DNA from: Sedimenticola hydrogenitrophicus
GTDB taxonomy: Bacteria; Pseudomonadota; Gammaproteobacteria; Chromatiales; Chromatiaceae
NCBI RefSeq assembly: GCF_025175675.1
Contig: NZ_JANIOA010000030.1
Location: forward strand, 1-57,150
Reading direction: 5' to 3'
Length of the DNA stretch: 57,150 bases
A model generated the notes under the pieces. It was not told the origin of the DNA. It made no database searches and was given only the letters and a program-made list of their open reading frames with translations. Both the position numbers and the translations under genes were made by a program. Shown piece by piece: positions 1-57,150 of the stretch (positions are counted from its first letter, which is position 1; the number at the start of each line of letters is the position of its first letter).

Positions 1-63
1 TCTGCACGTTTCTCAATGACGCGGATGGCACCGGCCCGCCACGGCCCTCATCGGACCATTTTT

Positions 64-212
64 TACAACGCCATGCCGGGCTGTGATGGCCTCGGGTGCT
101 GGCGGATAACCGTATTGTGCCACTGGTTGCCACCAGTATAGGGCCTTGTCGAGGTACTTTTCCAGATACTCGCCCCGAGCTGTACGAACCCCGGATCCGC
201 GCGCGGAGGTAG
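64..212 (-). pseudogene. Decayed C-terminal fragment of a Sel1-repeat protein
   Basis: Read on the minus strand, this stretch encodes GEYLEKYLDKALYWWQ followed by a GYPPAPEAI-like segment. It matches the last Sel1 repeat of the intact protein at 17964-18659 (GEHLEKNLDRARYWWQ, GYPNAQAAI). Towards 190-212 DNA similarity continues but the reading frame shifts, and no stop, start or upstream repeats are intact. I infer it is a relic of a second copy of the Sel1 gene. The intact copy sits at the downstream end of module 2, so the relic beside module 1 is one more sign that the two modules share ancestry. Confidence 0.7.
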
Positions 213-238
213 GCTCGTGTCGTGCTGAACCCTGGTGG

Positions 239-256
239 AGTTACCATTCCGTAACC
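239..256. promoter_or_regulatory. Putative activator site 1 upstream of module 1 (AGTTAC-N6-GTAACC)
   Basis: An 18-bp near-palindrome with one mismatch to GGTTAC-N6-GTAACC. It is the most distal of three such sites before the sigma-54 promoter at 583-598. The same motif occurs three times upstream of module 2, so I infer it is the binding site of the NtrC-type regulators in this window. Confidence 0.6.
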
Positions 257-377
257 CGGCGATTCGAATCGGGCCGATGGTCAGTGAGTTGAGTGGGGAT
301 TCGCCCGTACCGGCGGTTCGGCCTTTGGCGGTGGCGCCGGCTCTCACGACCCCGGCCGGGGATGGCCGACGGACCTT

Positions 378-395
378 GGTTACTGGGACGTAACA
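378..395. promoter_or_regulatory. Putative activator site 2 upstream of module 1 (GGTTAC-N6-GTAACA)
   Basis: Second copy of the GGTTAC-N6-GTAACC palindrome, with one mismatch in the last base. It lies about 190 bases upstream of the -24 element, a usual distance for a sigma-54 activator acting through DNA looping. Confidence 0.65.
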
Positions 396-466
396 CAGGG
401 CGTTTTTCGACCACATCTAAAAATAATAATATAAAACAATACGTTAACTGCTGGCTCGTGAGATCT

Positions 467-484
467 GGTTACCATCGGGTAACC
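467..484. promoter_or_regulatory. Putative activator site 3 upstream of module 1 (GGTTAC-N6-GTAACC)
   Basis: A perfect copy of the palindrome, about 100 bases upstream of the -24/-12 element at 583-598. This is the classic position of an enhancer for a sigma-54-dependent response regulator. Confidence 0.7.
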
Positions 485-582
485 CAGCGGCGCCGCTCGA
501 TCCGCTAAATCCCGGTTTCCCCTCCCGCAATGTGAAAAATATCCAGTTATTACAACAAGATAGAAAACCTACAAATAAACTG

Positions 583-598
583 TGGTATGAAAACTGCT
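583..598 (+). promoter_or_regulatory. Sigma-54 (-24/-12) promoter of module 1
   Basis: TGGTATGAAAACTGCT fits the RpoN consensus TGGCAC-N5-TTGCW, with GG (584-585) and GC (596-597) separated by exactly 10 bases. Transcription would start near 609, giving a leader of about 108 bases before the ATG at 717. The cluster's response regulator carries the GAFTGA loop that contacts sigma-54, which supports the call. Confidence 0.75.
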
Positions 599-716
599 TT
601 GGATATTGGCGTTCAGGAACGGTGCCGAAAAAGATATCCAAAAATGGCCATGGCGTTCCTGGCGGCTGTAGGTTCCTTAATCGCTTTCAACATAAATATC
701 ATAAGGAGGATTCCCC

Positions 717-1439
717 ATGCCCGTTGGTCTCCAGGCTGAACCATCCCTGGGCGTGCCCGGTAAAAAACGTTGGGCCATGGTGGTCGACTTGCGTCGATGC
801 ATCGGCTGTATGGCTTGCGTTTGTGCTGACAAGGCTGAATACGATGTGCCGCTTGGCGTATGGCGTACCATCGTAAAGGTCAAAGACACCGGTCACTACC
901 CCAATACCAAACGCCATTTCATGCCGCGTTTGTGCAATCACTGCGACAACCCGCCCTGTGTCCGGAACTGTCCGACCGAGGCCACCTACAAGCACGAGGA
1001 CGGCTTTGTCCTGCAACGCTACGAGCGCTGTATCGCCTGCCGCACCTGTGTCGCCGCCTGCCCCTACAACGCCCGGCACGTGTTGCCGAAGAATCGCGAC
1101 CGCGTGAAGATCGGTGGCGTGGTGGACAAGTGCACCTTCTGCAATCACCGCGTGGAAAAGGGGCTGCAGCCCGCCTGCGTGCAGACCTGTCTGGGCCGTT
1201 CGCGCATCTTCGGTGATCTGAACGATCCCAACAGCGAGGTATCCCGCCTGGTGGCGCGGCACAAGACGGTGGTGCTGAAACCCGACAAGGGCACGCGTCC
1301 CCAGGTGTACTACATCAAGCCGGACCGCGCCCAGACCGAGCAGGTGTTCAGTGCCCCGCACTCCTATGCCGCCCGTTCCGATGCCGAGGATTTCTACCGG
1401 CACAATCGGGGCAGCAAGTTCTTTTCCGGTGTCCTATAG
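717..1439 (+). CDS. Molybdoenzyme electron-transfer subunit B (four 4Fe-4S ferredoxin), module 1
   Basis: This 240-residue protein resembles PsrB/TtrB/NrfC-type subunits that relay electrons between the NrfD anchor and the molybdenum subunit. It has four cysteine groups near residues 27-38, 73-85, 105-117 and 137-158. In the first group the order is CIGCMACVCAD: the fourth ligand of the usual C-x2-C-x2-C-x3-C pattern is Asp, and a Cys sits two residues earlier. The module 2 homologue has Cys there. No Tat signal is present, so it is probably exported by riding with subunit A. The ATG at 717 follows a strong AAGGAGG. It begins the B-C-A-D operon downstream of a sigma-54 promoter. Confidence 0.88.
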   Translation: MPVGLQAEPSLGVPGKKRWAMVVDLRRCIGCMACVCADKAEYDVPLGVWRTIVKVKDTGHYPNTKRHFMPRLCNHCDNPPCVRNCPTEATYKHEDGFVLQRYERCIACRTCVAACPYNARHVLPKNRDRVKIGGVVDKCTFCNHRVEKGLQPACVQTCLGRSRIFGDLNDPNSEVSRLVARHKTVVLKPDKGTRPQVYYIKPDRAQTEQVFSAPHSYAARSDAEDFYRHNRGSKFFSGVL

Positions 1440-1450
1440 GGGAATGCATC

Positions 1451-2338
1451 ATGTTTGAGTACATGGAATACAACATCGCCCCCTGGGGGCAAGAGATCGT
1501 TATCTACTTCTTTCTGATCGGTGCCGCCGCCATGACCTTCGTCTATGCCGCCGCGCCGGCGGTATTCGGCAATGTCTTCGGCGGTGTGGCGAAGTCGATG
1601 GAGCCGTTCCAGAAGATCGGATTGCTGGTTTCACTGATCCTGCTCGCCATCTGTGGTCCGCTGCTGATCATGGATCTGGGACAGCCGAGCCGGTTCCTCT
1701 ACCCGATCCTCTATTTCCACTGGACCTCGCCGCTCTCCTGGGGGTCGCTGTTCCTCCCCTTGTTCGGCCTTTGCATCATCGGGTTCTACTTCGGCTTGGT
1801 GAAGGGGAATCAGGAGCTGATGCGGGTCACGGGTATTTTGGGTTCGCTGCTGGCGCTCTCCATGCCGCTCTATACCGGGCTCGACCTGATGGTCAACCAG
1901 ACCCGGGAGTTGTGGAGCAACCCGACCATCCCGCTGCTGTTTGTGATTCTCTCCATGAGCTCCGGCACCGCGGTGGTGGCGGTCATCCAGCTGGTGCGCG
2001 GCCAGCTCACCGCGCAAGCCGTCGAGTTTCTGCACGCCTTTCTCTATCTCGCTCTGGCGGTCACCTTCGCCCTGTTCCTGGCCGAGTGGGTGGTGCTCAA
2101 CTACGGCACTGGCGAGAAGCAGCAGGCCTGGGAGATCATCAACCAGCAGTTCGGCTTCAAGTACTGGGGGATGACCTTCCTGATCGGGATCCTGGCGCCG
2201 CTGGTGCTGGTGGCCATGCCCAAGTTGGGGCGTGATCCAAGAATCCTGACCCTGGCGGCGGTGCTGAGCGCGGTGGGTGCCTACAGCTTCAGGGAAGTGC
2301 TGATCTACGCCGGTCAGCTCACCCAGATCAATTTCTGA
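1451..2338 (+). CDS. NrfD/PsrC-type membrane anchor subunit C, module 1
   Basis: A 295-residue, strongly hydrophobic protein with about eight predicted membrane helices, typical of NrfD/PsrC/DmsC-like anchors that exchange electrons with the quinone pool. The N-terminus starts with MFEYMEYNIAPWGQEIVIYFF and enters the first helix. It begins 11 bases after subunit B ends and stops 10 bases before subunit A begins, so the three are almost certainly co-transcribed and form one membrane-bound complex facing the periplasm. No haem-binding histidine pattern was assessed. Family assignment is firm; quinone type and direction of electron flow are not visible. Confidence 0.88.
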   Translation: MFEYMEYNIAPWGQEIVIYFFLIGAAAMTFVYAAAPAVFGNVFGGVAKSMEPFQKIGLLVSLILLAICGPLLIMDLGQPSRFLYPILYFHWTSPLSWGSLFLPLFGLCIIGFYFGLVKGNQELMRVTGILGSLLALSMPLYTGLDLMVNQTRELWSNPTIPLLFVILSMSSGTAVVAVIQLVRGQLTAQAVEFLHAFLYLALAVTFALFLAEWVVLNYGTGEKQQAWEIINQQFGFKYWGMTFLIGILAPLVLVAMPKLGRDPRILTLAAVLSAVGAYSFREVLIYAGQLTQINF

Positions 2339-2348
2339 GGAGACAAAG

Positions 2349-5018
2349 ATGAGTGACTCTATTAAATTCACCCGCCGCGATTTTATGAAATTCGGCGGCG
2401 CGGTGGGAACCGCCGCCGGCGCCCTGGGCCTGACCAGCAGTCGCCTGGTAGCCATGGAGCAGGACCTGGGGGGCAAGGACTACTCGCCGGCCACCGGCGC
2501 GGAACGCCAGGCGGTGCCTTATACCTGCATGGCCTGCAATATCGAGGACGGCGGTGTCGCCTACGTGGAGAACGGCCGTATCGTCAAGCTGGAAGGCAAC
2601 ATGGATCATCCGAATACCCGCGGCAAGCTGTGCGCCAAGGGTAATTCCGGCTTCCTGCACGTCTACGATCCCGACCGCATCATGACGCCGCTACTGCGTA
2701 CCGGCAAACGCGGCGAGGGCAAGTGGAAACGCATCTCTTATGACGAGGCCACCACCCTGCTGGCAAGCAAGCTGCGCGAGGTGATCGATCGCGCCGATGC
2801 CGAGCATAAACCGGAAATCCTCAACGAGATAGTGTTCAAGTATGGGCGCGATCGTACCGGCGGCGCCGTGGGCCGTTTCATGCACGCCCTCGGTTCCAAC
2901 GCCGTGCTCAACCACACCAATATCTGCGAGTCCTCGAAGAAGATCGGACTGGAGCCCACCTGGGGTCCGGATATCGAGTCCTGCGACTGGGCCAACACCA
3001 AGTACATCCTCAACTTCGGTTCCAATGTCCTGGAGACCGCCTACTTCATGAATCCCAACGCCCAGCGTCTGGTGGATGGCGTGGTGGGCAACAAGGCCAA
3101 GCTGGTGAGCTTCGATGTGCGCATGTCCAACACCTCGGGCTTTGCCGATGAGGCCTTCTTCCCCTATCCGGGCACCGACGGCGCCATCGCCCTGGCCATG
3201 GCCCATGTGATCATGAACGAGGGGCTGCACGATGCTGATTTCATCAGCAACTGGACCAACGTCAGCGTCAAGCAGTTGATCGATCACCTGAAACCCTACA
3301 CGCCGGAGTTCGCCGAGGAGGAGTCGGGGATGTCAGCGAAGGATATTCGCCGCATCGCCCGTGAGTTCGCCACCACCAAACCGGCCACCACCTTCTCCTA
3401 CCGGGGACCCTGCAAGCATGTCTGGGGCTCCTACCAGGAGGCGGCGATCAACATGCTCAACGTCATTACCGGTAACGTGGAGAAGAAGGGCGGTTACTGC
3501 CTGCCCCGGGGCATGGGCTGGCCGCAGCCGCAGCCGGAGCCGCCCAAGGGCAAGACTGCAAGCCTGATCGCCGCGCCGCCGCTCTATCCGCTGGCCTCGC
3601 ACCATGTATCGACCCATGCCCCCTACATGATCAAGAAGGGCGAGGCCAAGGTGTCGGTGTGGATGCACTACTACGACAACCCGGTATACACCTACCCGTC
3701 GAGCCATGTCTGGAAGGAGATGCTGAGCGACGAAAAGCTGATCCCGTTCCAGGTCTCCTTCAGCCCCTACATGTCGGAAACCACGGAGCTGGCGGACCTG
3801 ATCATCCCCGATGTCACCTACCTGGAACGGCACGATCCCGAGTCGATGCCGGGTGGGCTCTATCCCTGCCTCTCCATCCGCCAGCCGGTGGTCAAGCCCC
3901 TGGGCGGCACCCAGGAGTTCCGCCAGACCCTGATCGATGTGATCCACAAGGTCGATCCGGACGGTTCGAAGGGGATGAAGAAGTATTTCGCCTTCAACAG
4001 CGTTGAAGACTGGATGCGCGCCCACTTCGACGCGATCCCGGGCCTCAAGGAGGATGGCGGCTGGGACTTCATGAAGAAGAAGGGGGTCTGGCCCATCTAT
4101 GGCGAGGTGGACAAGGTGACTGCCAAGATCGTCGACAAGAACGGCAACGATGTGGAGCCCGATTACGGCCTCTACACCAAGGAGATCTCCGCCTCCGACA
4201 TGGCCGGGGCCGAGGTCGATCCCGACGGCACCATCAAGAAGGACGGGCAGGCCATCGGCGTGCAAGTCAACGGCCGCAACATGGTCGGCTTCGGTACCCC
4301 CTCGCGGCGCATGGAGCTTTACAAGGCGAGCTACAAAAAGTATGGCTTCAACCCGTTGCCGGTCTACAAGCGTCTGCCCTCCCGGGACAAGAAGGCGGAT
4401 GAGTTGGTGCTGACCACCTACAAGGTGAATGTCCACACCCAGAGCCGCACCGCCTCGCTGAAATACCTGGCCGAGCTGTACCACAAGAATCCGGCCTGGA
4501 TCAATCCGAAGACGGCGGCGGCACGCGGGCTTAGCGACGGGGACCTGATCCGGGTCACCTCCTCGCTGGGTTATATCGTGACCCGTGCCCACGTCACCGA
4601 GGGGATCCACCCGGATGTGGTGGCCATCTCCACCGCCTGCGGCCACAGCGCCTACGGCCGCCTGGCCCAACTCAAGCAGCGCGAGCAGGCGGCGGATTAT
4701 GTGCAGGGGGGTGATGCGGATATCGCCAACAACGTCTGGTGGAATGACAAGGGGGTGCATCCCAACCCGATCATCCGCCTGGCGGTCGATCCCATCGGCG
4801 GTTCCCAGGGCTGGTATGACACGGTGGTCACCGTCTCCAAGGCGGAGTCGGGGGATAAATACGGCGACACCAACGCCAGCCTGGAGGCCTCGATGAAGGA
4901 TTACGAGGAGACCCTGCGCTACGCCTACACCGGCGACATCCACCGCTCCAAGCACCAGGAGGTGGATATCGACTGGAACAGTCTCCCTGAACCTGCGCTG
5001 CCCAGCGGCGGCCATTAA
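2349..5018 (+). CDS. Mo-bisPGD oxidoreductase catalytic subunit A, module 1 (Psr/Arr/Arx/Srd-like, substrate unknown)
   Basis: An 889-residue DMSO-reductase-family enzyme. Residues 9-15 (TRRDFMK) are a Tat signal, so it folds with cofactor before export to the periplasm. The FS0 region near residue 60 reads CMACNIED and the last ligand lies in KLCAKG; aligned without gaps to the module 2 enzyme (CYQCVTRC), the third Cys is Asp. HTNICESSKK contains the probable Cys ligand of molybdenum. The C-terminal domain (about 690 onward) carries cofactor-binding segments such as HTQSRTASLKYL and ACGHSAYGR. Relatives act on polysulfide, thiosulfate, arsenic or selenate. It lacks the GRGWG motif I recall for ArxA, so no symbol is given. 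AGGAG precedes the ATG. Confidence 0.88.
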   Translation: MSDSIKFTRRDFMKFGGAVGTAAGALGLTSSRLVAMEQDLGGKDYSPATGAERQAVPYTCMACNIEDGGVAYVENGRIVKLEGNMDHPNTRGKLCAKGNSGFLHVYDPDRIMTPLLRTGKRGEGKWKRISYDEATTLLASKLREVIDRADAEHKPEILNEIVFKYGRDRTGGAVGRFMHALGSNAVLNHTNICESSKKIGLEPTWGPDIESCDWANTKYILNFGSNVLETAYFMNPNAQRLVDGVVGNKAKLVSFDVRMSNTSGFADEAFFPYPGTDGAIALAMAHVIMNEGLHDADFISNWTNVSVKQLIDHLKPYTPEFAEEESGMSAKDIRRIAREFATTKPATTFSYRGPCKHVWGSYQEAAINMLNVITGNVEKKGGYCLPRGMGWPQPQPEPPKGKTASLIAAPPLYPLASHHVSTHAPYMIKKGEAKVSVWMHYYDNPVYTYPSSHVWKEMLSDEKLIPFQVSFSPYMSETTELADLIIPDVTYLERHDPESMPGGLYPCLSIRQPVVKPLGGTQEFRQTLIDVIHKVDPDGSKGMKKYFAFNSVEDWMRAHFDAIPGLKEDGGWDFMKKKGVWPIYGEVDKVTAKIVDKNGNDVEPDYGLYTKEISASDMAGAEVDPDGTIKKDGQAIGVQVNGRNMVGFGTPSRRMELYKASYKKYGFNPLPVYKRLPSRDKKADELVLTTYKVNVHTQSRTASLKYLAELYHKNPAWINPKTAAARGLSDGDLIRVTSSLGYIVTRAHVTEGIHPDVVAISTACGHSAYGRLAQLKQREQAADYVQGGDADIANNVWWNDKGVHPNPIIRLAVDPIGGSQGWYDTVVTVSKAESGDKYGDTNASLEASMKDYEETLRYAYTGDIHRSKHQEVDIDWNSLPEPALPSGGH

Positions 5019-5024
5019 CCTGCC

Positions 5025-5055
5025 ACACCCCCGGTGTCCCGGACGCCGGGGGTGT
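5025..5055 (+). terminator. Stem-loop between subunit A and TorD chaperone genes
   Basis: A 10-bp perfect inverted repeat (ACACCCCCGG and its complement) around an 11-base loop lies just after the stop of subunit A. No run of T follows (tatttg), so it is more likely an attenuator or a 3' mRNA stabiliser that lowers expression of the chaperone than a full terminator. Confidence 0.5.
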
Positions 5056-5079
5056 ATTTGCTGATTGGGAGGAGAAGAG

Positions 5080-5838
5080 ATGCAGACAACAACCACTATG
5101 GCATCGGAAACAATAATGGAAAACGGTTTTGAACATGAGCATGAGCGGGTAGCCGAGACCCAGGCCCTGGCCGGGCTGTTCGGCTTCCTGGCCCGCTGTA
5201 TCGAAGAGGAGGCGGATGCGGCCCTGATCGATCTGATCCGCGGCGAACTGCGTGAACCGCTGGCCGCGGCCGGCCTCGGATTCGACGAGGAATTTTATCA
5301 CACCCCGACCGCGACCCTGGTGGAGGTCCTGGCCGAGGAGTACACGGGACTGTTCGTGGCACCGGGTTGCATCAGCCCCTATGCCTCGGTGGTCGAGACC
5401 GGTTGCATGTTCAAGGAGCCGGCGGATCGCGCGGCCGCGGCCTACCGCCAGGCGGGCTGGGACTATCGCAACCGCCTGAGCGGTGAGTTCCCGGACCATA
5501 TCGGCACCATGCTGGGTTTTTATGCCAAGCTGGCCGAAGCCGAGGCGACGGCACGGCTTACCGGGGATAGCGAACGGGCCGAACAGTACCAGACACAGCG
5601 CGAGGCCTTCCTGCTGGAACAGCTGGCCGAGTGGGGGCCGGGCTGGTGCCAGCGCGCCGCCGACGCCGCACTGCTGCCGTTTTACAAACGCTTGCTGGGG
5701 ATGGCCGAACAGGCGCTCTGGTCGGAGCTGGAACAGCGGGTTGAGCGGCGCCGCCTACGCGAACTGGCGGCGCTGAACCGGCGTGAGCCCAAGCGCCTGG
5801 ACTACGACGCCGATTTCCGCAAGGCCTCGGGTCTATGA
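5080..5838 (+). CDS. TorD/DmsD-family molybdoenzyme chaperone, module 1
   Basis: A 252-residue, mostly helical cytoplasmic protein of the TorD family, which binds the Tat signal of its partner and guides cofactor insertion. The family-type segment EEYTGLFVAPGCISPYASV (about residues 84-102) is present. I use the ATG at 5080 because GGAGGAGAAGAG stands right before it. An in-frame TTG at 5065 would add five residues. Its cognate partner should be subunit A (2349-5018), from which it is separated by a stem-loop. The stop overlaps the ATG of the following glycosyltransferase gene (ATGA), so the two are translationally coupled. Confidence 0.82.
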   Translation: MQTTTTMASETIMENGFEHEHERVAETQALAGLFGFLARCIEEEADAALIDLIRGELREPLAAAGLGFDEEFYHTPTATLVEVLAEEYTGLFVAPGCISPYASVVETGCMFKEPADRAAAAYRQAGWDYRNRLSGEFPDHIGTMLGFYAKLAEAEATARLTGDSERAEQYQTQREAFLLEQLAEWGPGWCQRAADAALLPFYKRLLGMAEQALWSELEQRVERRRLRELAALNRREPKRLDYDADFRKASGL

Positions 5839-6989
5839 ACACGCGTGCCCCACGGGTGCTGCTGGTGGAGGGCTCCGGGCGCGGCTTCCTGAGCCACTAC
5901 AGCCACGCCCTGGCGCTCGGCCTGCAGCGGGCCGGTATCGAGACCCAGCTGCTGACCGGCCGGCGCGACGAGCTGGAAGGCTGGGCGGTGTCCTTTCACA
6001 AGCAGACCTGCCTCGACGGTGGTCGGCTCGGCTGGCGCTGTGTGCGCCGGCAGGTTATCGAAACGCGCCCCGACATCGTCCACCTGCAGTGGGTCGACAA
6101 TCCCTTCCGCGCCCTGCGCTTCGTGCGCTGGGCGCACAAACGGGGAGTGCGGGTGGTGTATACCCCGCACAACATCCTGCCCCACGAAAAGCGCTGGCTG
6201 CTGATGCCCGCCTACCGCTTGTTGTATCGCATGATTGACCGGGTGGTGGCGCGTGATGCGCACCTGGCCTGGGCGCTGGAGGAGCTGCTGGACACCCCCG
6301 GGGAGCGGTTGACGCTGTTGCCCGGCAGTCCCAACTTTCTGGCGTTGCAGGTGCTGGAATGCCAGGTTGATTCGCCGGCTCCAAAAAAAGTGGCGGGTGA
6401 GCGTCGACTGCTGTTCTTCGGTCACGGCTGCCGGCGCAAGGGGCTGGACCGGCTGCTGGAAACCGTGGCCGGCAACCACTGGCCCGAGGCGATGCATCTG
6501 GTCGTGGCGGGCGAGGAGGTGCTGAGCGGCATATCGGACGAGTTGCTTGATGCCGCCAGCCGTGCCGCGCGCATCACCCTGATCGACCGCTATGTGGCAC
6601 CCCGGGAGGTGGCCGCCCTGTTCCGGGATGCCGATCTGCTGTTGATGCCCTATGTCAAACAGTGCAAGAGTCCGCTGCTCGATCTGGCCGCCGCGTTGCG
6701 TCTGCCGGTGCTGCGCTCCGACCGGGTGCAGGGCGCCGATTTTCGCGAGGACGTGCACGGCTGTACCTTCTCCCATGACGATCATGCGGCCATGGAGCGC
6801 CGCTTGAAGCAGACCCACTGGCTGTCCGGGGTGAGGGACAGTCTCGCGGCCATGGACGATCCGCTGGCGGCTATCGACCGGCTCGCCGAGGGCCACCGGC
6901 AGCTCTACCTGAAAGTCCGTGAAGAACGTCTGCCGGGCAGTGATATGCATCGGTTTCCGGCCTTTCTCGCACCGCTTTCCGAGGTCTGA
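5835..6989 (+). CDS. GT-B fold glycosyltransferase, group 1-like
   Basis: This 384-residue protein has the two-domain layout of GT4-like glycosyltransferases. The N-terminal domain opens with a Rossmann-like strand and GRGFLSHYSHALA, followed by DIVHLQWVD and VVYTPHNILPHEKR. The C-terminal domain has LLFFGHGCRRKGLDRLLE and an acidic DADLLLMPYVKQCKSPLLDLA segment corresponding to the donor site. There is no signal peptide, so it should act in the cytoplasm. It overlaps the TorD gene by 4 bases. A glycosyltransferase is an odd partner for a molybdoenzyme chaperone, and its acceptor is unknown. A long repeat-filled gap follows. Confidence 0.75.
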   Translation: MNTRAPRVLLVEGSGRGFLSHYSHALALGLQRAGIETQLLTGRRDELEGWAVSFHKQTCLDGGRLGWRCVRRQVIETRPDIVHLQWVDNPFRALRFVRWAHKRGVRVVYTPHNILPHEKRWLLMPAYRLLYRMIDRVVARDAHLAWALEELLDTPGERLTLLPGSPNFLALQVLECQVDSPAPKKVAGERRLLFFGHGCRRKGLDRLLETVAGNHWPEAMHLVVAGEEVLSGISDELLDAASRAARITLIDRYVAPREVAALFRDADLLLMPYVKQCKSPLLDLAAALRLPVLRSDRVQGADFREDVHGCTFSHDDHAAMERRLKQTHWLSGVRDSLAAMDDPLAAIDRLAEGHRQLYLKVREERLPGSDMHRFPAFLAPLSEV

Positions 6990-7086
6990 ATCAACCATGC
7001 GTAACCGATTTTTTGCGGAACTCCGGTACCCATTTGAGACAGGGACGTTTCATTTTTTTTCGCGGCTCAGGCGCCTTATGAAGCCC

Positions 7087-7171
7087 GTAGGGTGGGGTGA
7101 GGAACGAACCCCAACATCATGGCGCACACGCATGAAACCCCGTTGGGGTTCGCAGGCTCACCCCAACCTAC
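7087..7171. repeat. Dispersed hairpin repeat R1, copy 1
   Basis: An 85-base imperfect inverted repeat whose ends read GTAGGGTGGGGTGAGG and its complement. A second copy in the opposite orientation lies at 40654-40738, and part of a third lies at about 43234-43249 next to a MITE. It fills the first half of the gene-free gap 6990-7383. It holds no ORF worth reporting. Confidence 0.75.
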
Positions 7172-7185
7172 GAAGCGTAAGTTTT

Positions 7186-7350
7186 GTAGGGTGGGTTAGG
7201 CGCGCCTGGCACAGGGGGTGGCCGTTTGCATTGCGCCGTGCGCGCGCCGTAACCCACCGTTTGGCGGTCGGGGAGTCGGTGGGTTACGCGGCGCCCGGCT
7301 GTTGTCGTAGTCGGGAAGGGTGGTGCCTGTGCGCCGCTAACCCACCCTAC
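7186..7350. repeat. Dispersed hairpin repeat R2 (GTAGGGTGGGTTAG ends)
   Basis: A 165-base element with matching inverted ends (GTAGGGTGGGTTAG and CTAACCCACCCTAC) and internal inverted copies of GTAACCCACC/GGTGGGTTAC. It abuts R1 and ends about 20 bases before the ribosome-binding site of the next gene, so the gap 6990-7383 is almost entirely repeat DNA. Confidence 0.75.
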
Positions 7351-7383
7351 GAAACTTCCACACAATCTTGAGGAGTGCATAAG

Positions 7384-7818
7384 ATGGCGGGTGCGGGACA
7401 GACAGTGATTCTGATTGCGCATGAGCGCAAGCTGCCGGAACTGATCAAACTGATGAAGATCCAGCAGCCGGTATTCAAGGAATACCGGCTGCTGGCGACG
7501 TCCGAGACCGGCGAGGCGATCGAACACGAACTGGCGCTGGAAGTGACACACCTGTTTTCCGGTAAAAAGGGCGGCGAGATCCAGCTCTGCGGCCTGGTCT
7601 GCACCAACACGATTCGGGCGGTCTACTTTATCCGTGACCCGGAGAACCCGGCCGCCGACGAGCCGGATATCAGCCCCTTCTACCGCGCCTGCGATCTGAA
7701 CAACGTGCCCCTGGCCACCAACATGGTCAGCGCCGTCGCCCTGACTTACTGGCTGGGGCGCAAAATCGCCGCGCCGGCAGCGGCGAGTGATTCAAGGGAG
7801 AACGCAGCATGCGACTGA
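7384..7818 (+). CDS. Methylglyoxal-synthase-like (MGS-fold) protein with altered active site
   Basis: A 144-residue protein that aligns along most of its length with methylglyoxal synthase: VILIAHERK, FSGKKGGEIQLCGL, IRDPENPAADEPDI and NNVPLATNMVSA correspond to the phosphate-binding and catalytic segments of MgsA. The general base (Asp71 in E. coli) aligns with Glu, Asp20 with Glu and His98 with Asp, whereas His19 and the Asp of RDP are kept. Ordinary conversion of dihydroxyacetone phosphate to methylglyoxal is therefore doubtful; binding of a small anion or phosphate is an inference. The ATG at 7384 follows AGGAG. Its end overlaps the following ferredoxin gene by 10 bases, which ties it to the redox cluster. 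Confidence 0.72.
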   Translation: MAGAGQTVILIAHERKLPELIKLMKIQQPVFKEYRLLATSETGEAIEHELALEVTHLFSGKKGGEIQLCGLVCTNTIRAVYFIRDPENPAADEPDISPFYRACDLNNVPLATNMVSAVALTYWLGRKIAAPAAASDSRENAACD

Positions 7819-8972
7819 CCACCTCCGAACAGGCCGATGGTTATCTGCGGCTATCCGAAATGATCGTCGAGGAGGAGCTGTGCATCAATCTGCGCGGCCG
7901 CCTGGAGCACTGCACGCGTTGCCGCGATGTCTGTCCCTCCGACGCCCTCAGCCTGTCGGCGGATGCCGTGGATCTGGACCAGCAGAAGTGCACCGGTTGC
8001 AACAGCTGCCTGCCGAGCTGTCCGGCCGGCGCCCTGCGCTCCAGCGGCTTTGTCCCGGAACGTTTCATCTCCGCCCTGGCAGGCCGGGAGCGGGTCGATC
8101 TGCACTGCCGCGCCAGCACGGGGGCGGGCGGCGGGGTGGTCATCCCCTGTCACAGCGTACTTGATGCGCGGCTGATCAGTGCGGCCCGGGCCGAGGGGGT
8201 GGAGACGCTGGCCCTGCATGGCCTGGATCACTGTGCCGAATGCCGTTACGGCGATGCCCGCGACACGCTCCGGCAGGTTGCCGAAACCCTGGTCGAATGG
8301 CTTGGCGAGGCGGCGCCGCTGCTGGATCTGGCGCCCGCTGACGGGGCGCGCAAGGCGGCGCGCGAATACCAGGATCAACCCCATCTGAGTCGCCGTGCCT
8401 TCCTGCGCTTCGGCGGCGCCCAGGCGATGACCCAGGCGGCGGAATGGATCGTTCCCGGCCTCAGCCCGGAGGAGGCGGACGCGGATGCCCTGCCTTTCTA
8501 CCAGAGCAGTGTGTTTCCGCAACGCACGGTCCAGTACCAGGCGGTGCTGGCGAGCCGGGTTGGCCGGGTGCCCTGGAGCGACGGCGCGCCATTGCCCTGG
8601 AAGCTGCGCTCGGTCAATACGTTGTGCAGTGGCTGTCTGGCCTGCGGCGAACGCTGCCCCACGGGTGCCCTGCAGGCCAGTGAGAGCGGCCAGGCGCGGG
8701 AGCTGAGCTTCGACCCGCTGCTCTGCACCGACTGCCTGCTGTGCGAGCGCATCTGCCCCGAAGGGGCGATAGTGCCGCATTCCGCGCTCGCCCTGGATGA
8801 GCTGGAAGCGGGCCGTTCGCTGTTGTGCCACCTCCCGCAACGGCCCTGTGGTCGCTGCGGTACCCCCTTTGTCCCCCGTTCTGTCCCCGGGGACCCGGCG
8901 GAGGAGAACTGCCGGGTCTGCGGTAATGAACAGGATCTGGATGACGAGTGGCTCGACATGCTGTCCGGTTAG
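7809..8972 (+). CDS. Multi-cluster 4Fe-4S protein with an internal twin-arginine motif
   Basis: This 387-residue protein has two ferredoxin pairs. The N-terminal half carries CTRCRDVCP (residues 35-43) and CTGCNSCLPSCP (61-72), plus extra cysteines at about 100, 114, 142 and 145. SRRAFLRFGG at 194-203 looks like a Tat motif but lies in the middle of the chain. The C-terminal half is NapF-like, with CSGCLACGERCP and CTDCLLCERICP, and ends in a rubredoxin-like pair CGRCG...CRVCG. It is probably a cytoplasmic electron carrier or maturation factor for module 1. It is translationally coupled to the MGS-like gene. The internal motif suggests a fusion of two ancestral ferredoxins. Confidence 0.78.
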   Translation: MRLTTSEQADGYLRLSEMIVEEELCINLRGRLEHCTRCRDVCPSDALSLSADAVDLDQQKCTGCNSCLPSCPAGALRSSGFVPERFISALAGRERVDLHCRASTGAGGGVVIPCHSVLDARLISAARAEGVETLALHGLDHCAECRYGDARDTLRQVAETLVEWLGEAAPLLDLAPADGARKAAREYQDQPHLSRRAFLRFGGAQAMTQAAEWIVPGLSPEEADADALPFYQSSVFPQRTVQYQAVLASRVGRVPWSDGAPLPWKLRSVNTLCSGCLACGERCPTGALQASESGQARELSFDPLLCTDCLLCERICPEGAIVPHSALALDELEAGRSLLCHLPQRPCGRCGTPFVPRSVPGDPAEENCRVCGNEQDLDDEWLDMLSG

Positions 8973-9002
8973 GGAGTGACTGTGCCTGTCCAGCGTGCGA
9001 TC

Positions 9003-9082
9003 GATGCGGTTCGTTTCACTCACCGCATCCTACAGGTGCGGCGAGACCGATCGTAGGGTGCCGGTGAGGTACGAACCGCACC
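9003..9082. repeat. Hairpin repeat R3, two half-units in outward order
   Basis: Two blocks, at 9003-9034 and 9052-9082, each match (as reverse complement) the two arms of a repeat at 44829-44912. The first match is 32 of 32 bases. The order of the arms is swapped relative to the other copy, so this looks like the junction of two neighbouring elements rather than one. It sits between the ferredoxin gene and the small cytochrome gene. Confidence 0.65.
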
Positions 9083-9114
9083 AGCCGGGATTGGAAGCAT
9101 CACCATGATGGACG

Positions 9115-9399
9115 ATGCGGGTTAGCTGGGCAGGGGCGGGGGCGGGCGTGCTGTTGACCCTCCTGGCCGGGGCGTTTGCCTGGTGGTGGATGCAGCCGCG
9201 CACGCCGCAGGAGCTGTTCCGCGTGCGCTGCGCCAGCTGCCACGAATTGCGTATCGAGCGACTGTGTGAATTCGCGCCGGCGTTGCGGCCCGCGATCGTC
9301 GAGGTGATGCGCCGCGAACACGGCGCGGACCAGGTGATCAGTGAAGCCGAGGCGCTGGTGATACAACACTACCTGAAGGAAGCGTTTCAATGTCCATGA
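9115..9399 (+). CDS. Small membrane-anchored monohaem c-type cytochrome
   Basis: A 94-residue protein with an N-terminal hydrophobic helix (about residues 8-25, ending WWWM) and a single CASCH haem-binding motif near residue 40. The rest is short and helical, and could supply a distal ligand from Met or His in EVMRREHGAD. It is probably a periplasmic electron carrier tethered to the membrane, or an uncleaved signal-anchor. The ATG at 9115 has no strong ribosome-binding site and follows repeat DNA, so the exact start is uncertain. It runs in the same direction as the surrounding module 1 accessory genes. Confidence 0.65.
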   Translation: MRVSWAGAGAGVLLTLLAGAFAWWWMQPRTPQELFRVRCASCHELRIERLCEFAPALRPAIVEVMRREHGADQVISEAEALVIQHYLKEAFQCP

Positions 9400-9445
9400 A
9401 CAGGCACCATTCATATCAATCCAGGCAGCGGGGTCGGCAGGCACC

Positions 9446-9556
9446 GGGGTCGGAGTCAATCCATCCAACCCCGAACGTTTGTTCCATGGTCGTTACATGG
9501 ATTGACTCCGACCCCTGACAAGTGCCACCGCTGTCACATGGATTGACTCCGACCCC
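9446..9556. repeat. Hairpin repeat with GGGGTCGGAGTCAATCCAT arms
   Basis: The 19-base arm GGGGTCGGAGTCAATCCAT (9446-9464) is followed by two inverted copies, ATGGATTGACTCCGACCCC, at 9497-9515 and 9538-9556. Related arms occur at 35989-36060 and in the insert in arsJ at 38268-38351. It fills the gap before the first Mrp gene. Confidence 0.75.
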
Positions 9557-9582
9557 ACCCGATAAATGAAGGAAGAGTTTGA

Positions 9583-10665
9583 ATGCCGATGAATCTATCC
9601 CATCAATCGATACAGAGTATCGAAGAGTTGGTTCTGGAGACCCTGAGCCGGGTCTGCCTGAGCGACGGCGGGCCGGACGTGGTAAGCGCCGGCCAAGTGT
9701 ATGACGTGGTGGCCACGGGCGGTGCGGTGCGGATACTGCTGGATCCGGAGCATCTTGCCGAGGATCAACAGGAGGCGCTGGCCGAGGCGATCACGCCGCT
9801 GGTGGAATCCCTGCCGGGGGTCGAGCGTGCCGTGGTAAAGCCGCGTCCGCGCTCCATCGCCCAGCGGGACTCCCTGCCGGGCATTCGCCATGTGGTGGGG
9901 GTGCACAGCGGTAAGGGCGGGGTGGGCAAGTCGACCCTCACGGTCAATCTCGCCGTGGCGCTGGCGCAACAGGGTTACGCCGTGGGGTTGCTGGACGCGG
10001 ATGTCTACGGCCCCTCGGCACCGACCCTGCTGGGGGTGAGCGGGCGTGCCGAGACCACCGCCGCGGGTGACCGGATTGAGCCCCGGGAGGCGTTCGGCGT
10101 GCGCATGATGTCGATCGGCCTGCTGCTGCCCGAGGAGCAGGCGCTGATCTGGCGCGGTTCCCTGATCGACCAGGGGCTGCCGCAGCTGTTCCACGATGTC
10201 GCCTGGGGCGAGCTGGATATCCTGCTGGTGGATCTGCCGCCGGGGACCTCCGATGTGCATATCGCGGTGGCGCAGAGCGTGGCGCTCTCCGGGGTGATCA
10301 CGGTGACCTCCCCCGGTCAGGTGGCGATCGACGATGTGCGTCGCGGGCTGGAGATGTTCGCCGATCTGGCGGTCCCCTGCCTGGGGCTGGTGGAGAACAT
10401 GGCCGGGGTCGCCTGCCGCCAATGCGGCCATGTGGGTGCGCTGTTCGGGGCGGGCGGGGCGAGGGAACTCGCCGACCTGACCGGACTGCCGCTGCTGGCC
10501 AGCCTGCCGTTCATGCCGCGGGTGGCGGTGGGCTCGGATGACGGCTCGCCGGTGGCGCGGGAACACACCGGCGTCGGGGCGCCGTTTCATGCATTGGCCA
10601 GGCAGGTTGCCGCTGGCCTGAAACTTGAACAAGCGCAGGAACTACAGACGGAGGTGGTGCTATGA
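9583..10665 (+). CDS. Mrp/ApbC-type P-loop Fe-S carrier ATPase, full-length form
   Basis: A 360-residue protein with an N-terminal MIP18/DUF59-like domain (about 1-90) and a C-terminal Mrp/NBP35 ATPase domain. The deviant Walker A is GKGGVGKST (about 108-116), Walker B is ILLVDLPPGTSD, and a CRQCG pair (about 277-281) would bind a bridging Fe-S cluster. Such proteins hold and pass 4Fe-4S clusters to target enzymes. Here the likely clients are the many cluster proteins of module 1. GGAAGAG precedes the ATG. It overlaps the next gene, a second Mrp, by 4 bases (ATGA). Confidence 0.85.
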   Translation: MPMNLSHQSIQSIEELVLETLSRVCLSDGGPDVVSAGQVYDVVATGGAVRILLDPEHLAEDQQEALAEAITPLVESLPGVERAVVKPRPRSIAQRDSLPGIRHVVGVHSGKGGVGKSTLTVNLAVALAQQGYAVGLLDADVYGPSAPTLLGVSGRAETTAAGDRIEPREAFGVRMMSIGLLLPEEQALIWRGSLIDQGLPQLFHDVAWGELDILLVDLPPGTSDVHIAVAQSVALSGVITVTSPGQVAIDDVRRGLEMFADLAVPCLGLVENMAGVACRQCGHVGALFGAGGARELADLTGLPLLASLPFMPRVAVGSDDGSPVAREHTGVGAPFHALARQVAAGLKLEQAQELQTEVVL

Positions 10666-11606
10666 GCCGGTTGCCGGAATTCCCGATCCCGATCCAGATC
10701 CCGGCGCAGGCCAATCCGGCGTCCGCCGCGGATGAGTCGGCCTGGTATGCGGAACCCCAGGCCGCGGTCGCCGGAATCGAGGATATCGTCCTGGTGGCCA
10801 GCGGCAAGGGAGGGGTGGGCAAATCCACTGTCACCGTCAACCTGGCCTGTGCCCTGGCCCAGGCCGGCAAGCGTGTCGGTATACTCGATGCCGACCTGTA
10901 CGGCCCGTCGATCACCCGCATGATGGGTACCGAACGGGAGCTTCCGGTCGATGACGAGGGACGCACCCTGCCGGTGGAGAATCACGGCGTCTGGACGGTG
11001 TCGGTGGGCAATGTGCTGCCGCCCGAGGCGGCGCTGGTGTGGAAGGGTCCGCTGGTGACCCAGGCCCTGACCCAGATGTTCCACGATATCGCCTGGCCGG
11101 AGCTGGATATTCTGCTGGTGGACCTGCCGCCGGGTACCGGCGATGTGCCGCTGACCATCCTGGAACAGATTCCCGTCAGCGGGGCGGTGCTGGTGACCAC
11201 GCCGCAGAAACTCTCGATCGTCGACGCCGCCCGCGGCATCGCCATGTTTCATGATCTCGACATCCCGGTGTTCGGCCTGGTGGAGAACATGAACAGCTAT
11301 ATCTGCCCCTGCTGTGGCGAGGTGCAGGCGCTGTTTCCGGACGGCGCGGCGGAGTCGCTGGCGCAGCGCAAATCGGTGAAGTTCCTCGGCGGCATCCCGC
11401 TCGATCCGGAAGGGCAGCTGCTCACCGACGGCGGTACGCCACTGGTGGTGAGTCGTCCGCAAGGGACGGTCGCCCAGCTGTTTGTCGGTGTCGCGGCGGA
11501 GCTGGCGAGTGCGGTCGAGCGCGAGCGCGCCTTCCGGGCGCGGGACAGCAACGAACAAATGCGCGCCGAACATGAGGCCTTCTGGGAAAATCTGCTGGAT
11601 GATTGA
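10662..11606 (+). CDS. Second Mrp/NBP35-type P-loop ATPase
   Basis: A 314-residue paralogue of the preceding gene without the N-terminal DUF59-like domain. It has SGKGGVGKSTVTVNLACA (near residue 47), LVDLPPGTGDVPLT and CPCCG (near 212-216), so the Walker and cluster-binding parts are kept. Coupled paralogous Mrp genes could work as a heteromer, as Nbp35/Cfd1 do in eukaryotes; that is an inference from arrangement only. The unrelated first 45 residues, rich in Pro and Ala, replace the usual domain. It is translationally coupled to the upstream Mrp and followed 13 bases later by a gene of unknown role. Confidence 0.82.
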   Translation: MSRLPEFPIPIQIPAQANPASAADESAWYAEPQAAVAGIEDIVLVASGKGGVGKSTVTVNLACALAQAGKRVGILDADLYGPSITRMMGTERELPVDDEGRTLPVENHGVWTVSVGNVLPPEAALVWKGPLVTQALTQMFHDIAWPELDILLVDLPPGTGDVPLTILEQIPVSGAVLVTTPQKLSIVDAARGIAMFHDLDIPVFGLVENMNSYICPCCGEVQALFPDGAAESLAQRKSVKFLGGIPLDPEGQLLTDGGTPLVVSRPQGTVAQLFVGVAAELASAVERERAFRARDSNEQMRAEHEAFWENLLDD

Positions 11607-11619
11607 TAGAGGTAGGGTT

Positions 11620-12372
11620 ATGAGTGAAGAGACCAAACTGTTTGTACAGTACCAACCTGAAAGCGCGGATGCACAACAGGAGCAGTCTGCCTGGATGACC
11701 GGTGCCGATGCCCTGGTGATAAACCCCTGCGGCTGCATCCCGGAGCACTTCGCCGAACTGCCGGTGGAGACGGCCCTGTTGCTGGGTGGTGATCCGGAGC
11801 GGGATGCGGCCTGGCTGGAAAACAGCCACTGTTACTGGGTATGTGCGGAGGGGCTGGCGGAGACCGCCCGGCGGCGCGACCAGTGGCCGGGGCTGAATTG
11901 GGTGCCGCAACTGACGGTGTTCAAGCCGGCCACCAGCTACCGCTTTTCCGGTCCGGCGATGGGTGAGGGGTTCTCCTTCTACATACCGGACACGGCGGCG
12001 ATCCAGGGCTGGCGGGTGACCGACGCGGATCGTTCGCTGGCCGAGGCGATCACCCGCGCCACCGAACTGGGTTTTGCCAATCTCTGGCTCCATTCCGAGC
12101 AGGCCGAGACCCGGGGCAAGGGGCTGGATCTGGAGATGCTGGACAAGGCGCGTGGTGGTCCGCTGGAGATCTGGATCTCCGGCGGCGTTCCCGAGCGGCG
12201 CTACCTGCGCAACCTGGCCAGGGCCGGCGGCGCGGCGGCGGTGGTGGTGGCCGATGTGCTGGCGCGGGATGCAGGTGTGGAGAGCCTGAGGCAGGCGCTG
12301 ATACCGTCGGTTCCCCTGCAGGATTTTCCGATTCACATTGCACCCAGGGAAGCCGAAGTAGGACAGGTGTGA
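11620..12372 (+). CDS. Unrecognised TIM-barrel-like protein (HisA/HisF-like C-terminal part)
   Basis: A 250-residue soluble protein I cannot assign. The second half resembles the end of a beta/alpha barrel: LEIWISGGVPERRYLRNLAR followed by GAAAVVVADVLARDAG is like the phosphate-binding strands of HisA/HisF. Five cysteines are present, including a CGC near residue 31, but there is no clear cluster motif. The ATG at 11620 is chosen because GAGGTAGGG precedes it; longer in-frame starts lie inside the upstream gene. The tight spacing (13 bases after the Mrp gene, 4-base overlap with the rhodanese gene) puts it in the module 1 accessory operon. A role in maturation or substrate handling is guesswork. 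Confidence 0.6.
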   Translation: MSEETKLFVQYQPESADAQQEQSAWMTGADALVINPCGCIPEHFAELPVETALLLGGDPERDAAWLENSHCYWVCAEGLAETARRRDQWPGLNWVPQLTVFKPATSYRFSGPAMGEGFSFYIPDTAAIQGWRVTDADRSLAEAITRATELGFANLWLHSEQAETRGKGLDLEMLDKARGGPLEIWISGGVPERRYLRNLARAGGAAAVVVADVLARDAGVESLRQALIPSVPLQDFPIHIAPREAEVGQV

Positions 12373-12881
12373 GTCTGGCGCTTGGGGCCCGCCGAATGCA
12401 GGGACGTAATCTTGTGCGGGTCCTTATCCTGATCGGTGTGATTCTCGCCCTGCTGGGATCAGGCGATGTGTCGGCGCGCTGGCCGACCATTAGTGCGCAA
12501 CAGTTGCGCGCCTGGTTGGATGCGATCGATCCGCCGCTGATTCTGGATGTACGTGGGCGCGCCGACTACCGTGCCGGGACCATTGCCGGGGCGCTGGATG
12601 GCGGCGTGGACCCACGAGGTTATCTGGCGGATGGCAACGGCGGACGCCTGGTGCTGTTGTTGCCGGAGGATGCCGACGAACGGGTCATCGATGCCTGGTT
12701 CGCGCGTCTCGCCAATGCCGGCCACCAGGTGTGGATACTGGAGGGCGGGCTGGCGGGCTGGATCGAGGCCGGTGGCACGACGGAAGTACCGGAATTCAGC
12801 TATACCCGGCCCGGCAGCGTACCGTTCCTGATTCCAAAGGGGCTATGCGAGGCGGGTGAACCCTCACAGGTGTTCGATTGA
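12369..12881 (+). CDS. Exported rhodanese-like protein lacking the catalytic cysteine
   Basis: A 170-residue protein with an N-terminal hydrophobic segment (about residues 14-32), probably a signal peptide or anchor, and one rhodanese domain: LILDVRGRADYRAGTIAGA and WILEGGLAGWIEAGG are typical. At the active-site loop it has LLLPEDADERVI with no Cys, so sulfur transfer by persulfide is unlikely. Binding or regulatory use of the fold is possible. The start is GTG at 12369, overlapping the stop of the previous gene (GTGA). Given the export signal it should act in the periplasm beside the cytochromes. Confidence 0.7.
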   Translation: MSLALGARRMQGRNLVRVLILIGVILALLGSGDVSARWPTISAQQLRAWLDAIDPPLILDVRGRADYRAGTIAGALDGGVDPRGYLADGNGGRLVLLLPEDADERVIDAWFARLANAGHQVWILEGGLAGWIEAGGTTEVPEFSYTRPGSVPFLIPKGLCEAGEPSQVFD

Positions 12882-13035
12882 GGATGTCGTTCCCAGGTCA
12901 GGTTAACCACCCGGGAATGGTCTGGAGGCGGGCCTGTCACCTGCTGCAGCGGGTGTCCGCAGCCAGGGAGGGCTGCCCAGGGAGGGGTTTGCGGTGTTCT
13001 TCCGCAGCAGGTAACACGCCCGCACAGGTGGCTAA

Positions 13036-13194
13036 GGACCCGCGCAAGAATAAGTTCCGGTATTCGGTCGCCCCTGGACCCCGCTGGCGGCGTTACGCTT
13101 TTTGCCAAGGGAACAGCCATTGCCTGCAAAGCGTGCCTTGCCAGCGTGGCCCAGGAACGCCCTCGGTACTACGGAATTATTCTTGCGCGGGCCC
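13036..13194. mobile_element. MITE family 1, copy A (159 bp)
   Basis: Non-coding element with terminal inverted repeats close to GGGCTCGCGCAAGAATAA, here GGACCCGCGCAAGAATAA on the left and the complement of GGGCCCGCGCAAGAATAA on the right. It is flanked on both sides by TAA (13033-13035 and 13195-13197), which I read as a 3-bp target duplication. It has the same orientation as copy D and is opposite to B and C. It is an open frame that joins the pentaheme cytochrome gene, so it may hide the true start. Confidence 0.82.
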
Positions 13195-13213
13195 TAAGCC
13201 GCTGCTTGCCGCC

Positions 13214-14044
13214 ATGCTGTTTATTGCCCCATTGCTGGCCTGGGGGGGGACGGGCTATCCCGGTGATGAAACGACCCCCTGTGGCGATTGCCACCCCCGT
13301 CAACAGGCCGAGTTTCAGCGCAGTCACATGGCCATGGCGGCGCGCGCGCCCGCCTTCCTCGAAGAGTGGCGGCGCAAGGGACGGCCGGACACCTGTTTCG
13401 CCTGTCACGCTCCCAGCCGCAGCGCGGGTGTTGTCTGCACCGATTGTCACGGTACGGCCGGTCACCCCTATCCGAGGCTGTCGCTGCCGGCGGTTTGCGC
13501 ACCCTGCCACGATGCCCCGGGCGAGCTCACCCTGCGCAGCTTTCGCGACTCGCCGGCGGCGCGCCGCGGCGAGGATTGCCTCTCCTGCCATCTGCCCGGC
13601 GAGGGGTTCAGCCACGATTTCCGCGGGCCGAAGCGGCGCGGATTTCTACAGGGGATCGCCACCCTGACCATCGCCTTCCGGCGCGAGCCGGCCGGCGATA
13701 CCGCCCTGCTGCGGATCCGCCACCGGGCCGGCCACGTCCTGCCCGGGGGCACCACCGGGCGCGCGGTCTGGCTGCTGGTTGAACAGCGCGATGCCGGGGG
13801 GCGGGTGGTGGTCGAGCGTCACTACCGCTTCGGCTGGCTGCATTCGCCGACCGCCGGATGGCGGGAGAACAGCCTGCCGCCGGGCGTCGGCAAGGTGGTC
13901 GAGGTGCCGCTGCATGAAGCGGCCAGGGTGATTCGTGCTAAGCTGATCTACCGCTTCCGGGCCGGCGGGCTGGATAGGGCCGATCCCGATCAGCGGGTGC
14001 TGGTGGACGAGACCAGGCCGCTGGCATTCCGGGCGGGGCCCTAG
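13214..14044 (+). CDS. Pentaheme c-type cytochrome with C-terminal beta-rich domain; start region disrupted by a MITE
   Basis: The 276-residue core has a short hydrophobic leader (MLFIAPLLAW) and five CxxCH motifs: CGDCH, CFACH, CTDCH, CAPCH and CLSCH, all within about 130 residues. A haem-free C-terminal domain rich in beta strands follows. It should be a periplasmic electron-transfer protein at the end of the module 1 accessory set. The frame remains open upstream to 12878, but that part is MITE copy A plus non-coding DNA and has no convincing ribosome-binding site. The leader lacks the usual charged N-region unless the KPLLAA before it is included, so the insertion may have removed the original start. 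Confidence 0.62.
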   Translation: MLFIAPLLAWGGTGYPGDETTPCGDCHPRQQAEFQRSHMAMAARAPAFLEEWRRKGRPDTCFACHAPSRSAGVVCTDCHGTAGHPYPRLSLPAVCAPCHDAPGELTLRSFRDSPAARRGEDCLSCHLPGEGFSHDFRGPKRRGFLQGIATLTIAFRREPAGDTALLRIRHRAGHVLPGGTTGRAVWLLVEQRDAGGRVVVERHYRFGWLHSPTAGWRENSLPPGVGKVVEVPLHEAARVIRAKLIYRFRAGGLDRADPDQRVLVDETRPLAFRAGP

Positions 14045-14057
14045 GGCGGGCCGGACC

Positions 14058-14097
14058 CGCCGACGGCGCCCACGGGGCGCCCTATGACCGGTTTTCG
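14058..14097. repeat. Dispersed 40-bp GC-rich repeat, copy 1
   Basis: This stretch, ending CCTATGACCGGTTTTC, is nearly identical as reverse complement to 44742-44781 (GAAAACCAGTCATGG and onward). It lies directly after the stop of the cytochrome gene and contains GGGCGCC-type palindromes, so it may also form the 3' stem of that message. Confidence 0.6.
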
Positions 14098-14100
14098 GAG

Positions 14101-14215
14101 TAGACATCATGGATTGACCTGCCCCCTCGATGTGGCTCTGTGTTAAAGGTGTTTTTCCAACCCCAACAACATAACCCACGATGTCGAGGTTGGGCAGGTC
14201 AATCCATGATGTCTA
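14101..14215. repeat. 115-bp hairpin with 24-bp perfect inverted ends
   Basis: Left arm begins TAGACATCATGGATTGACC and the right arm is its exact complement over 24 bases. It ends 17 bases before the start of the binding-protein gene, so the leader of the sensor operon is mostly this element. The arms share the ATGGATTGAC core of the repeat at 9446-9556. Confidence 0.8.
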
Positions 14216-14232
14216 CAGCCCCATGCAGAGGG

Positions 14233-15114
14233 ATGAGTGGTAGCAAACGCAAGATGACCAATAGTCGAAAAACAGTAACGGGTTTTCTGTTCCTCGCCTG
14301 CCTGCTGCTGGCGGGGAACCTGCTGGCCGATGCGGCGAAGACCTATCGCATCGGGCTGACGGCGGTGATCCTCACCGACCAGACCTCGTTTCTGAAAGAG
14401 TGGCAGGATTATCTCTCCGACCGGCTGCAACACCCGGTGCAGTTCGTCCAGCGCCAGACCTATCAGGAGGTGACGGAGCTGCTGCTGAGCGGTGACCTGG
14501 ACGCGGCCTGGACCTGCGGCTATCCCTATGTGCGTCACCGGGATCAACTGAAACTGCTCGGCGTACCCCTGTTCAACGGTGCGCCGCTGTATCGTTCCTA
14601 CCTGATCGTGCCCGCGACGGATACCTCGACCCGGGCGATCACGGATCTGAAACGCAAGGTGTTTGCCTACTCCGATCCGGATTCCAACTCCGGTTTTCTC
14701 TATCCCCAGGTCAGTTTGATCCGCGAGGGGATCGAGCCGCGGCACTTCTTCTCCAAGAGCTTCTTCACTTGGGCGCACCGGGATGTGGTCAAGGCGGTGG
14801 CCGACGGGGTGGCGCAGGGTGGGGCGGTGGACGGTTATGTGTGGGAGACGCTCTCCCGGCATGAACCGGCGCTGACCGCCGGCACCCGGCTGGTGAGCCA
14901 ATCGCCGCTGTTTGGTTTTCCGCCATTGGTGGTGCGCAAGGATATTCCCCCGCAACATTTTTACGCCCTGAAAAACGCCTTGCTGAAGATGTCGTCCGAT
15001 ACCGAGGGGAGACGGTTGTTACAGCGGCTCAACCTCGACGGCTTCAGCGAGGGTGAGGATGCCCTGTTCGATGGCGTGGCCGAGTCGGTGCGAATACTGG
15101 ATGGAATAGAATGA
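14233..15114 (+). CDS. PhnD-like periplasmic binding protein, sensor component of module 1
   Basis: A 293-residue exported protein of the phosphate/phosphonate-binding family, also used as the input part of TtrS, ArxX and AioX-type sensors. A signal peptide spans about residues 8-32 (TVTGFLFLACLLLAGNLLA). Conserved ligand-pocket segments include AWTCGYPYVRHRDQ, SYLIVPATD and SKSFFTWAHRDVVKAV. Very similar segments occur in the module 2 protein, which suggests related ligands such as an oxyanion. Two starts are possible, 14233 (GAGGG immediately before) and 14254; neither has ideal spacing. The gene overlaps the kinase gene by 4 bases and forms a sensor triad with it and the response regulator. 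Confidence 0.8.
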   Translation: MSGSKRKMTNSRKTVTGFLFLACLLLAGNLLADAAKTYRIGLTAVILTDQTSFLKEWQDYLSDRLQHPVQFVQRQTYQEVTELLLSGDLDAAWTCGYPYVRHRDQLKLLGVPLFNGAPLYRSYLIVPATDTSTRAITDLKRKVFAYSDPDSNSGFLYPQVSLIREGIEPRHFFSKSFFTWAHRDVVKAVADGVAQGGAVDGYVWETLSRHEPALTAGTRLVSQSPLFGFPPLVVRKDIPPQHFYALKNALLKMSSDTEGRRLLQRLNLDGFSEGEDALFDGVAESVRILDGIE

Positions 15115-16550
15115 AAATCGGCGATATCAGCTACCGCTTGAAGGTGCCCCTGATGTTCACCCTGGTGATCCTCATCACCGCCAGCGTGGTGACCCTGGCG
15201 CTCACCTGGCGCGCCTACGAGGAGTTGCGCGAAGAGGTATTCAACAACGCGGTGGAGATCGGCAGCGTGTTGTCCAACAGCCTGCCCAACACCATGCTGC
15301 ACGACGACCTCTGGGGGGCCTACCGGCTGGTGCAGGCGGCCGAGGGGTGGTCCGGGGAGACCTCCAGCCGGCTGCTGGTGGTGCTCGACCGGGATGGCCG
15401 GATCTATGTCTCCAACAGTCCCAAGGAGCTGGCGGTGACCACGCCGCTGCGGGTCCACGGGGCGGAGCTGGCGCGGGTCGAGGCGGAGGTGTTGCGACTG
15501 ACCGGCAATCTGAATCCGCGACCCTATGAGTATCCCAATGACCGGCGCCTCTACGTGATCCTGCCGATGCTGAGTGACGGTGTCGCCATAGGCACCCTGG
15601 TGATCGGTTACGACCGGGCACTGTTCTGGCCGCGATTTGCGGACATTGTCGAGCGGGTGGTGCTCTCCGCCCTGTTGGTGACGGTGCTGCTGCTGCCGCT
15701 GGGCTGGTATCTGGGCAATCGCATGGTGAAGCCGCTCGGGCACCTGGCCCGCTGCATGTCCAAGGTGGGGCGTGGCAGTACCGAGGAGATCGTCTGCGAC
15801 CTGCGCCAGGGCAAGGACGAGATCGGCCAGCTGGGCATCAGTTTCCAGCAGATGCTCAGGGAGCTGGACGAAAAGGAGCGCCTGGAGTCCGGCATGCTGG
15901 CCTCGGAGCGGCTGGCCGCCGTGGGCCGGCTGGCCGCCGGGGTGGCGCACGAGATCAACAACCCCCTGGGCGGCATGCTCAATGCGCTCAATACCTTTCG
16001 GCGCTACAGCGAGACGGACGAACTCGGCCGGGAGACCTTCGACCTCATCGAGCGCGGCCTGCAGCAGATCCGTGAAACCGTCTCCGCGCTGCTGGTGGAG
16101 GCCAATCCGCGCAGCCACAGCCTGAGTCCCAAGGATATCAATGATGTGCGCATGCTGTTGCTGGCGGACGTCAGCCGCAAACAGATCAGCCTGGTGTGGC
16201 ATAACCGGCTGAACGCGGAGATCGCACTGCCCTCGACGCCGATCCGCCAGGTGCTGATCAACCTGTCGCTGAATGCGGTGCAGGCCTCGCCCGATGGCGG
16301 CGCGGTGCACTGTTCGGTGGATAGCCAGCAGGGCCTGCTGCGCATCTGTGTGATCAACGATGGGCCGACCATCTCCCGGGAGCGCCTGCTGAGCCTGTTC
16401 GAACCCTTCTCGGAGAACGCCACGGGCAACGGCCTGGGGCTTTGGGTGACCTATCAGCTGGTGCATCAGCTGGAGGGTAATATTGAGGTAAAATCCCGGG
16501 ATGGGAAGACGCAATTCGCCGTGGAACTGCCGATAAAGGAACCGCAATGA
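15111..16550 (+). CDS. Membrane histidine kinase of module 1 sensor system
   Basis: A 479-residue kinase with a first membrane helix (about 13-34), a periplasmic domain to about 175, a second helix (about 181-203), a HAMP-like linker, the phosphoacceptor motif VAHEINNPLGG (His near 281) and an ATPase domain with NLSLNAVQA and GNGLGLWVTYQL. The binding protein encoded just upstream should signal through the periplasmic domain, as proposed for ArxX-ArxS. The ATG overlaps the stop of the binding-protein gene. Its C-terminus overlaps the regulator gene by 4 bases, so the three are made as a unit. Confidence 0.88.
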   Translation: MKIGDISYRLKVPLMFTLVILITASVVTLALTWRAYEELREEVFNNAVEIGSVLSNSLPNTMLHDDLWGAYRLVQAAEGWSGETSSRLLVVLDRDGRIYVSNSPKELAVTTPLRVHGAELARVEAEVLRLTGNLNPRPYEYPNDRRLYVILPMLSDGVAIGTLVIGYDRALFWPRFADIVERVVLSALLVTVLLLPLGWYLGNRMVKPLGHLARCMSKVGRGSTEEIVCDLRQGKDEIGQLGISFQQMLRELDEKERLESGMLASERLAAVGRLAAGVAHEINNPLGGMLNALNTFRRYSETDELGRETFDLIERGLQQIRETVSALLVEANPRSHSLSPKDINDVRMLLLADVSRKQISLVWHNRLNAEIALPSTPIRQVLINLSLNAVQASPDGGAVHCSVDSQQGLLRICVINDGPTISRERLLSLFEPFSENATGNGLGLWVTYQLVHQLEGNIEVKSRDGKTQFAVELPIKEPQ

Positions 16551-17872
16551 CCGAGTCTCCGCGCCTGTGCCTTGTTGAAGATGATGCGATCATGCGCGCC
16601 TCGCTGTGTCAGCGCTTCAAGCTCGAGAGCATCGACTGTGACTGCTTTATCCACGCCGGCGAGGCGGTGGACGCGCTGGCGCAGCGCGACTACGCGGCGC
16701 TGATCAGCGATATCCGCCTCCCGGACATGAGTGGCGAGCAACTCTATGCCCGGCTCCTCGAAGCCGGGCAGCTGCCGCCGCCGACCATATTCATTACCGG
16801 TTACGGAACTATCGACCAGGCGGTGCGCCTGCTCAAGCTGGGGGCCAGCGACTACATCACCAAGCCCTTTGATCTCGACGATCTGCTGCTCAAGCTGCGT
16901 GAAGTCTCGCCCTCGCTGTTCGAGGATATGCACGAGGGGAGTGCCGAGCTGGGCGTGTCGTTAGTGATGCGGCAGCTGAAAAATACCCTCGACCGGCTGG
17001 CGGCGCACCGGGTCGATCTGCTGATTACCGGTGAATCCGGCGTCGGCAAGGAGTACGCGGCGCGCTATTTCGCCAGGCGTTGCAACAAGGGCGACGCCGG
17101 GCCTTTCATCGCCATCAACTGCGCCGCGCTGCCGGAGGACCTGCTCGAAGCCGAGTTGTTCGGCCACGAGAAGGGTGCCTTCACCGGGGCGACCAAGAGC
17201 CGCCGCGGGATGTTCGAGCAGGCCAGCGGCGGGGTGCTGTTTCTCGATGAAGTGGGGGAGACCTCGCCGCGCATGCAGGCCAAGCTGCTGCGCACCATCC
17301 AGGAACGGGTGGTGCAGCCGATCGGCAGCGAGCAGATCATTCCGGTGGATGTGCGCCTGGTCTACGCCACCAACCGGGATCTGAAGGCGATGGTCGACCG
17401 GGGTGAGTTCCGCGAGGACCTCTATTTCAGGGTCAACGTGGCCCATGTGCACATCCCGCCCCTGCGCGAGCGCAAGGAGGACATCCTCTGGCTCACCCAT
17501 CGCATCGTCGACAACTACTTCCATCAACACAAGGCGCGGCGCCTGATCCTGCCGCTGACCGAACGCTATCTCGAAGCCCAGCCCTGGCCCGGCAACCTGC
17601 GTGAACTGGCCAATGCCGTGGAACGCGCCTGCATCCTCTCGCCGCAGGAGGTGTTAGGGCCGCGCGAGTTTGGCGCCACCGGCGAAGAGTCGCTGCCGGC
17701 CTCGGAGCAGCTATCGCTGAAAGAGGCGATGGAGCATTACGAAGAGCGCCTGCTGCGGGAAACGCTGCAACACCATGAATGGCGTATTGCCGAGACCGCG
17801 GAGAGTATTGGTATCAGCCGCAAGAACTTGTGGGAGAAGATGAAGCGCTACGGGATCTCGCAGCCGGAGTGA
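16547..17872 (+). CDS. NtrC-family sigma-54-dependent response regulator, module 1
   Basis: A 441-residue activator: receiver domain (1-120, phosphoacceptor Asp in ISDIRLPD), AAA+ domain (about 135-370) with Walker A GESGVGKE, the sigma-54 contact loop GAFTGA and Walker B VLFLDE, and a Fis-type helix-turn-helix ending ISRKNLWEKMKRYGI. The recognition helix differs little from that of the module 2 regulator (ISRKTLWDKMRKLGL), which fits the identical palindromes upstream of both modules. It should activate the sigma-54 promoter at 583-598 and possibly also the one at 23686-23702. Confidence 0.9.
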   Translation: MTESPRLCLVEDDAIMRASLCQRFKLESIDCDCFIHAGEAVDALAQRDYAALISDIRLPDMSGEQLYARLLEAGQLPPPTIFITGYGTIDQAVRLLKLGASDYITKPFDLDDLLLKLREVSPSLFEDMHEGSAELGVSLVMRQLKNTLDRLAAHRVDLLITGESGVGKEYAARYFARRCNKGDAGPFIAINCAALPEDLLEAELFGHEKGAFTGATKSRRGMFEQASGGVLFLDEVGETSPRMQAKLLRTIQERVVQPIGSEQIIPVDVRLVYATNRDLKAMVDRGEFREDLYFRVNVAHVHIPPLRERKEDILWLTHRIVDNYFHQHKARRLILPLTERYLEAQPWPGNLRELANAVERACILSPQEVLGPREFGATGEESLPASEQLSLKEAMEHYEERLLRETLQHHEWRIAETAESIGISRKNLWEKMKRYGISQPE

Positions 17873-17963
17873 GATGGCAACCCCGGGGCCGGATACCATA
17901 CCGCCAATGCAATCCGTTGGCGCAACCGGGCGGCGGGCCAGGTCCGGTCGCGCTGCCCGCGCC

Positions 17964-18659
17964 TCAGGGTTTCAATGCCTCGATGGCTGCTTGCGCGTTC
18001 GGATAGCCGCTCCGCGCGGCCTGTTGCCACCAGTAACGGGCTCTGTCCAGGTTCTTCTCCAGATGCTCGCCCTTGCTGTAGAAACGTCCCAGATCGGCAC
18101 ACGCGGAGGCATGCCCCTGACTGGCCGCCCGTTCGATCCATTCAATGCCCTCGGCGGGATTGCGTTCTATCCCCCGTCCCGCCAGCAGCATCTCGCCCAG
18201 GCTGTGCTGGGCGTGTGCCTCACCCTGCCCGGCGGCGAGGCGATACCAACGCGCGGCTTCGCTCAGGTCGGGCGCTACCCCGAGCCCCTCTTCGTACATC
18301 GCCGCCAGGTTGTTCTGGGCCGGGGCGTAGCCGGCCTGTGCCGCCTGGCGATAGAGCCTGACAGCGCCGGCGTGGCCGGAAGCGCCAAAGCGGCGCAGCC
18401 GGTTGGCCTGCCGGGTTAGCGCTTCCGGACTCTGCACGGCCTGCCCGCCGCTTTCCCGTACTTGCCCGTCGCCATCCACGGTGATGACATCCTGACTGGT
18501 GTCGTTCTCCGCGTCCCCCCACCAGCCGCAGGCGAAGACGCTGCCGGGCATGGTAACGCCCAGTCCCAGCAGGCTGCCGGCGACAAGGGTGTAAAGCAGC
18601 TGTCGGCTCATTCCAACCAGGCCGGGTTCGGCGAAGGGGAGCGTCTCACGACGCTTCAT
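17964..18659 (-). CDS. Exported Sel1-repeat (SLR) protein, last gene of module 2
   Basis: A 231-residue protein with a hydrophobic leader (MSRQLLYTLVAGSLLGLGV, reached from an internal ATG at 18611) followed by about four Sel1-like repeats, for example GYAPAQNNLAAMYEEGLGV and GEAHAQHSLGEMLLAGRGI. Such repeats form a solenoid for protein contacts. It overlaps the TorD gene by 14 bases when started at 18659, where GAGG is well placed; the shorter start at 18611 gives a cleaner signal peptide. It probably acts in the periplasm as an assembly or scaffold factor. A decayed relative lies at 64-212 next to module 1. Confidence 0.8.
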   Translation of the reverse strand: MKRRETLPFAEPGLVGMSRQLLYTLVAGSLLGLGVTMPGSVFACGWWGDAENDTSQDVITVDGDGQVRESGGQAVQSPEALTRQANRLRRFGASGHAGAVRLYRQAAQAGYAPAQNNLAAMYEEGLGVAPDLSEAARWYRLAAGQGEAHAQHSLGEMLLAGRGIERNPAEGIEWIERAASQGHASACADLGRFYSKGEHLEKNLDRARYWWQQAARSGYPNAQAAIEALKP

Positions 18660-19356
18660 GGTAGGCCTCGAACCGGTTTATCAATTGCGGCAACAACTCC
18701 TGCTGCTCGGCACACAGGTCAGCGGTCAGACGCGCCAGCCCGCGATAGAAATCACTGCCGCTTTCTGATTCCACTTTCTGCAGGAAATCGAACAGCCAGC
18801 GGCCGGGATGTTTCTCAAGGAAGTCCTGCTGATAGTGTAGCGCATCGGACGCCTTGCCCGAATCCCCACTCTCCCAGGCGGAGGCCTCCTCACCGGCGAG
18901 ATGACCGAGAAATTCCAGCTCGATGCTGACATGATCCGGCTCCATGGGTGTCGCCGGATCGATCTCGAACCCCACCGCTGTATAGTATTCACGCACACGC
19001 GCGGTTTCCGGGCCTCGCAGCAGACCGGAGCCCCCTTTGAGTTGCACCGACTCGTGGGGTGAGATCAGGTGGCCAGGTAGCAGGAACAGATGGGTGAACT
19101 CCACCGCCAGTTCATCTGACAGTTCATCCACGTCGGCGTTGAAAAAATCCTCGTCCAGATTCATGCCCGCCAGGGTCAATGCCTCGCGCAGTTCGGTGCT
19201 GCGCAGTGACAGCAGAAGTTGCTGATTCGGCTGGTGGCGGAACAGGGTGGCCAGGAGGCCGTAGAGCGCGGCGCGCTCACGGGCCAGCCCGGCCATGGCG
19301 AGGGTTGAGGCGGCGACCCTCCGATCGCCGCTGCCTTGGGTTGATGAAGTGCTCAT
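18646..19356 (-). CDS. TorD-family chaperone, module 2
   Basis: A 236-residue helical protein of the TorD/DmsD family. Features are LARERAALYGLLATLFRHQ near residue 25, a VEFTHLFLLPGHLISPHES block (about 89-107) typical of the family, and MEPDHVSIELEFLGHLA in the middle. It should bind the Tat leader of subunit A encoded directly upstream and help load the molybdenum cofactor. Its start overlaps the end of subunit A by 4 bases, a tighter coupling than in module 1, where a stem-loop intervenes. Confidence 0.85.
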   Translation of the reverse strand: MSTSSTQGSGDRRVAASTLAMAGLARERAALYGLLATLFRHQPNQQLLLSLRSTELREALTLAGMNLDEDFFNADVDELSDELAVEFTHLFLLPGHLISPHESVQLKGGSGLLRGPETARVREYYTAVGFEIDPATPMEPDHVSIELEFLGHLAGEEASAWESGDSGKASDALHYQQDFLEKHPGRWLFDFLQKVESESGSDFYRGLARLTADLCAEQQELLPQLINRFEAYHEAS

Positions 19357-21878
19357 GTCTTACTCACCTGTACCACGGTATCCATCCAGCGCTGTTGCCC
19401 GTTGATCGGATCGGGCGAGTTGGCGATGATCCAGTTGGGATGCATGCCGTTATCGTCCCTCCACCAGATGCGCTCCAGATCGGGATCATCATCACGGCCA
19501 CCGGGTGCCTTGTTGCCCGAGGCGTAGCGGCCATACTCCCAGTGCCCGCAGTGGTGGGAGATGGCGATAACTCCCAGATTGATGGCCGGTGTCACTTTCG
19601 CCTCGGTGATGATCTCTCCAATGGGTGACTTGACCTTGATTTCGTCACCATCCTTGATACCGCGCTTGGCGGCTTCCACCGGATTGATCCAGGCCGGATT
19701 CTTGTGATAAAGCTCGGTCAGGTACTTGCAGTTCACCGAGCGTGAATGGATCTGGGTGGCCACCTTGAAGGTGGTCATGATCAGATCGTCCGGCCCCATC
19801 TTTTCATGCTCTGGAATGGCGGTCCAGGTGGGCAGGGGCGGAAAGCCTTTCTCTTCAACCAGTCCCGAGTAGATCTCCAGGTAACCCGACTTGTTGAGCT
19901 TGTCCGGTTTGAAGCCCGAGTAGACCTTGTCGCCGATACGCTGGCCCACATAACCCGTGTACGACTTCTTGGTGTGGGTGTAGCCCTTTTCCAGCGCCGC
20001 TTCACGCGACTCCGCATGCGCCTTCTTCCAATCCCAGTAGACGCCGGTCTCGGCATCGTAGACCACGGAATCCTTCTCGTACGCCTCGGGCTTGAGCTCC
20101 TTGCGGTAGCTGAAGTAGAGCGGTTCGGCCTTCGGGTCGTGGTAAACGCCATACTGCTTCATGTACTCGAAGCCACCGACCGCCGCCACCTCCGGCGTCA
20201 TCTCGCAGGAGAGCCGCACGAACTCCTCCTTGGTCTGGTATCCCAGCGGGGTACCGAGCCGTTCGGCCAGTTCACACACCACGTCACCGAAGTCGCGCGT
20301 TTCGCCCAGGGGCTTGGCGGCCGGTTGGCGGATGTAGAACTCCGGGATCTGTACCGGCGAGACCATGTCTTCCCAATCCCAGCGTTCTGTATAGGTCGGC
20401 TCGGGCAGGATCAGGTCGGCCAGCGCCGCGTTCTCGTCATAGAATGGTGAGCACACCACAAAGTAGGGGATCAGCGACTCGTCCTTGAGGATTTCGATAT
20501 TCTCCTGGGTTTCGCCGTTGGCGTAGATCGGGGTGTACTTGTAGGTCATGTAGATCTCGGGTCGCCCGGCGCTGCCCTCCTTGATCATCTTCAGTACATT
20601 GTGGCTCATGTGATGGGTGGGCAGCGCGGCGGCCCCCTTTGGGCCATCCAGGATCGCCAGCTTGCGTGCCTTGGGCAGATCCTTCGGACCCTTGGGAGAG
20701 TGCCACTTGGGTCCCACCGCCTTGCAGCGGCCACCCGGGTTGTCGATATTGCCGGTGATTGCCGCCAGGGTCTGCAGTGCCCGCTCGGTGTCATTGCCGT
20801 TATAGTGGGCCACCGCGCCGCGGTAGCTGATGGCGCAGGCGGGTCGTGCCAGGGCGAATTCGCGGGCGACCCGACGGATGGTGTCGGCCTCCACGCCGCT
20901 GATCTTCTCCGCCCATTCGGGGGTGTACTGGCCGAAATGGGCCTTGAGGGCGGCGACCTTCTCTTCCGTGCCTGCATGATTGTCGCCGGTTGCCTTGCAG
21001 AAGCTCAAGAAGGCCTCGCCGTCGCCCTTGTACAGATCCTCGCTCATCACCACGTTGCACATGGCCAGAACCACCGCCAGATCGGTACCGGGTTTGACCG
21101 GGACCCATTCGGAAGATTTGGCGGCGGTATTGGAGAGCCGCACGTCGAAGGTGACCATGCGCACATTGCGCTCCGCCATGGCCCTGATCAGGCGGTGGGA
21201 GGTGGGAACGTGATTGGTGCCGGCCTCGAACACATTGGAGCCGAAGTTGAGCACGAAGCGGGTATGGTCGAAGTCCCAGGTGTCGTAGTGCCCACCCCAG
21301 GTGAGTTCCTGCGCCGTCCACTTGCCCCCCTCGCAGATCGAGGTGTGGTCGCCGATGGTCGCGGTACCCACGGAACCCAGGAAGGTCTTCACCATTTTGC
21401 TGGTGGAGGATTTCATGCGCCCGTAATGGAACATGAATTTCTCTGGTTCGCCCCGGTCCTTCAGCGTCTGGATGCGGGCCGCCAGTTCGCTCAGCGCCTC
21501 GTCCCAGGAGACCTGTTTCCACTTCCCCTCGCCACGGGCGCCGACCCGTTTCAGCGGATAGAGGATACGATCGGGATCGTTCGGCTGGTTGACCCCGCCC
21601 TGGCCCTTGGCACACATCACCCCTTCCGAGCGGATCGAATTGATCTGTCCCTCGATCTTGACCACGCGTCCGTCCTCGACATAGGTGACGTTGGGACAGC
21701 GGGTGACGCACTGGTAACAGGCACTCGGTACCGCCTTGCGCTCACGGCCGGTCTTGGGTGAAAAGTCCTGGTTGCCCCAGGCGTGCATATCCGCCGCCCT
21801 GGTCATCACCGCGGTGCCGGCGAGGCCGGTAGCGGCCGAGGCGGCACCCAATTTGAGAAAGTTTCTACGATTCAACAT
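19353..21878 (-). CDS. Mo-bisPGD oxidoreductase catalytic subunit A, module 2 (Psr/Arr/Arx/Srd-like, substrate unknown)
   Basis: An 841-residue periplasmic molybdoenzyme with Tat signal NRRNFLKLGAAS. FS0 uses the complete CYQCVTRC...MCAKG set near residues 54-90. HTSICEGGKWTAQELTWGG contains the probable Cys ligand to Mo. The C-terminal cofactor domain has IHSRSVNCKYLTELYHKNPA, closely matched in the module 1 enzyme. By gene order B-C-A it resembles selenate reductase SrdBCA rather than arx (A before B and C). It lacks the GRGWG (ArxA) and RGRY (ArrA) signatures as I recall them; HYGRMKSS stands at that place. Function as a reductase of a sulfur, selenium, arsenic or antimony compound is inferred. 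Confidence 0.88.
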   Translation of the reverse strand: MLNRRNFLKLGAASAATGLAGTAVMTRAADMHAWGNQDFSPKTGRERKAVPSACYQCVTRCPNVTYVEDGRVVKIEGQINSIRSEGVMCAKGQGGVNQPNDPDRILYPLKRVGARGEGKWKQVSWDEALSELAARIQTLKDRGEPEKFMFHYGRMKSSTSKMVKTFLGSVGTATIGDHTSICEGGKWTAQELTWGGHYDTWDFDHTRFVLNFGSNVFEAGTNHVPTSHRLIRAMAERNVRMVTFDVRLSNTAAKSSEWVPVKPGTDLAVVLAMCNVVMSEDLYKGDGEAFLSFCKATGDNHAGTEEKVAALKAHFGQYTPEWAEKISGVEADTIRRVAREFALARPACAISYRGAVAHYNGNDTERALQTLAAITGNIDNPGGRCKAVGPKWHSPKGPKDLPKARKLAILDGPKGAAALPTHHMSHNVLKMIKEGSAGRPEIYMTYKYTPIYANGETQENIEILKDESLIPYFVVCSPFYDENAALADLILPEPTYTERWDWEDMVSPVQIPEFYIRQPAAKPLGETRDFGDVVCELAERLGTPLGYQTKEEFVRLSCEMTPEVAAVGGFEYMKQYGVYHDPKAEPLYFSYRKELKPEAYEKDSVVYDAETGVYWDWKKAHAESREAALEKGYTHTKKSYTGYVGQRIGDKVYSGFKPDKLNKSGYLEIYSGLVEEKGFPPLPTWTAIPEHEKMGPDDLIMTTFKVATQIHSRSVNCKYLTELYHKNPAWINPVEAAKRGIKDGDEIKVKSPIGEIITEAKVTPAINLGVIAISHHCGHWEYGRYASGNKAPGGRDDDPDLERIWWRDDNGMHPNWIIANSPDPINGQQRWMDTVVQVSKT

Positions 21879-21889
21879 GGTTGTCTCCT

Positions 21890-22843
21890 TCAGATTCCGA
21901 CCGGGCCGGTAACCTGACCGGCAATGACGACGATATAGCGCAGCATGAAACCACCGACTATGACCAGTGCGCAGATCAGGATCTCCATGGTGCGCGGCAT
22001 GGCGTAGGCTTTCTGGTAGAGCAGCGTCGGCATCACGTATTTCAGTTCAATGGCAGCGGGCAACAGCAATCCCAGCACCACAAAGCCGAACCAGAACAGT
22101 GTGGTGAGCTCGCCGCCCATGATCACCGCGACAGCCTCCTCGACACTGCCGATGGTCAGATGGGCATACATGACGAACAGGAAGATCACCAGTATTTCCA
22201 TGCCAATCAGCAGCATATCGGAAGAGCTCAGCAGGTAGCTGTGCTGTTCGAATGCCTGCTCGTTTACCTTCTGTTTGTGGCCAAACAGGCTCCTGACCAA
22301 CAGGATGGCGGCGACACCAGTGGAGAGTGCCGAAACCAGGAACAGCATGGCCAGGATCGGCGAGTTCCAGAACGGGCGCGCCGGCATGGCGCCGAGTAGG
22401 ATACCGGTGTAAAGCGCGACACCCACGCCCAGCGGGACCATCGCCCAGGCCAGCATCTTGCGCATGTTGTGTAGCTCATCACCCGGACGTGCCGCTTTAC
22501 TGATGAAGGTGTAGGCGTAGGCCAGGCTCACCAGGATGAACAATGCCAGCACCCAGGAACCGATGGACATGGGCGAGAGGTTGATGGTGAGGAACAGATT
22601 GATGAAACGGAACCAGTTTCCGGCCTGGAAGGATCCCAGTTCGAGCACGATCATGGCGGTGCCGAGGATGACCAGCGGGGGGGCCAGCATGGCGCCCCAG
22701 CGGGCAAAACGGAAATTGGAACCGGCCAGATCGCCGCCGCCGCTGCGCAGGAATATCGAAGCGCTCACCGCGCCGGCGCCAGCGCCCATGCCACCCAGAA
22801 ACAGGTAGAGAATGACGGGAAGACCCCAATTGAGTTCATGCAT
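21890..22843 (-). CDS. NrfD/PsrC-type membrane anchor subunit C, module 2
   Basis: A 317-residue, highly hydrophobic protein with about eight helices and the N-terminal segment NWGLPVILYLFLGGMGAGAG, characteristic of the NrfD/PsrC family. It should pass electrons between quinone and the B subunit. It begins 3 bases after the B gene ends and ends 12 bases before the A gene, giving a compact B-C-A-D operon. Similarity to the module 1 anchor is low by eye, although their partner subunits are clearly paralogous, so the membrane side may have diverged fastest. Confidence 0.88.
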   Translation of the reverse strand: MHELNWGLPVILYLFLGGMGAGAGAVSASIFLRSGGGDLAGSNFRFARWGAMLAPPLVILGTAMIVLELGSFQAGNWFRFINLFLTINLSPMSIGSWVLALFILVSLAYAYTFISKAARPGDELHNMRKMLAWAMVPLGVGVALYTGILLGAMPARPFWNSPILAMLFLVSALSTGVAAILLVRSLFGHKQKVNEQAFEQHSYLLSSSDMLLIGMEILVIFLFVMYAHLTIGSVEEAVAVIMGGELTTLFWFGFVVLGLLLPAAIELKYVMPTLLYQKAYAMPRTMEILICALVIVGGFMLRYIVVIAGQVTGPVGI

Positions 22844-22845
22844 GA

Positions 22846-23589
22846 TTAGACCCTCTTCTGTTGGCGACGATGGGTCTCGATACGGACGTAGAGGCCCTGA
22901 CGGGCCGCGTCACGTTCATCCGTATGATCCGCGTCGATGTAATAAACCATGGGTTCGGTGCCCATCTCGGGACGCAATACCGTGGTGGTGTTGGTCGCCA
23001 GGAGCCTGGATATCTCGCTCTCGGGATCATTGAGATCACCGAAGATGCGCGCCTTGCCCTGACAGGTGTTGACGCACGACGGGACCAAGCCGTTGGCTAC
23101 CCGGTGCAGGCAAAAATCGCACTTGTCGGCGGTACCTGTCTTGGTATTGATGAAGCGCATCCCGTAGGGGCAGGCCTGCAGGCAGTATTTGCAGCCGATG
23201 CAGATGTCGCTGTCCACCACCACGATGCCGTCCTCCGGGCGTTTGTAGGTGGCACCGGTGGGGCAGACGGAGACGCACTGTGGTTTTTCGCACTGGTTGC
23301 AGAGTCTGGGCAGGAAACTGCGACTGACGTTGGGAAAATTACCCTTCTCTATGAACTCGACCCAGCTGCGCGTCTCGCCCAACGGGACGTCGTTTTCTGT
23401 TTTGCAGGCAACGCTGCAGGCCTCGCAGCCGACGCAGCGACGGGTATCGATGAGCATGCCGTAACGTTTCGGTTTCTCGACCGAGATGGCGACGCCGGGT
23501 GCCGCCACCGCCGTGGCCGCCACCGCCGAACCGCTCGCGAGTTTCTTTAGAAAGTCTCGGCGGGAGACCTGGGTTTTGGATTCACTCAT
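22846..23589 (-). CDS. Molybdoenzyme electron-transfer subunit B (four 4Fe-4S) with Tat signal, module 2
   Basis: A 247-residue ferredoxin subunit of the PsrB/TtrB/NrfC type. The leader SRRDFLKKLASGSAVAATAV is a Tat signal, absent from the module 1 homologue. All four cluster motifs are complete: CVGCEACSVAC, CNQCEKPQCVSVCP, CIGCKYCLQACP and CDFCLHRV...CVNTC. The start at 23589 is preferred over an in-frame ATG at 23643 because AGGAGG stands 8 bases before it and the Tat motif then sits near the N-terminus. It is the first gene after the sigma-54 promoter at 23686-23702. Confidence 0.88.
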   Translation of the reverse strand: MSESKTQVSRRDFLKKLASGSAVAATAVAAPGVAISVEKPKRYGMLIDTRRCVGCEACSVACKTENDVPLGETRSWVEFIEKGNFPNVSRSFLPRLCNQCEKPQCVSVCPTGATYKRPEDGIVVVDSDICIGCKYCLQACPYGMRFINTKTGTADKCDFCLHRVANGLVPSCVNTCQGKARIFGDLNDPESEISRLLATNTTTVLRPEMGTEPMVYYIDADHTDERDAARQGLYVRIETHRRQQKRV

Positions 23590-23685
23590 GGGCTTTGCCT
23601 CCTGGGTGACATTTGAAATGAAAGGTGATACTTCTTGTGTCACGGTTGTGAAATTTTGTTGTAATAGTGCTTCCGGTTACTTTTA

Positions 23686-23702
23686 AGCATTTATGGTGCC
23701 AG
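23686..23702 (-). promoter_or_regulatory. Sigma-54 (-24/-12) promoter of module 2
   Basis: On the minus strand TGGCACCATAAATGCTT matches the RpoN consensus with GG and GC exactly 10 bases apart. Transcription would start near 23675, leaving a leader of about 86 bases before subunit B. Three palindromes lie 85-200 bases upstream, as in module 1. Confidence 0.8.
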
Positions 23703-23785
23703 CCTGCAAAATAGCCGTAATTAGATGAAAAACAACGATAATATTTTTCCTGCTGGTGATCCGGTCGAATCAATGCAAGGGTATT

Positions 23786-23803
23786 GGTTACGGTCGTGTA
23801 ACC
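23786..23803. promoter_or_regulatory. Putative activator site 1 upstream of module 2 (GGTTAC-N6-GTAACC)
   Basis: A perfect 18-bp palindrome about 85 bases upstream of the module 2 sigma-54 element, with the same half-sites and spacing as 467-484. It also lies in the leader of the divergent sensor operon, which could be autoregulated through it. Confidence 0.7.
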
Positions 23804-23825
23804 TTTGTTTTTTTACGGGAATTAG

Positions 23826-23843
23826 GGTTACAAAAACGTAACA
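23826..23843. promoter_or_regulatory. Putative activator site 2 upstream of module 2 (GGTTAC-N6-GTAACA)
   Basis: Second palindrome, 40 bases from the first by start position, which is close to four helical turns, so regulators at the two sites would lie on the same DNA face. One mismatch, in the last base, the same as in the module 1 site at 378-395. Confidence 0.65.
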
Positions 23844-23860
23844 ACGCGGGGTATCTGCTC

Positions 23861-24790
23861 ATGAACGGGTTACAGAGTCGTAACCGACGAAGAGTTCTCC
23901 AATCGGCTGCCTTGTTGCCGATCTATTTATTGGGAAGCGGCACTCTATTCCCAGGTATGAAAAGTATACTTCCCGGGATTGGGAATCCGGCCTGGGCCGG
24001 CAACCTTGGGGTACGCTTCGGTATGACCCCCGCCTTTCTGCACGATCAACACTCCCTACTGGAGGACTGGCGCCACTACATGACCCGTCGGTTGGGCGTC
24101 AAGGTCGAGTTCACCCAGCGCGACAGCTACCGCGAAACCATGGACCTGTTGCGGCTCAATCAACTCGATTTCGCCTGGGTCTGCGACTACCCCTATCTGC
24201 ATCTGCGCCACCTGGTGCGACTGCTCGCGGTGCCGCTCTACCAGGGTAAGCCGGTCTACCACTCCTATCTGATCGTCAATGCCCGTGATGCGCAGAGCCG
24301 GGGCATCGCTGATCTGCGCGGTCAACTGTTCGCCTATGCCGATCCCTATTCCAATTCCGGCTATCTGGTACCGCGCTACCAGATCCACCTGCTCGGCGAG
24401 GATCCGGAGCGGTTCTTCAAGAAGAGTTTCTTCACCTGGTCCCATCGCAAGGTGGTGGAGGCGGTCGCATCCGGCCTGGCCCAGGGTGGCGCGGTTGACA
24501 GTTATGTTTGGGATACCCTGGCGGCACTGGATCCGGAACTGACCAGGCGTACCCGTATAGCCTGGAAATCCCCCGGCTACGGTTTTCCACCCATGGTGGC
24601 GCATCGCACCAATGTGGGGGAGACCGATTTCCAGCTGATGCAGGAGCTGCTGCTCGGGATGTCGGCGGAGCCCGAGGGGCAGGATCTGCTCAAGCGCCTG
24701 AATCTGGATGGCTTCAGTGTTCAGTCACCCGAGCTTTATGACAGTGTTGCGGAGATGATGCGGGTCTTCGGTGAGTACGACCCGGCGTGA
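23861..24790 (+). CDS. PhnD-like periplasmic binding protein, sensor component of module 2
   Basis: A 309-residue exported binding protein, paralogous to the one at 14233-15114. The leader NRRRVLQSAALLPIYLL has a twin-arginine look, although Sec export is equally possible. Pocket segments AWVCDYPYLHLRHL, SYLIVNARD and KKSFFTWSHRKVVEAV are nearly the same as in the paralogue. I chose the ATG at 23861, which has GGGG at a suitable distance and places the leader at the N-terminus; an open frame extends back to 23756. It starts the sensor operon that diverges from the module 2 structural genes and overlaps the kinase gene by 4 bases. Confidence 0.8.
   Translation: MNGLQSRNRRRVLQSAALLPIYLLGSGTLFPGMKSILPGIGNPAWAGNLGVRFGMTPAFLHDQHSLLEDWRHYMTRRLGVKVEFTQRDSYRETMDLLRLNQLDFAWVCDYPYLHLRHLVRLLAVPLYQGKPVYHSYLIVNARDAQSRGIADLRGQLFAYADPYSNSGYLVPRYQIHLLGEDPERFFKKSFFTWSHRKVVEAVASGLAQGGAVDSYVWDTLAALDPELTRRTRIAWKSPGYGFPPMVAHRTNVGETDFQLMQELLLGMSAEPEGQDLLKRLNLDGFSVQSPELYDSVAEMMRVFGEYDPA
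23868..23885. promoter_or_regulatory. Putative activator site 3 upstream of module 2, inside the sensor gene start
   Basis: A perfect palindrome 42 bases from the second site. It falls within codons 3-9 of the divergent binding-protein gene (start 23861), so one sequence serves both as coding DNA and, by inference, as an enhancer site. Confidence 0.65.
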
Positions 24791-26250
24791 TAAGGCGACT
24801 CTTCGATCTCAGTTTTCAACATAAAATACCGCTCTGGGGTGGTGCGCTGATCATCGTCTCCACCTTGTCCGTTTCGGGGACGCTGATGTATCAAGCCTAC
24901 ACGGACCTGAAGTCGACCCTGGTCACCAGCGCGACCAGCCTGGGTTCCACCCTGGCGCAGACGCTGATTCCATCGCTGCTGCATGATGACGTCTGGCGTG
25001 GCTATGAAATCGTGCGTGCCCCTTTTCGAGAACGGGACCCGGACAATCCGGTGCAGCCGGAGGTGGCCATGGTGGTGACGACCAGTCAGATCATTTTTGT
25101 CTCCAGCGACCCGGATCATTATCCGATGTTGCAGGAGGTGAGGGCGGCCGGTCGGGATTTCGCGCAACTGGCCGATGCCATCGCCCCATCCGAGATCGTA
25201 CCGGTGATGGTGGTCGAGCCAGCCGACTCCGAGCGGCTGTTCGTGGCGGTGCCGATGATTGATGGTGGTGCCCGTCTGGGGACACTGCTGCTGGTCTATT
25301 CGCGCTCGGCGCTCTACGCCATGTTTCTGCGCAGCGCCTTGGGCGCAGGTCTGCTGGGACTGGTGGTGCTGGCGATACTGTTGCCGATCAACTGGTATTG
25401 GGGTCAACGCATGGCCACGCCTTTGGTCCGCCTCGCGCAACGCATGGACGAGATCCCGGACCGCTTGCCGGAACATCTGGAGCCGGAGCTCTACAACTAC
25501 CATGATGAACTGGGGCGGCTGTTCGAGGCCTACAACCGCATGGTCGAGGCGTTGCACGAGAAGGCCCTGCTGGAGCGGGGCATCGTCAGTGCCGAACGCC
25601 TGGCGGCGGTGGGACGTCTCACCGCCGGTATCGCCCACGAGATCAACAACCCGCTGGCGGGCATGTTGACGGCGCTGGATACCCTGAAGCTGCACGGCGA
25701 TCTCGACCAGCGCACGCAGCGCACCCTGGGTCTACTGGAGCGGGGACTGTTGCAGGTACGGGATACGGTGGCCGCGCTGTTGGTGGAGGCGCGTCAGGAA
25801 AAGCGTGATCTTGGGCGACAGGATCTGCTGGATGTGAAAACCCTGCTGCAGCCGGCCGCGGCGAAACGCGGGGTCCGGCTGGAGGTCGAGGTCGACGTGG
25901 CATCCCTGCTGCCGGTACCTGCCGGTCCGGTGCGTCAGGTGCTGATCAATCTGCTCAACAACGCCGTGGCGGCGGCCGAGCCGGGTGGTTGGGTGCACTG
26001 TGTCGTGACATCGTCCGACGGGAATCTGCTTATGGAGGTCAGAAACAGTGGTGAGCCGATCCCCCCCGAACACCTGGAACACCTTTTCGAGCCCTTCGTC
26101 TCCTATCGTCAGGGCGGGCACGGGCTGGGCCTTTGGGTCACCTATCAGCTGGTCAGCCAGATGATGGGGCGTATCGAGGTGGTCTGTGATGAACAGATCA
26201 TTGGATTCACCGTGAGTGTGCCCCTGGAAAGAGACGAGGTTACGGCATGA
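24787..26250 (+). CDS. Membrane histidine kinase of module 2 sensor system
   Basis: A 487-residue kinase. It has two membrane helices (about 15-37 and 180-203) around a periplasmic domain, a HAMP-like linker, the phosphoacceptor motif IAHEINNPLAG (near residue 282) and an ATPase domain with LLNNAVAAAE and GHGLGLWVTYQLV. The start is GTG at 24787 inside the stop of the binding-protein gene (GTGA). It is paralogous throughout to the kinase at 15111-16550. Ligand binding by the separate periplasmic protein should control its activity. Confidence 0.88.
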   Translation: MIRRLFDLSFQHKIPLWGGALIIVSTLSVSGTLMYQAYTDLKSTLVTSATSLGSTLAQTLIPSLLHDDVWRGYEIVRAPFRERDPDNPVQPEVAMVVTTSQIIFVSSDPDHYPMLQEVRAAGRDFAQLADAIAPSEIVPVMVVEPADSERLFVAVPMIDGGARLGTLLLVYSRSALYAMFLRSALGAGLLGLVVLAILLPINWYWGQRMATPLVRLAQRMDEIPDRLPEHLEPELYNYHDELGRLFEAYNRMVEALHEKALLERGIVSAERLAAVGRLTAGIAHEINNPLAGMLTALDTLKLHGDLDQRTQRTLGLLERGLLQVRDTVAALLVEARQEKRDLGRQDLLDVKTLLQPAAAKRGVRLEVEVDVASLLPVPAGPVRQVLINLLNNAVAAAEPGGWVHCVVTSSDGNLLMEVRNSGEPIPPEHLEHLFEPFVSYRQGGHGLGLWVTYQLVSQMMGRIEVVCDEQIIGFTVSVPLERDEVTA

Positions 26251-27578
26251 AACACCGTATCTGCCTGATCGAAGACGATGAGATCCTCGGCGAGGCACTG
26301 GCCGATCGCTTCGCGGTAGAGGGCTTTGATTGCGACTGGTTCAAGGACGGTAGCAGCGCCCTGCCGGGACTGCGCAAGCCCGGTTACAGTGTGGCGGTGA
26401 GTGATATTCATCTGCCCGACATCACCGGCGAGGTGCTTTACCGGGGACTGCTGGAAGCGGGCAGCGTACCGCCGCCCTTCCTGTTCATCACCGGCTACGG
26501 CGCGGTGGATCAGGCGGTCCGCCTGCTCAAGCTGGGGGCCGAGGATTATCTCACCAAGCCGTTCGCGGTGGCCGAACTGCTGAACAAGGTGCGTGCGCTC
26601 TGCGAGCGGCAGATCCCCGGCGACAGTGGCAGCCTGCCACTGGGCGGTTCACCCGGCATGAAGGCGATCGAGGCGATGCTGCCCCGCCTGGCGGCCAGTG
26701 CCTCCACGGTGCTGGTGACCGGGGAGTCGGGCGTGGGCAAGGAGTATGTGGCGCGCGCGCTACACCAGGCGGGCGACCCCGACGGCGGCAAACCCTTTAT
26801 CGCCGTCAACTGTGGCGCGATCCCCGAGTCGCTGCTGGAGGCGGAGCTGTTCGGTTACCTGAAAGGCGCGTTTACCGGGGCGGTACGCGACAAGCGGGGC
26901 TATTTCGAGCAGGCGCACGACGGCACCCTGTTTCTGGATGAGATCGGTGACATGCCGCTGCCCATGCAGGTCAGGCTGCTACGGGCGGTCCAGGAGCGCC
27001 AGATCACCCGCATCGGCGCCGAGCGGTCGACACCGGTCGATATACGCCTGATCTGTGCCACCCACCGCGACCTGGCGGTGATGGTGGAGGCGGGGGAGTT
27101 TCGGGAGGATCTCTACTACCGCATCAACGTGGTGAACATTCATGTTCCGCCGCTGCGGGAGCGGCCGGAGGATATCCTCTGGTATGCCCGGCTGTTTCTG
27201 GACGAGCTTGCCGAGTGCTCGAAGGATCGTCCCTGCGCCCTGCATCCGCGCGCCGAGCAGGCGCTGCTTGCCTACCCCTGGCCCGGCAACGTCCGTGAGC
27301 TGCGCAACTGCCTGGAGCGCGCCTGTGTGTTCAATCAGGCGACGGTGCTGACGCCCGAGGGGCTGTTTGGCGATGCCTGGTCGCGCGTGCGCAACGTGAT
27401 GAGCGGGCAGCGCGAGGAGCGTCTGGCGGACTACATCCAACAGTGCGAACGCGACTACATCAGCCGGGTATTGAATGAGAACGAGGGGCGGATTGCCAAT
27501 ACCGCCGCCGCCCTGGGAATCAGCCGCAAGACGCTGTGGGACAAGATGCGCAAGCTCGGGTTGAACGAGTCCGAATAA
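26247..27578 (+). CDS. NtrC-family sigma-54-dependent response regulator, module 2
   Basis: A 443-residue activator with receiver domain (phosphoacceptor Asp in VSDIHLPD), AAA+ domain with GESGVGKE, GAFTGA and TLFLDE, and a Fis-type DNA-binding tail. The recognition helix ISRKTLWDKMRKLGL is almost the same as in the module 1 regulator. It presumably binds the palindromes at 23786-23885 and drives the promoter at 23686-23702. The stop faces that of the chemoreceptor gene 13 bases away, so the two transcription units converge. Confidence 0.9.
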   Translation: MKHRICLIEDDEILGEALADRFAVEGFDCDWFKDGSSALPGLRKPGYSVAVSDIHLPDITGEVLYRGLLEAGSVPPPFLFITGYGAVDQAVRLLKLGAEDYLTKPFAVAELLNKVRALCERQIPGDSGSLPLGGSPGMKAIEAMLPRLAASASTVLVTGESGVGKEYVARALHQAGDPDGGKPFIAVNCGAIPESLLEAELFGYLKGAFTGAVRDKRGYFEQAHDGTLFLDEIGDMPLPMQVRLLRAVQERQITRIGAERSTPVDIRLICATHRDLAVMVEAGEFREDLYYRINVVNIHVPPLRERPEDILWYARLFLDELAECSKDRPCALHPRAEQALLAYPWPGNVRELRNCLERACVFNQATVLTPEGLFGDAWSRVRNVMSGQREERLADYIQQCERDYISRVLNENEGRIANTAAALGISRKTLWDKMRKLGLNESE

Positions 27579-27591
27579 CTCCTGCAGCCGG

Positions 27592-29634
27592 TCAACCCCC
27601 GGTCTTGAAGTGCGCCACGGCCTGCTGTAGGTGCTGGGCGAGTTCCCGTAGTTGACCGGCGGCGTGCGACGTCTCCTGGGCCGCCGCATGATTGGTTTCC
27701 GCGCTGCGGGAAATACTCTCGGCGTTATGGGCCACCTCATCGCTGGTGGTGCTTTGCATCCGGGTTGCCGCGGCGATACTGCTGACCTTGGCGGCGGTCT
27801 CGCGGGCGCTGGCGCGGATATTGTCCAGCGCTTGCCGCACGCGCGCCACCATGGATACGCCCTGGCTTGCCTGCTCACGGGTCAGTTCCATGCTGCCGAC
27901 GGTAGCTGTTACCTCGCTGTTTATCGATTCAATCAGTTGCCCGATCTCGGTGGTGGCCTGCTGGGTACGTGCGGCCAGCGCGCGCACCTCGTCCGCCACC
28001 ACGGCGAAGCCGCGACCGTTTTCGCCCGCGCGTGCCGCCTCGATGGCGGCATTCAGCGCCAGCAGATTGGTCTGTTCGGCAATACCGCGAATGACCTGAA
28101 TGATACCGCTGATCTGGCCGGCGCTGGTATTGAGGGCGTCGACCAGTCTGGATGAGTCTTCCACGGACTGTGCGATGCGCTCCATCTCCTGTGCGGTTGA
28201 CTCCGCCACCTGGGCGCCATCGGTGGCATAGGCCAGATCCTGGGTTGCCAGATCGCTGGTATCACCGGCCGCGCTGGCGACCTGGGAGATACTGCCGGTG
28301 AGTTGTTCCACTGCCGCGGCCACCGAGGTGGCACTGTCCATCTGGTGACGCGAACTCTCGGCCAGCGAGTTATAGGTGGTGGTAAGGTGGGCAACGGTGC
28401 TGGAGACCTGTTCGGCATCACGACGGATGTGCAACACGATCCTGACGAAGGCGTCGAGCAGGTCATTGACTACCTGGGTGATATCGCCGATCTCATCATG
28501 CTGATTCGCCTCGTGGCGACGGGTCAGGTCGAATTCGCCATCGGTGGCGGCCAGTGCCTTGATGGTGCCGGTCAGACGGCTCAGTGGCCGGGTGACATAG
28601 TGGTTCACCACGTAGATGAAGGACAGGAAGGAGAACCCGCCAAGCAGGGTTCCAATGACCAGCATCAGGTTGCGCAACTGGGCCAGTGGTCCGAGCAGCT
28701 CCTCCGCCTCCTGCTCCACCACAATGCTCCAGCCGGAATCATAGAAGGGCATCGAGGCGCCGAGCATCAGTTTGCCCTGCGGTCCCTCGTAGAAGCCCAT
28801 GGCTTCACGACAGCCGGTCGTGATGCCTGCATTGGTGACGTAGGTGCCCCCCTGGCTGCAATTTATGGTCTTTTCGGTTTGCTGGGTCAGTTGCCACGGA
28901 TATCGGCTGCCTTGCAGCTTGAGCAGGGCATCCGGCCGCGTGCGTGACTCGGTGATCATCCGGTTGTCGGCATTGACCATGTAGTAGTCGAAGGTCTTGC
29001 TCACGCCGGCCAGATAAAAGGTGCCCATGTCACCCTCCAGGTTGCCGATCTCCCCATTGACGATATTGGTCAGCATGCGCGCGTCGGCGTGAACATAGAC
29101 CATGCCGCCGGCAACAGGGGCGCCGAAAGTGAGCATGGCCTTGTCGCCTTCCCGCCAGACGTCGGAGTAGCCGTAGCGCAAATCGATTTCGGTTCGCCAT
29201 GCACGCCCCTCGCGCGCGGGATCGGAGGAGAGGACGATGCTGCCATTGCGTACCAGGTCGATTGCCTGATAGGTGCGCCAGGTCGGGATCTGGCGTCTGT
29301 TATCCTCGATCTCGCTGGCGAAGGGGTGGTTCTTGAGCTGGAATACATCACTCTCGACCACCTCTTTGAAATACTTCCGCAGCACACCCGGCTCGGCCTC
29401 CTGTGCCAGTACCGCCAGCTGCCTGGCGAACTTTTCATTCTGGCCAAGGAACCGAATGACCCCCTGCTGCTTGGCATCGACGAAGTTCATCAGGCCACCC
29501 AGGGCGTTCTTCACCTCCAGGTCGTAGACCTGCTGGTAGAAGTAGAACGTGCCGCCTGCCATCGCCGGTAGAAACACGATGGCGGCCGCCAGGGTGATTT
29601 TCCATTTTATCTTGAGGTTGTTGAAGCTGGGCAT
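27592..29634 (-). CDS. Methyl-accepting chemotaxis protein
   Basis: A 680-residue chemoreceptor. It has an N-terminal helix (about 12-32), a large periplasmic domain of Cache type (about 33-335), a second helix ([14 protein letters not shown] region), HAMP, and a signalling domain with the conserved hairpin tip [15 protein letters not shown]-like segment, here [18 protein letters not shown]. The ligand is not predictable. It lies next to the sensor for module 2 but is transcribed on its own from the other side. A motif upstream of its start (29685-29726) is shared with the diguanylate cyclase gene. Confidence 0.9.
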
Positions 29635-29684
29635 GGGGCGTCCTGTCGCGGTGCGTCTGCGTGGGTAATAGTGATCAGTTGAAT

Positions 29685-29726
29685 ACTACAGCGTCCGATT
29701 ACCCGGCATCTTTAGGGTGAATTAAC
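29685..29726 (-). promoter_or_regulatory. Shared upstream motif, possible sigma-28-like promoter of the chemoreceptor gene
   Basis: On the minus strand the stretch reads CTAAAGATGCCGGGTAATCG followed by GACGCTGTAG. It matches 31251-31294 at most positions. TAAAG at a -35 position and an 11-base spacer resemble FliA promoters, but the -10 half (GACGCTGT) is a poor match to GCCGATAA. It lies about 50 bases before the gene, as a promoter should. Confidence 0.4.
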
Positions 29727-29878
29727 CCTGTTTTGGAGTTGCCGTTTCATAACGGCCATGCGGCTGAGCGTCCATCTGCTGCTGGGCTACCGGCGGCTTC
29801 AGCAGATGCGTTACTACCGGGACGGTCCGAATGATTGCCCGCGGGCGGGTGGGCTGGACTGGGCGAGGGCGGAGAGGA

Positions 29879-31093
29879 TCATAATGCCTGTACATCGGGT
29901 TTGCGGCAGGGCACATCCGCGCTGTTGCACTCGATCCGGTCGCATCCCATCCAGCGGTTCTTTCCGCTCGCCTTGACCTGGTACATGCGTTGGTCGGCCA
30001 TCTCGAGCAGGTGCCGGCTGTCCCTGGCGCGATCCGCCGACTTTTCCGCGATTCCGTAGCTTGCCGTCACCGGGCTCCCGTCCGGGCGAAGTCCCAGGCC
30101 GTTGGCGCGCAGCCGAGCCAGCATGGCGACGGCGGAGCGGCAGTCGGTATTGGGCAGCATGATCAGGAATTCTTCGCCGCCCCAGCGCACCAGCGCGTCA
30201 CCAGCACGCAGTGTGCCGCGTATCGCCTCCACGGCGGCGATCAACACCCGATCACCGGTATCGTGCCCATAGCCGTCGTTGATCGACTTGAAATTGTCAA
30301 GATCGGCGAACACCACCGTCAGCGGTAATTCGTTGCGCTCGGCATTGCTGAATTGAAGGTTGAACAGTTCCTCCCCGCTGGCACGGTTGAAGCAGTGAGT
30401 GAGGGGGTCATGGTTGGCCTGGCGCACCAGAGCCGACACGAAGGCCAATTGGCTCATGCCGGCCAGCGTCGCGGTAGCGGCGATCAGCAGCAGCAGCCAG
30501 AACGCGCCGAGGTGCGTGCTCCAGTTGATCTGGTCCATCTGCATTATCGCCACCAGCGCCGAGGAAAGCAGTACCGGCAGGGAGAACACGATGCCTTCCA
30601 GCGCGGTCAACGGAAATACGCTCAGCCCCGCCACCAGCACGAACGGCAGGAAGGCATAACCGGCGGCGATGACGGCCGCCCCGCCTTCGTTATCGAAATC
30701 GGCAAGCAGCAGGTGGGAATAGATGAAGAATGCCGTCGGGATAATGAACATGATGGCAAGCGAACGGTAGGCATCCTTCATGTACGGAGAACTCTCGTAG
30801 GCCAATGCCAGCATCACGAAGGCCAGTGTGGTGACCAGCCGTCCGCCGCCCAGCATCACAGACAGCGGAGCATCGAACACCAGAAAATCCACTATGATCC
30901 ACAGCGGCGTCAGCACCGCAAACATCGCCGACACCAGGCGCACCCGCGAGATGATCATTCCCGCGCGATATCTGGCCAGCAGGCGGGAATGCATGGACGC
31001 GCGCACAAGGAACGAGAGGTCGCCACCGGTAACATCCACAAGCAATCGCGATGTGATGGTATTCAGGAATCTCTTGATCGGATGCATCTCCAC
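29879..31093 (-). CDS. Membrane-bound diguanylate cyclase (GGDEF)
   Basis: A 404-residue protein with about six membrane helices in the first 220 residues and a GGDEF domain in residues 225-385. The catalytic motif is RWGGEEF, and DLDNFKSINDGYGHDTGD is the metal- and substrate-binding segment, so it should make cyclic di-GMP. A possible inhibitory RxxD site was not found with confidence. A motif resembling that before the chemoreceptor gene lies about 160 bases upstream (31251-31294), which suggests shared control of motility and surface behaviour. Confidence 0.88.
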   Translation of the reverse strand: MEMHPIKRFLNTITSRLLVDVTGGDLSFLVRASMHSRLLARYRAGMIISRVRLVSAMFAVLTPLWIIVDFLVFDAPLSVMLGGGRLVTTLAFVMLALAYESSPYMKDAYRSLAIMFIIPTAFFIYSHLLLADFDNEGGAAVIAAGYAFLPFVLVAGLSVFPLTALEGIVFSLPVLLSSALVAIMQMDQINWSTHLGAFWLLLLIAATATLAGMSQLAFVSALVRQANHDPLTHCFNRASGEELFNLQFSNAERNELPLTVVFADLDNFKSINDGYGHDTGDRVLIAAVEAIRGTLRAGDALVRWGGEEFLIMLPNTDCRSAVAMLARLRANGLGLRPDGSPVTASYGIAEKSADRARDSRHLLEMADQRMYQVKASGKNRWMGCDRIECNSADVPCRKPDVQAL

Positions 31094-31250
31094 TCCACGC
31101 TTTTTGCCCTTTTGACCGACTTACGGGAATAGCGCCTCCAGGCCGTCTGTTAGGTCTTCCGCTGCACGGTCACCGCGCCGAGCCATTAGCATTGGCAACC
31201 TCCCGCGGCGCCAACGCAGCCTAATTAAAACCAATTTTGCTATCTCGCCC

Positions 31251-31294
31251 ACTACAGCGTCCGACTGCCCTGCAACTTTAGCCTGAATCAACCC
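31251..31294 (-). promoter_or_regulatory. Shared upstream motif, second copy, before the diguanylate cyclase gene
   Basis: On the minus strand CTAAAGTTGCAGGGCAGTCG followed by GACGCTGTAGT, closely matching the copy at 29685-29726. It begins right after the stop of the archease-like gene. Either a sigma-28-like promoter or an operator used by both genes. Confidence 0.4.
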
Positions 31295-31296
31295 CG

Positions 31297-31749
31297 TCAG
31301 GCGTCCAGTACGCAGTAGAGTCTTACGCCGCCGTCGATTTCTCTCACCTTGAGCCGTGGCAGCAGCACCGCCTGCACCGGAAAACGGGCCTGGTGATGGT
31401 CCGGGCGAAAGCGCTCGCCATAGGCGACACCGCTGATCTTCAACTGTTTTTTGCGATGGCGTTCATCGAGGTCGTCGACCTCCTCCAGCGACTGGGTGAC
31501 GAAGCGCTTGAACACCCAACCGTTGTCCATCTGGAACAGCAGTTCCGAGAGCAGGCCGACCACGGTGGTGGGGATATCGAAGCCATACCAGCTGATCGGG
31601 ATCTCCTCCCGCTCCTCCACGGTATCCTGGTCCCACATGTAGAGACAGAGCGCGGCGGAGGCCGCATTGAACATCTCGTTATGATCCCGGGCGATGACTT
31701 CCAGGCCCACGCCGCCGTTCGGGTCTTCACTGAAACTGTAACTTGCCAT
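31297..31749 (-). CDS. Archease-like protein
   Basis: A 150-residue acidic protein resembling the archease family: FNAASAALCLYMWDQDTV, VGLLSELLFQMDNGWVF and GERFRPDHHQARFPVQAVLL correspond in order to its conserved segments. Archease supports the RNA ligase RtcB; no rtcB is in view, so its role here is unclear. I use the ATG at 31749 (MASYSFSED) rather than the longer frame from 31809, because the extension is not family-like. It stands alone between the cyclase gene and a gene-poor stretch. Confidence 0.6.
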   Translation of the reverse strand: MASYSFSEDPNGGVGLEVIARDHNEMFNAASAALCLYMWDQDTVEEREEIPISWYGFDIPTTVVGLLSELLFQMDNGWVFKRFVTQSLEEVDDLDERHRKKQLKISGVAYGERFRPDHHQARFPVQAVLLPRLKVREIDGGVRLYCVLDA

Positions 31750-32082
31750 GGTAATTTTTCCGTTGTCGCTGTTTGAAGTACAGACATGTTGATCCGCTGT
31801 GCGGTTCATCCTATTACCTCAGCAATATCCGCGTCAGAGGTTCCCTTCTTTACCAGGCATGCCCTGTTGAACACCGTGAAGCTGTGGGTGGCGGTCCTGC
31901 ATGCTTGCTCTGCCGGTACCGGAGCCGCAGCGGGTTCGCCTTCATTCGCGGTTCAATTTTTCTGCGGACGATTGAGTGAGATGGGCCACGAGGCAAGGTT
32001 ATCACAGTGCTGTCGAGGCCGGCCACCCGCTGCCGGTTGTTGTGAAGTAACAGTACGCACACCGGCGTTTTCATGAGGTAAC
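31750..32082. other. Gene-free stretch
   Basis: About 330 bases between the archease-like gene and a porin-like remnant. Short open frames exist on both strands but none has a ribosome-binding site or recognisable product. I see no repeat shared with the rest of the window. Confidence 0.5.
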
Positions 32083-32178
32083 TTGATTGGGACTTGTGTC
32101 GGTGGCGGGCGGAACAGCGACTTCGGCGAACGCCAGAACGACTGGCGGGTGGAGCTGCGGGCGCGCTATTTCTTTTGA
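32083..32178 (+). pseudogene. Possible C-terminal remnant of an outer-membrane beta-barrel protein
   Basis: The frame ending at TGA 32176-32178 encodes DFGERQNDWRVELRARYFF, whose alternating pattern and terminal Phe are typical of the last strand of an outer-membrane barrel. Upstream the frame is soon lost, and there is no start. It overlaps the end of the Crp-like gene on the other strand by 13 bases. The length is too short for certainty. Confidence 0.35.
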
Positions 32179-32792
32179 GCGGATAGGGCGATCCGCTGTT
32201 CGTCGATCACCAGAAAGCCGCCCTCCCGCAGCTGGCGCAGGGTGCGGTAGAGCGTTTCGTGGGTGAGCCCCAGCTCTGCGGCCCAGACCTTGCGCGGCTG
32301 GTTCAATGCCACCACGCCGTCAGTGCCCTCCGCTTCGATATAGTGCAGGACCCGCTCGGCGGCGCTGTTCAGGCTGAGCCGTTCACTGCGGGCGCGCAGC
32401 CTGCGCACCTCACGGGCGAGCAACTGGATCCAGGATCTATTGAACACCGGTTCGTCGTCCAGCGCGGCGCGGAAGGCGGACCGGGCAAAGCAAAGCAACC
32501 GGCCGTCGGCGGCGGCGATCGCATCGCAATGGTAGGCCTCGGCATCCAGGCTCGCCTCCGCCATGAAACCGCCGCAGGAACGCTGCAGGATGATCTCGGT
32601 GCCCTCCGTCGAGTGGCGGACGAGACGCACCTCGCCCGTCAGTACGCACCACATCACCTCGGGCCTTTGGCCCTGCCGGAAAAGCGTCTCTCCCTTGGCG
32701 AACGGCCGCTGGCGGGCGACCTCGCGCAACCGGGTGGGGAGTATTGCCAGGGCAGGCTGTTCGCCGATCACCGATTCCCAGTCAATCGCCAT
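32166..32792 (-). CDS. Crp/Fnr-family transcription regulator
   Basis: A 208-residue regulator with an N-terminal cyclic-nucleotide-type beta-barrel (GETLFRQGQRPEVMWCVLTG, about residues 34-53) and a C-terminal winged helix (KVWAAELGLTHETLYRTLRQL). It lacks the cysteine cluster of Fnr, so it does not sense oxygen that way. It is divergent from the metallo-beta-lactamase-fold gene, and a TATGA-N6-TCATA palindrome at 32839-32854 lies in the shared promoter region. It probably controls itself and the export genes downstream of the divergent gene. Confidence 0.82.
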   Translation of the reverse strand: MAIDWESVIGEQPALAILPTRLREVARQRPFAKGETLFRQGQRPEVMWCVLTGEVRLVRHSTEGTEIILQRSCGGFMAEASLDAEAYHCDAIAAADGRLLCFARSAFRAALDDEPVFNRSWIQLLAREVRRLRARSERLSLNSAAERVLHYIEAEGTDGVVALNQPRKVWAAELGLTHETLYRTLRQLREGGFLVIDEQRIALSAQKK

Positions 32793-32838
32793 GCCGTTAG
32801 TTCTCCTTATGCAAGCGTCGTCTCGTGCCGTAATCGGA

Positions 32839-32854
32839 TATGACTCAAATCATA
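32839..32854. promoter_or_regulatory. Crp/Fnr-type operator (TATGA-N6-TCATA)
   Basis: A perfect palindrome with the TGA-N6-TCA core used by Crp/Fnr regulators. It lies midway between the divergent Crp-like gene and the metallo-beta-lactamase-fold gene, the expected place for a self-regulating operator. Confidence 0.55.
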
Positions 32855-32926
32855 ACCCTCCCGCTCGTTCCTGACTAACATCGGAGCCGACTGAATTCGA
32901 ATCGTGTTCAAATCCATGGGGAGATC

Positions 32927-33865
32927 ATGCGAGGCACCTGCATTCTGAAATCGTTTATCGTACTGCTGGCTCTCCTGCTGGCCGGTCTCCACGCCGCGCG
33001 AGGCGACGAGATGCTGCGCCTGCACCAGGTCGACGGGCACGTCTATGCCGTGGTCGGCCCGCTGGGCAATCGCACCCCGGAGAATCTGGGCAACAACTCC
33101 ACCTCCGGTTTCGTGGTTACCGATGAGGGCGTGGTGCTGATCGATCCGGGGGGCAGCTATCGGGGCGCGGAAGCCATCGCCGCGCTGATCAAACAGGTAA
33201 CCGACAAGCCGGTCAGGATCGTCATCAACAGCGGCGGACAGGATCACCGCTGGCTCGGCAACGGCTACTTCAAGGAGCGCGGCGCGCGCATCATCGCCAG
33301 CGAGGCGGCGGTGGCGGATCAACGCAAACGGCTGCGGGATCAGCTGTTCCTACTGGACAATCTGGTGGGCGAAAAGGGGATGGCCGGCACGCAGGCCGTC
33401 TACGCGGATGAGACCTTCGCCGAGCACACGCGCTTCGAGCTGGGTGGCATCACCTTCGAAATCAGACTCGCTGGTCCCGCCCATACTCCCGGTGACAGCC
33501 TGGTCTGGCTGCCCGGGGAGGGCATTGTATTTGCCGGTGACCTGGTCTTCGTCGAGCGCCTGCTCGGGGTGCTGGAGCACTCCAGCAGCCGCGGCTGGAT
33601 CGCAGCCTTCGATGCTATGGCCGCGCTGGAGCCCAGGGTGGTAATCCCCGGCCACGGCCCGGCCACCGATCTTGCACAGGCCGGCAGGGATACCCGGGAC
33701 TATCTCGTTTTCCTGCGCCAGGCGGTTGGCGCCTTCATGGAGGCGGGTGGCGGCATTGCCGATATCGGCCAGCTCGACCAGTCGACATTTGCCAACCTGG
33801 CCGGCTACGAGCTGCTCAAGGGACGCAACGCCCAGCAGGTGTTCCAGGAGATGGAGTGGGAGTAG
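32927..33865 (+). CDS. Exported metallo-beta-lactamase-fold protein with a degenerate metal motif
   Basis: A 312-residue protein with a signal peptide (about 1-26, ending LHAARG) and the overall layout of quinoprotein-associated or SoxH-type metallohydrolases. Later metal ligands are present: PAHTPGD, FAGDLVF and IPGHGPA. The first motif, normally HxHxDH, reads SGGQDH, so both leading His are gone while Asp and the last His remain. The site may bind one metal or none. The start follows GGGGAGATC. It precedes the ABC exporter genes by 19 bases, likely as one operon. Confidence 0.75.
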   Translation: MRGTCILKSFIVLLALLLAGLHAARGDEMLRLHQVDGHVYAVVGPLGNRTPENLGNNSTSGFVVTDEGVVLIDPGGSYRGAEAIAALIKQVTDKPVRIVINSGGQDHRWLGNGYFKERGARIIASEAAVADQRKRLRDQLFLLDNLVGEKGMAGTQAVYADETFAEHTRFELGGITFEIRLAGPAHTPGDSLVWLPGEGIVFAGDLVFVERLLGVLEHSSSRGWIAAFDAMAALEPRVVIPGHGPATDLAQAGRDTRDYLVFLRQAVGAFMEAGGGIADIGQLDQSTFANLAGYELLKGRNAQQVFQEMEWE

Positions 33866-33884
33866 CACGGAGCGGGCGGCGCGG

Positions 33885-34847
33885 ATGAGCGACGCCATTA
33901 TCGTCGAAGGGCTCGCCAAACGCTTCGCCGAGGTGGAGGCGGTCGCGGGGATATCGTTCCGGGTGCGCCAGGGCGAGCTGTTTGGTTTTCTCGGACCCAA
34001 CGGTTCGGGCAAGAGCACCACCATCAACCTGCTCACCGGCCTGGCCCGTCCCGATGCGGGCGCCATCCGCCTCGGCGGCATCGATTGTCGCCACCGTCCC
34101 GGCGCTGCCCAGCATCTCATCGGTGTGGTGCCGGACGAGAGCAATCTCTATCCGGAGCTGAGCGGTTTCGACAACCTCTGCTTTTGCGCGGCGCTCTATG
34201 GGATGGCAAAACGTGAACGGGAGACCCGGGCGCGGGAGCTGCTCGCTGACTTCGGTCTGAGTGACGCGGCGGGGCGCCGCTTCAGCGGCTGGTCCAAGGG
34301 CATGAAGCGCAAGCTTACCATCGCCGCCGGGATCATCCACCGGCCCGCCATCCTGTTCCTGGATGAACCCACCACCGGCATCGACGTGGCCAGTGCCCGA
34401 CAGGTGCGCCAGCTTATTGCCGATCTGCATCGCGGCGGCACCACCATCTTCCTGACCACCCATTACATCGAGGAGGCGGAACGGCTGTGCGATCGCATCG
34501 CCTTCATCGTCTCCGGGCGTATCGTGCGGATCGATACGCTGGAGCAGCTGCTCAAGCCGTTGCAGGGGGGACAGGTGGTGCGGATTGCCTACGACACGAC
34601 GTTGAACGGCATCGAGAACGGACTTGACGGCGCCTTTCCCGGCCGGTCATTCACCTGCCCGGAGCCGGGCGTGATCCGCGTCGAGGCGGATGGACCCGTT
34701 CGGGTGGGCGCCATCGTCCGCTTCCTGGAAGAGCAGGGGATCGAGGTGGCCGAGGCGCGCCGGATCCGGCCGTCGCTTGAGGAGATCTTCGTTCGCGTCA
34801 CCGGCATCGAGGCGGATGTGATGCAGCGGGAGCGGGGCAAGCCATGA
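33885..34847 (+). CDS. ABC-2 type exporter ATP-binding protein
   Basis: A 320-residue ATPase with Walker A GPNGSGKST, signature FSGWSKGMKRKL (a loose LSGGQ) and Walker B ILFLDEPTTGID. The last 80 residues form the extra C-terminal region common in drug or polysaccharide exporters of the CcmA/NodI type. I use the ATG at 33885 (MSDAIIVEGL); longer in-frame starts lie inside the upstream gene. It overlaps the permease gene by 4 bases. Confidence 0.87.
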   Translation: MSDAIIVEGLAKRFAEVEAVAGISFRVRQGELFGFLGPNGSGKSTTINLLTGLARPDAGAIRLGGIDCRHRPGAAQHLIGVVPDESNLYPELSGFDNLCFCAALYGMAKRERETRARELLADFGLSDAAGRRFSGWSKGMKRKLTIAAGIIHRPAILFLDEPTTGIDVASARQVRQLIADLHRGGTTIFLTTHYIEEAERLCDRIAFIVSGRIVRIDTLEQLLKPLQGGQVVRIAYDTTLNGIENGLDGAFPGRSFTCPEPGVIRVEADGPVRVGAIVRFLEEQGIEVAEARRIRPSLEEIFVRVTGIEADVMQRERGKP

Positions 34848-35581
34848 AACCCTGGATCGCCTTCTGGAACATCCTGCTCAAGGATATGCGGACCTACTAC
34901 CTGAAACCGCCCAATATCAGCTGGGGCCTCATCTTCCCCCTTGCCTGGACCGGCATGTTCTTCATCAAGTCCGGCAGCGGCCTGGACGGCATTCTGGCAT
35001 TGCTGCCGGGGGTGGTGGCGATCTCGATCCTGTTCGGCACCACCTCCATGCTGGCGGTGACGGTGACCTTCGAGAAGAAGCACCGCTCCTTCGAGCGGCT
35101 GCTGCTCGCCCCCATCCCGCTGGAGTTGCTGATGCTGGCGAAGACTGGGGGCGCCATCCTGTTCGGCGTGGCCAACGCCTTCGTTCCGGTTATCATGGCC
35201 GCCTTCCTGGTCGACCTCTCCCAGGTCAACTGGGCTCCATTCATCGGCGCCGTTATTCTGATTGCAATGGCCTCCACCTTTCTCGGCCTGTTCATCGCCG
35301 TGGCGGTCAGCGAGGTGTTCGAGGCCCAGACCTTCTCCAATTTTTTCCGCTTCCCGATGATCTTTCTCTGCGGGCTGTTCTTTCCCATCGCCGATCTGCC
35401 CGCGTTGCTGCGACCCCTCGCTTACCTGCTGCCCCTCACCTATGGCGCCGACGTGCTGCATGGCGCGGTGCACGGTGGCCACGCCCTGCCGGTCGCCCTC
35501 GACCTGATCATCCTGAGCGGCTTCTGTCTGGGGCTGTTCGCCATCAGCCTGGGCAACGTCAGGCGGCGCTGGATCAGCTGA
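34844..35581 (+). CDS. ABC-2 type exporter permease
   Basis: A 245-residue membrane protein with six predicted helices and an ABC-2 family ending (LPLTYGADVLHGAVHG near residue 203). It is paired with the ATPase encoded just upstream. The substrate is unknown; gene sets with an MBL-fold protein and this kind of exporter occur near periplasmic quinoprotein dehydrogenases, none of which is visible here. Confidence 0.85.
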   Translation: MKPWIAFWNILLKDMRTYYLKPPNISWGLIFPLAWTGMFFIKSGSGLDGILALLPGVVAISILFGTTSMLAVTVTFEKKHRSFERLLLAPIPLELLMLAKTGGAILFGVANAFVPVIMAAFLVDLSQVNWAPFIGAVILIAMASTFLGLFIAVAVSEVFEAQTFSNFFRFPMIFLCGLFFPIADLPALLRPLAYLLPLTYGADVLHGAVHGGHALPVALDLIILSGFCLGLFAISLGNVRRRWIS

Positions 35582-35642
35582 AACACAGCAGCTGAAATAC
35601 AGCGCCGCCCGACGCCATTGAAAGCCCATCAGTTGGTTTAGG

Positions 35643-35936
35643 TTAACTGCAACACTTGCTGGTTGCAGTGCTGCCGCCACAGCAACCGCTACTGTTGCTG
35701 CTGCCGCTGAGCCAGCCGTCGATCTTCTCTTTGGACGGGATACCGCCGGCATGTACCACCTGGCCATCCAGCACCACGCCGGGTGTGCTCATGACGCCGT
35801 ATTGCATGATTTCACTCAGCTCTTCCACCTTCTCCAGCGTAACCTCAATCCCCTTGGCTTGTGCCGCCTCCTGGATCAGCTTGAGGGTGGTCTTGCAGCT
35901 GGCGCAGCCGGTACCGAGAACTTTGATTGTCTTCAT
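35643..35936 (-). CDS. Small thioredoxin-like redox-active disulfide protein with Cys-rich tail
   Basis: A 97-residue glutaredoxin/thioredoxin-fold protein. The active pair is GCASC near residues 9-13 (MKTIKVLGTGCASCKT), and GVMSTPGVVLDGQVV is the cis-Pro loop. The tail ends SGCCGGSTATSKCCS, with two CC pairs that could bind soft metals or metalloids. Similar genes accompany DUF318 permeases in arsenic operons. The ATG at 35936 follows AGGAGA; a start at 35954 would add six residues. It is last in the minus-strand arsenic array. Confidence 0.82.
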   Translation of the reverse strand: MKTIKVLGTGCASCKTTLKLIQEAAQAKGIEVTLEKVEELSEIMQYGVMSTPGVVLDGQVVHAGGIPSKEKIDGWLSGSSNSSGCCGGSTATSKCCS

Positions 35937-35988
35937 TGGGTTTCTCCTAAACAAAAATTTAAAGAATAATGTCGTTGTAATTTCGTTC

Positions 35989-36060
35989 GGATCGGAGTCA
36001 AACCGGGTTCAATTTAGCGGGGTTTTACCGCACGGCATTGATCCGGTTTGACTCCGACCC
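35989..36060. repeat. Hairpin repeat with GGAGTCAAACCGG arms
   Basis: Inverted arms CGGAGTCAAACCGG and CCGGTTTGACTCCG enclose about 35 bases between the permease and redox-protein genes. It belongs to the same GGTCGGAGTCAA family as 9446-9556. It may cut expression of the last gene. Confidence 0.7.
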
Positions 36061-36074
36061 TTATTGACTGGCTC

Positions 36075-37136
36075 TCAGATCAGCAGATTGAACAGGAAGC
36101 CGACCACCAGGATGCCACTGGCGACCACGCCGACGAAGGTGGCGATCAACGGCAGCTTGAGTACCTTGCGCAGGATCAGTATCTCCGGCAGTGACAGGGC
36201 GATGACGCTCATCATGAAGGCCAGAGTGGTGCCGAGCGCCGCCCCCTTGCCGATCAGCGCCTCGACCACGGGGATGATGCCGGCGGCATTGGTGTACATC
36301 GGCACGCCCATTACCACCGCGGCGGGCACCGACCACCAGGCCTCCTTGCCCATGAACGAGGCCATGAAATCCTCGGGCACGAAACCGTGGATGGCGGCGC
36401 CCACCCCGATGCCGATCAGGATATAGGGCCAGACCTTGCCGACGATCTCCCTTACATGGTGCCAACCGGCCATGAAGCGGGTAGGCCAGTTCAGTTCGGC
36501 GCCATCGGTTGGTAGGCCGCCGCCGGCGTGGATTTCGCGCACCCAATCCTGCAGGTGCCGCTCCATCCCCAGCTTGCCGATCAGCAGTCCGGCCAGGATA
36601 GCCACCGCCAGCCCGAGTCCCAGGTAGAGCGCCGCCACCTGCCAGCCGAACAGGCCAAGCAGCAGGGCGAGGGCGATCTCGTTGACCATCGGCGCCGAGA
36701 TCAGGAACGAGAAGGTGATGCCCAGCGGCACCCCGGCGGAGAGAAAGCCGATGAACAGCGGTACCGCCGAGCAGGAGCAGAAGGGGGTGACGATGCCGAG
36801 CAGCGCCGCCAAGGTGTTGCCCACCCCCAGGCGCTTGCCGGCCAACAGGGCGCGGGTGCGCTCCGGGGCGAAAAAGGTCTGGATAATGCCCATGAAGAAG
36901 ACGATGCTGATCAACAGCATCAGCACCTTGGGGGTGTCGTAGGAGAAGAAGTGGATCGCCTCGCCCAGTTGGTTGCCGCGGTCAAAACCGGTCAGGGAGA
37001 GGACTGCATCTGCGAAGTCGGTGAGGTGGAAATAGGCCAGGAACCACACCGGAACCGCCACCGCCAAACCGATCAGCCAGGCGGAGGTGCCGGGGTTGGG
37101 GGTGGCGTGAAGGGTCTCTGTCGATGTGTCGGTCAT
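36075..37136 (-). CDS. DUF318 (YraQ/ArsP-type) permease
   Basis: A 353-residue protein with about eight to nine helices and the family's conserved segments GIVTPFCSCSAVPLFIGFL and ISAPMVNEIALALL. ArsP members export trivalent organoarsenicals using cysteines of this kind, and the CSCS motif is present. It lies in the arsenic array between the sigma factor and the thioredoxin-like gene. Organoarsenical export is a reasonable guess; other DUF318 proteins have unknown substrates. Confidence 0.78.
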   Translation of the reverse strand: MTDTSTETLHATPNPGTSAWLIGLAVAVPVWFLAYFHLTDFADAVLSLTGFDRGNQLGEAIHFFSYDTPKVLMLLISIVFFMGIIQTFFAPERTRALLAGKRLGVGNTLAALLGIVTPFCSCSAVPLFIGFLSAGVPLGITFSFLISAPMVNEIALALLLGLFGWQVAALYLGLGLAVAILAGLLIGKLGMERHLQDWVREIHAGGGLPTDGAELNWPTRFMAGWHHVREIVGKVWPYILIGIGVGAAIHGFVPEDFMASFMGKEAWWSVPAAVVMGVPMYTNAAGIIPVVEALIGKGAALGTTLAFMMSVIALSLPEILILRKVLKLPLIATFVGVVASGILVVGFLFNLLI

Positions 37137-37218
37137 CTACGGCGTCTCCAGTCAGGTTCTTCCCCGAAGGGGTGAGTCAACCTTGAAGACGAATGACCGG
37201 GTAAAAGGATGCAGTTGA

Positions 37219-37284
37219 GAAGTTTGAAGTGTGAAGTTTGAAGAAGCCCTCTTTTCAAACTTCACACTTTAAACTTCACACTTC
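37219..37284. repeat. Inverted repeat of GAAGTTTGAAGTGTGAAG type
   Basis: Arms of about 25 bases (37219-37243 and 37256-37284), each itself made of two GAAGTTTGAAG-like units, form a strong AT-rich hairpin. It overlaps the stop codon of the sigma factor gene and may act as a terminator for it. Confidence 0.6.
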
Positions 37285-37813
37285 AGGTGGGTCGCGGGGT
37301 GAAACCGCACACCTTGCCGGACTCGTCATAGCGCACCTGGCATGCCTGTTTGAGCTGCTGCTTAAGGCGCTTGCGGGCCCGCTGGATACGCGACTTGGCG
37401 CCGGCGGGGGTGAGTCCCTTCAGGGTGGCGTATTCGGCCTGGGTTATACCCTCGATATCGCACAAGGTGATCACCTCGCTGTCCTGTGCTGACAGCTCCT
37501 TGAGTACCCGGGGCAGGCATTGCGTCAGGTCATCCACCACGGGCGGTTCGGCGGGTGACGGTTCGGCCAGGTCATCGGGAATCTCGACGAGTCGCTTGTG
37601 TGTCCGGCGGTAGTCGATCAGGCGGTTTTTTGCCACCCGGAACAGCCAGGCGCGGCTGTTCTCCAGCTGGCAGAAGCGGCTGCCTTGGGCAAGCGCCTTG
37701 AGGAAGGTCTCCTGCAGCAGATCCTCGGCGAGGGCGGTGTCGTGCATCTGCCGGCGCAGATAGTTCCGTAGTTCGCTCTCATGGTTGGCCCAGGCGGTAA
37801 TGATACAGTTCAT
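37283..37813 (-). CDS. ECF RNA polymerase sigma factor, SigZ-like
   Basis: A 176-residue sigma factor with regions 2 (AEDLLQETFLKAL, AWLFRVAKNRLIDYRR) and 4 (DIEGITQAEYATLKGLTPAGAKSRIQRARKRL). The end, CQVRYDESGKVCGFTPR, has two cysteines as in SigZ-type factors and might sense thiol-reactive metalloids. No anti-sigma gene is adjacent. It lies within the arsenic array, 55 bases after arsJ, so its regulon may include array genes. Confidence 0.8.
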   Translation of the reverse strand: MNCIITAWANHESELRNYLRRQMHDTALAEDLLQETFLKALAQGSRFCQLENSRAWLFRVAKNRLIDYRRTHKRLVEIPDDLAEPSPAEPPVVDDLTQCLPRVLKELSAQDSEVITLCDIEGITQAEYATLKGLTPAGAKSRIQRARKRLKQQLKQACQVRYDESGKVCGFTPRPT

Positions 37814-37868
37814 TCAAACTCCATCCCGGAATACGCCGACTGGACGTTGCGGCGGACTTGTTCCCGTC

Positions 37869-39170
37869 TCATCCTTTCTGGTCCTCGAGCTGTTGTCGGT
37901 TTTCATCGATCTGGGGCAGGCCGAAGGAGAGCAGGCCGGTCATCAGCACGAACGCCGCCGACCACCAGAGACAGCCTTCCAGCCCCTGGGTCTGATAGGC
38001 CCAGCCGGAGAGCACCGTGCCCGCGAGGCGGCCGCCGGCGTTGGCCATGTAGTAGAAGCCGACGTTCATGGAGACCCGTTCGTGATCCGAGTAGGCGAGG
38101 ATCAGGTAGGAGTGCACGGCCGAGTTGATGGCGAAGACGATGCCGAACAGGATCAACCCGATAATCAATACCCACTGCGCCGGCCAGCCCTGTTGCAGGC
38201 CGAGGGCGATACCCGCCGGGAACAGTAGCAGGACAAAGGCCCAGAGCCGGGCCGTGTCGCCATCCGTTTTCAATGGGGTCAGACTCGATTGATCTGATTT
38301 AATGGGATCCGAGTCGTTTGAGTTGATCAATCGAGTCTGACCCCATTGAAATAAGCGGAGCAGCCGCGGGGCGTTGGCCTGCACCAGGCCGTAACCGATC
38401 ACCCAGAGGGCGAGAAAACCGCCCACTTGACTGAACGACCAGCCCAACACTTCGTAGAGAAACACCGGCAGGCCGACCACGAACCAGACATCGCGCGAGC
38501 CGAACAGGAAAAAGCGTGCCGCCGCCAGCCGGTTGATGGCCGGGACCTTGGAGAATACCTGGGTGAATTTGGGCTTGGTCTTCATCTTCCCGACAGCGGA
38601 CGGCAGCAGCAGGGCGGTGGCGATCAGGACGATCACCAGCATTCCGGCCAGCAAGGCCAGGGCACCGCGAAAACCGACCGACTCCAGCAGCGCGGCGCCG
38701 ATGAAGAAGCCCGCCCCCTTGAGGGCGTTCTTCGACCCGGTCAGTATTGCCACCCATTTGAACAGCTTGCCCTCGCCTCCGCTGCTCATGAACTTGACCG
38801 AGGCCTTGGCCGACATTTTGTTGAGATCCTTGGCGATGCCGGAGAGCGCCTGGGCCGCCATTACGTAGGGAACCGAGAGCCAGGCATCCGGAACCGTGAG
38901 CGCCAGCAGCGCCAGCACCTGCAGTCCCATGCCGATGTGCATGGTGAGGTTGAGGCCGATGCGCGCCCCCAGCCAGCCGCCCACCAGGTTGGTGACGATG
39001 CCGAAGAACTCGTAAAATAGAAACAGCATCGCCACCTCGAACGGCGAATAGCCGAGCAGGTGGAAATAGAGCACCACCAGCATGCGGATGGCGCCATCGG
39101 TGATGGTGAAGGCCCAGTAGCCCCCCGTAACCACGAGGTAATTGCGTAACGAGCTCACTTCATCCATCAT
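37869..39170 (-). CDS. arsJ: MFS transporter ArsJ (1-arseno-3-phosphoglycerate exporter), with an in-frame repeat insert
   Basis: A 433-residue, 12-helix MFS protein. It is assigned as ArsJ because it stands in one operon with a dedicated GAPDH; together they convert arsenate plus glyceraldehyde 3-phosphate to 1-arseno-3-phosphoglycerate and pump it out. Residues about 274-301 are encoded by a palindromic repeat (38268-38351) whose length of 84 bases keeps the frame. The insert is polar (QTRLINSNDSDPIKSDQSS) and falls between helices, so transport could survive. It overlaps the C_GCxxG_C_C gene by 4 bases. Confidence 0.85.
   Translation of the reverse strand: MMDEVSSLRNYLVVTGGYWAFTITDGAIRMLVVLYFHLLGYSPFEVAMLFLFYEFFGIVTNLVGGWLGARIGLNLTMHIGMGLQVLALLALTVPDAWLSVPYVMAAQALSGIAKDLNKMSAKASVKFMSSGGEGKLFKWVAILTGSKNALKGAGFFIGAALLESVGFRGALALLAGMLVIVLIATALLLPSAVGKMKTKPKFTQVFSKVPAINRLAAARFFLFGSRDVWFVVGLPVFLYEVLGWSFSQVGGFLALWVIGYGLVQANAPRLLRLFQWGQTRLINSNDSDPIKSDQSSLTPLKTDGDTARLWAFVLLLFPAGIALGLQQGWPAQWVLIIGLILFGIVFAINSAVHSYLILAYSDHERVSMNVGFYYMANAGGRLAGTVLSGWAYQTQGLEGCLWWSAAFVLMTGLLSFGLPQIDENRQQLEDQKG
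38268..38351. repeat. 84-bp palindromic repeat inserted in frame in arsJ
   Basis: The arms, starting TTTCAATGGGGTCAGACTCG, are perfect inverted copies over about 27 bases. The element belongs to the GGGGTC-GAGTCAA hairpin family. Being 28 codons long without a stop in the sense frame of arsJ, it adds a linker instead of breaking the gene. Confidence 0.85.
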
Positions 39171-39613
39171 CGCGGACTCAATATGTCCGCTGTCATGTCA
39201 GCGGCTCCGCTGGTGAAGTCCCGGCATCGGTGCCAGAGTTCGTTTTTGGTAAAATGCTCCTGGCCCTCCGGGGTCCCCAGGTCGCACCCCAGCAGTTCAC
39301 TGCACATCGTGCTGTCAAAACGTTCCCGAAATCTCTCCACCAGTTGGCGAATTGCGGCATAGTTCGGTTCGACAGATTGATCCGCCCCGTCGCGCCCGGA
39401 CATCAGGTTGATCGCCAAGATGGCTCCGCTGACCGCCCCGCAGGTCCCGCCGGTACGTGCCATGCCGCTGCAAAACCCGGTGGCAATACGCGGGATAAGC
39501 GGGGAATCGAATCCGTAGTGATCGGCAACGCTCTGCAGTACGCTTTCAGCGCAATAGAGTCCCGCCTCAAACCCCGCGGCCGCCGCCTTGCCCAGGCCAT
39601 TCGTGTTGTTCAT
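39167..39613 (-). CDS. C_GCxxG_C_C family probable redox protein
   Basis: A 148-residue protein with the family's cysteines: AGLYCAESVL, GFCSGMARTGGTCGAVSGA, and LLGCDL plus a late Cys (HRCRDF). Function is not established; a metal- or redox-active role is inferred from the cysteines. It lies between the GAPDH and arsJ genes, with 1 base before and a 4-base overlap after, so it belongs to the arsenate-handling operon. Confidence 0.82.
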   Translation of the reverse strand: MNNTNGLGKAAAAGFEAGLYCAESVLQSVADHYGFDSPLIPRIATGFCSGMARTGGTCGAVSGAILAINLMSGRDGADQSVEPNYAAIRQLVERFRERFDSTMCSELLGCDLGTPEGQEHFTKNELWHRCRDFTSGAADMTADILSPR

Positions 39614-39614
39614 C

Positions 39615-40622
39615 TCATACGCCTCCCGAACGAACCACTTTCTGGAGCAAATCGATCAGTCGGTTCACATAGCCCCACTCGTTGTCATACCAAGCGTAGA
39701 TCTTCACCTGGGTGTCGTCGATCACCATGGTGGAGAGGGCGTCTACGATCGACGAGCGGGGATCGTTGAGATAGTCCACCGAGACCAGGGGACGCTCTTC
39801 GTAACCGAGAATGCCCTTGAGTTCGCCCTCGGCTGCCGCCTTGAAATAGCCGTTGATCTCCTCCGCTGTCACCGGACGCGCCGCCTCGAACACGAAGTCG
39901 GTAAGGGAGGCGTTGAGCAGCGGCACCCGCACCGCCAGGCCGTTGAGTTTGCCGGTCAGTTCCGGAAAGATCTTGGTGATCGCCCGGGCCGAACCGGTGG
40001 AGGTGGGGATCAGCGACTGGCCGCAGGCGCGCGCCCGGCGCAGGTCTTTGTGGCCCTTGTCGATAATGGTCTGGGTGTTGGTGATGTCGTGGATGGTGGT
40101 CATGCAGCCATGCACGATGCCGACCTGTTCGTGCATCACCTTGACCACCGGCGCCAGGCAGTTGGTGGTGCAGGAGGCAGCGGTCAGCAGGTGGTGGATA
40201 TCGGGGTCGTAGCGGTCGTCGTTGATGCCGTAGACGATGTCCAGCGCCCCTTCGGTGGGCGCGGCCACGATCACCTTTTTCACCCCCTGGTCGAAGTAGT
40301 GTTGCAGGGTCTCCGGCTTCTTGTGGTGCTTGCCGGTCGCCTCGATCACGATGTCGCAACCGGACCAGTCGCCGTCGGCAATCGCCACATGGCTGGCGTA
40401 GGCCAGCGCTTGGTCATCGATCACGATGCTTCCGTACCGGGCAACCGCCGCCCGGTCCCAGGTGCCGTGCACCGAATCGAACTGCAGCAGATGGGCGGAG
40501 CCGGCGGCGTCCGTGGCGGTCTCGTTGATGAGGACGAAGTCGAAGTCCGGCCGCTGCCAGCCGGCGCGCAGGCTCAGCCGACCCATGCGGCCGAAACCGT
40601 TGATGCCTACGTTGATTGTCAT
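39615..40622 (-). CDS. Type I glyceraldehyde-3-phosphate dehydrogenase of the ArsJ pathway
   Basis: A 335-residue GAPDH with NAD-binding [12 protein letters not shown], catalytic [10 protein letters not shown], and the C-terminal [14 protein letters not shown]. Its neighbour arsJ indicates use of arsenate in place of phosphate, which makes the unstable 1-arseno-3-phosphoglycerate for export. Central glycolysis is a possible second role, but arsenic-linked copies are usually dedicated. A hairpin (R1, 40654-40738) separates it from the sulfurtransferase gene. Confidence 0.88.
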
Positions 40623-40653
40623 GTCTGTTCTGTGCCTCTTTGTTTGTTAGCTC

Positions 40654-40738
40654 GTAGGTTGGGGTGAGCCTGCGAACCCCGACGGGTATTCATGCGCGTG
40701 CGTCATGATGTTGGGGTTCGTTCCTCACCCCAACCTAC
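40654..40738. repeat. Dispersed hairpin repeat R1, copy 2
   Basis: An inverted copy of the element at 7087-7171; arms GTAGGTTGGGGTGAG and complement. It lies in the leader of the GAPDH gene and could end transcription from the upstream arsR-acr3 part. Confidence 0.75.
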
Positions 40739-40751
40739 GGGCTGTGGCGGA

Positions 40752-41669
40752 TCACAGTTCGTAGTCGCCGCTGTAGGGCGCCTCGCCCTGCACCACCGGC
40801 AGGGTCAGCTCGTTGCCCCAGTGAGACCAGCCGCCGTTATAGAGTCGCACATCCTTGTAACCGAGATATTTCAGCTGCAGATAGGCCAGGCTCATGCGGA
40901 AGCCGTCGTGGCAATAGGCGTAGACGGTCTTATCCTTCGGGATATCCCGGTACAGTGCCGCCAGCTCCTCATCGGATTTCCACTTCTGGCCGCTGGTCCC
41001 CTCCAGGCTCACCACGTTGACGGCTCCAGGGATATGGCCGCCCTGGATGGCGTGCTGGATCACCTGGCCGGTATACATGTCGCGGGGCCGTGCATCCAGC
41101 AGCACCACGTTGGGATCGCGCCGCGACAGCACGTCGTCATAGACATCGGTCCATTCGACGAACAGCTCCGGGTTGGCCGGTTGCAGGGTCACCGTCCCCG
41201 GCGTCCTTTGCGCTGTCGGCTCCTTGCTCATCTCTTCGAAGGCACTCCACTCCACGGTGCTACCGTTGAGGATCTTCACCTGTGCCATGTCGAAGCCGTA
41301 GAGCTCCAGCAGATAGTGGATACGCGACACCAGGGCGGTGTTCGAGTCGTCATAGAGCACCAGGGTGGAGTCGTCGTTGACCCCCCAGCGGCGCAGGGTC
41401 GCCTGGAACGCCTCCCGCGAGGGGAAGCGCATCAGCGGCGCGGCCTGGTTATCCCCCAGGTCCCGGAAGCGCTGCACCTGCACCGCGCCCGGAATATGGC
41501 CGACCGTGTAGTGGCGGTGCGGATAGTAGCGCGCCTCCAGCACGATCAGGTTCTCCTCGTCGATGCGCTCCGCGAGCCACTCCGAATCGACCAGAAAGGC
41601 GGGGGCGGCCCAGCCCAGGGCAGGCAGCAGGAACAGCAGGGCGGCAAGCCCCTTGTTGATGAGATTCAT
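40752..41669 (-). CDS. Periplasmic tandem-rhodanese sulfurtransferase
   Basis: A 305-residue protein with a signal peptide (about 1-21, ending LGWA) and two rhodanese domains. The C-terminal domain has the active loop YCHDGFRMS with catalytic Cys; the N-terminal domain has LYDDSNTAL and is inactive, as usual for tandem types. It starts 3 bases after acr3 ends. A periplasmic sulfurtransferase beside an arsenite exporter could help form thiolated arsenic species, but this is inference only. Confidence 0.82.
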   Translation of the reverse strand: MNLINKGLAALLFLLPALGWAAPAFLVDSEWLAERIDEENLIVLEARYYPHRHYTVGHIPGAVQVQRFRDLGDNQAAPLMRFPSREAFQATLRRWGVNDDSTLVLYDDSNTALVSRIHYLLELYGFDMAQVKILNGSTVEWSAFEEMSKEPTAQRTPGTVTLQPANPELFVEWTDVYDDVLSRRDPNVVLLDARPRDMYTGQVIQHAIQGGHIPGAVNVVSLEGTSGQKWKSDEELAALYRDIPKDKTVYAYCHDGFRMSLAYLQLKYLGYKDVRLYNGGWSHWGNELTLPVVQGEAPYSGDYEL

Positions 41670-41671
41670 GG

Positions 41672-42772
41672 TTATCCTCCAGGTGATTTTATGGCCGATT
41701 CATACCAGCCTTTGGTGTTATTGACGATCTTGACGACCGAGAGCATGACCGGCACCTCGATCAGCACGCCGACCACGGTGGCCAGTGCGGCGCCGGACTC
41801 GAAACCGAACAGCACGATGGCGGTGGCCACCGCCAGTTCGAAGAAGTTGCTGGCGCCGATCAGGGCCGAGGGTGCCGCCACGCAGTGGGCGACGCCGAAG
41901 CGGCGATTCAGCAGATAGGAGAGGCCGGAGTTGAAGTAGACCTGGATCAGTATCGGCACCGCCAGCAGGGCGATGATCGTCGGCTGCGCCAGGATCTGCT
42001 CGCCCTGGAAGCCGAACAGCAGCACCAGGGTGGTCAGCAGGGCCATCAGGGAGAGCGGGCCAAGCCGCTCCAGGGTGCGTTGCAGCGCCGCCGGGCCGCC
42101 GCTGTGCAGCAACAGGCGGCGCCACAGCTGGGCCGCCGCCACCGGGATCAGGATGTACAGCACCACCGAGAGAAACAGGGTGTCCCAGGGCACGCTGATG
42201 GCGGAGAGTCCCAGCAATAGCCCGACGATGGGGGCAAAGGCGAAGATCATGATGGTGTCGTTGAGTGCCACCTGGGTCAGGGTGAAGTGGGGTTCGCCGT
42301 TCGACAGATTGCTCCAGACGAAGACCATGGCGGTGCAGGGGGCGGCGGCCAGCAGGATCAGCCCGGCGATATAGCTGTCGATCTGGTCGGCCGGCAACCA
42401 GTCGGCAAACAGGCCGCGGATAAAAATCCAGGCCAGCAGGGCCATGGAGAAGGGCTTGACCGCCCAGTTGACGAACAGGGTGACGCCGACCCCGCGCCAG
42501 TGTTCCCTGACCTGCTGCAGGGCGCCGAAGTCGATCTTCAGCAGCATCGGGATGATCATCAGCCAGATCAGGATCGCCACCGGGATATTGACCTGGGCGA
42601 TCTCCATCCGGCCCAGCAGCTGAAACGGGGTGGGGAGCAGATGGCCCAGCAGGATGCCGGCAATAATACAGAGGAAGACCCAGAGGGTCAGGTAGCGTTC
42701 AAAAAGATTCATCCGGGCGCCGCTCTGCTGTTTCGCGGCACCTTCAGGTTGGCTGGCACAATGGCTGGACAT
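41672..42772 (-). CDS. acr3: Arsenite efflux transporter, ACR3 family
   Basis: A 366-residue membrane protein with about ten helices. The conserved ACR3 segment APCTAMVFVWSNLSNG with its essential Cys is present, and so is NDTIMIFAFAPIVGLLLG. It exports arsenite using the proton motive force. The start at 42772 (MSSHCASQPEG) is preferred over a longer frame from 42889 that would overlap arsR and lacks family similarity. It follows arsR by 37 bases. Confidence 0.9.
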   Translation of the reverse strand: MSSHCASQPEGAAKQQSGARMNLFERYLTLWVFLCIIAGILLGHLLPTPFQLLGRMEIAQVNIPVAILIWLMIIPMLLKIDFGALQQVREHWRGVGVTLFVNWAVKPFSMALLAWIFIRGLFADWLPADQIDSYIAGLILLAAAPCTAMVFVWSNLSNGEPHFTLTQVALNDTIMIFAFAPIVGLLLGLSAISVPWDTLFLSVVLYILIPVAAAQLWRRLLLHSGGPAALQRTLERLGPLSLMALLTTLVLLFGFQGEQILAQPTIIALLAVPILIQVYFNSGLSYLLNRRFGVAHCVAAPSALIGASNFFELAVATAIVLFGFESGAALATVVGVLIEVPVMLSVVKIVNNTKGWYESAIKSPGG

Positions 42773-42809
42773 GGGGGATCCTTTTAATCGGGTGTTGGGG
42801 CTGCGGGTG

Positions 42810-43157
42810 TCAGGTGGCGCAGAGCTCGACGGCGCGCTGGGTCGCTGCCTGCAGCGTGGCGCTGTCCCCGGCGAAAGGTTCCTGGTCACGGATGCCCGCC
42901 GCGGTGGTGCGTATCACATCCCTGGCCCAGGTCGGTAGACCGGGGTTGATCCGGTAATGGATCCACAGCCCCTCCTTGCGGTCCAGTACCAGCCCCGCCT
43001 TGCGCAGGGCGCCGAGGTGGTGGGAGATCTTGGGCTGTGGCAGATCCAGCGCCTGGGTCAGCTCGCAGACGCAAAGCTCATCGCTTTCGGCAAGCAGCGA
43101 CAGGCAACGCAGGCGGGTGGGGTCCGACAGCGCCTTGAAGAGTTGGGTGGGATCCAT
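42810..43157 (-). CDS. arsR: Arsenical resistance repressor ArsR
   Basis: A 115-residue winged-helix repressor of the SmtB/ArsR family. The metal motif ELCVCEL lies at the start of the recognition region, as in E. coli ArsR; arsenite binding there releases DNA. PQPKISHHLGALRKAGLV is the helix-turn-helix. It is the first gene of the array, and a matching palindrome lies just upstream (43172-43191). Confidence 0.92.
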   Translation of the reverse strand: MDPTQLFKALSDPTRLRCLSLLAESDELCVCELTQALDLPQPKISHHLGALRKAGLVLDRKEGLWIHYRINPGLPTWARDVIRTTAAGIRDQEPFAGDSATLQAATQRAVELCAT

Positions 43158-43171
43158 ATCTATCTGCCTCT

Positions 43172-43191
43172 ATATCTAGATAGGTAGATAT
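43172..43191. promoter_or_regulatory. Probable ArsR operator
   Basis: ATATCTA and TAGATAT form an inverted repeat over 20 bases, 15 bases before the arsR start. Palindromes of this AT-rich kind are usual ArsR binding sites. Confidence 0.6.
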
Positions 43192-43252
43192 ATTAGCGGA
43201 ATTTCCGATTAGCACAAGCGCAAGATACAGCGTGTTGGGGTTCGCAGGCTTA

Positions 43253-43393
43253 GGGCTCGCGCAAGAATAATTTCGTAGTACCGAGGGCGTCACTGGGCCA
43301 TGCCGGCAATGGCTGTTCCCCTGCCAAAAAGCGTAACGCCGGCGGCGGGGTCCAGTGGCGACTGGATACCGGAACTTATTTTTGCGCCAGTCC
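43253..43393. mobile_element. MITE family 1, copy B (about 141 bp)
   Basis: Left end GGGCTCGCGCAAGAATAA preceded by TTA; the right end is worn (GCGCCAGTCC). The interior matches copy C in the same orientation but lacks about 50 bases. Its left flank, TTGGGGTTCGCAGGCT, is part of an R1 repeat, so it seems to have jumped into one. Confidence 0.72.
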
Positions 43394-43564
43394 TTGCACA
43401 GGTATACGCCCACCTGTCGCCGCAGGATCTGGGGGGCCGCGCTCGAGGTGTTGGACAGGCCGCTGTAAGGGGGCCAAGTTTCACGTTTGGGTTTCACGTT
43501 GCCGGAATGCGGCAAGGAGGTGACTGCGAAGTCTGTTGTAAGTGACTGAATAGAAAGGTTAATA

Positions 43565-43641
43565 TGGCGCGCCCGACAGGATTCGAACCTGTGACCCCTG
43601 CCTTCGGAGGGCAGTACTCTATCCAGCTGAGCTACGGGCGC
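43565..43641 (-). tRNA. tRNA-Arg (anticodon CCG), CCA encoded
   Basis: A 77-base cloverleaf on the minus strand: acceptor GCGCCCG pairs with CGGGCGC, anticodon loop CTCCGAA within the stem CTGCC/GGCAG, T-loop GGTTCGAATCC, and an encoded CCA at the 3' end. It reads the Arg codon CGG. Confidence 0.95.
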
Positions 43642-43801
43642 TTGAGATCGTGGGCCACCGTTATGGGGCGGCGGCGGCCGAAGAGGGCGTATCTTACCCT
43701 GAGGTACCGGTGGCGTCTATCCCATGGCGCCTATTTCCAGGCGGGAAGACCGGCTTGACAGTCGATCTTTATGGCGGTTGTCGCTATACTGCGCCCCGTT
43801 A

Positions 43802-44011
43802 GGGCTCGCGCAAGAATAATTCCGTTGTACCGAGGGCGTTCCTGGGCCACGCTGGCAAGGCACGCTTTGCCGGCATGGCCGCTCCCGACCATCCATGGTC
43901 TCCGCGGCATAAGTCCATCCCTGGACAAAGCTGTTCCCTTGGCAAAAGGCTTAACGCCACCAGCGGGGTCCAGGAACGACTGAACACAGGAACTTATTCT
44001 TGCGCGAGCCC
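43802..44011. mobile_element. MITE family 1, copy C (210 bp)
   Basis: The best-preserved copy: ends GGGCTCGCGCAAGAATAA and complement, flanked by TTA on both sides (43799-43801 and 44012-44014). It has about 50 extra internal bases compared with the other copies. It lies between the tRNA and the cytochrome gene and has no coding capacity. Confidence 0.85.
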
Positions 44012-44085
44012 TTAAATCGGGGGCGGGGCCGATCCATGGCGCCAGACGCCCGTTCATTTGGTCCTGAAGTATAAGGAGTTAGATT

Positions 44086-44646
44086 GTGAGCCCTAAAGGT
44101 GTATCCCTGTTCAAGAGTATGTCCCTGGCGGCCATCGCCGCCCTGGTTGTGAGCACCCCTTTGATGGCACAGGAACGGGCCGAGGTGATCGAGCGTATCA
44201 AGCCGGTCGGTCAGGTCGCGATCGAGGGGCAGGCCCAGGCGGCCGAGAACCCTGCCGCCGCTCCCGCCGCGGCGCCCACACCTGAAGCGCCCGCACCTGA
44301 AGCGGCTGCCCGGGGGGCTGCGACCGAAGCGGCCGCCACTCCGGTGGAGCCGGCCCCGGCCACCGCAGCACCGGCAGCACTGGCTGCATCAGCCGATTCG
44401 GGTGCGGCACTCTATACCGCCAAGGGCTGCGTTGCCTGTCATGGTGCCGGGGGTACGGCGCCGATCATGCCTACCTATCCCAAGGTGGCCGCCCTGCCAG
44501 AGCCGTACATTGTGAATCAGATGAAGGATATCAAGAGCGGTGCCCGCAGCAACGGCCAGAGTGCGGTGATGAAGGGGATCATGGCGACGGTGTCTGACGA
44601 GGAGATGCAGGCGATCGCTGCCTGGCTGAGCAAGCAGCCGCGCTAG
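44086..44646 (+). CDS. Cytochrome c5-like protein with Ala/Pro-rich linker
   Basis: A 186-residue exported cytochrome. A signal peptide (about 1-28, ending LMA), a long Ala-, Pro- and Glu-rich linker (about 50-105) and one class I haem domain with CVACH and a C-terminal Met-rich segment (SAVMKGIMATVS) supplying the distal ligand. It probably shuttles electrons in the periplasm, tethered or extended by the linker. The start is GTG at 44086 after AAGGAG. A strong terminator follows. Confidence 0.85.
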   Translation: MSPKGVSLFKSMSLAAIAALVVSTPLMAQERAEVIERIKPVGQVAIEGQAQAAENPAAAPAAAPTPEAPAPEAAARGAATEAAATPVEPAPATAAPAALAASADSGAALYTAKGCVACHGAGGTAPIMPTYPKVAALPEPYIVNQMKDIKSGARSNGQSAVMKGIMATVSDEEMQAIAAWLSKQPR

Positions 44647-44666
44647 GGCGTCAGGCTATAGCCGAC

Positions 44667-44694
44667 AAAAGGGCATGCCACGGCATGCCCTTTT
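44667..44694 (+). terminator. Rho-independent terminator of the cytochrome gene
   Basis: AAAAGGGCATGCC and its complement form a hairpin with a 2-base loop, ending in TTTT about 20 bases after the stop. Confidence 0.85.
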
Positions 44695-44741
44695 GAGTTT
44701 GGGGGCCAGCACACGGTACGGTTCGTGGCTTACCAGCTGCC

Positions 44742-44781
44742 TGCGGTGAAAACCAGTCATGGGGCGCCCCATGGGCGCCGT
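44742..44781. repeat. Dispersed 40-bp GC-rich repeat, copy 2
   Basis: Reverse complement of 14058-14097 with few differences. It sits in the gap between the cytochrome and rep genes, just before R3 copy 2. Confidence 0.6.
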
Positions 44782-44828
44782 CGGCGGGAACGGCCTTTGA
44801 ACATGAACATCGCCGGCGTAGCATAGAC

Positions 44829-44912
44829 TGTAGGATGCGGTGAGTGAAACGAACCGCATCGGATGGGGCTCCGGCGACGGTGCAGTTCGCAAGCTCACCG
44901 GCACCCTACGGT
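44829..44912. repeat. Hairpin repeat R3, intact copy
   Basis: Arms TGTAGGATGCGGTGAGTG and CACCGGCACCCTACG form an imperfect hairpin. Its two arms match the two blocks at 9003-9082, which are there in swapped order. Confidence 0.65.
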
Positions 44913-44947
44913 ATCCACGGTAGATCAGCGTTAAGTCCGACAGCCCC

Positions 44948-46957
<2,010 letters not shown>

Positions 46958-46968
46958 CGCTAATTTAA

Positions 46969-46994
46969 GGGCTCTTGCAAGAATTACTTCCTAT
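46969..46994. repeat. Solo end of MITE family 1 (copy E)
   Basis: A single terminus, GGGCTCTTGCAAGAATTA, preceded by TAA, lies just upstream of rep. No partner end is nearby, so it is a relic. Confidence 0.55.
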
Positions 46995-47165
46995 AGGGGT
47001 CGGCGTCAAATGGATAACTCCCCGCATTCGGTGCCACGGAACGGAGCTTTCGCGGCTCGTGAACAGAAAACAGGATAGAATCTGGTAATTTGGGTGCCAC
47101 TATTCGGATGGGAGCGTCGGCAGGTCACTGGCGGTATTATGCGGAAAAGACGAGGAATAGACCAG

Positions 47166-47879
47166 ATGGCGAAGAACAAAGATTACAGCGAGCGGCCACA
47201 ACAGAGCCAACTCTCCCGCGAATCCTGGAAGGTGTTCCAGATCATGGCGGAGTTTGTCGAGGGCTTCGAACAGCTCTCGGGAATCTGGCCGGCGGTCAGC
47301 ATCTTCGGTTCGGCGCGCGCCGGGCGGGAGAGCCCGGACTACAAGAAGGCGGAACAGATCGCCTACCTGTTGTCGGAGAGCGGCTTCGCGGTGGTCAGCG
47401 GCGGCGGTCCCGGCATCATGGAGGCGGCCAACAAGGGGGGGCACCGGGGGCGGGCGCCCAGCGTGGGGCTCAATATCGAACTGCCGAAGGAGCAACTGCC
47501 CAACGCCTACCAGGATATCTCCCTGCATTTCAAGCACTTCTTCTCGCGCAAGGTGATGTTTGTGAAATACGCCTCGGCCTACGTGGTGATGCCGGGCGGC
47601 TTCGGCACCCTGGACGAGTTTGCCGAGATCCTCACCCTGATCCAGACCGGCAAGACCCGGCGCATCCCCATCATCCTGGTCAATGCCGGGTTCTGGAGCG
47701 GCCTGCTGGAGTGGATGCGCAACACCCTGTGCGTCAGCGGCACCATTTCGGCCAGTGAACTGGATCTGGTGCAGATCTGCGAGGAGCCCCAGGAGGTGGT
47801 GGATGCCATTTTTGCCCACTATGAGTCGCGTGGCTTCGAGCCGTCGCTCTCAGAGCAGGAAATCCTCCTGGAACTGTAA
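47166..47879 (+). CDS. LOG-family protein (TIGR00730, cytokinin riboside monophosphate phosphoribohydrolase-like)
   Basis: A 237-residue Rossmann-fold protein with both hallmarks of the lysine decarboxylase-like/LOG family: GGGPGIMEAANKGG and PGGFGTLDE. Such enzymes split nucleotide 5'-monophosphates into base and ribose 5-phosphate. The ATG at 47166 is preceded by GAGGAA. Its TAA stop is also the left target copy of a MITE-like element. Confidence 0.85.
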   Translation: MAKNKDYSERPQQSQLSRESWKVFQIMAEFVEGFEQLSGIWPAVSIFGSARAGRESPDYKKAEQIAYLLSESGFAVVSGGGPGIMEAANKGGHRGRAPSVGLNIELPKEQLPNAYQDISLHFKHFFSRKVMFVKYASAYVVMPGGFGTLDEFAEILTLIQTGKTRRIPIILVNAGFWSGLLEWMRNTLCVSGTISASELDLVQICEEPQEVVDAIFAHYESRGFEPSLSEQEILLEL

Positions 47880-48037
47880 GGCCATTTCCGGTCAAAATTG
47901 TACCTTTGTGCGGCGCATACGGGTGCGCTGCGGCGTTACTCCTCGCTTGTGTGGGCCAGCCACACCGCGCTCGTCGTGCCTTGCATCGCATCCCGTCTGC
48001 ATCCGAACATTAGGTACAATTTTTCCCTGCAATGGCC
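47880..48037. mobile_element. MITE family 2 (158 bp)
   Basis: Inverted ends of 26 bases match at 22 positions (both start GGCCATT and end AAATTGTACCT). It is flanked by TAA on each side (47877-47879 and 48038-48040), the first TAA being the stop codon of the LOG gene. No coding capacity. The sequence is unlike MITE family 1 but the target duplication is the same. Confidence 0.75.
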
Positions 48038-48266
48038 TAATATGATTCCGCTTCCGGCCTGCGTTCGGCCGGATCGACGCGGTACAAGCAATTCGGAACG
48101 GGGTGACTAGACTTAAAACAGGGAACACCACCGACGGTTTGCCGTCCAAATTTTCATGGGCTTGGGTCGGCGTCATGCCGGGTGTTGGACCCGGGTCTCA
48201 GAAATCGAGGGCAGAATCTGCTACCTATTGGAGCAGGTTGCCCGGACACTAGGAATAGATAACAAG

Positions 48267-48599
48267 ATGAAAAAAACATTGCTGGTCACACTGCTTCTGC
48301 TGATCACGCCGTATCAGCTACTGGCCGAGGAGTCGGCCCCGCAGCCCCAGTCGCCGGATCTGCCGCCCAAGGTGGAGAGCGGCGAGGTGCTGGAGCCGGA
48401 GGTGACCATTATCGAGAGCGACCGCGGCACCACCGAGGAGTACCGCATCAACGGCCGGCTCTATATGGTGAAGATCACCCCGATCACCGGACCGGCCTAC
48501 TATCTGCTGGACAGCGATGGTGATGGGGAGCTGGATGTGCGTGAAGAGGCGCGTCCGGGCAACATCTCCATCCCGCAGTGGGTGCTGTTCAGCTGGTGA
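48267..48599 (+). CDS. DUF2782 family protein
   Basis: A 110-residue protein with a signal peptide (MKKTLLVTLLLLITPYQLLA) and an acidic domain containing TEEYRINGRLYMVKITP and YYLLDSDGDGELDVREE, typical of DUF2782. Function is unknown; it is common next to polA or phoB in gammaproteobacteria. The ATG at 48267 follows AGGAATAG. Confidence 0.82.
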   Translation: MKKTLLVTLLLLITPYQLLAEESAPQPQSPDLPPKVESGEVLEPEVTIIESDRGTTEEYRINGRLYMVKITPITGPAYYLLDSDGDGELDVREEARPGNISIPQWVLFSW

Positions 48600-48650
48600 C
48601 AGCCTGCTACGGATCGTTCCGGGGACTGTCGGCGCGGCTGGTGGGAACGC

Positions 48651-48669
48651 CTGTCATCAAACTGTAATG
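48651..48669 (+). promoter_or_regulatory. Pho box upstream of phoB
   Basis: CTGTCATCAAACTGTAATG matches the PhoB consensus of two CTGTCAT-like repeats 11 bases apart. It suggests autoactivation of phoBR in phosphate shortage. Confidence 0.75.
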
Positions 48670-48731
48670 TTGCGGCTGTGTAATATTCACTCCCAGGCTG
48701 ATAGCAATAACAGAAGGCAGAGTGAGCTGAC

Positions 48732-49430
48732 ATGGCGACAAAGATACTGGTCGTTGAAGATGAATCCGCGGTACGGGAGATGATCCAGTTCGTGCTTGAG
48801 CAGTCCGGTTACGACGTGATCGGCGCGGCGAGCGTGGACGAGGCGAAGGAGCGCATGGCGGCTGCGCCGCCGGATATGATCCTGATGGACTGGATGCTGC
48901 CGGGCATCAGCGGGGTGGAGTACACCCGGGAACTGAAGCAGGATCCTGTCACCCGCGATATCCCGATCATCATGCTCACCGCCCGCGGCGAGGAGGATGA
49001 CAAGGTGCGCGGGCTGGAGTGCGGCGCCGAGGATTACGTCACCAAGCCGTTCTCTCCCAAGGAGTTGGCGGCCCGCATCAAGGTGATCCTGCGCCGGGTC
49101 GCCCCGCATGCCACCGAGGAGGCGGTGCAGGCGGGCGGGATGCGCCTGGATCCGGTCTCCTACCGGGTCACCCTGGGCGACCGGCCGATCGAGCTGGGAC
49201 CCACCGAATTCAAGCTGCTGCACTTCTTCATGACCCATCAGGACAAGGTCTACAGCCGCTCCCGGCTGCTGGACAAGGTGTGGGGCACCAACGTGTATAT
49301 AGAGGAACGCACGGTGGATGTGCATATCCGGCGCCTGCGCCAGGCCCTCGAGCCCTTTGAAATGGACGGTCTGATCCAGACGGTCCGCGGCGCAGGCTAT
49401 CGATTCTCGGAGCAGGTTAGCACTCGATGA
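48732..49430 (+). CDS. phoB: Phosphate regulon response regulator PhoB
   Basis: A 232-residue OmpR-class regulator with receiver domain (VVEDE, MDWMLPG with the phosphoacceptor Asp, YVTKPF) and a winged-helix domain ([25 protein letters not shown]). It is assigned PhoB by its operon with phoR, the Pho box and the downstream pst genes. It overlaps phoR by 4 bases. Confidence 0.93.
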
Positions 49431-50725
49431 GCCTGGACCAGGCGTGGCGGAGTGAACTGGTTGGTGTCGGATTTATCACCCTCCTGCTCATCCCGCTCGG
49501 CCTGGGCATCGGTCACCTGGCTGTCCTCCTCTGGGGCGGCCTGAGCCTCTACCTCGCCTGGCACCTGTACCAGCTCTATCGCTTCACCCGCTGGCTCGGC
49601 AAACCCAAGAGTCACCCGCGCCCCCATCTGTTCGGTATCTGGCGTCCCTTGATGCAGCGGGTGGACGAACTCTCCGGCCGCGGCCAGAAACGCAAACGCA
49701 AGCTCAGCCGCATGCTCAGCGGGTTCCTCGAATCCACCGGGGCGCTGCCCGACGCCACCCTGGTACTGAACGATGAGGGGCGGATCGACTGGTGGAACAG
49801 CGTGGCGGCGGAATTCCTCGGTCTGGACCGGAAACGGGACAAGGGGGCGCTGATCGACGATCTGATCGCCGATCCGGTGTTCCTGAATTATCTGCACGCC
49901 GGCCACTACGGCCGGCCGCTGCAGATGCCGGCGCCGGTCAATGCCAATGTCAGCCTGGAAGTGCGTATCGTCCCCTATGGCAAGGGCAAACGCCTGCTGC
50001 AGGCGCGGGACATCACCCGGCTGCACCAGTTGGAGATCGTCCGCCGCGACTTTGTGGCCAACGTCTCCCACGAGATCCGCACCCCCCTGACCGTGGTGCA
50101 CGGCTATGTGGAGACCATGCTGGAGAGCCGCGAGGCGTTTCTCGGACCCTGGAAACGGATCCTCGGCCAGATGCAGATCCAAACCCTGCGCATGCAGCGG
50201 ATCGTCGAAGACCTGCTGCTGCTGTCGCGACTGGAGACCCAGCGCAGCAACGGGGGGCAGGGCGTGGTCGGGATCTACCCGATGCTGCGCGGGATAGTCG
50301 AGGGCGCGCACCACCTGAGCGGCGACCAGGGGCACCGGATCAGCCTGGAGGCCGACGAGCGGCTGCGCCTGGTGGGCAACTGCCATGAGCTGGAGAGCGC
50401 CTTCACCAATCTGGTCTATAACGCGGTTCGCTACACCCCGGAGGGTGGGGATATCCGTATCCGCTGGTGGTTGTCGGGCAACGGCCCCAGTTTCTCCGTC
50501 AGCGATAGTGGTATCGGCATCGCCCCCGAGCACATCCCGCGCCTAACCGAGCGCTTCTACCGGGTGGACGTGGGGCGCTCCCGGGAGAGCGGCGGCACCG
50601 GGCTTGGCCTGGCGATCGTCAAACACGTACTGAGCCGGCACGACGGCAAGCTGGTGGTGGAGAGCGAGCCGGGCAAGGGGAGCGTCTTCACCTGCCGGTT
50701 TCCGCATGCCCGGGTGGCTTCCTGA
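49427..50725 (+). CDS. phoR: Phosphate regulon sensor kinase PhoR
   Basis: A 432-residue kinase with a short N-terminal membrane region (two helices in about 12-50), a PAS domain (about 95-200), the phosphoacceptor motif [12 protein letters not shown], and an ATPase domain with [10 protein letters not shown] and [14 protein letters not shown]. Like E. coli PhoR it has almost no periplasmic part and would sense phosphate through the Pst system and PhoU. Confidence 0.92.
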
Positions 50726-50806
50726 AGTTTGAAGGTAACTACTTGCCCCTACTCGTACCACGGAGACACAGAGAGCACAGAGAAATCATAAGATTCTCCC
50801 GTGGAT

Positions 50807-50931
50807 TCCATCCTTAGGTCCGTAAACGGTACATCCCTGTACCACTCCTCCATCCTTAGGTCCGTAAACGGTACATCCCTGTACCACTCCTCCATCCTTA
50901 GGTCCGTAAACGGTACATCCCAGGATCGGGA
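50807..50931. repeat. 42-bp tandem repeat, about three units
   Basis: Units at 50807-50848 and 50849-50890 are identical; the third (from 50891) diverges after 30 bases. Each holds CCTTAGGTCCGTAAACGG. A related single unit lies at about 51179-51215. There are no spacers, so it is not CRISPR. Confidence 0.85.
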
Positions 50932-51012
50932 GGGGCCGGGTGCACTGGCTGTCACCATGATTCGCTCCGCAAGTTTTTCGCTTTACCCATAGTGGGCCGG
51001 GCCACATCCGGA

Positions 51013-51170
51013 CGTAGGATGGGTGGAGCGCCCCCATGAACTCTCTGCCGGCTCCGTCTTTGGCGCGCAACCCATCGCGCACCTGCACCCGCATCCGAAG
51101 ATGGGTTACGGCGCGCCCGAGCACCGCGAACCGCCGTCGACAAGGGGGCCGCGCCTCCACCCATCCTACA
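51013..51170. repeat. Hairpin repeat R4 (GTAGGATGGGTGGAGCGCC ends)
   Basis: A 158-base element with inverted ends GTAGGATGGGTGGAG and CTCCACCCATCCTAC, similar in style to R2 at 7186-7350 but different in sequence. Confidence 0.7.
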
Positions 51171-51356
51171 CGCTTCTCCATCCTCAGGACCGTAAATGGT
51201 GCATTCCAGGATCGAGAGAAGCTTATGCCCAATGATCCGCTACGCTACGTTGTTCAGTTTTATCTCTGTGTCCTCTGTGTCTCCGTGGTGCATTGGTGGG
51301 GCTTTAATGGACACTTCTGGTGAGTAGTTACATTTGAAGTTTGCAGAGGGAAGGCG

Positions 51357-51375
51357 TTGTCATAAATCTGTAACA
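51357..51375 (+). promoter_or_regulatory. Pho box upstream of pstS
   Basis: TTGTCATAAATCTGTAACA matches the PhoB box at most positions, 86 bases before the start of pstS. A second CTGTAACA-like half follows at about 51390. Confidence 0.8.
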
Positions 51376-51460
51376 TTAAACCAAGATTCCTGTAACAAAA
51401 GATCCCGATAATCTCCTCCAGGTTGAAAACAGCAATTACCCAAATGACCTGGAGGTCACA

Positions 51461-52510
51461 GTGATCAACAATCGCATCATCCTGGCTGCCGCTTTGGCTG
51501 CCACCGCCGTCACCACCGCCCAAGCCGCTTCGCGCGACTACATCTCGATCGTCGGCTCGTCCACCGTTTACCCGTTCTCCACCGTGGTGGCCGAGACCTT
51601 CGGCAAGACCAGCGCCTACAAGACCCCCAAGGTCGAGTCCACCGGCTCCGGCGGCGGCCTCAAGCTGTTCTGTGCCGGTGTTGGCGTCGAGCATCCCGAT
51701 ATCACCAACGCGTCACGCCGGATCAAGAGTTCGGAAGTCGAGAATTGCGCCAAAAACGGCGTCACCGACATCGTCGAGGTGAAGGTCGGCTATGACGGTA
51801 TCGTCATCGCCAACTCCAAGTCCGCCCCGCTGATGCACCTGACCCGCCGGGATGTGTTCCTGGCGCTGGCCAAGAAGGTGCCGAACGTGAATGGTGGTGG
51901 CGAGCTGATCGACAACCCCTATAAGACCTGGAAGGATGTCAATGCCAGCCTGCCGGACACCGCGATCGAAGTGCTGGGTCCGCCCCCCACCTCCGGCACC
52001 CGCGACGCCTTTGTGGAACTGGCCATGGAAGGCGGCTGTAAGACCTTCGACTTCATCAAGGCGATGAAGAAGCAGGACAAAAAGGCCTACAAGGGAATCT
52101 GCCACACCATCCGTGAGGATGGTGCCTATATCGAGGCGGGCGAGAACGACAACCTGATCGTGCAGAAGCTGGAGAGCAACCCCAAGGCGCTGGGCATCTT
52201 CGGCTTCAGCTTCCTCGACCAGAACGCCGACAAGGTGCAGGGCTCCATCGTCGACAAGATCGCCCCGACCTTCGAGGCCATCGCCGACGGCAGCTATCCG
52301 GTCTCGCGTCCGCTCTTCTTTTATGTGAAGAAGGCGCACGTCGGCAAGATCCCGGGTATCGAGGAGTACCTGGCTGAATTCACCAGCGACAAGGCCTGGG
52401 GTGACGAGGGCTATCTGGTGGACAAGGGCATGATCCCGATGCCGAAACAGGAGCGCAACCAGTTCGCCGCCGACGTCAAGGGGCTGAATCTGCTCAAGCT
52501 GACCAAGTAA
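51461..52510 (+). CDS. pstS: Phosphate-binding periplasmic protein PstS
   Basis: A 349-residue phosphate-binding protein with a signal peptide ending AQA (residues 1-22), the anion-binding segment VGSSTVYPFS and SGTRDAFVELAM. It starts with GTG at 51461 after GGAGG. It is the first gene of the pst operon, under a Pho box. Confidence 0.92.
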   Translation: MINNRIILAAALAATAVTTAQAASRDYISIVGSSTVYPFSTVVAETFGKTSAYKTPKVESTGSGGGLKLFCAGVGVEHPDITNASRRIKSSEVENCAKNGVTDIVEVKVGYDGIVIANSKSAPLMHLTRRDVFLALAKKVPNVNGGGELIDNPYKTWKDVNASLPDTAIEVLGPPPTSGTRDAFVELAMEGGCKTFDFIKAMKKQDKKAYKGICHTIREDGAYIEAGENDNLIVQKLESNPKALGIFGFSFLDQNADKVQGSIVDKIAPTFEAIADGSYPVSRPLFFYVKKAHVGKIPGIEEYLAEFTSDKAWGDEGYLVDKGMIPMPKQERNQFAADVKGLNLLKLTK

Positions 52511-52564
52511 GTCGATCGCTCATGCAAATCGTTGTGCATGCATGGCGCGACGTGCTGTAACAAG

Positions 52565-52591
52565 GCCCTCTCCCGGTTACCGGGAGAGGGC
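52565..52591 (+). terminator. Stem-loop between pstS and pstC
   Basis: A perfect 11-bp stem of GCCCTCTCCCG with complement around TTACC-type loop, lacking a T-run. Probably a stabiliser or attenuator that keeps pstS message more abundant than the transporter genes. Confidence 0.7.
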
Positions 52592-52630
52592 ATTGCCGTT
52601 GATAAGCCGAGTCGTTGTTGCTGAAGTATT

Positions 52631-54019
52631 ATGTCTAACACCCTACTCATTTTGATCCTGCTGGGCCTGATGGCGTTGGCCTACCGGTTGGGCATGCGCC
52701 GCTCCCAGCGGCTGGTGGGCGGTCCCGGCGGCGTGCGTGACCTCCACTCGCTGCCCTCCTACTACGGTTTCTTTACCGCCATCTGGTGCGGCTTGCCGGC
52801 GCTGCTGGTGCTGTTTCTCTGGGTCTCCCTGCAGTCGGGGGTGATCCGGGATCTGGTGATAGCGGATCTGCCGGAGGCGGTGCGCACACTGCCCCCCGCC
52901 CAGCTGGGCCTGGTGATCAACGATATCCAGAACCTGGCTCAGGGCAATATCGTCTCCGGCGAGGTGAGCCTGGAGATGGAGCGGGCGGCGGCCCATTACC
53001 AGCGCCTGCGGCAGACCAGTTTCGCCGCCTCGGTGGTGGTGGTGCTGAGCCTGGCGCTGCTCGGCCTGTCCGTCGGCTGGCGCCTGGTGTCGCCGAAGTT
53101 CCGCGCCCGTAACCGGGTCGAGTCGGTGATCAAGTGGCTGCTGGTGGGCTGCTCCACCATCGCCATCTTCACCACCCTGGGTATCGTCCTCTCGGTGCTG
53201 TTCGAGTCGATTCGCTTCTTCGAAATGGTGCCCATCGGCGAGTTCCTGTTCGGTCTGGATTGGAGTCCGCAGATGGCCATCCGCGAGGACCAGGTCGGGT
53301 CCTCGGGTGCCTTCGGCGTCATCCCCCTGTTTGCCGGCACCCTGCTGATCGCCCTGATTGCCATGCTGGTGGCGGTGCCGATCGGCCTGATGTCGGCAAT
53401 CTATCTGTCCGAGTATGCCGGTGCCCGGTTCCGCGCCTGGGCCAAGCCGCTGCTGGAAATCCTGGCGGGTATTCCGACCGTGGTGTACGGCTTCTTCGCC
53501 GCACTCACCGTGGCCCCCTTCATCCGCGACAACGGCGCGCTGCTGGGCCTGGATGTCTCATCCGAGAGCGCCCTGGCGGCCGGTCTGGTGATGGGCATCA
53601 TGATTATCCCGTTCATCTCGTCGCTCTCCGACGATGTGATCAACGCGGTGCCCCAGAGCATGCGTGACGCCTCCCTGGGGATCGGCGCCACCCATTCGGA
53701 AACCGTGCGCAAGGTGATCCTACCGGCGGCCCTGCCCGGGATTGTCGGCGGTATCCTGCTGGCGGTCTCCCGCGCCATCGGCGAGACCATGATCGTGGTG
53801 ATGGCGGCGGGACTGTCGGCCAATCTGACCGCCAATCCACTGCAGAGCGTGACCACGGTAACGGTACAGATCGTCACCCTGCTGGTGGGCGATCAGGAGT
53901 TCGACAGTCCCAAGACCCTGGCCGCCTTCGCCCTGGGGTTACTGCTGTTCCTCATTACCCTGGTACTCAATGTGGTGGCCCTGCACGTGGTGAGAAAATA
54001 TCGGGAAGCCTATGAATAA
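52631..54019 (+). CDS. pstC: Phosphate ABC transporter permease PstC
   Basis: A 462-residue permease, longer than E. coli PstC (319) through an N-terminal extension of about 150 residues with two helices. The core has PIGLMSAIYLSEYA and the EAA-type loop ASLGIGATHSETVRKVILPA. It pairs with PstA. It overlaps pstA by 8 bases. Confidence 0.9.
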   Translation: MSNTLLILILLGLMALAYRLGMRRSQRLVGGPGGVRDLHSLPSYYGFFTAIWCGLPALLVLFLWVSLQSGVIRDLVIADLPEAVRTLPPAQLGLVINDIQNLAQGNIVSGEVSLEMERAAAHYQRLRQTSFAASVVVVLSLALLGLSVGWRLVSPKFRARNRVESVIKWLLVGCSTIAIFTTLGIVLSVLFESIRFFEMVPIGEFLFGLDWSPQMAIREDQVGSSGAFGVIPLFAGTLLIALIAMLVAVPIGLMSAIYLSEYAGARFRAWAKPLLEILAGIPTVVYGFFAALTVAPFIRDNGALLGLDVSSESALAAGLVMGIMIIPFISSLSDDVINAVPQSMRDASLGIGATHSETVRKVILPAALPGIVGGILLAVSRAIGETMIVVMAAGLSANLTANPLQSVTTVTVQIVTLLVGDQEFDSPKTLAAFALGLLLFLITLVLNVVALHVVRKYREAYE

Positions 54020-55310
54020 GCCTGCAGTCGATCAGACCCGCACCATTGACCGGGTCAATGCCACCCTCAAGCAGCGCTACAACCGGGAGCGCCGTTTTCG
54101 CCGCTTTGGTCTGGCCGCGGTGATCCTGGGCCTGCTGTTTGTCGCCCTGATGTTCCTGAATATCATCAGTCAAGGTTATAGCGCCTTTTATCAGACCCGT
54201 ATCCTGCTGGATATCGAGTACCGCCAGGAGGTGATCGATCCGGCCGGGGAGCGCGATCCCGCCACGCTGTCGGCGGCCGATTACGCCGCCCTGGTCAAGT
54301 CCGCGTTGCGGGCCCTGTACCCGGATGTGAAGGGGCGTGGCGAGAAGCGCGAACTCTATGGCATGGTCAGCAGCGGGGCCGCCCTGGTGCTGCGGCAACG
54401 GGTGATGAGTGATCCTGAACTGATCGGTAGCCGCCAGGCGCTCTGGTTGCCGGCGGATGACGATATCGACATGCTGGTGAAGGGGCGTATCGACCGCAAC
54501 GCGCCGGAGTCGGAGCGTCGTATCAAGAACCGGGTGCTCGCTTGGGTGGAGCAGCTGGAGGCCCGCGGGGCGATCGAAAAGCAGTTCAACCTCGGCTTCC
54601 TCACCGGCGGCGATTCACGCGAGCCGGAACTGGCCGGTATCGGCGGTGCCGTGATGGGCTCCCTCTACACCCTGATCGTCACCCTGCTGCTGTCGTTTCC
54701 CATCGGTGTGGCGACGGCGCTCTATCTGGAGGAGTTCGCCCCGCGCAACCGCTGGACCGACCTGGTGGAGGTCAATATCAACAATCTGGCGGCGGTGCCC
54801 TCCATCGTCTTTGGCCTGCTCGGCCTGGCGGTGTTCATCAACTTCTTCGGCCTGCCGCGCTCGGCCCCGCTGGTGGGCGGCATGGTGCTGACCCTGATGA
54901 CCCTGCCGACCATCATTATCGCCAGCCGCGCGGCGCTGAAGGCGGTGCCGCCGTCGATCCGCGAGGCGGCCCTGGGTATTGGCGCCTCGCGCACCCAGAC
55001 CGTGTTTCACCACGTCCTGCCGCTGGCCATGCCCGGCATGCTGACCGGCACCATCATCGGCATGGCCCAAGCCCTGGGCGAGACCGCGCCGCTGCTGATG
55101 ATCGGCATGGTGGCCTTCATCGTGGATATTCCCGGCGGGCCCATGGATCCGGCCACGGTACTGCCGGTGCAAATCTTCCTCTGGGCCGACAGCCCGGAAC
55201 GGGCCTTCATGGAGAAGACCTCGGCCGCCATCATGGTGCTGCTGGGCTTCCTGATCCTGATGAATGTGATTGCGGTCATTTTGCGCAAGCGCTTCGAACG
55301 CCGCTGGTAA
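54012..55310 (+). CDS. pstA: Phosphate ABC transporter permease PstA
   Basis: A 432-residue permease, also longer than E. coli PstA (296), with an extra periplasmic domain after the first helix (about residues 60-200). The core has PIGVATALYLEEFAPRN and the EAA-type loop AALGIGASRTQTVFHHVLPLA. It is translationally coupled to pstC. Confidence 0.9.
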   Translation: MNKPAVDQTRTIDRVNATLKQRYNRERRFRRFGLAAVILGLLFVALMFLNIISQGYSAFYQTRILLDIEYRQEVIDPAGERDPATLSAADYAALVKSALRALYPDVKGRGEKRELYGMVSSGAALVLRQRVMSDPELIGSRQALWLPADDDIDMLVKGRIDRNAPESERRIKNRVLAWVEQLEARGAIEKQFNLGFLTGGDSREPELAGIGGAVMGSLYTLIVTLLLSFPIGVATALYLEEFAPRNRWTDLVEVNINNLAAVPSIVFGLLGLAVFINFFGLPRSAPLVGGMVLTLMTLPTIIIASRAALKAVPPSIREAALGIGASRTQTVFHHVLPLAMPGMLTGTIIGMAQALGETAPLLMIGMVAFIVDIPGGPMDPATVLPVQIFLWADSPERAFMEKTSAAIMVLLGFLILMNVIAVILRKRFERRW

Positions 55311-55389
55311 GCGCTGCCGATACAGGGCGGATATTGAATTGACGAGCAGTAACAGAGCAGATAGCTGAATGCAGAACAGGAGTGACGAA

Positions 55390-56274
<885 letters not shown>

Positions 56275-56277
56275 GGT

Positions 56278-57006
56278 ATGAATGAAATGACCGACGGCCA
56301 CATCGTCAGCAGCTACAACAAGGACCTCAATCACCTGCATCAGCTGGTGATCGAGATCAAGGATCTGGCCTGCAAGCAGGTACGGGAGGCGATTCAGTCA
56401 CTGGAAGACGAGGACGTCGTTGCGGCCCAGCGCGTGATTGTCAGCGATCGTGAGATCGACGCCCTGGACATCAAGGCGGACGAGGAGATCCTGCGGCTGA
56501 TCGCCAAACGTCAGCCGATGGCGCGGGATCTGCGGGAGATTATGACGATAGCCAAGATCGTCGGCGATCTGGAGCGCATCGGCGACCAGGCACGGCGCCT
56601 GGCACGCCTGACGATCCGCTTCTACGAGGGCGATGCGCCGCCGCCCAACCACCAGTTGCTGCAGGACCTGATCAGGATGGCGGCGTTCGTCAATGACATG
56701 GTGGGGGATGCGGTAATGGCCTTCGATGAGCTGGATCTCGATCGGGCACTGGATGTGATCCGGCGTGACGGTGTGGTCTCGGATGATTTCCGCTCGGCCC
56801 TGCGTCGCCTCTCCACCTTCATTATGGAGGATGCCCGCAGTGTCGGTCACATGGTGGATGTGGTACTGGGGCTGCGTGGCCTGGAGCGCATCGGCGGACA
56901 CGCCAAGAATATCAGTCGCTATGTGGTGTTTCTGGTGAAGGGCAAGGACGTCCGTCACAAGGATCTGGAGGCGGTGGAGGCGGAGATCGCCGCGTCGCTG
57001 AGGTAA
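56278..57006 (+). CDS. phoU: Phosphate signalling protein PhoU
   Basis: A 242-residue all-helical protein made of two PhoU repeats with their metal-binding segments (AKIVGDLERIGDQARRLAR, VLGLRGLERIGGHAKNISR). It links Pst to PhoR and limits phosphate uptake. Its TAA stop is also the left target copy of MITE copy D. Confidence 0.92.
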   Translation: MNEMTDGHIVSSYNKDLNHLHQLVIEIKDLACKQVREAIQSLEDEDVVAAQRVIVSDREIDALDIKADEEILRLIAKRQPMARDLREIMTIAKIVGDLERIGDQARRLARLTIRFYEGDAPPPNHQLLQDLIRMAAFVNDMVGDAVMAFDELDLDRALDVIRRDGVVSDDFRSALRRLSTFIMEDARSVGHMVDVVLGLRGLERIGGHAKNISRYVVFLVKGKDVRHKDLEAVEAEIAASLR

Positions 57007-57150
57007 GGGCTCGCGCAAAAATAAGTTTCGGTATTCGGTCGCAACTGGACCCCGCTGGCGGCGTTACGCTTTTTGGCAAGGGAACGGCCATTGCCTGCAA
57101 AGCGTGCCTTGCCAGCGTGGCCCAGTTACGCCCTCGGTACTGCGAAATTA
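57007..57150. mobile_element. MITE family 1, copy D (cut by window end)
   Basis: Left end GGGCTCGCGCAAAAATAA directly after the TAA of phoU. The interior matches copy A in the same orientation to the last base of the window, where the right terminus begins (GAAATTA). Confidence 0.82.

Follow-up and report, generated by a model that had tools for sequence, protein, structure and literature searches.

The six palindromes that stand, in two sets of three, ahead of the two molybdoenzyme modules of Sedimenticola hydrogenitrophicus are predicted, with a probability of roughly 0.88, to be the binding sites (upstream activating sequences) of the AioR/ArxR-type response regulators R1 and R2. The window, that is, the whole stretch of DNA analysed, comprises 57,150 bases (GCF_025175675.1, contig NZ_JANIOA010000030.1, positions 1-57,150, forward strand). 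A palindrome scan, in which the sites carry no strand, placed operators 1a (GTTACCATTCCGTAAC, 240-255), 1b (GTTACTGGGACGTAAC, 379-394) and 1c (GTTACCATCGGGTAAC, 468-483) before module 1 and operators 2a (GTTACGGTCGTGTAAC, 23787-23802), 2b (GTTACAAAAACGTAAC, 23827-23842) and 2c (GTTACAGAGTCGTAAC, 23869-23884) before module 2, recovering all three copies that an earlier note on this DNA had described upstream of each module. All six sites match the 16-bp core, GTTAC-N6-GTAAC, exactly, and the 57,150 bases contain no further copy of it. The 18-bp form given in the earlier note, GGTTAC-N6-GTAACC, held only for this core: it is perfect in three sites (467-484, 23786-23803 and 23868-23885) and has one outer mismatch in the other three, and we rejected the outermost G/C as part of the operator, as it is unconserved among 259 distinct sites from the relatives and the window, with only A being rare at that position. 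With up to three mismatches allowed, the 18-mer occurred 15 times in the window, no more commonly than in shuffled sequence (mean 10.7), and the case therefore rests on the exact core. Each set is followed by a -24/-12 element of the form GG-N10-GC with flanking consensus, TGGTATGAAAACTGCT at 583-598 on the plus strand and TGGCACCATAAATGCT at 23686-23701 on the minus strand, so that the good -24/-12 elements claimed earlier were both found. An element scoring at least 0.7 on our own consensus score lay within 300 bp of 112 of 147 operator clusters, against 8 of 147 after shuffling.

Module 1 lies on the plus strand and opens with B1 (Fe-S subunit with 4Fe-4S dicluster domains, 717-1439), C1 (NrfD-type membrane anchor, 1451-2338) and A1 (molybdopterin oxidoreductase of the DMSO reductase family, 2349-5018), all assigned by domain search and the last also by its solved-structure relatives, the best of which are 2vpw (thiosulfate reductase) and ArrA. 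These are followed by the TorD-like chaperone D1 (5065-5838) and, at 7809-14044, by genes for a ferredoxin-like protein, two Mrp/ApbC-like ATPases, a rhodanese-domain protein and a multihaem cytochrome, an order kept in the relative loci L042, L043, L044, L061 and others. The triad then comprises X1 (AioX-like periplasmic sensor, 14140-15114, with the real start perhaps at 14254), S1 (HAMP sensor histidine kinase by domain search, 15111-16550) and R1 (receiver-AAA+(GAFTGA)-Fis response regulator, 16547-17872). In module 2, the enzyme genes occupy the minus strand, namely B2 (Fe-S subunit with 4Fe-4S dicluster domains, 22846-23643) and C2 (NrfD-type membrane anchor, 21890-22843), both assigned by domain search, A2 (molybdopterin oxidoreductase, 19353-21878, with an 80% identical counterpart in Aromatoleum toluclasticum) and D2 (TorD-like chaperone, 18646-19356). 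X2 (AioX-like periplasmic sensor with a twin-arginine start noticed by eye, 23861-24790), S2 (sensor histidine kinase, 24787-26250) and R2 (sigma-54 response regulator, 26247-27578) are encoded on the plus strand. If the ATG at 23861, which was picked by eye, is the start of X2, operator 2c falls inside codons 3-8, and set 2 would therefore be common to two divergent operons; operator 2c is also found in L037.

Among PDB entries, X2 matched AioX best (6esk, 9e-64), followed by ArrX (4e-38) and PhnD (5e-14), and the cysteine equated with AioX Cys106, numbered as in PMC5908839, was invariant in 16 of 16 X sequences. Pfam domains identified R1 as a receiver-AAA+ protein with a Fis-type helix-turn-helix, the GAFTGA motif was present in both R1 and R2, as had been noted, and the NCBIfam AtoC model ranked first for both, though below its cut-off. 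X, S and R are contiguous and adjoin a molybdoenzyme at 14140-17872 and 23861-27578, and on these sequence features the two triads are of the AioXSR/ArxXSR type. The PhnD-like protein encoded in an arx-like Sulfuricella cluster shares 63% identity with X2, and the window also holds acr3 (single-copy in the genome), arsR, and arsJ with its GAPDH partner; because of this resemblance and the acr3/arsJ island, the ligand of the second triad is most likely arsenite or another arsenic-group oxyanion.

Among the closest known systems is AioXSR of Agrobacterium GW4 and Rhizobium NT-26, which shares the X-S-R order, the AioX-type sensor, the AtoC-like sigma-54 regulator and a sigma-54 promoter, but differs in its recognition helix (SR-T there, SR-K here) and in its enzyme, as those of the window are not arsenite oxidase Aio. 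In PMC5335332, the AioR operator has the consensus GTT-N10-AAC, a 16-bp palindrome; one site was DNase-footprinted as GTTCGG-N4-CCGAAC, and the MEME motif GT[TC][AC][CG]... already admits GTTAC. All six window sites have the GTT-N10-AAC geometry, but with AC rather than CG at positions 4-5, and the claim that no operator of this form had been described falls because the AioR site was already published. Judged by its sequence, the GTTAC operator is a beta/gammaproteobacterial variant of the known AioR-type site. For Alkalilimnicola, an ArxR site has been predicted next to its arx genes (PMC5908839), and a 2019 paper stated that control of arx by arxXSR had yet to be demonstrated (PMC6549141).

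As in ArxXSR/arxB2ABCD, the triads adjoin B, A, NrfD and TorD-type enzyme genes, but the window genes are ordered B-C-A. In local alignments, A1 and A2 were only 29% and 28% identical to a Cereibacter ORIO protein that we take to be ArxA, against 57-78% among such proteins. The enzyme of the relative locus L048 is 78% identical to the Cereibacter protein and likewise has a GTTAC operator; the name ArxA for both is our presumption, chiefly from gene order and not from database records. Assignment to ArrA failed as well, with A1 and A2 scoring 179 and 203 bits against a model cut-off of 1600. TtrSR also regulates molybdoenzymes, but S1 reached 60 bits against the TtrS cut-off of 750, and TtrR is not known to be a sigma-54 activator.

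In the 4.71-Mb genome, the exact core occurred 10 times and a reversed control pattern 5 times, so that placement rather than raw count constitutes the evidence: 9 of the 10 sites lie at molybdoenzyme or XSR promoters. The site at C35:64373, near which the query genes revealed neither a molybdoenzyme nor a triad, was taken as chance, and one-mismatch 18-mers on contigs C1, C64, C66 and C86 were set aside, the surrounding stretches (L033-L036) being devoid of any query gene. A third triad, outside the window, is divergent from a type II DMSO-reductase operon resembling serABDC/clr/pcr that has the full A-B-chaperone-haem b set, two GTTAC sites and a sigma-54 element; among the papers listed in our literature searches, none was seen to link such operons to an AioX-like triad. 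A TtrA-like operon is the fourth predicted target; it comes with a site and a -24/-12 element, yet no triad of its own adjoins it, and at least one regulator therefore probably acts at a distance.

The mechanism we propose is that the periplasmic AioX-like X would bind an oxyanion and signal via the kinase S, upon which phosphorylated R would assemble on two or three dimer sites of the form GTTAC-N6-GTAAC. Through its GAFTGA loop, R would contact sigma-54 polymerase at the -24/-12 element, which in most relatives is approximately 60-155 bp distant, and activation of the B-C-A molybdoenzyme operon would follow. In module 2, since divergent operons flank the sites and the X2 start overlaps one of them, R probably also tunes its own X2 operon by autoregulation. 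One alternative, which we place clearly short of even odds, accepts the operators as real but has R1 acting on set 1 only and R2 on set 2 only, without cross-talk. Each triad adjoins its own module, and the sites are spaced differently (139 and 89 bp in set 1, 40 and 42 bp in set 2), so higher-order assembly could discriminate between the sets; against such insulation stand the shared core half-site, the TtrA-like operon without a neighbouring triad, and recognition helices that are near-identical among the three regulators of this genome. Those of R1 (SRKNLWEKM) and R2 (SRKTLWDKM) are alike, as the earlier note had observed, and they make cross-talk between the two systems plausible.

Triads were sampled by similarity to X2 or to alignment A1 (from the named collection, with at least 577 relatives, the top 80 alone were retained), which gave 180 triads from 176 loci with a few duplicates (for example, L040 = L191; L038 and L039 cover the same stretches as L126), loci with X or R missing or cut yielding none. 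The conserved Arg of the helix was followed by Lys in 142 triads and by Thr in 23, and the helix was unread in 15. Lys-type triads had GTTAC sites in 115 of 142 cases and the GTTCG palindrome in one, whereas Thr-type triads, alphaproteobacterial where taxonomy was given, had GTTAC in 0 of 23 and GTTCG in 14 of 23; the 15 unread triads included 7 with GTTAC and 1 with GTTCG. Of the loci with Aio genes, 19 had a Lys regulator, and 16 of these carried GTTAC; 22 had a Thr regulator, and 13 of these carried GTTCG. The enzyme labels are coarse because they were best matches among few query proteins over the whole stretch, in a fixed preference order. Operator class tracks the regulator and not the enzyme, but the association rests on one split of the regulator tree. 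In this tree, which took in 70 of 161 usable regulators including 21 of the Thr type, the Thr-type regulators form one clade arising by one change, and for this reason we rejected a recognition code as proven. Exact sites were absent within 3 kb of 27 Lys-type triads; 14 of these show an upstream site with one mismatch, another 6 are module-1 operons with a promoter 10-14 kb off that had sites when retrieved, 3 are truncated at a contig end (L070, L144, L161), and 4 are without explanation (L038, L051, L167, L251). A GTTCA..TGAAC palindrome, possibly coding, was also seen in 8 of the 23 Thr-type triads.

It is improbable that the palindrome is bound by another, unlinked regulator, for instance one repressing anaerobic or metalloid genes, that shares these promoters by chance. 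Order-wide, the site was present in all 54 genomes with an X2 homologue but also in 70 of 156 without one at the threshold used, and 11 of 16 retrieved site-bearing contigs without X showed no query genes. The other five contigs, however, carried S-R (L271, L273), a module-1 operon (L270), aioB (L284) or an R homologue 2.5 kb off (L283); the sites track the XSR triad through many genera and six enzyme groups, and the GTTCG class, which is that of the footprinted AioR site (PMC5335332), appears where the helix differs.

An unbiased palindrome search, covering every 5-base arm with spacers of 0-14, was applied to 153 distinct upstream regions from the 157 non-Thr triads and 22 distinct regions from the 23 Thr triads. 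GTTAC with a spacer of 6 ranked first, in 117 of the 153 regions and in 0 after one shuffle, and the form favoured in relatives was GTTACC-N4-GGTAAC. Among 10 retrieved module-1-like promoters, one (L106) lacked an exact site. The operator is therefore present at orthologous promoters and non-randomly placed, which supports the earlier proposal of a defined operator for this regulator family; two outcomes that the earlier note had named as refuting it, absence at orthologous promoters and random scatter over the genome, did not materialise. We discarded raw genome-wide enrichment as evidence, as the control exceeded the real matches in many relatives (e.g., 4 real vs 12 reversed in G137). One relative (G038) harbours a repeat that resembles the motif and matches it exactly 54 times, but that the sites are functionless chance or repeat-borne palindromes is barely credible given their retention in different genera at promoters of the same kind, their top rank in the search and their clustering (P = 6e-10 for at least 6 of 10 random genome sites falling in one 57-kb window).

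A broader reading, just short of an even chance in our judgment, is that AioX-type triads would serve general oxyanion sensing in beta/gammaproteobacteria and not arsenic alone, that GTTACC-N4-GGTAAC would control at least five enzyme classes (Aio, ArxA-like, type II Ser/Clr/Pcr-like, TtrA-like and the B-C-A enzymes of the window), and that one helix residue, Lys or Thr, would set GTTAC or GTTCG. If so, the motif could locate new oxyanion-respiring enzymes, as with the TtrA-like operon here. The predicted operator ties AioX-type sensing to molybdoenzymes beyond arsenic metabolism, puts forward a one-residue hypothesis for operator choice, and supplies a motif with which the regulons of uncharacterised oxyanion enzymes can be sought. 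For arxXSR-type control, an exact predicted operator is now available to mutate. Helical phasing of the sites was considered and kept as suggestive only, because the spacings are not independent and the p value is weak below 100 bp: the mean phase was near zero at 10.5 bp, with p ~0.02 over 34 distinct spacings below 200 bp and p = 0.15 over 21 below 100 bp. Spacings of 41-43, 52, 89-93 and 158-159 bp were found among the 112 below 500 bp.

The palindromes upstream of the two molybdoenzyme modules are very probably operators of AioR/ArxR-type regulators, and by its sequence the GTTAC operator appears to be a variant of a known operator, in wider use than described in the literature searched. 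Module 1 is ordered B-NrfD-A-TorD, followed by a ferredoxin-like protein, two Mrp/ApbC ATPases, a rhodanese-domain protein and a multihaem cytochrome, with the X1-S1-R1 triad (AioX-like sensor, histidine kinase, sigma-54 response regulator) last; module 2 is a minus-strand B-NrfD-A-TorD with X2-S2-R2 divergent from it. All six palindromes reported in the earlier note (239-256, 378-395 and 467-484; 23786-23803, 23826-23843 and 23868-23885) were confirmed in the window sequence, together with the sigma-54 element after each set (GG-N10-GC at 583-598, plus strand, and 23701-23686, minus strand) and the GAFTGA motif in both R1 and R2. The proposed 18-mer, GGTTAC-N6-GTAACC, held perfectly for only three of the six and was imperfect in the other three; the 16-mer core GTTAC-N6-GTAAC was exact in all six, with no copy in the window outside the two sets. 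The exact-core search of the window found no such operator in the arsenic island, nor at the promoter of the chemotaxis gene beside XSR2.

The suggestion that no operator of this form had been described is not borne out by earlier reports. AioR has the consensus GTT-N10-AAC, of which the site GTTCGGATTTCCGAAC was footprinted in A. tumefaciens GW4 (PMC5335332), and an RpoN promoter and an ArxR site, both putative, were predicted by homology next to the arx genes of Alkalilimnicola (PMC5908839). A beta-proteobacterial aox promoter requires AoxR, AoxS and RpoN (PMC2848651). The geometry is thus known from AioR, and the window sites very probably represent a variant of that operator; no report of the GTTAC form itself was found among the matches listed in the literature searches, which covered mainly papers outside subscription.

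Random placement of the palindrome in the genome is a poor explanation, as nine of ten sites lie at triad or molybdoenzyme promoters and the tenth (C35:64373) looks like chance. The exact core occurs ten times in the own genome, six of them in the window, compared with five for the reversed pattern. A third XSR triad and a type II DMSO reductase operon are divergently oriented (L031:2515-11694, on contig G000:C78), and two cores spaced by 93 bp occupy the region separating them; the A, B, chaperone and haem b subunits of this operon all exceed curated cut-offs. Another core (G000:C78:27101) precedes a fourth molybdoenzyme operon (L032:9101-15083) without an adjacent triad, and a -24/-12 element lies downstream of the sites at both operons. 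The A subunit of the fourth operon is TtrA-like, scoring 368 bits against the TtrA model, far below its cut-off of 1750. Its orthologues (75-79% identity) directly adjoin XSR triads in ten named loci among the best 80 of at least 577 relatives (L174, L175, L180-L182, L184, L189, L193, L194 and L201), nine with an exact site and L184 with a one-mismatch site, which supports the lone site as a real target.

Conservation in relatives further argues for function. An X2 homologue was present in 54 of 210 genomes of the order, and an exact site occurred somewhere in all 54 of these versus 70 of the 156 genomes without one (Fisher 1.5e-15), a genome-level site not always being at the triad: the single site of G022 is on a different contig. 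The palindrome proved not to be absent from orthologous promoters, since module-1-type promoters of relatives (L097-L106) carried one to three exact sites in nine of ten cases, none being found in that of L106. Within the stretches of the named loci, the best 80 of at least 577 relatives, 69 had an exact site at one position or more; in L177, L178 and L186 it lay solely inside the triad. When all 5-base arms with spacers of 0-14 were searched without bias in 153 upstream regions, GTTAC with spacer 6 ranked first (117 regions; 0 after one shuffle) and TTACC with spacer 4 second (80 regions), which combine to GTTACC-N4-GGTAAC. By our own consensus score (at least 0.7, within 300 bp of the operator cluster), a -24/-12 element accompanied 112 of 147 real clusters versus 8 of 147 shuffled ones, at a median distance of 90 bp in the 108 clusters with an element on one side only. 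Among 121 triads that have a site upstream, 33 place one between -25 and +60 relative to the first ATG in frame with X, the arrangement seen in X2. In a Sedimenticola relative, an exact intergenic operator (L061:4522) precedes an ABC transporter pair, 2.3 kb past the R1 orthologue. Kinase-regulator pairs in L271 and L273 have an operator immediately upstream, with no X gene found in the stretch examined. Genome G038 holds 54 exact matches; most of those listed have the sequence GTTACATCCCTGTAAC or one much like it, and they probably belong to a repeat family with no relation to XSR. For remoter X homologues in family f40 genomes (L213-L228), S, R and enzyme genes were not found in the short stretches examined.

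The operator class tracked the recognition helix of the regulator. In the named alphaproteobacterial triads, NT-26 and pSinA included, the enzyme genes are preceded by GTTCG palindromes or close matches to them and the helix reads [SA]RTTLWEKM; for Hydrogenophaga aio and Azoarcus KH32C the sites are GTTAC and the helix is [ST]RKTLW. Among 180 triads, 142 had Lys after the conserved Arg, 23 had Thr and 15 had an unread helix; Lys types carried GTTAC in 115 cases and GTTCG in one, and Thr types carried GTTAC in none and GTTCG in 14. Of nine Thr loci for which no site was counted, L264 has an exact GTTCG site, seven have a site with one mismatch and L245 has one with two; the 27 site-less Lys loci comprise 14 with one mismatch, six module-1 operons with sites at their distant promoter, three at contig ends and four unexplained. 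Operator class does not follow enzyme type, the enzyme labels being coarse best matches among a few query proteins: of the Aio-gene loci, 16 of the 19 with a Lys regulator had GTTAC and 13 of the 22 with a Thr regulator had GTTCG, as did the only arx-like locus with a Thr regulator. The Thr regulators form one clade with one change in a 70-row tree, which implies at least one joint change of helix and operator; we hypothesize that this position could be the switch residue for operator class. A Lys-type regulator in a MAG labelled Hyphomicrobiales (L125) falls within the beta/gamma clade and has one-mismatch GTTAC sites, reflecting either transfer or mis-binning.

An arsenic oxyanion is favoured as the predicted ligand of XSR2 because X2 is matched most closely, among plasmid records, by a PhnD-like protein (63%) from an arx-like cluster, AioX is the best solved relative of X2, and the window carries an island of ArsR, Acr3, ArsJ-associated GAPDH and ArsJ (37872-43157, minus strand) with the only acr3 copy of the genome. 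Other oxyanions are likely sensed by some triads, since S. selenatireducens (G083), despite its three X2 homologues, is reported not to respire arsenate (PMC5052931) and one triad type lies beside a type II operon; among the matches listed in our searches, mostly of papers outside subscription, none connected AioX-like triads with selenate or chlorate enzymes. Near the arsenic island are genes for a C-GCAxxG-C-C protein and a SigZ-like factor.

Regarding the enzymes of the window, A2 shares 80% identity with an Aromatoleum toluclasticum enzyme and A1 57% with an Azoarcus KH32C enzyme whose gene is near ars genes; among solved structures the best relatives are ArrA and 2vpw, the latter named as a thiosulfate reductase. 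Neither is ArxA (28-29% identity to the protein taken as such), and a curated cut-off ruled out ArrA. A glycosyltransferase-4-like gene within module 1 (5835-6989, plus strand) is kept with the module in relatives. The methyl-accepting chemotaxis protein gene adjoining XSR2 (27592-29634, minus strand) is comparable to the mcp that adjoins aio in A. tumefaciens GW4 (PMC5335332).
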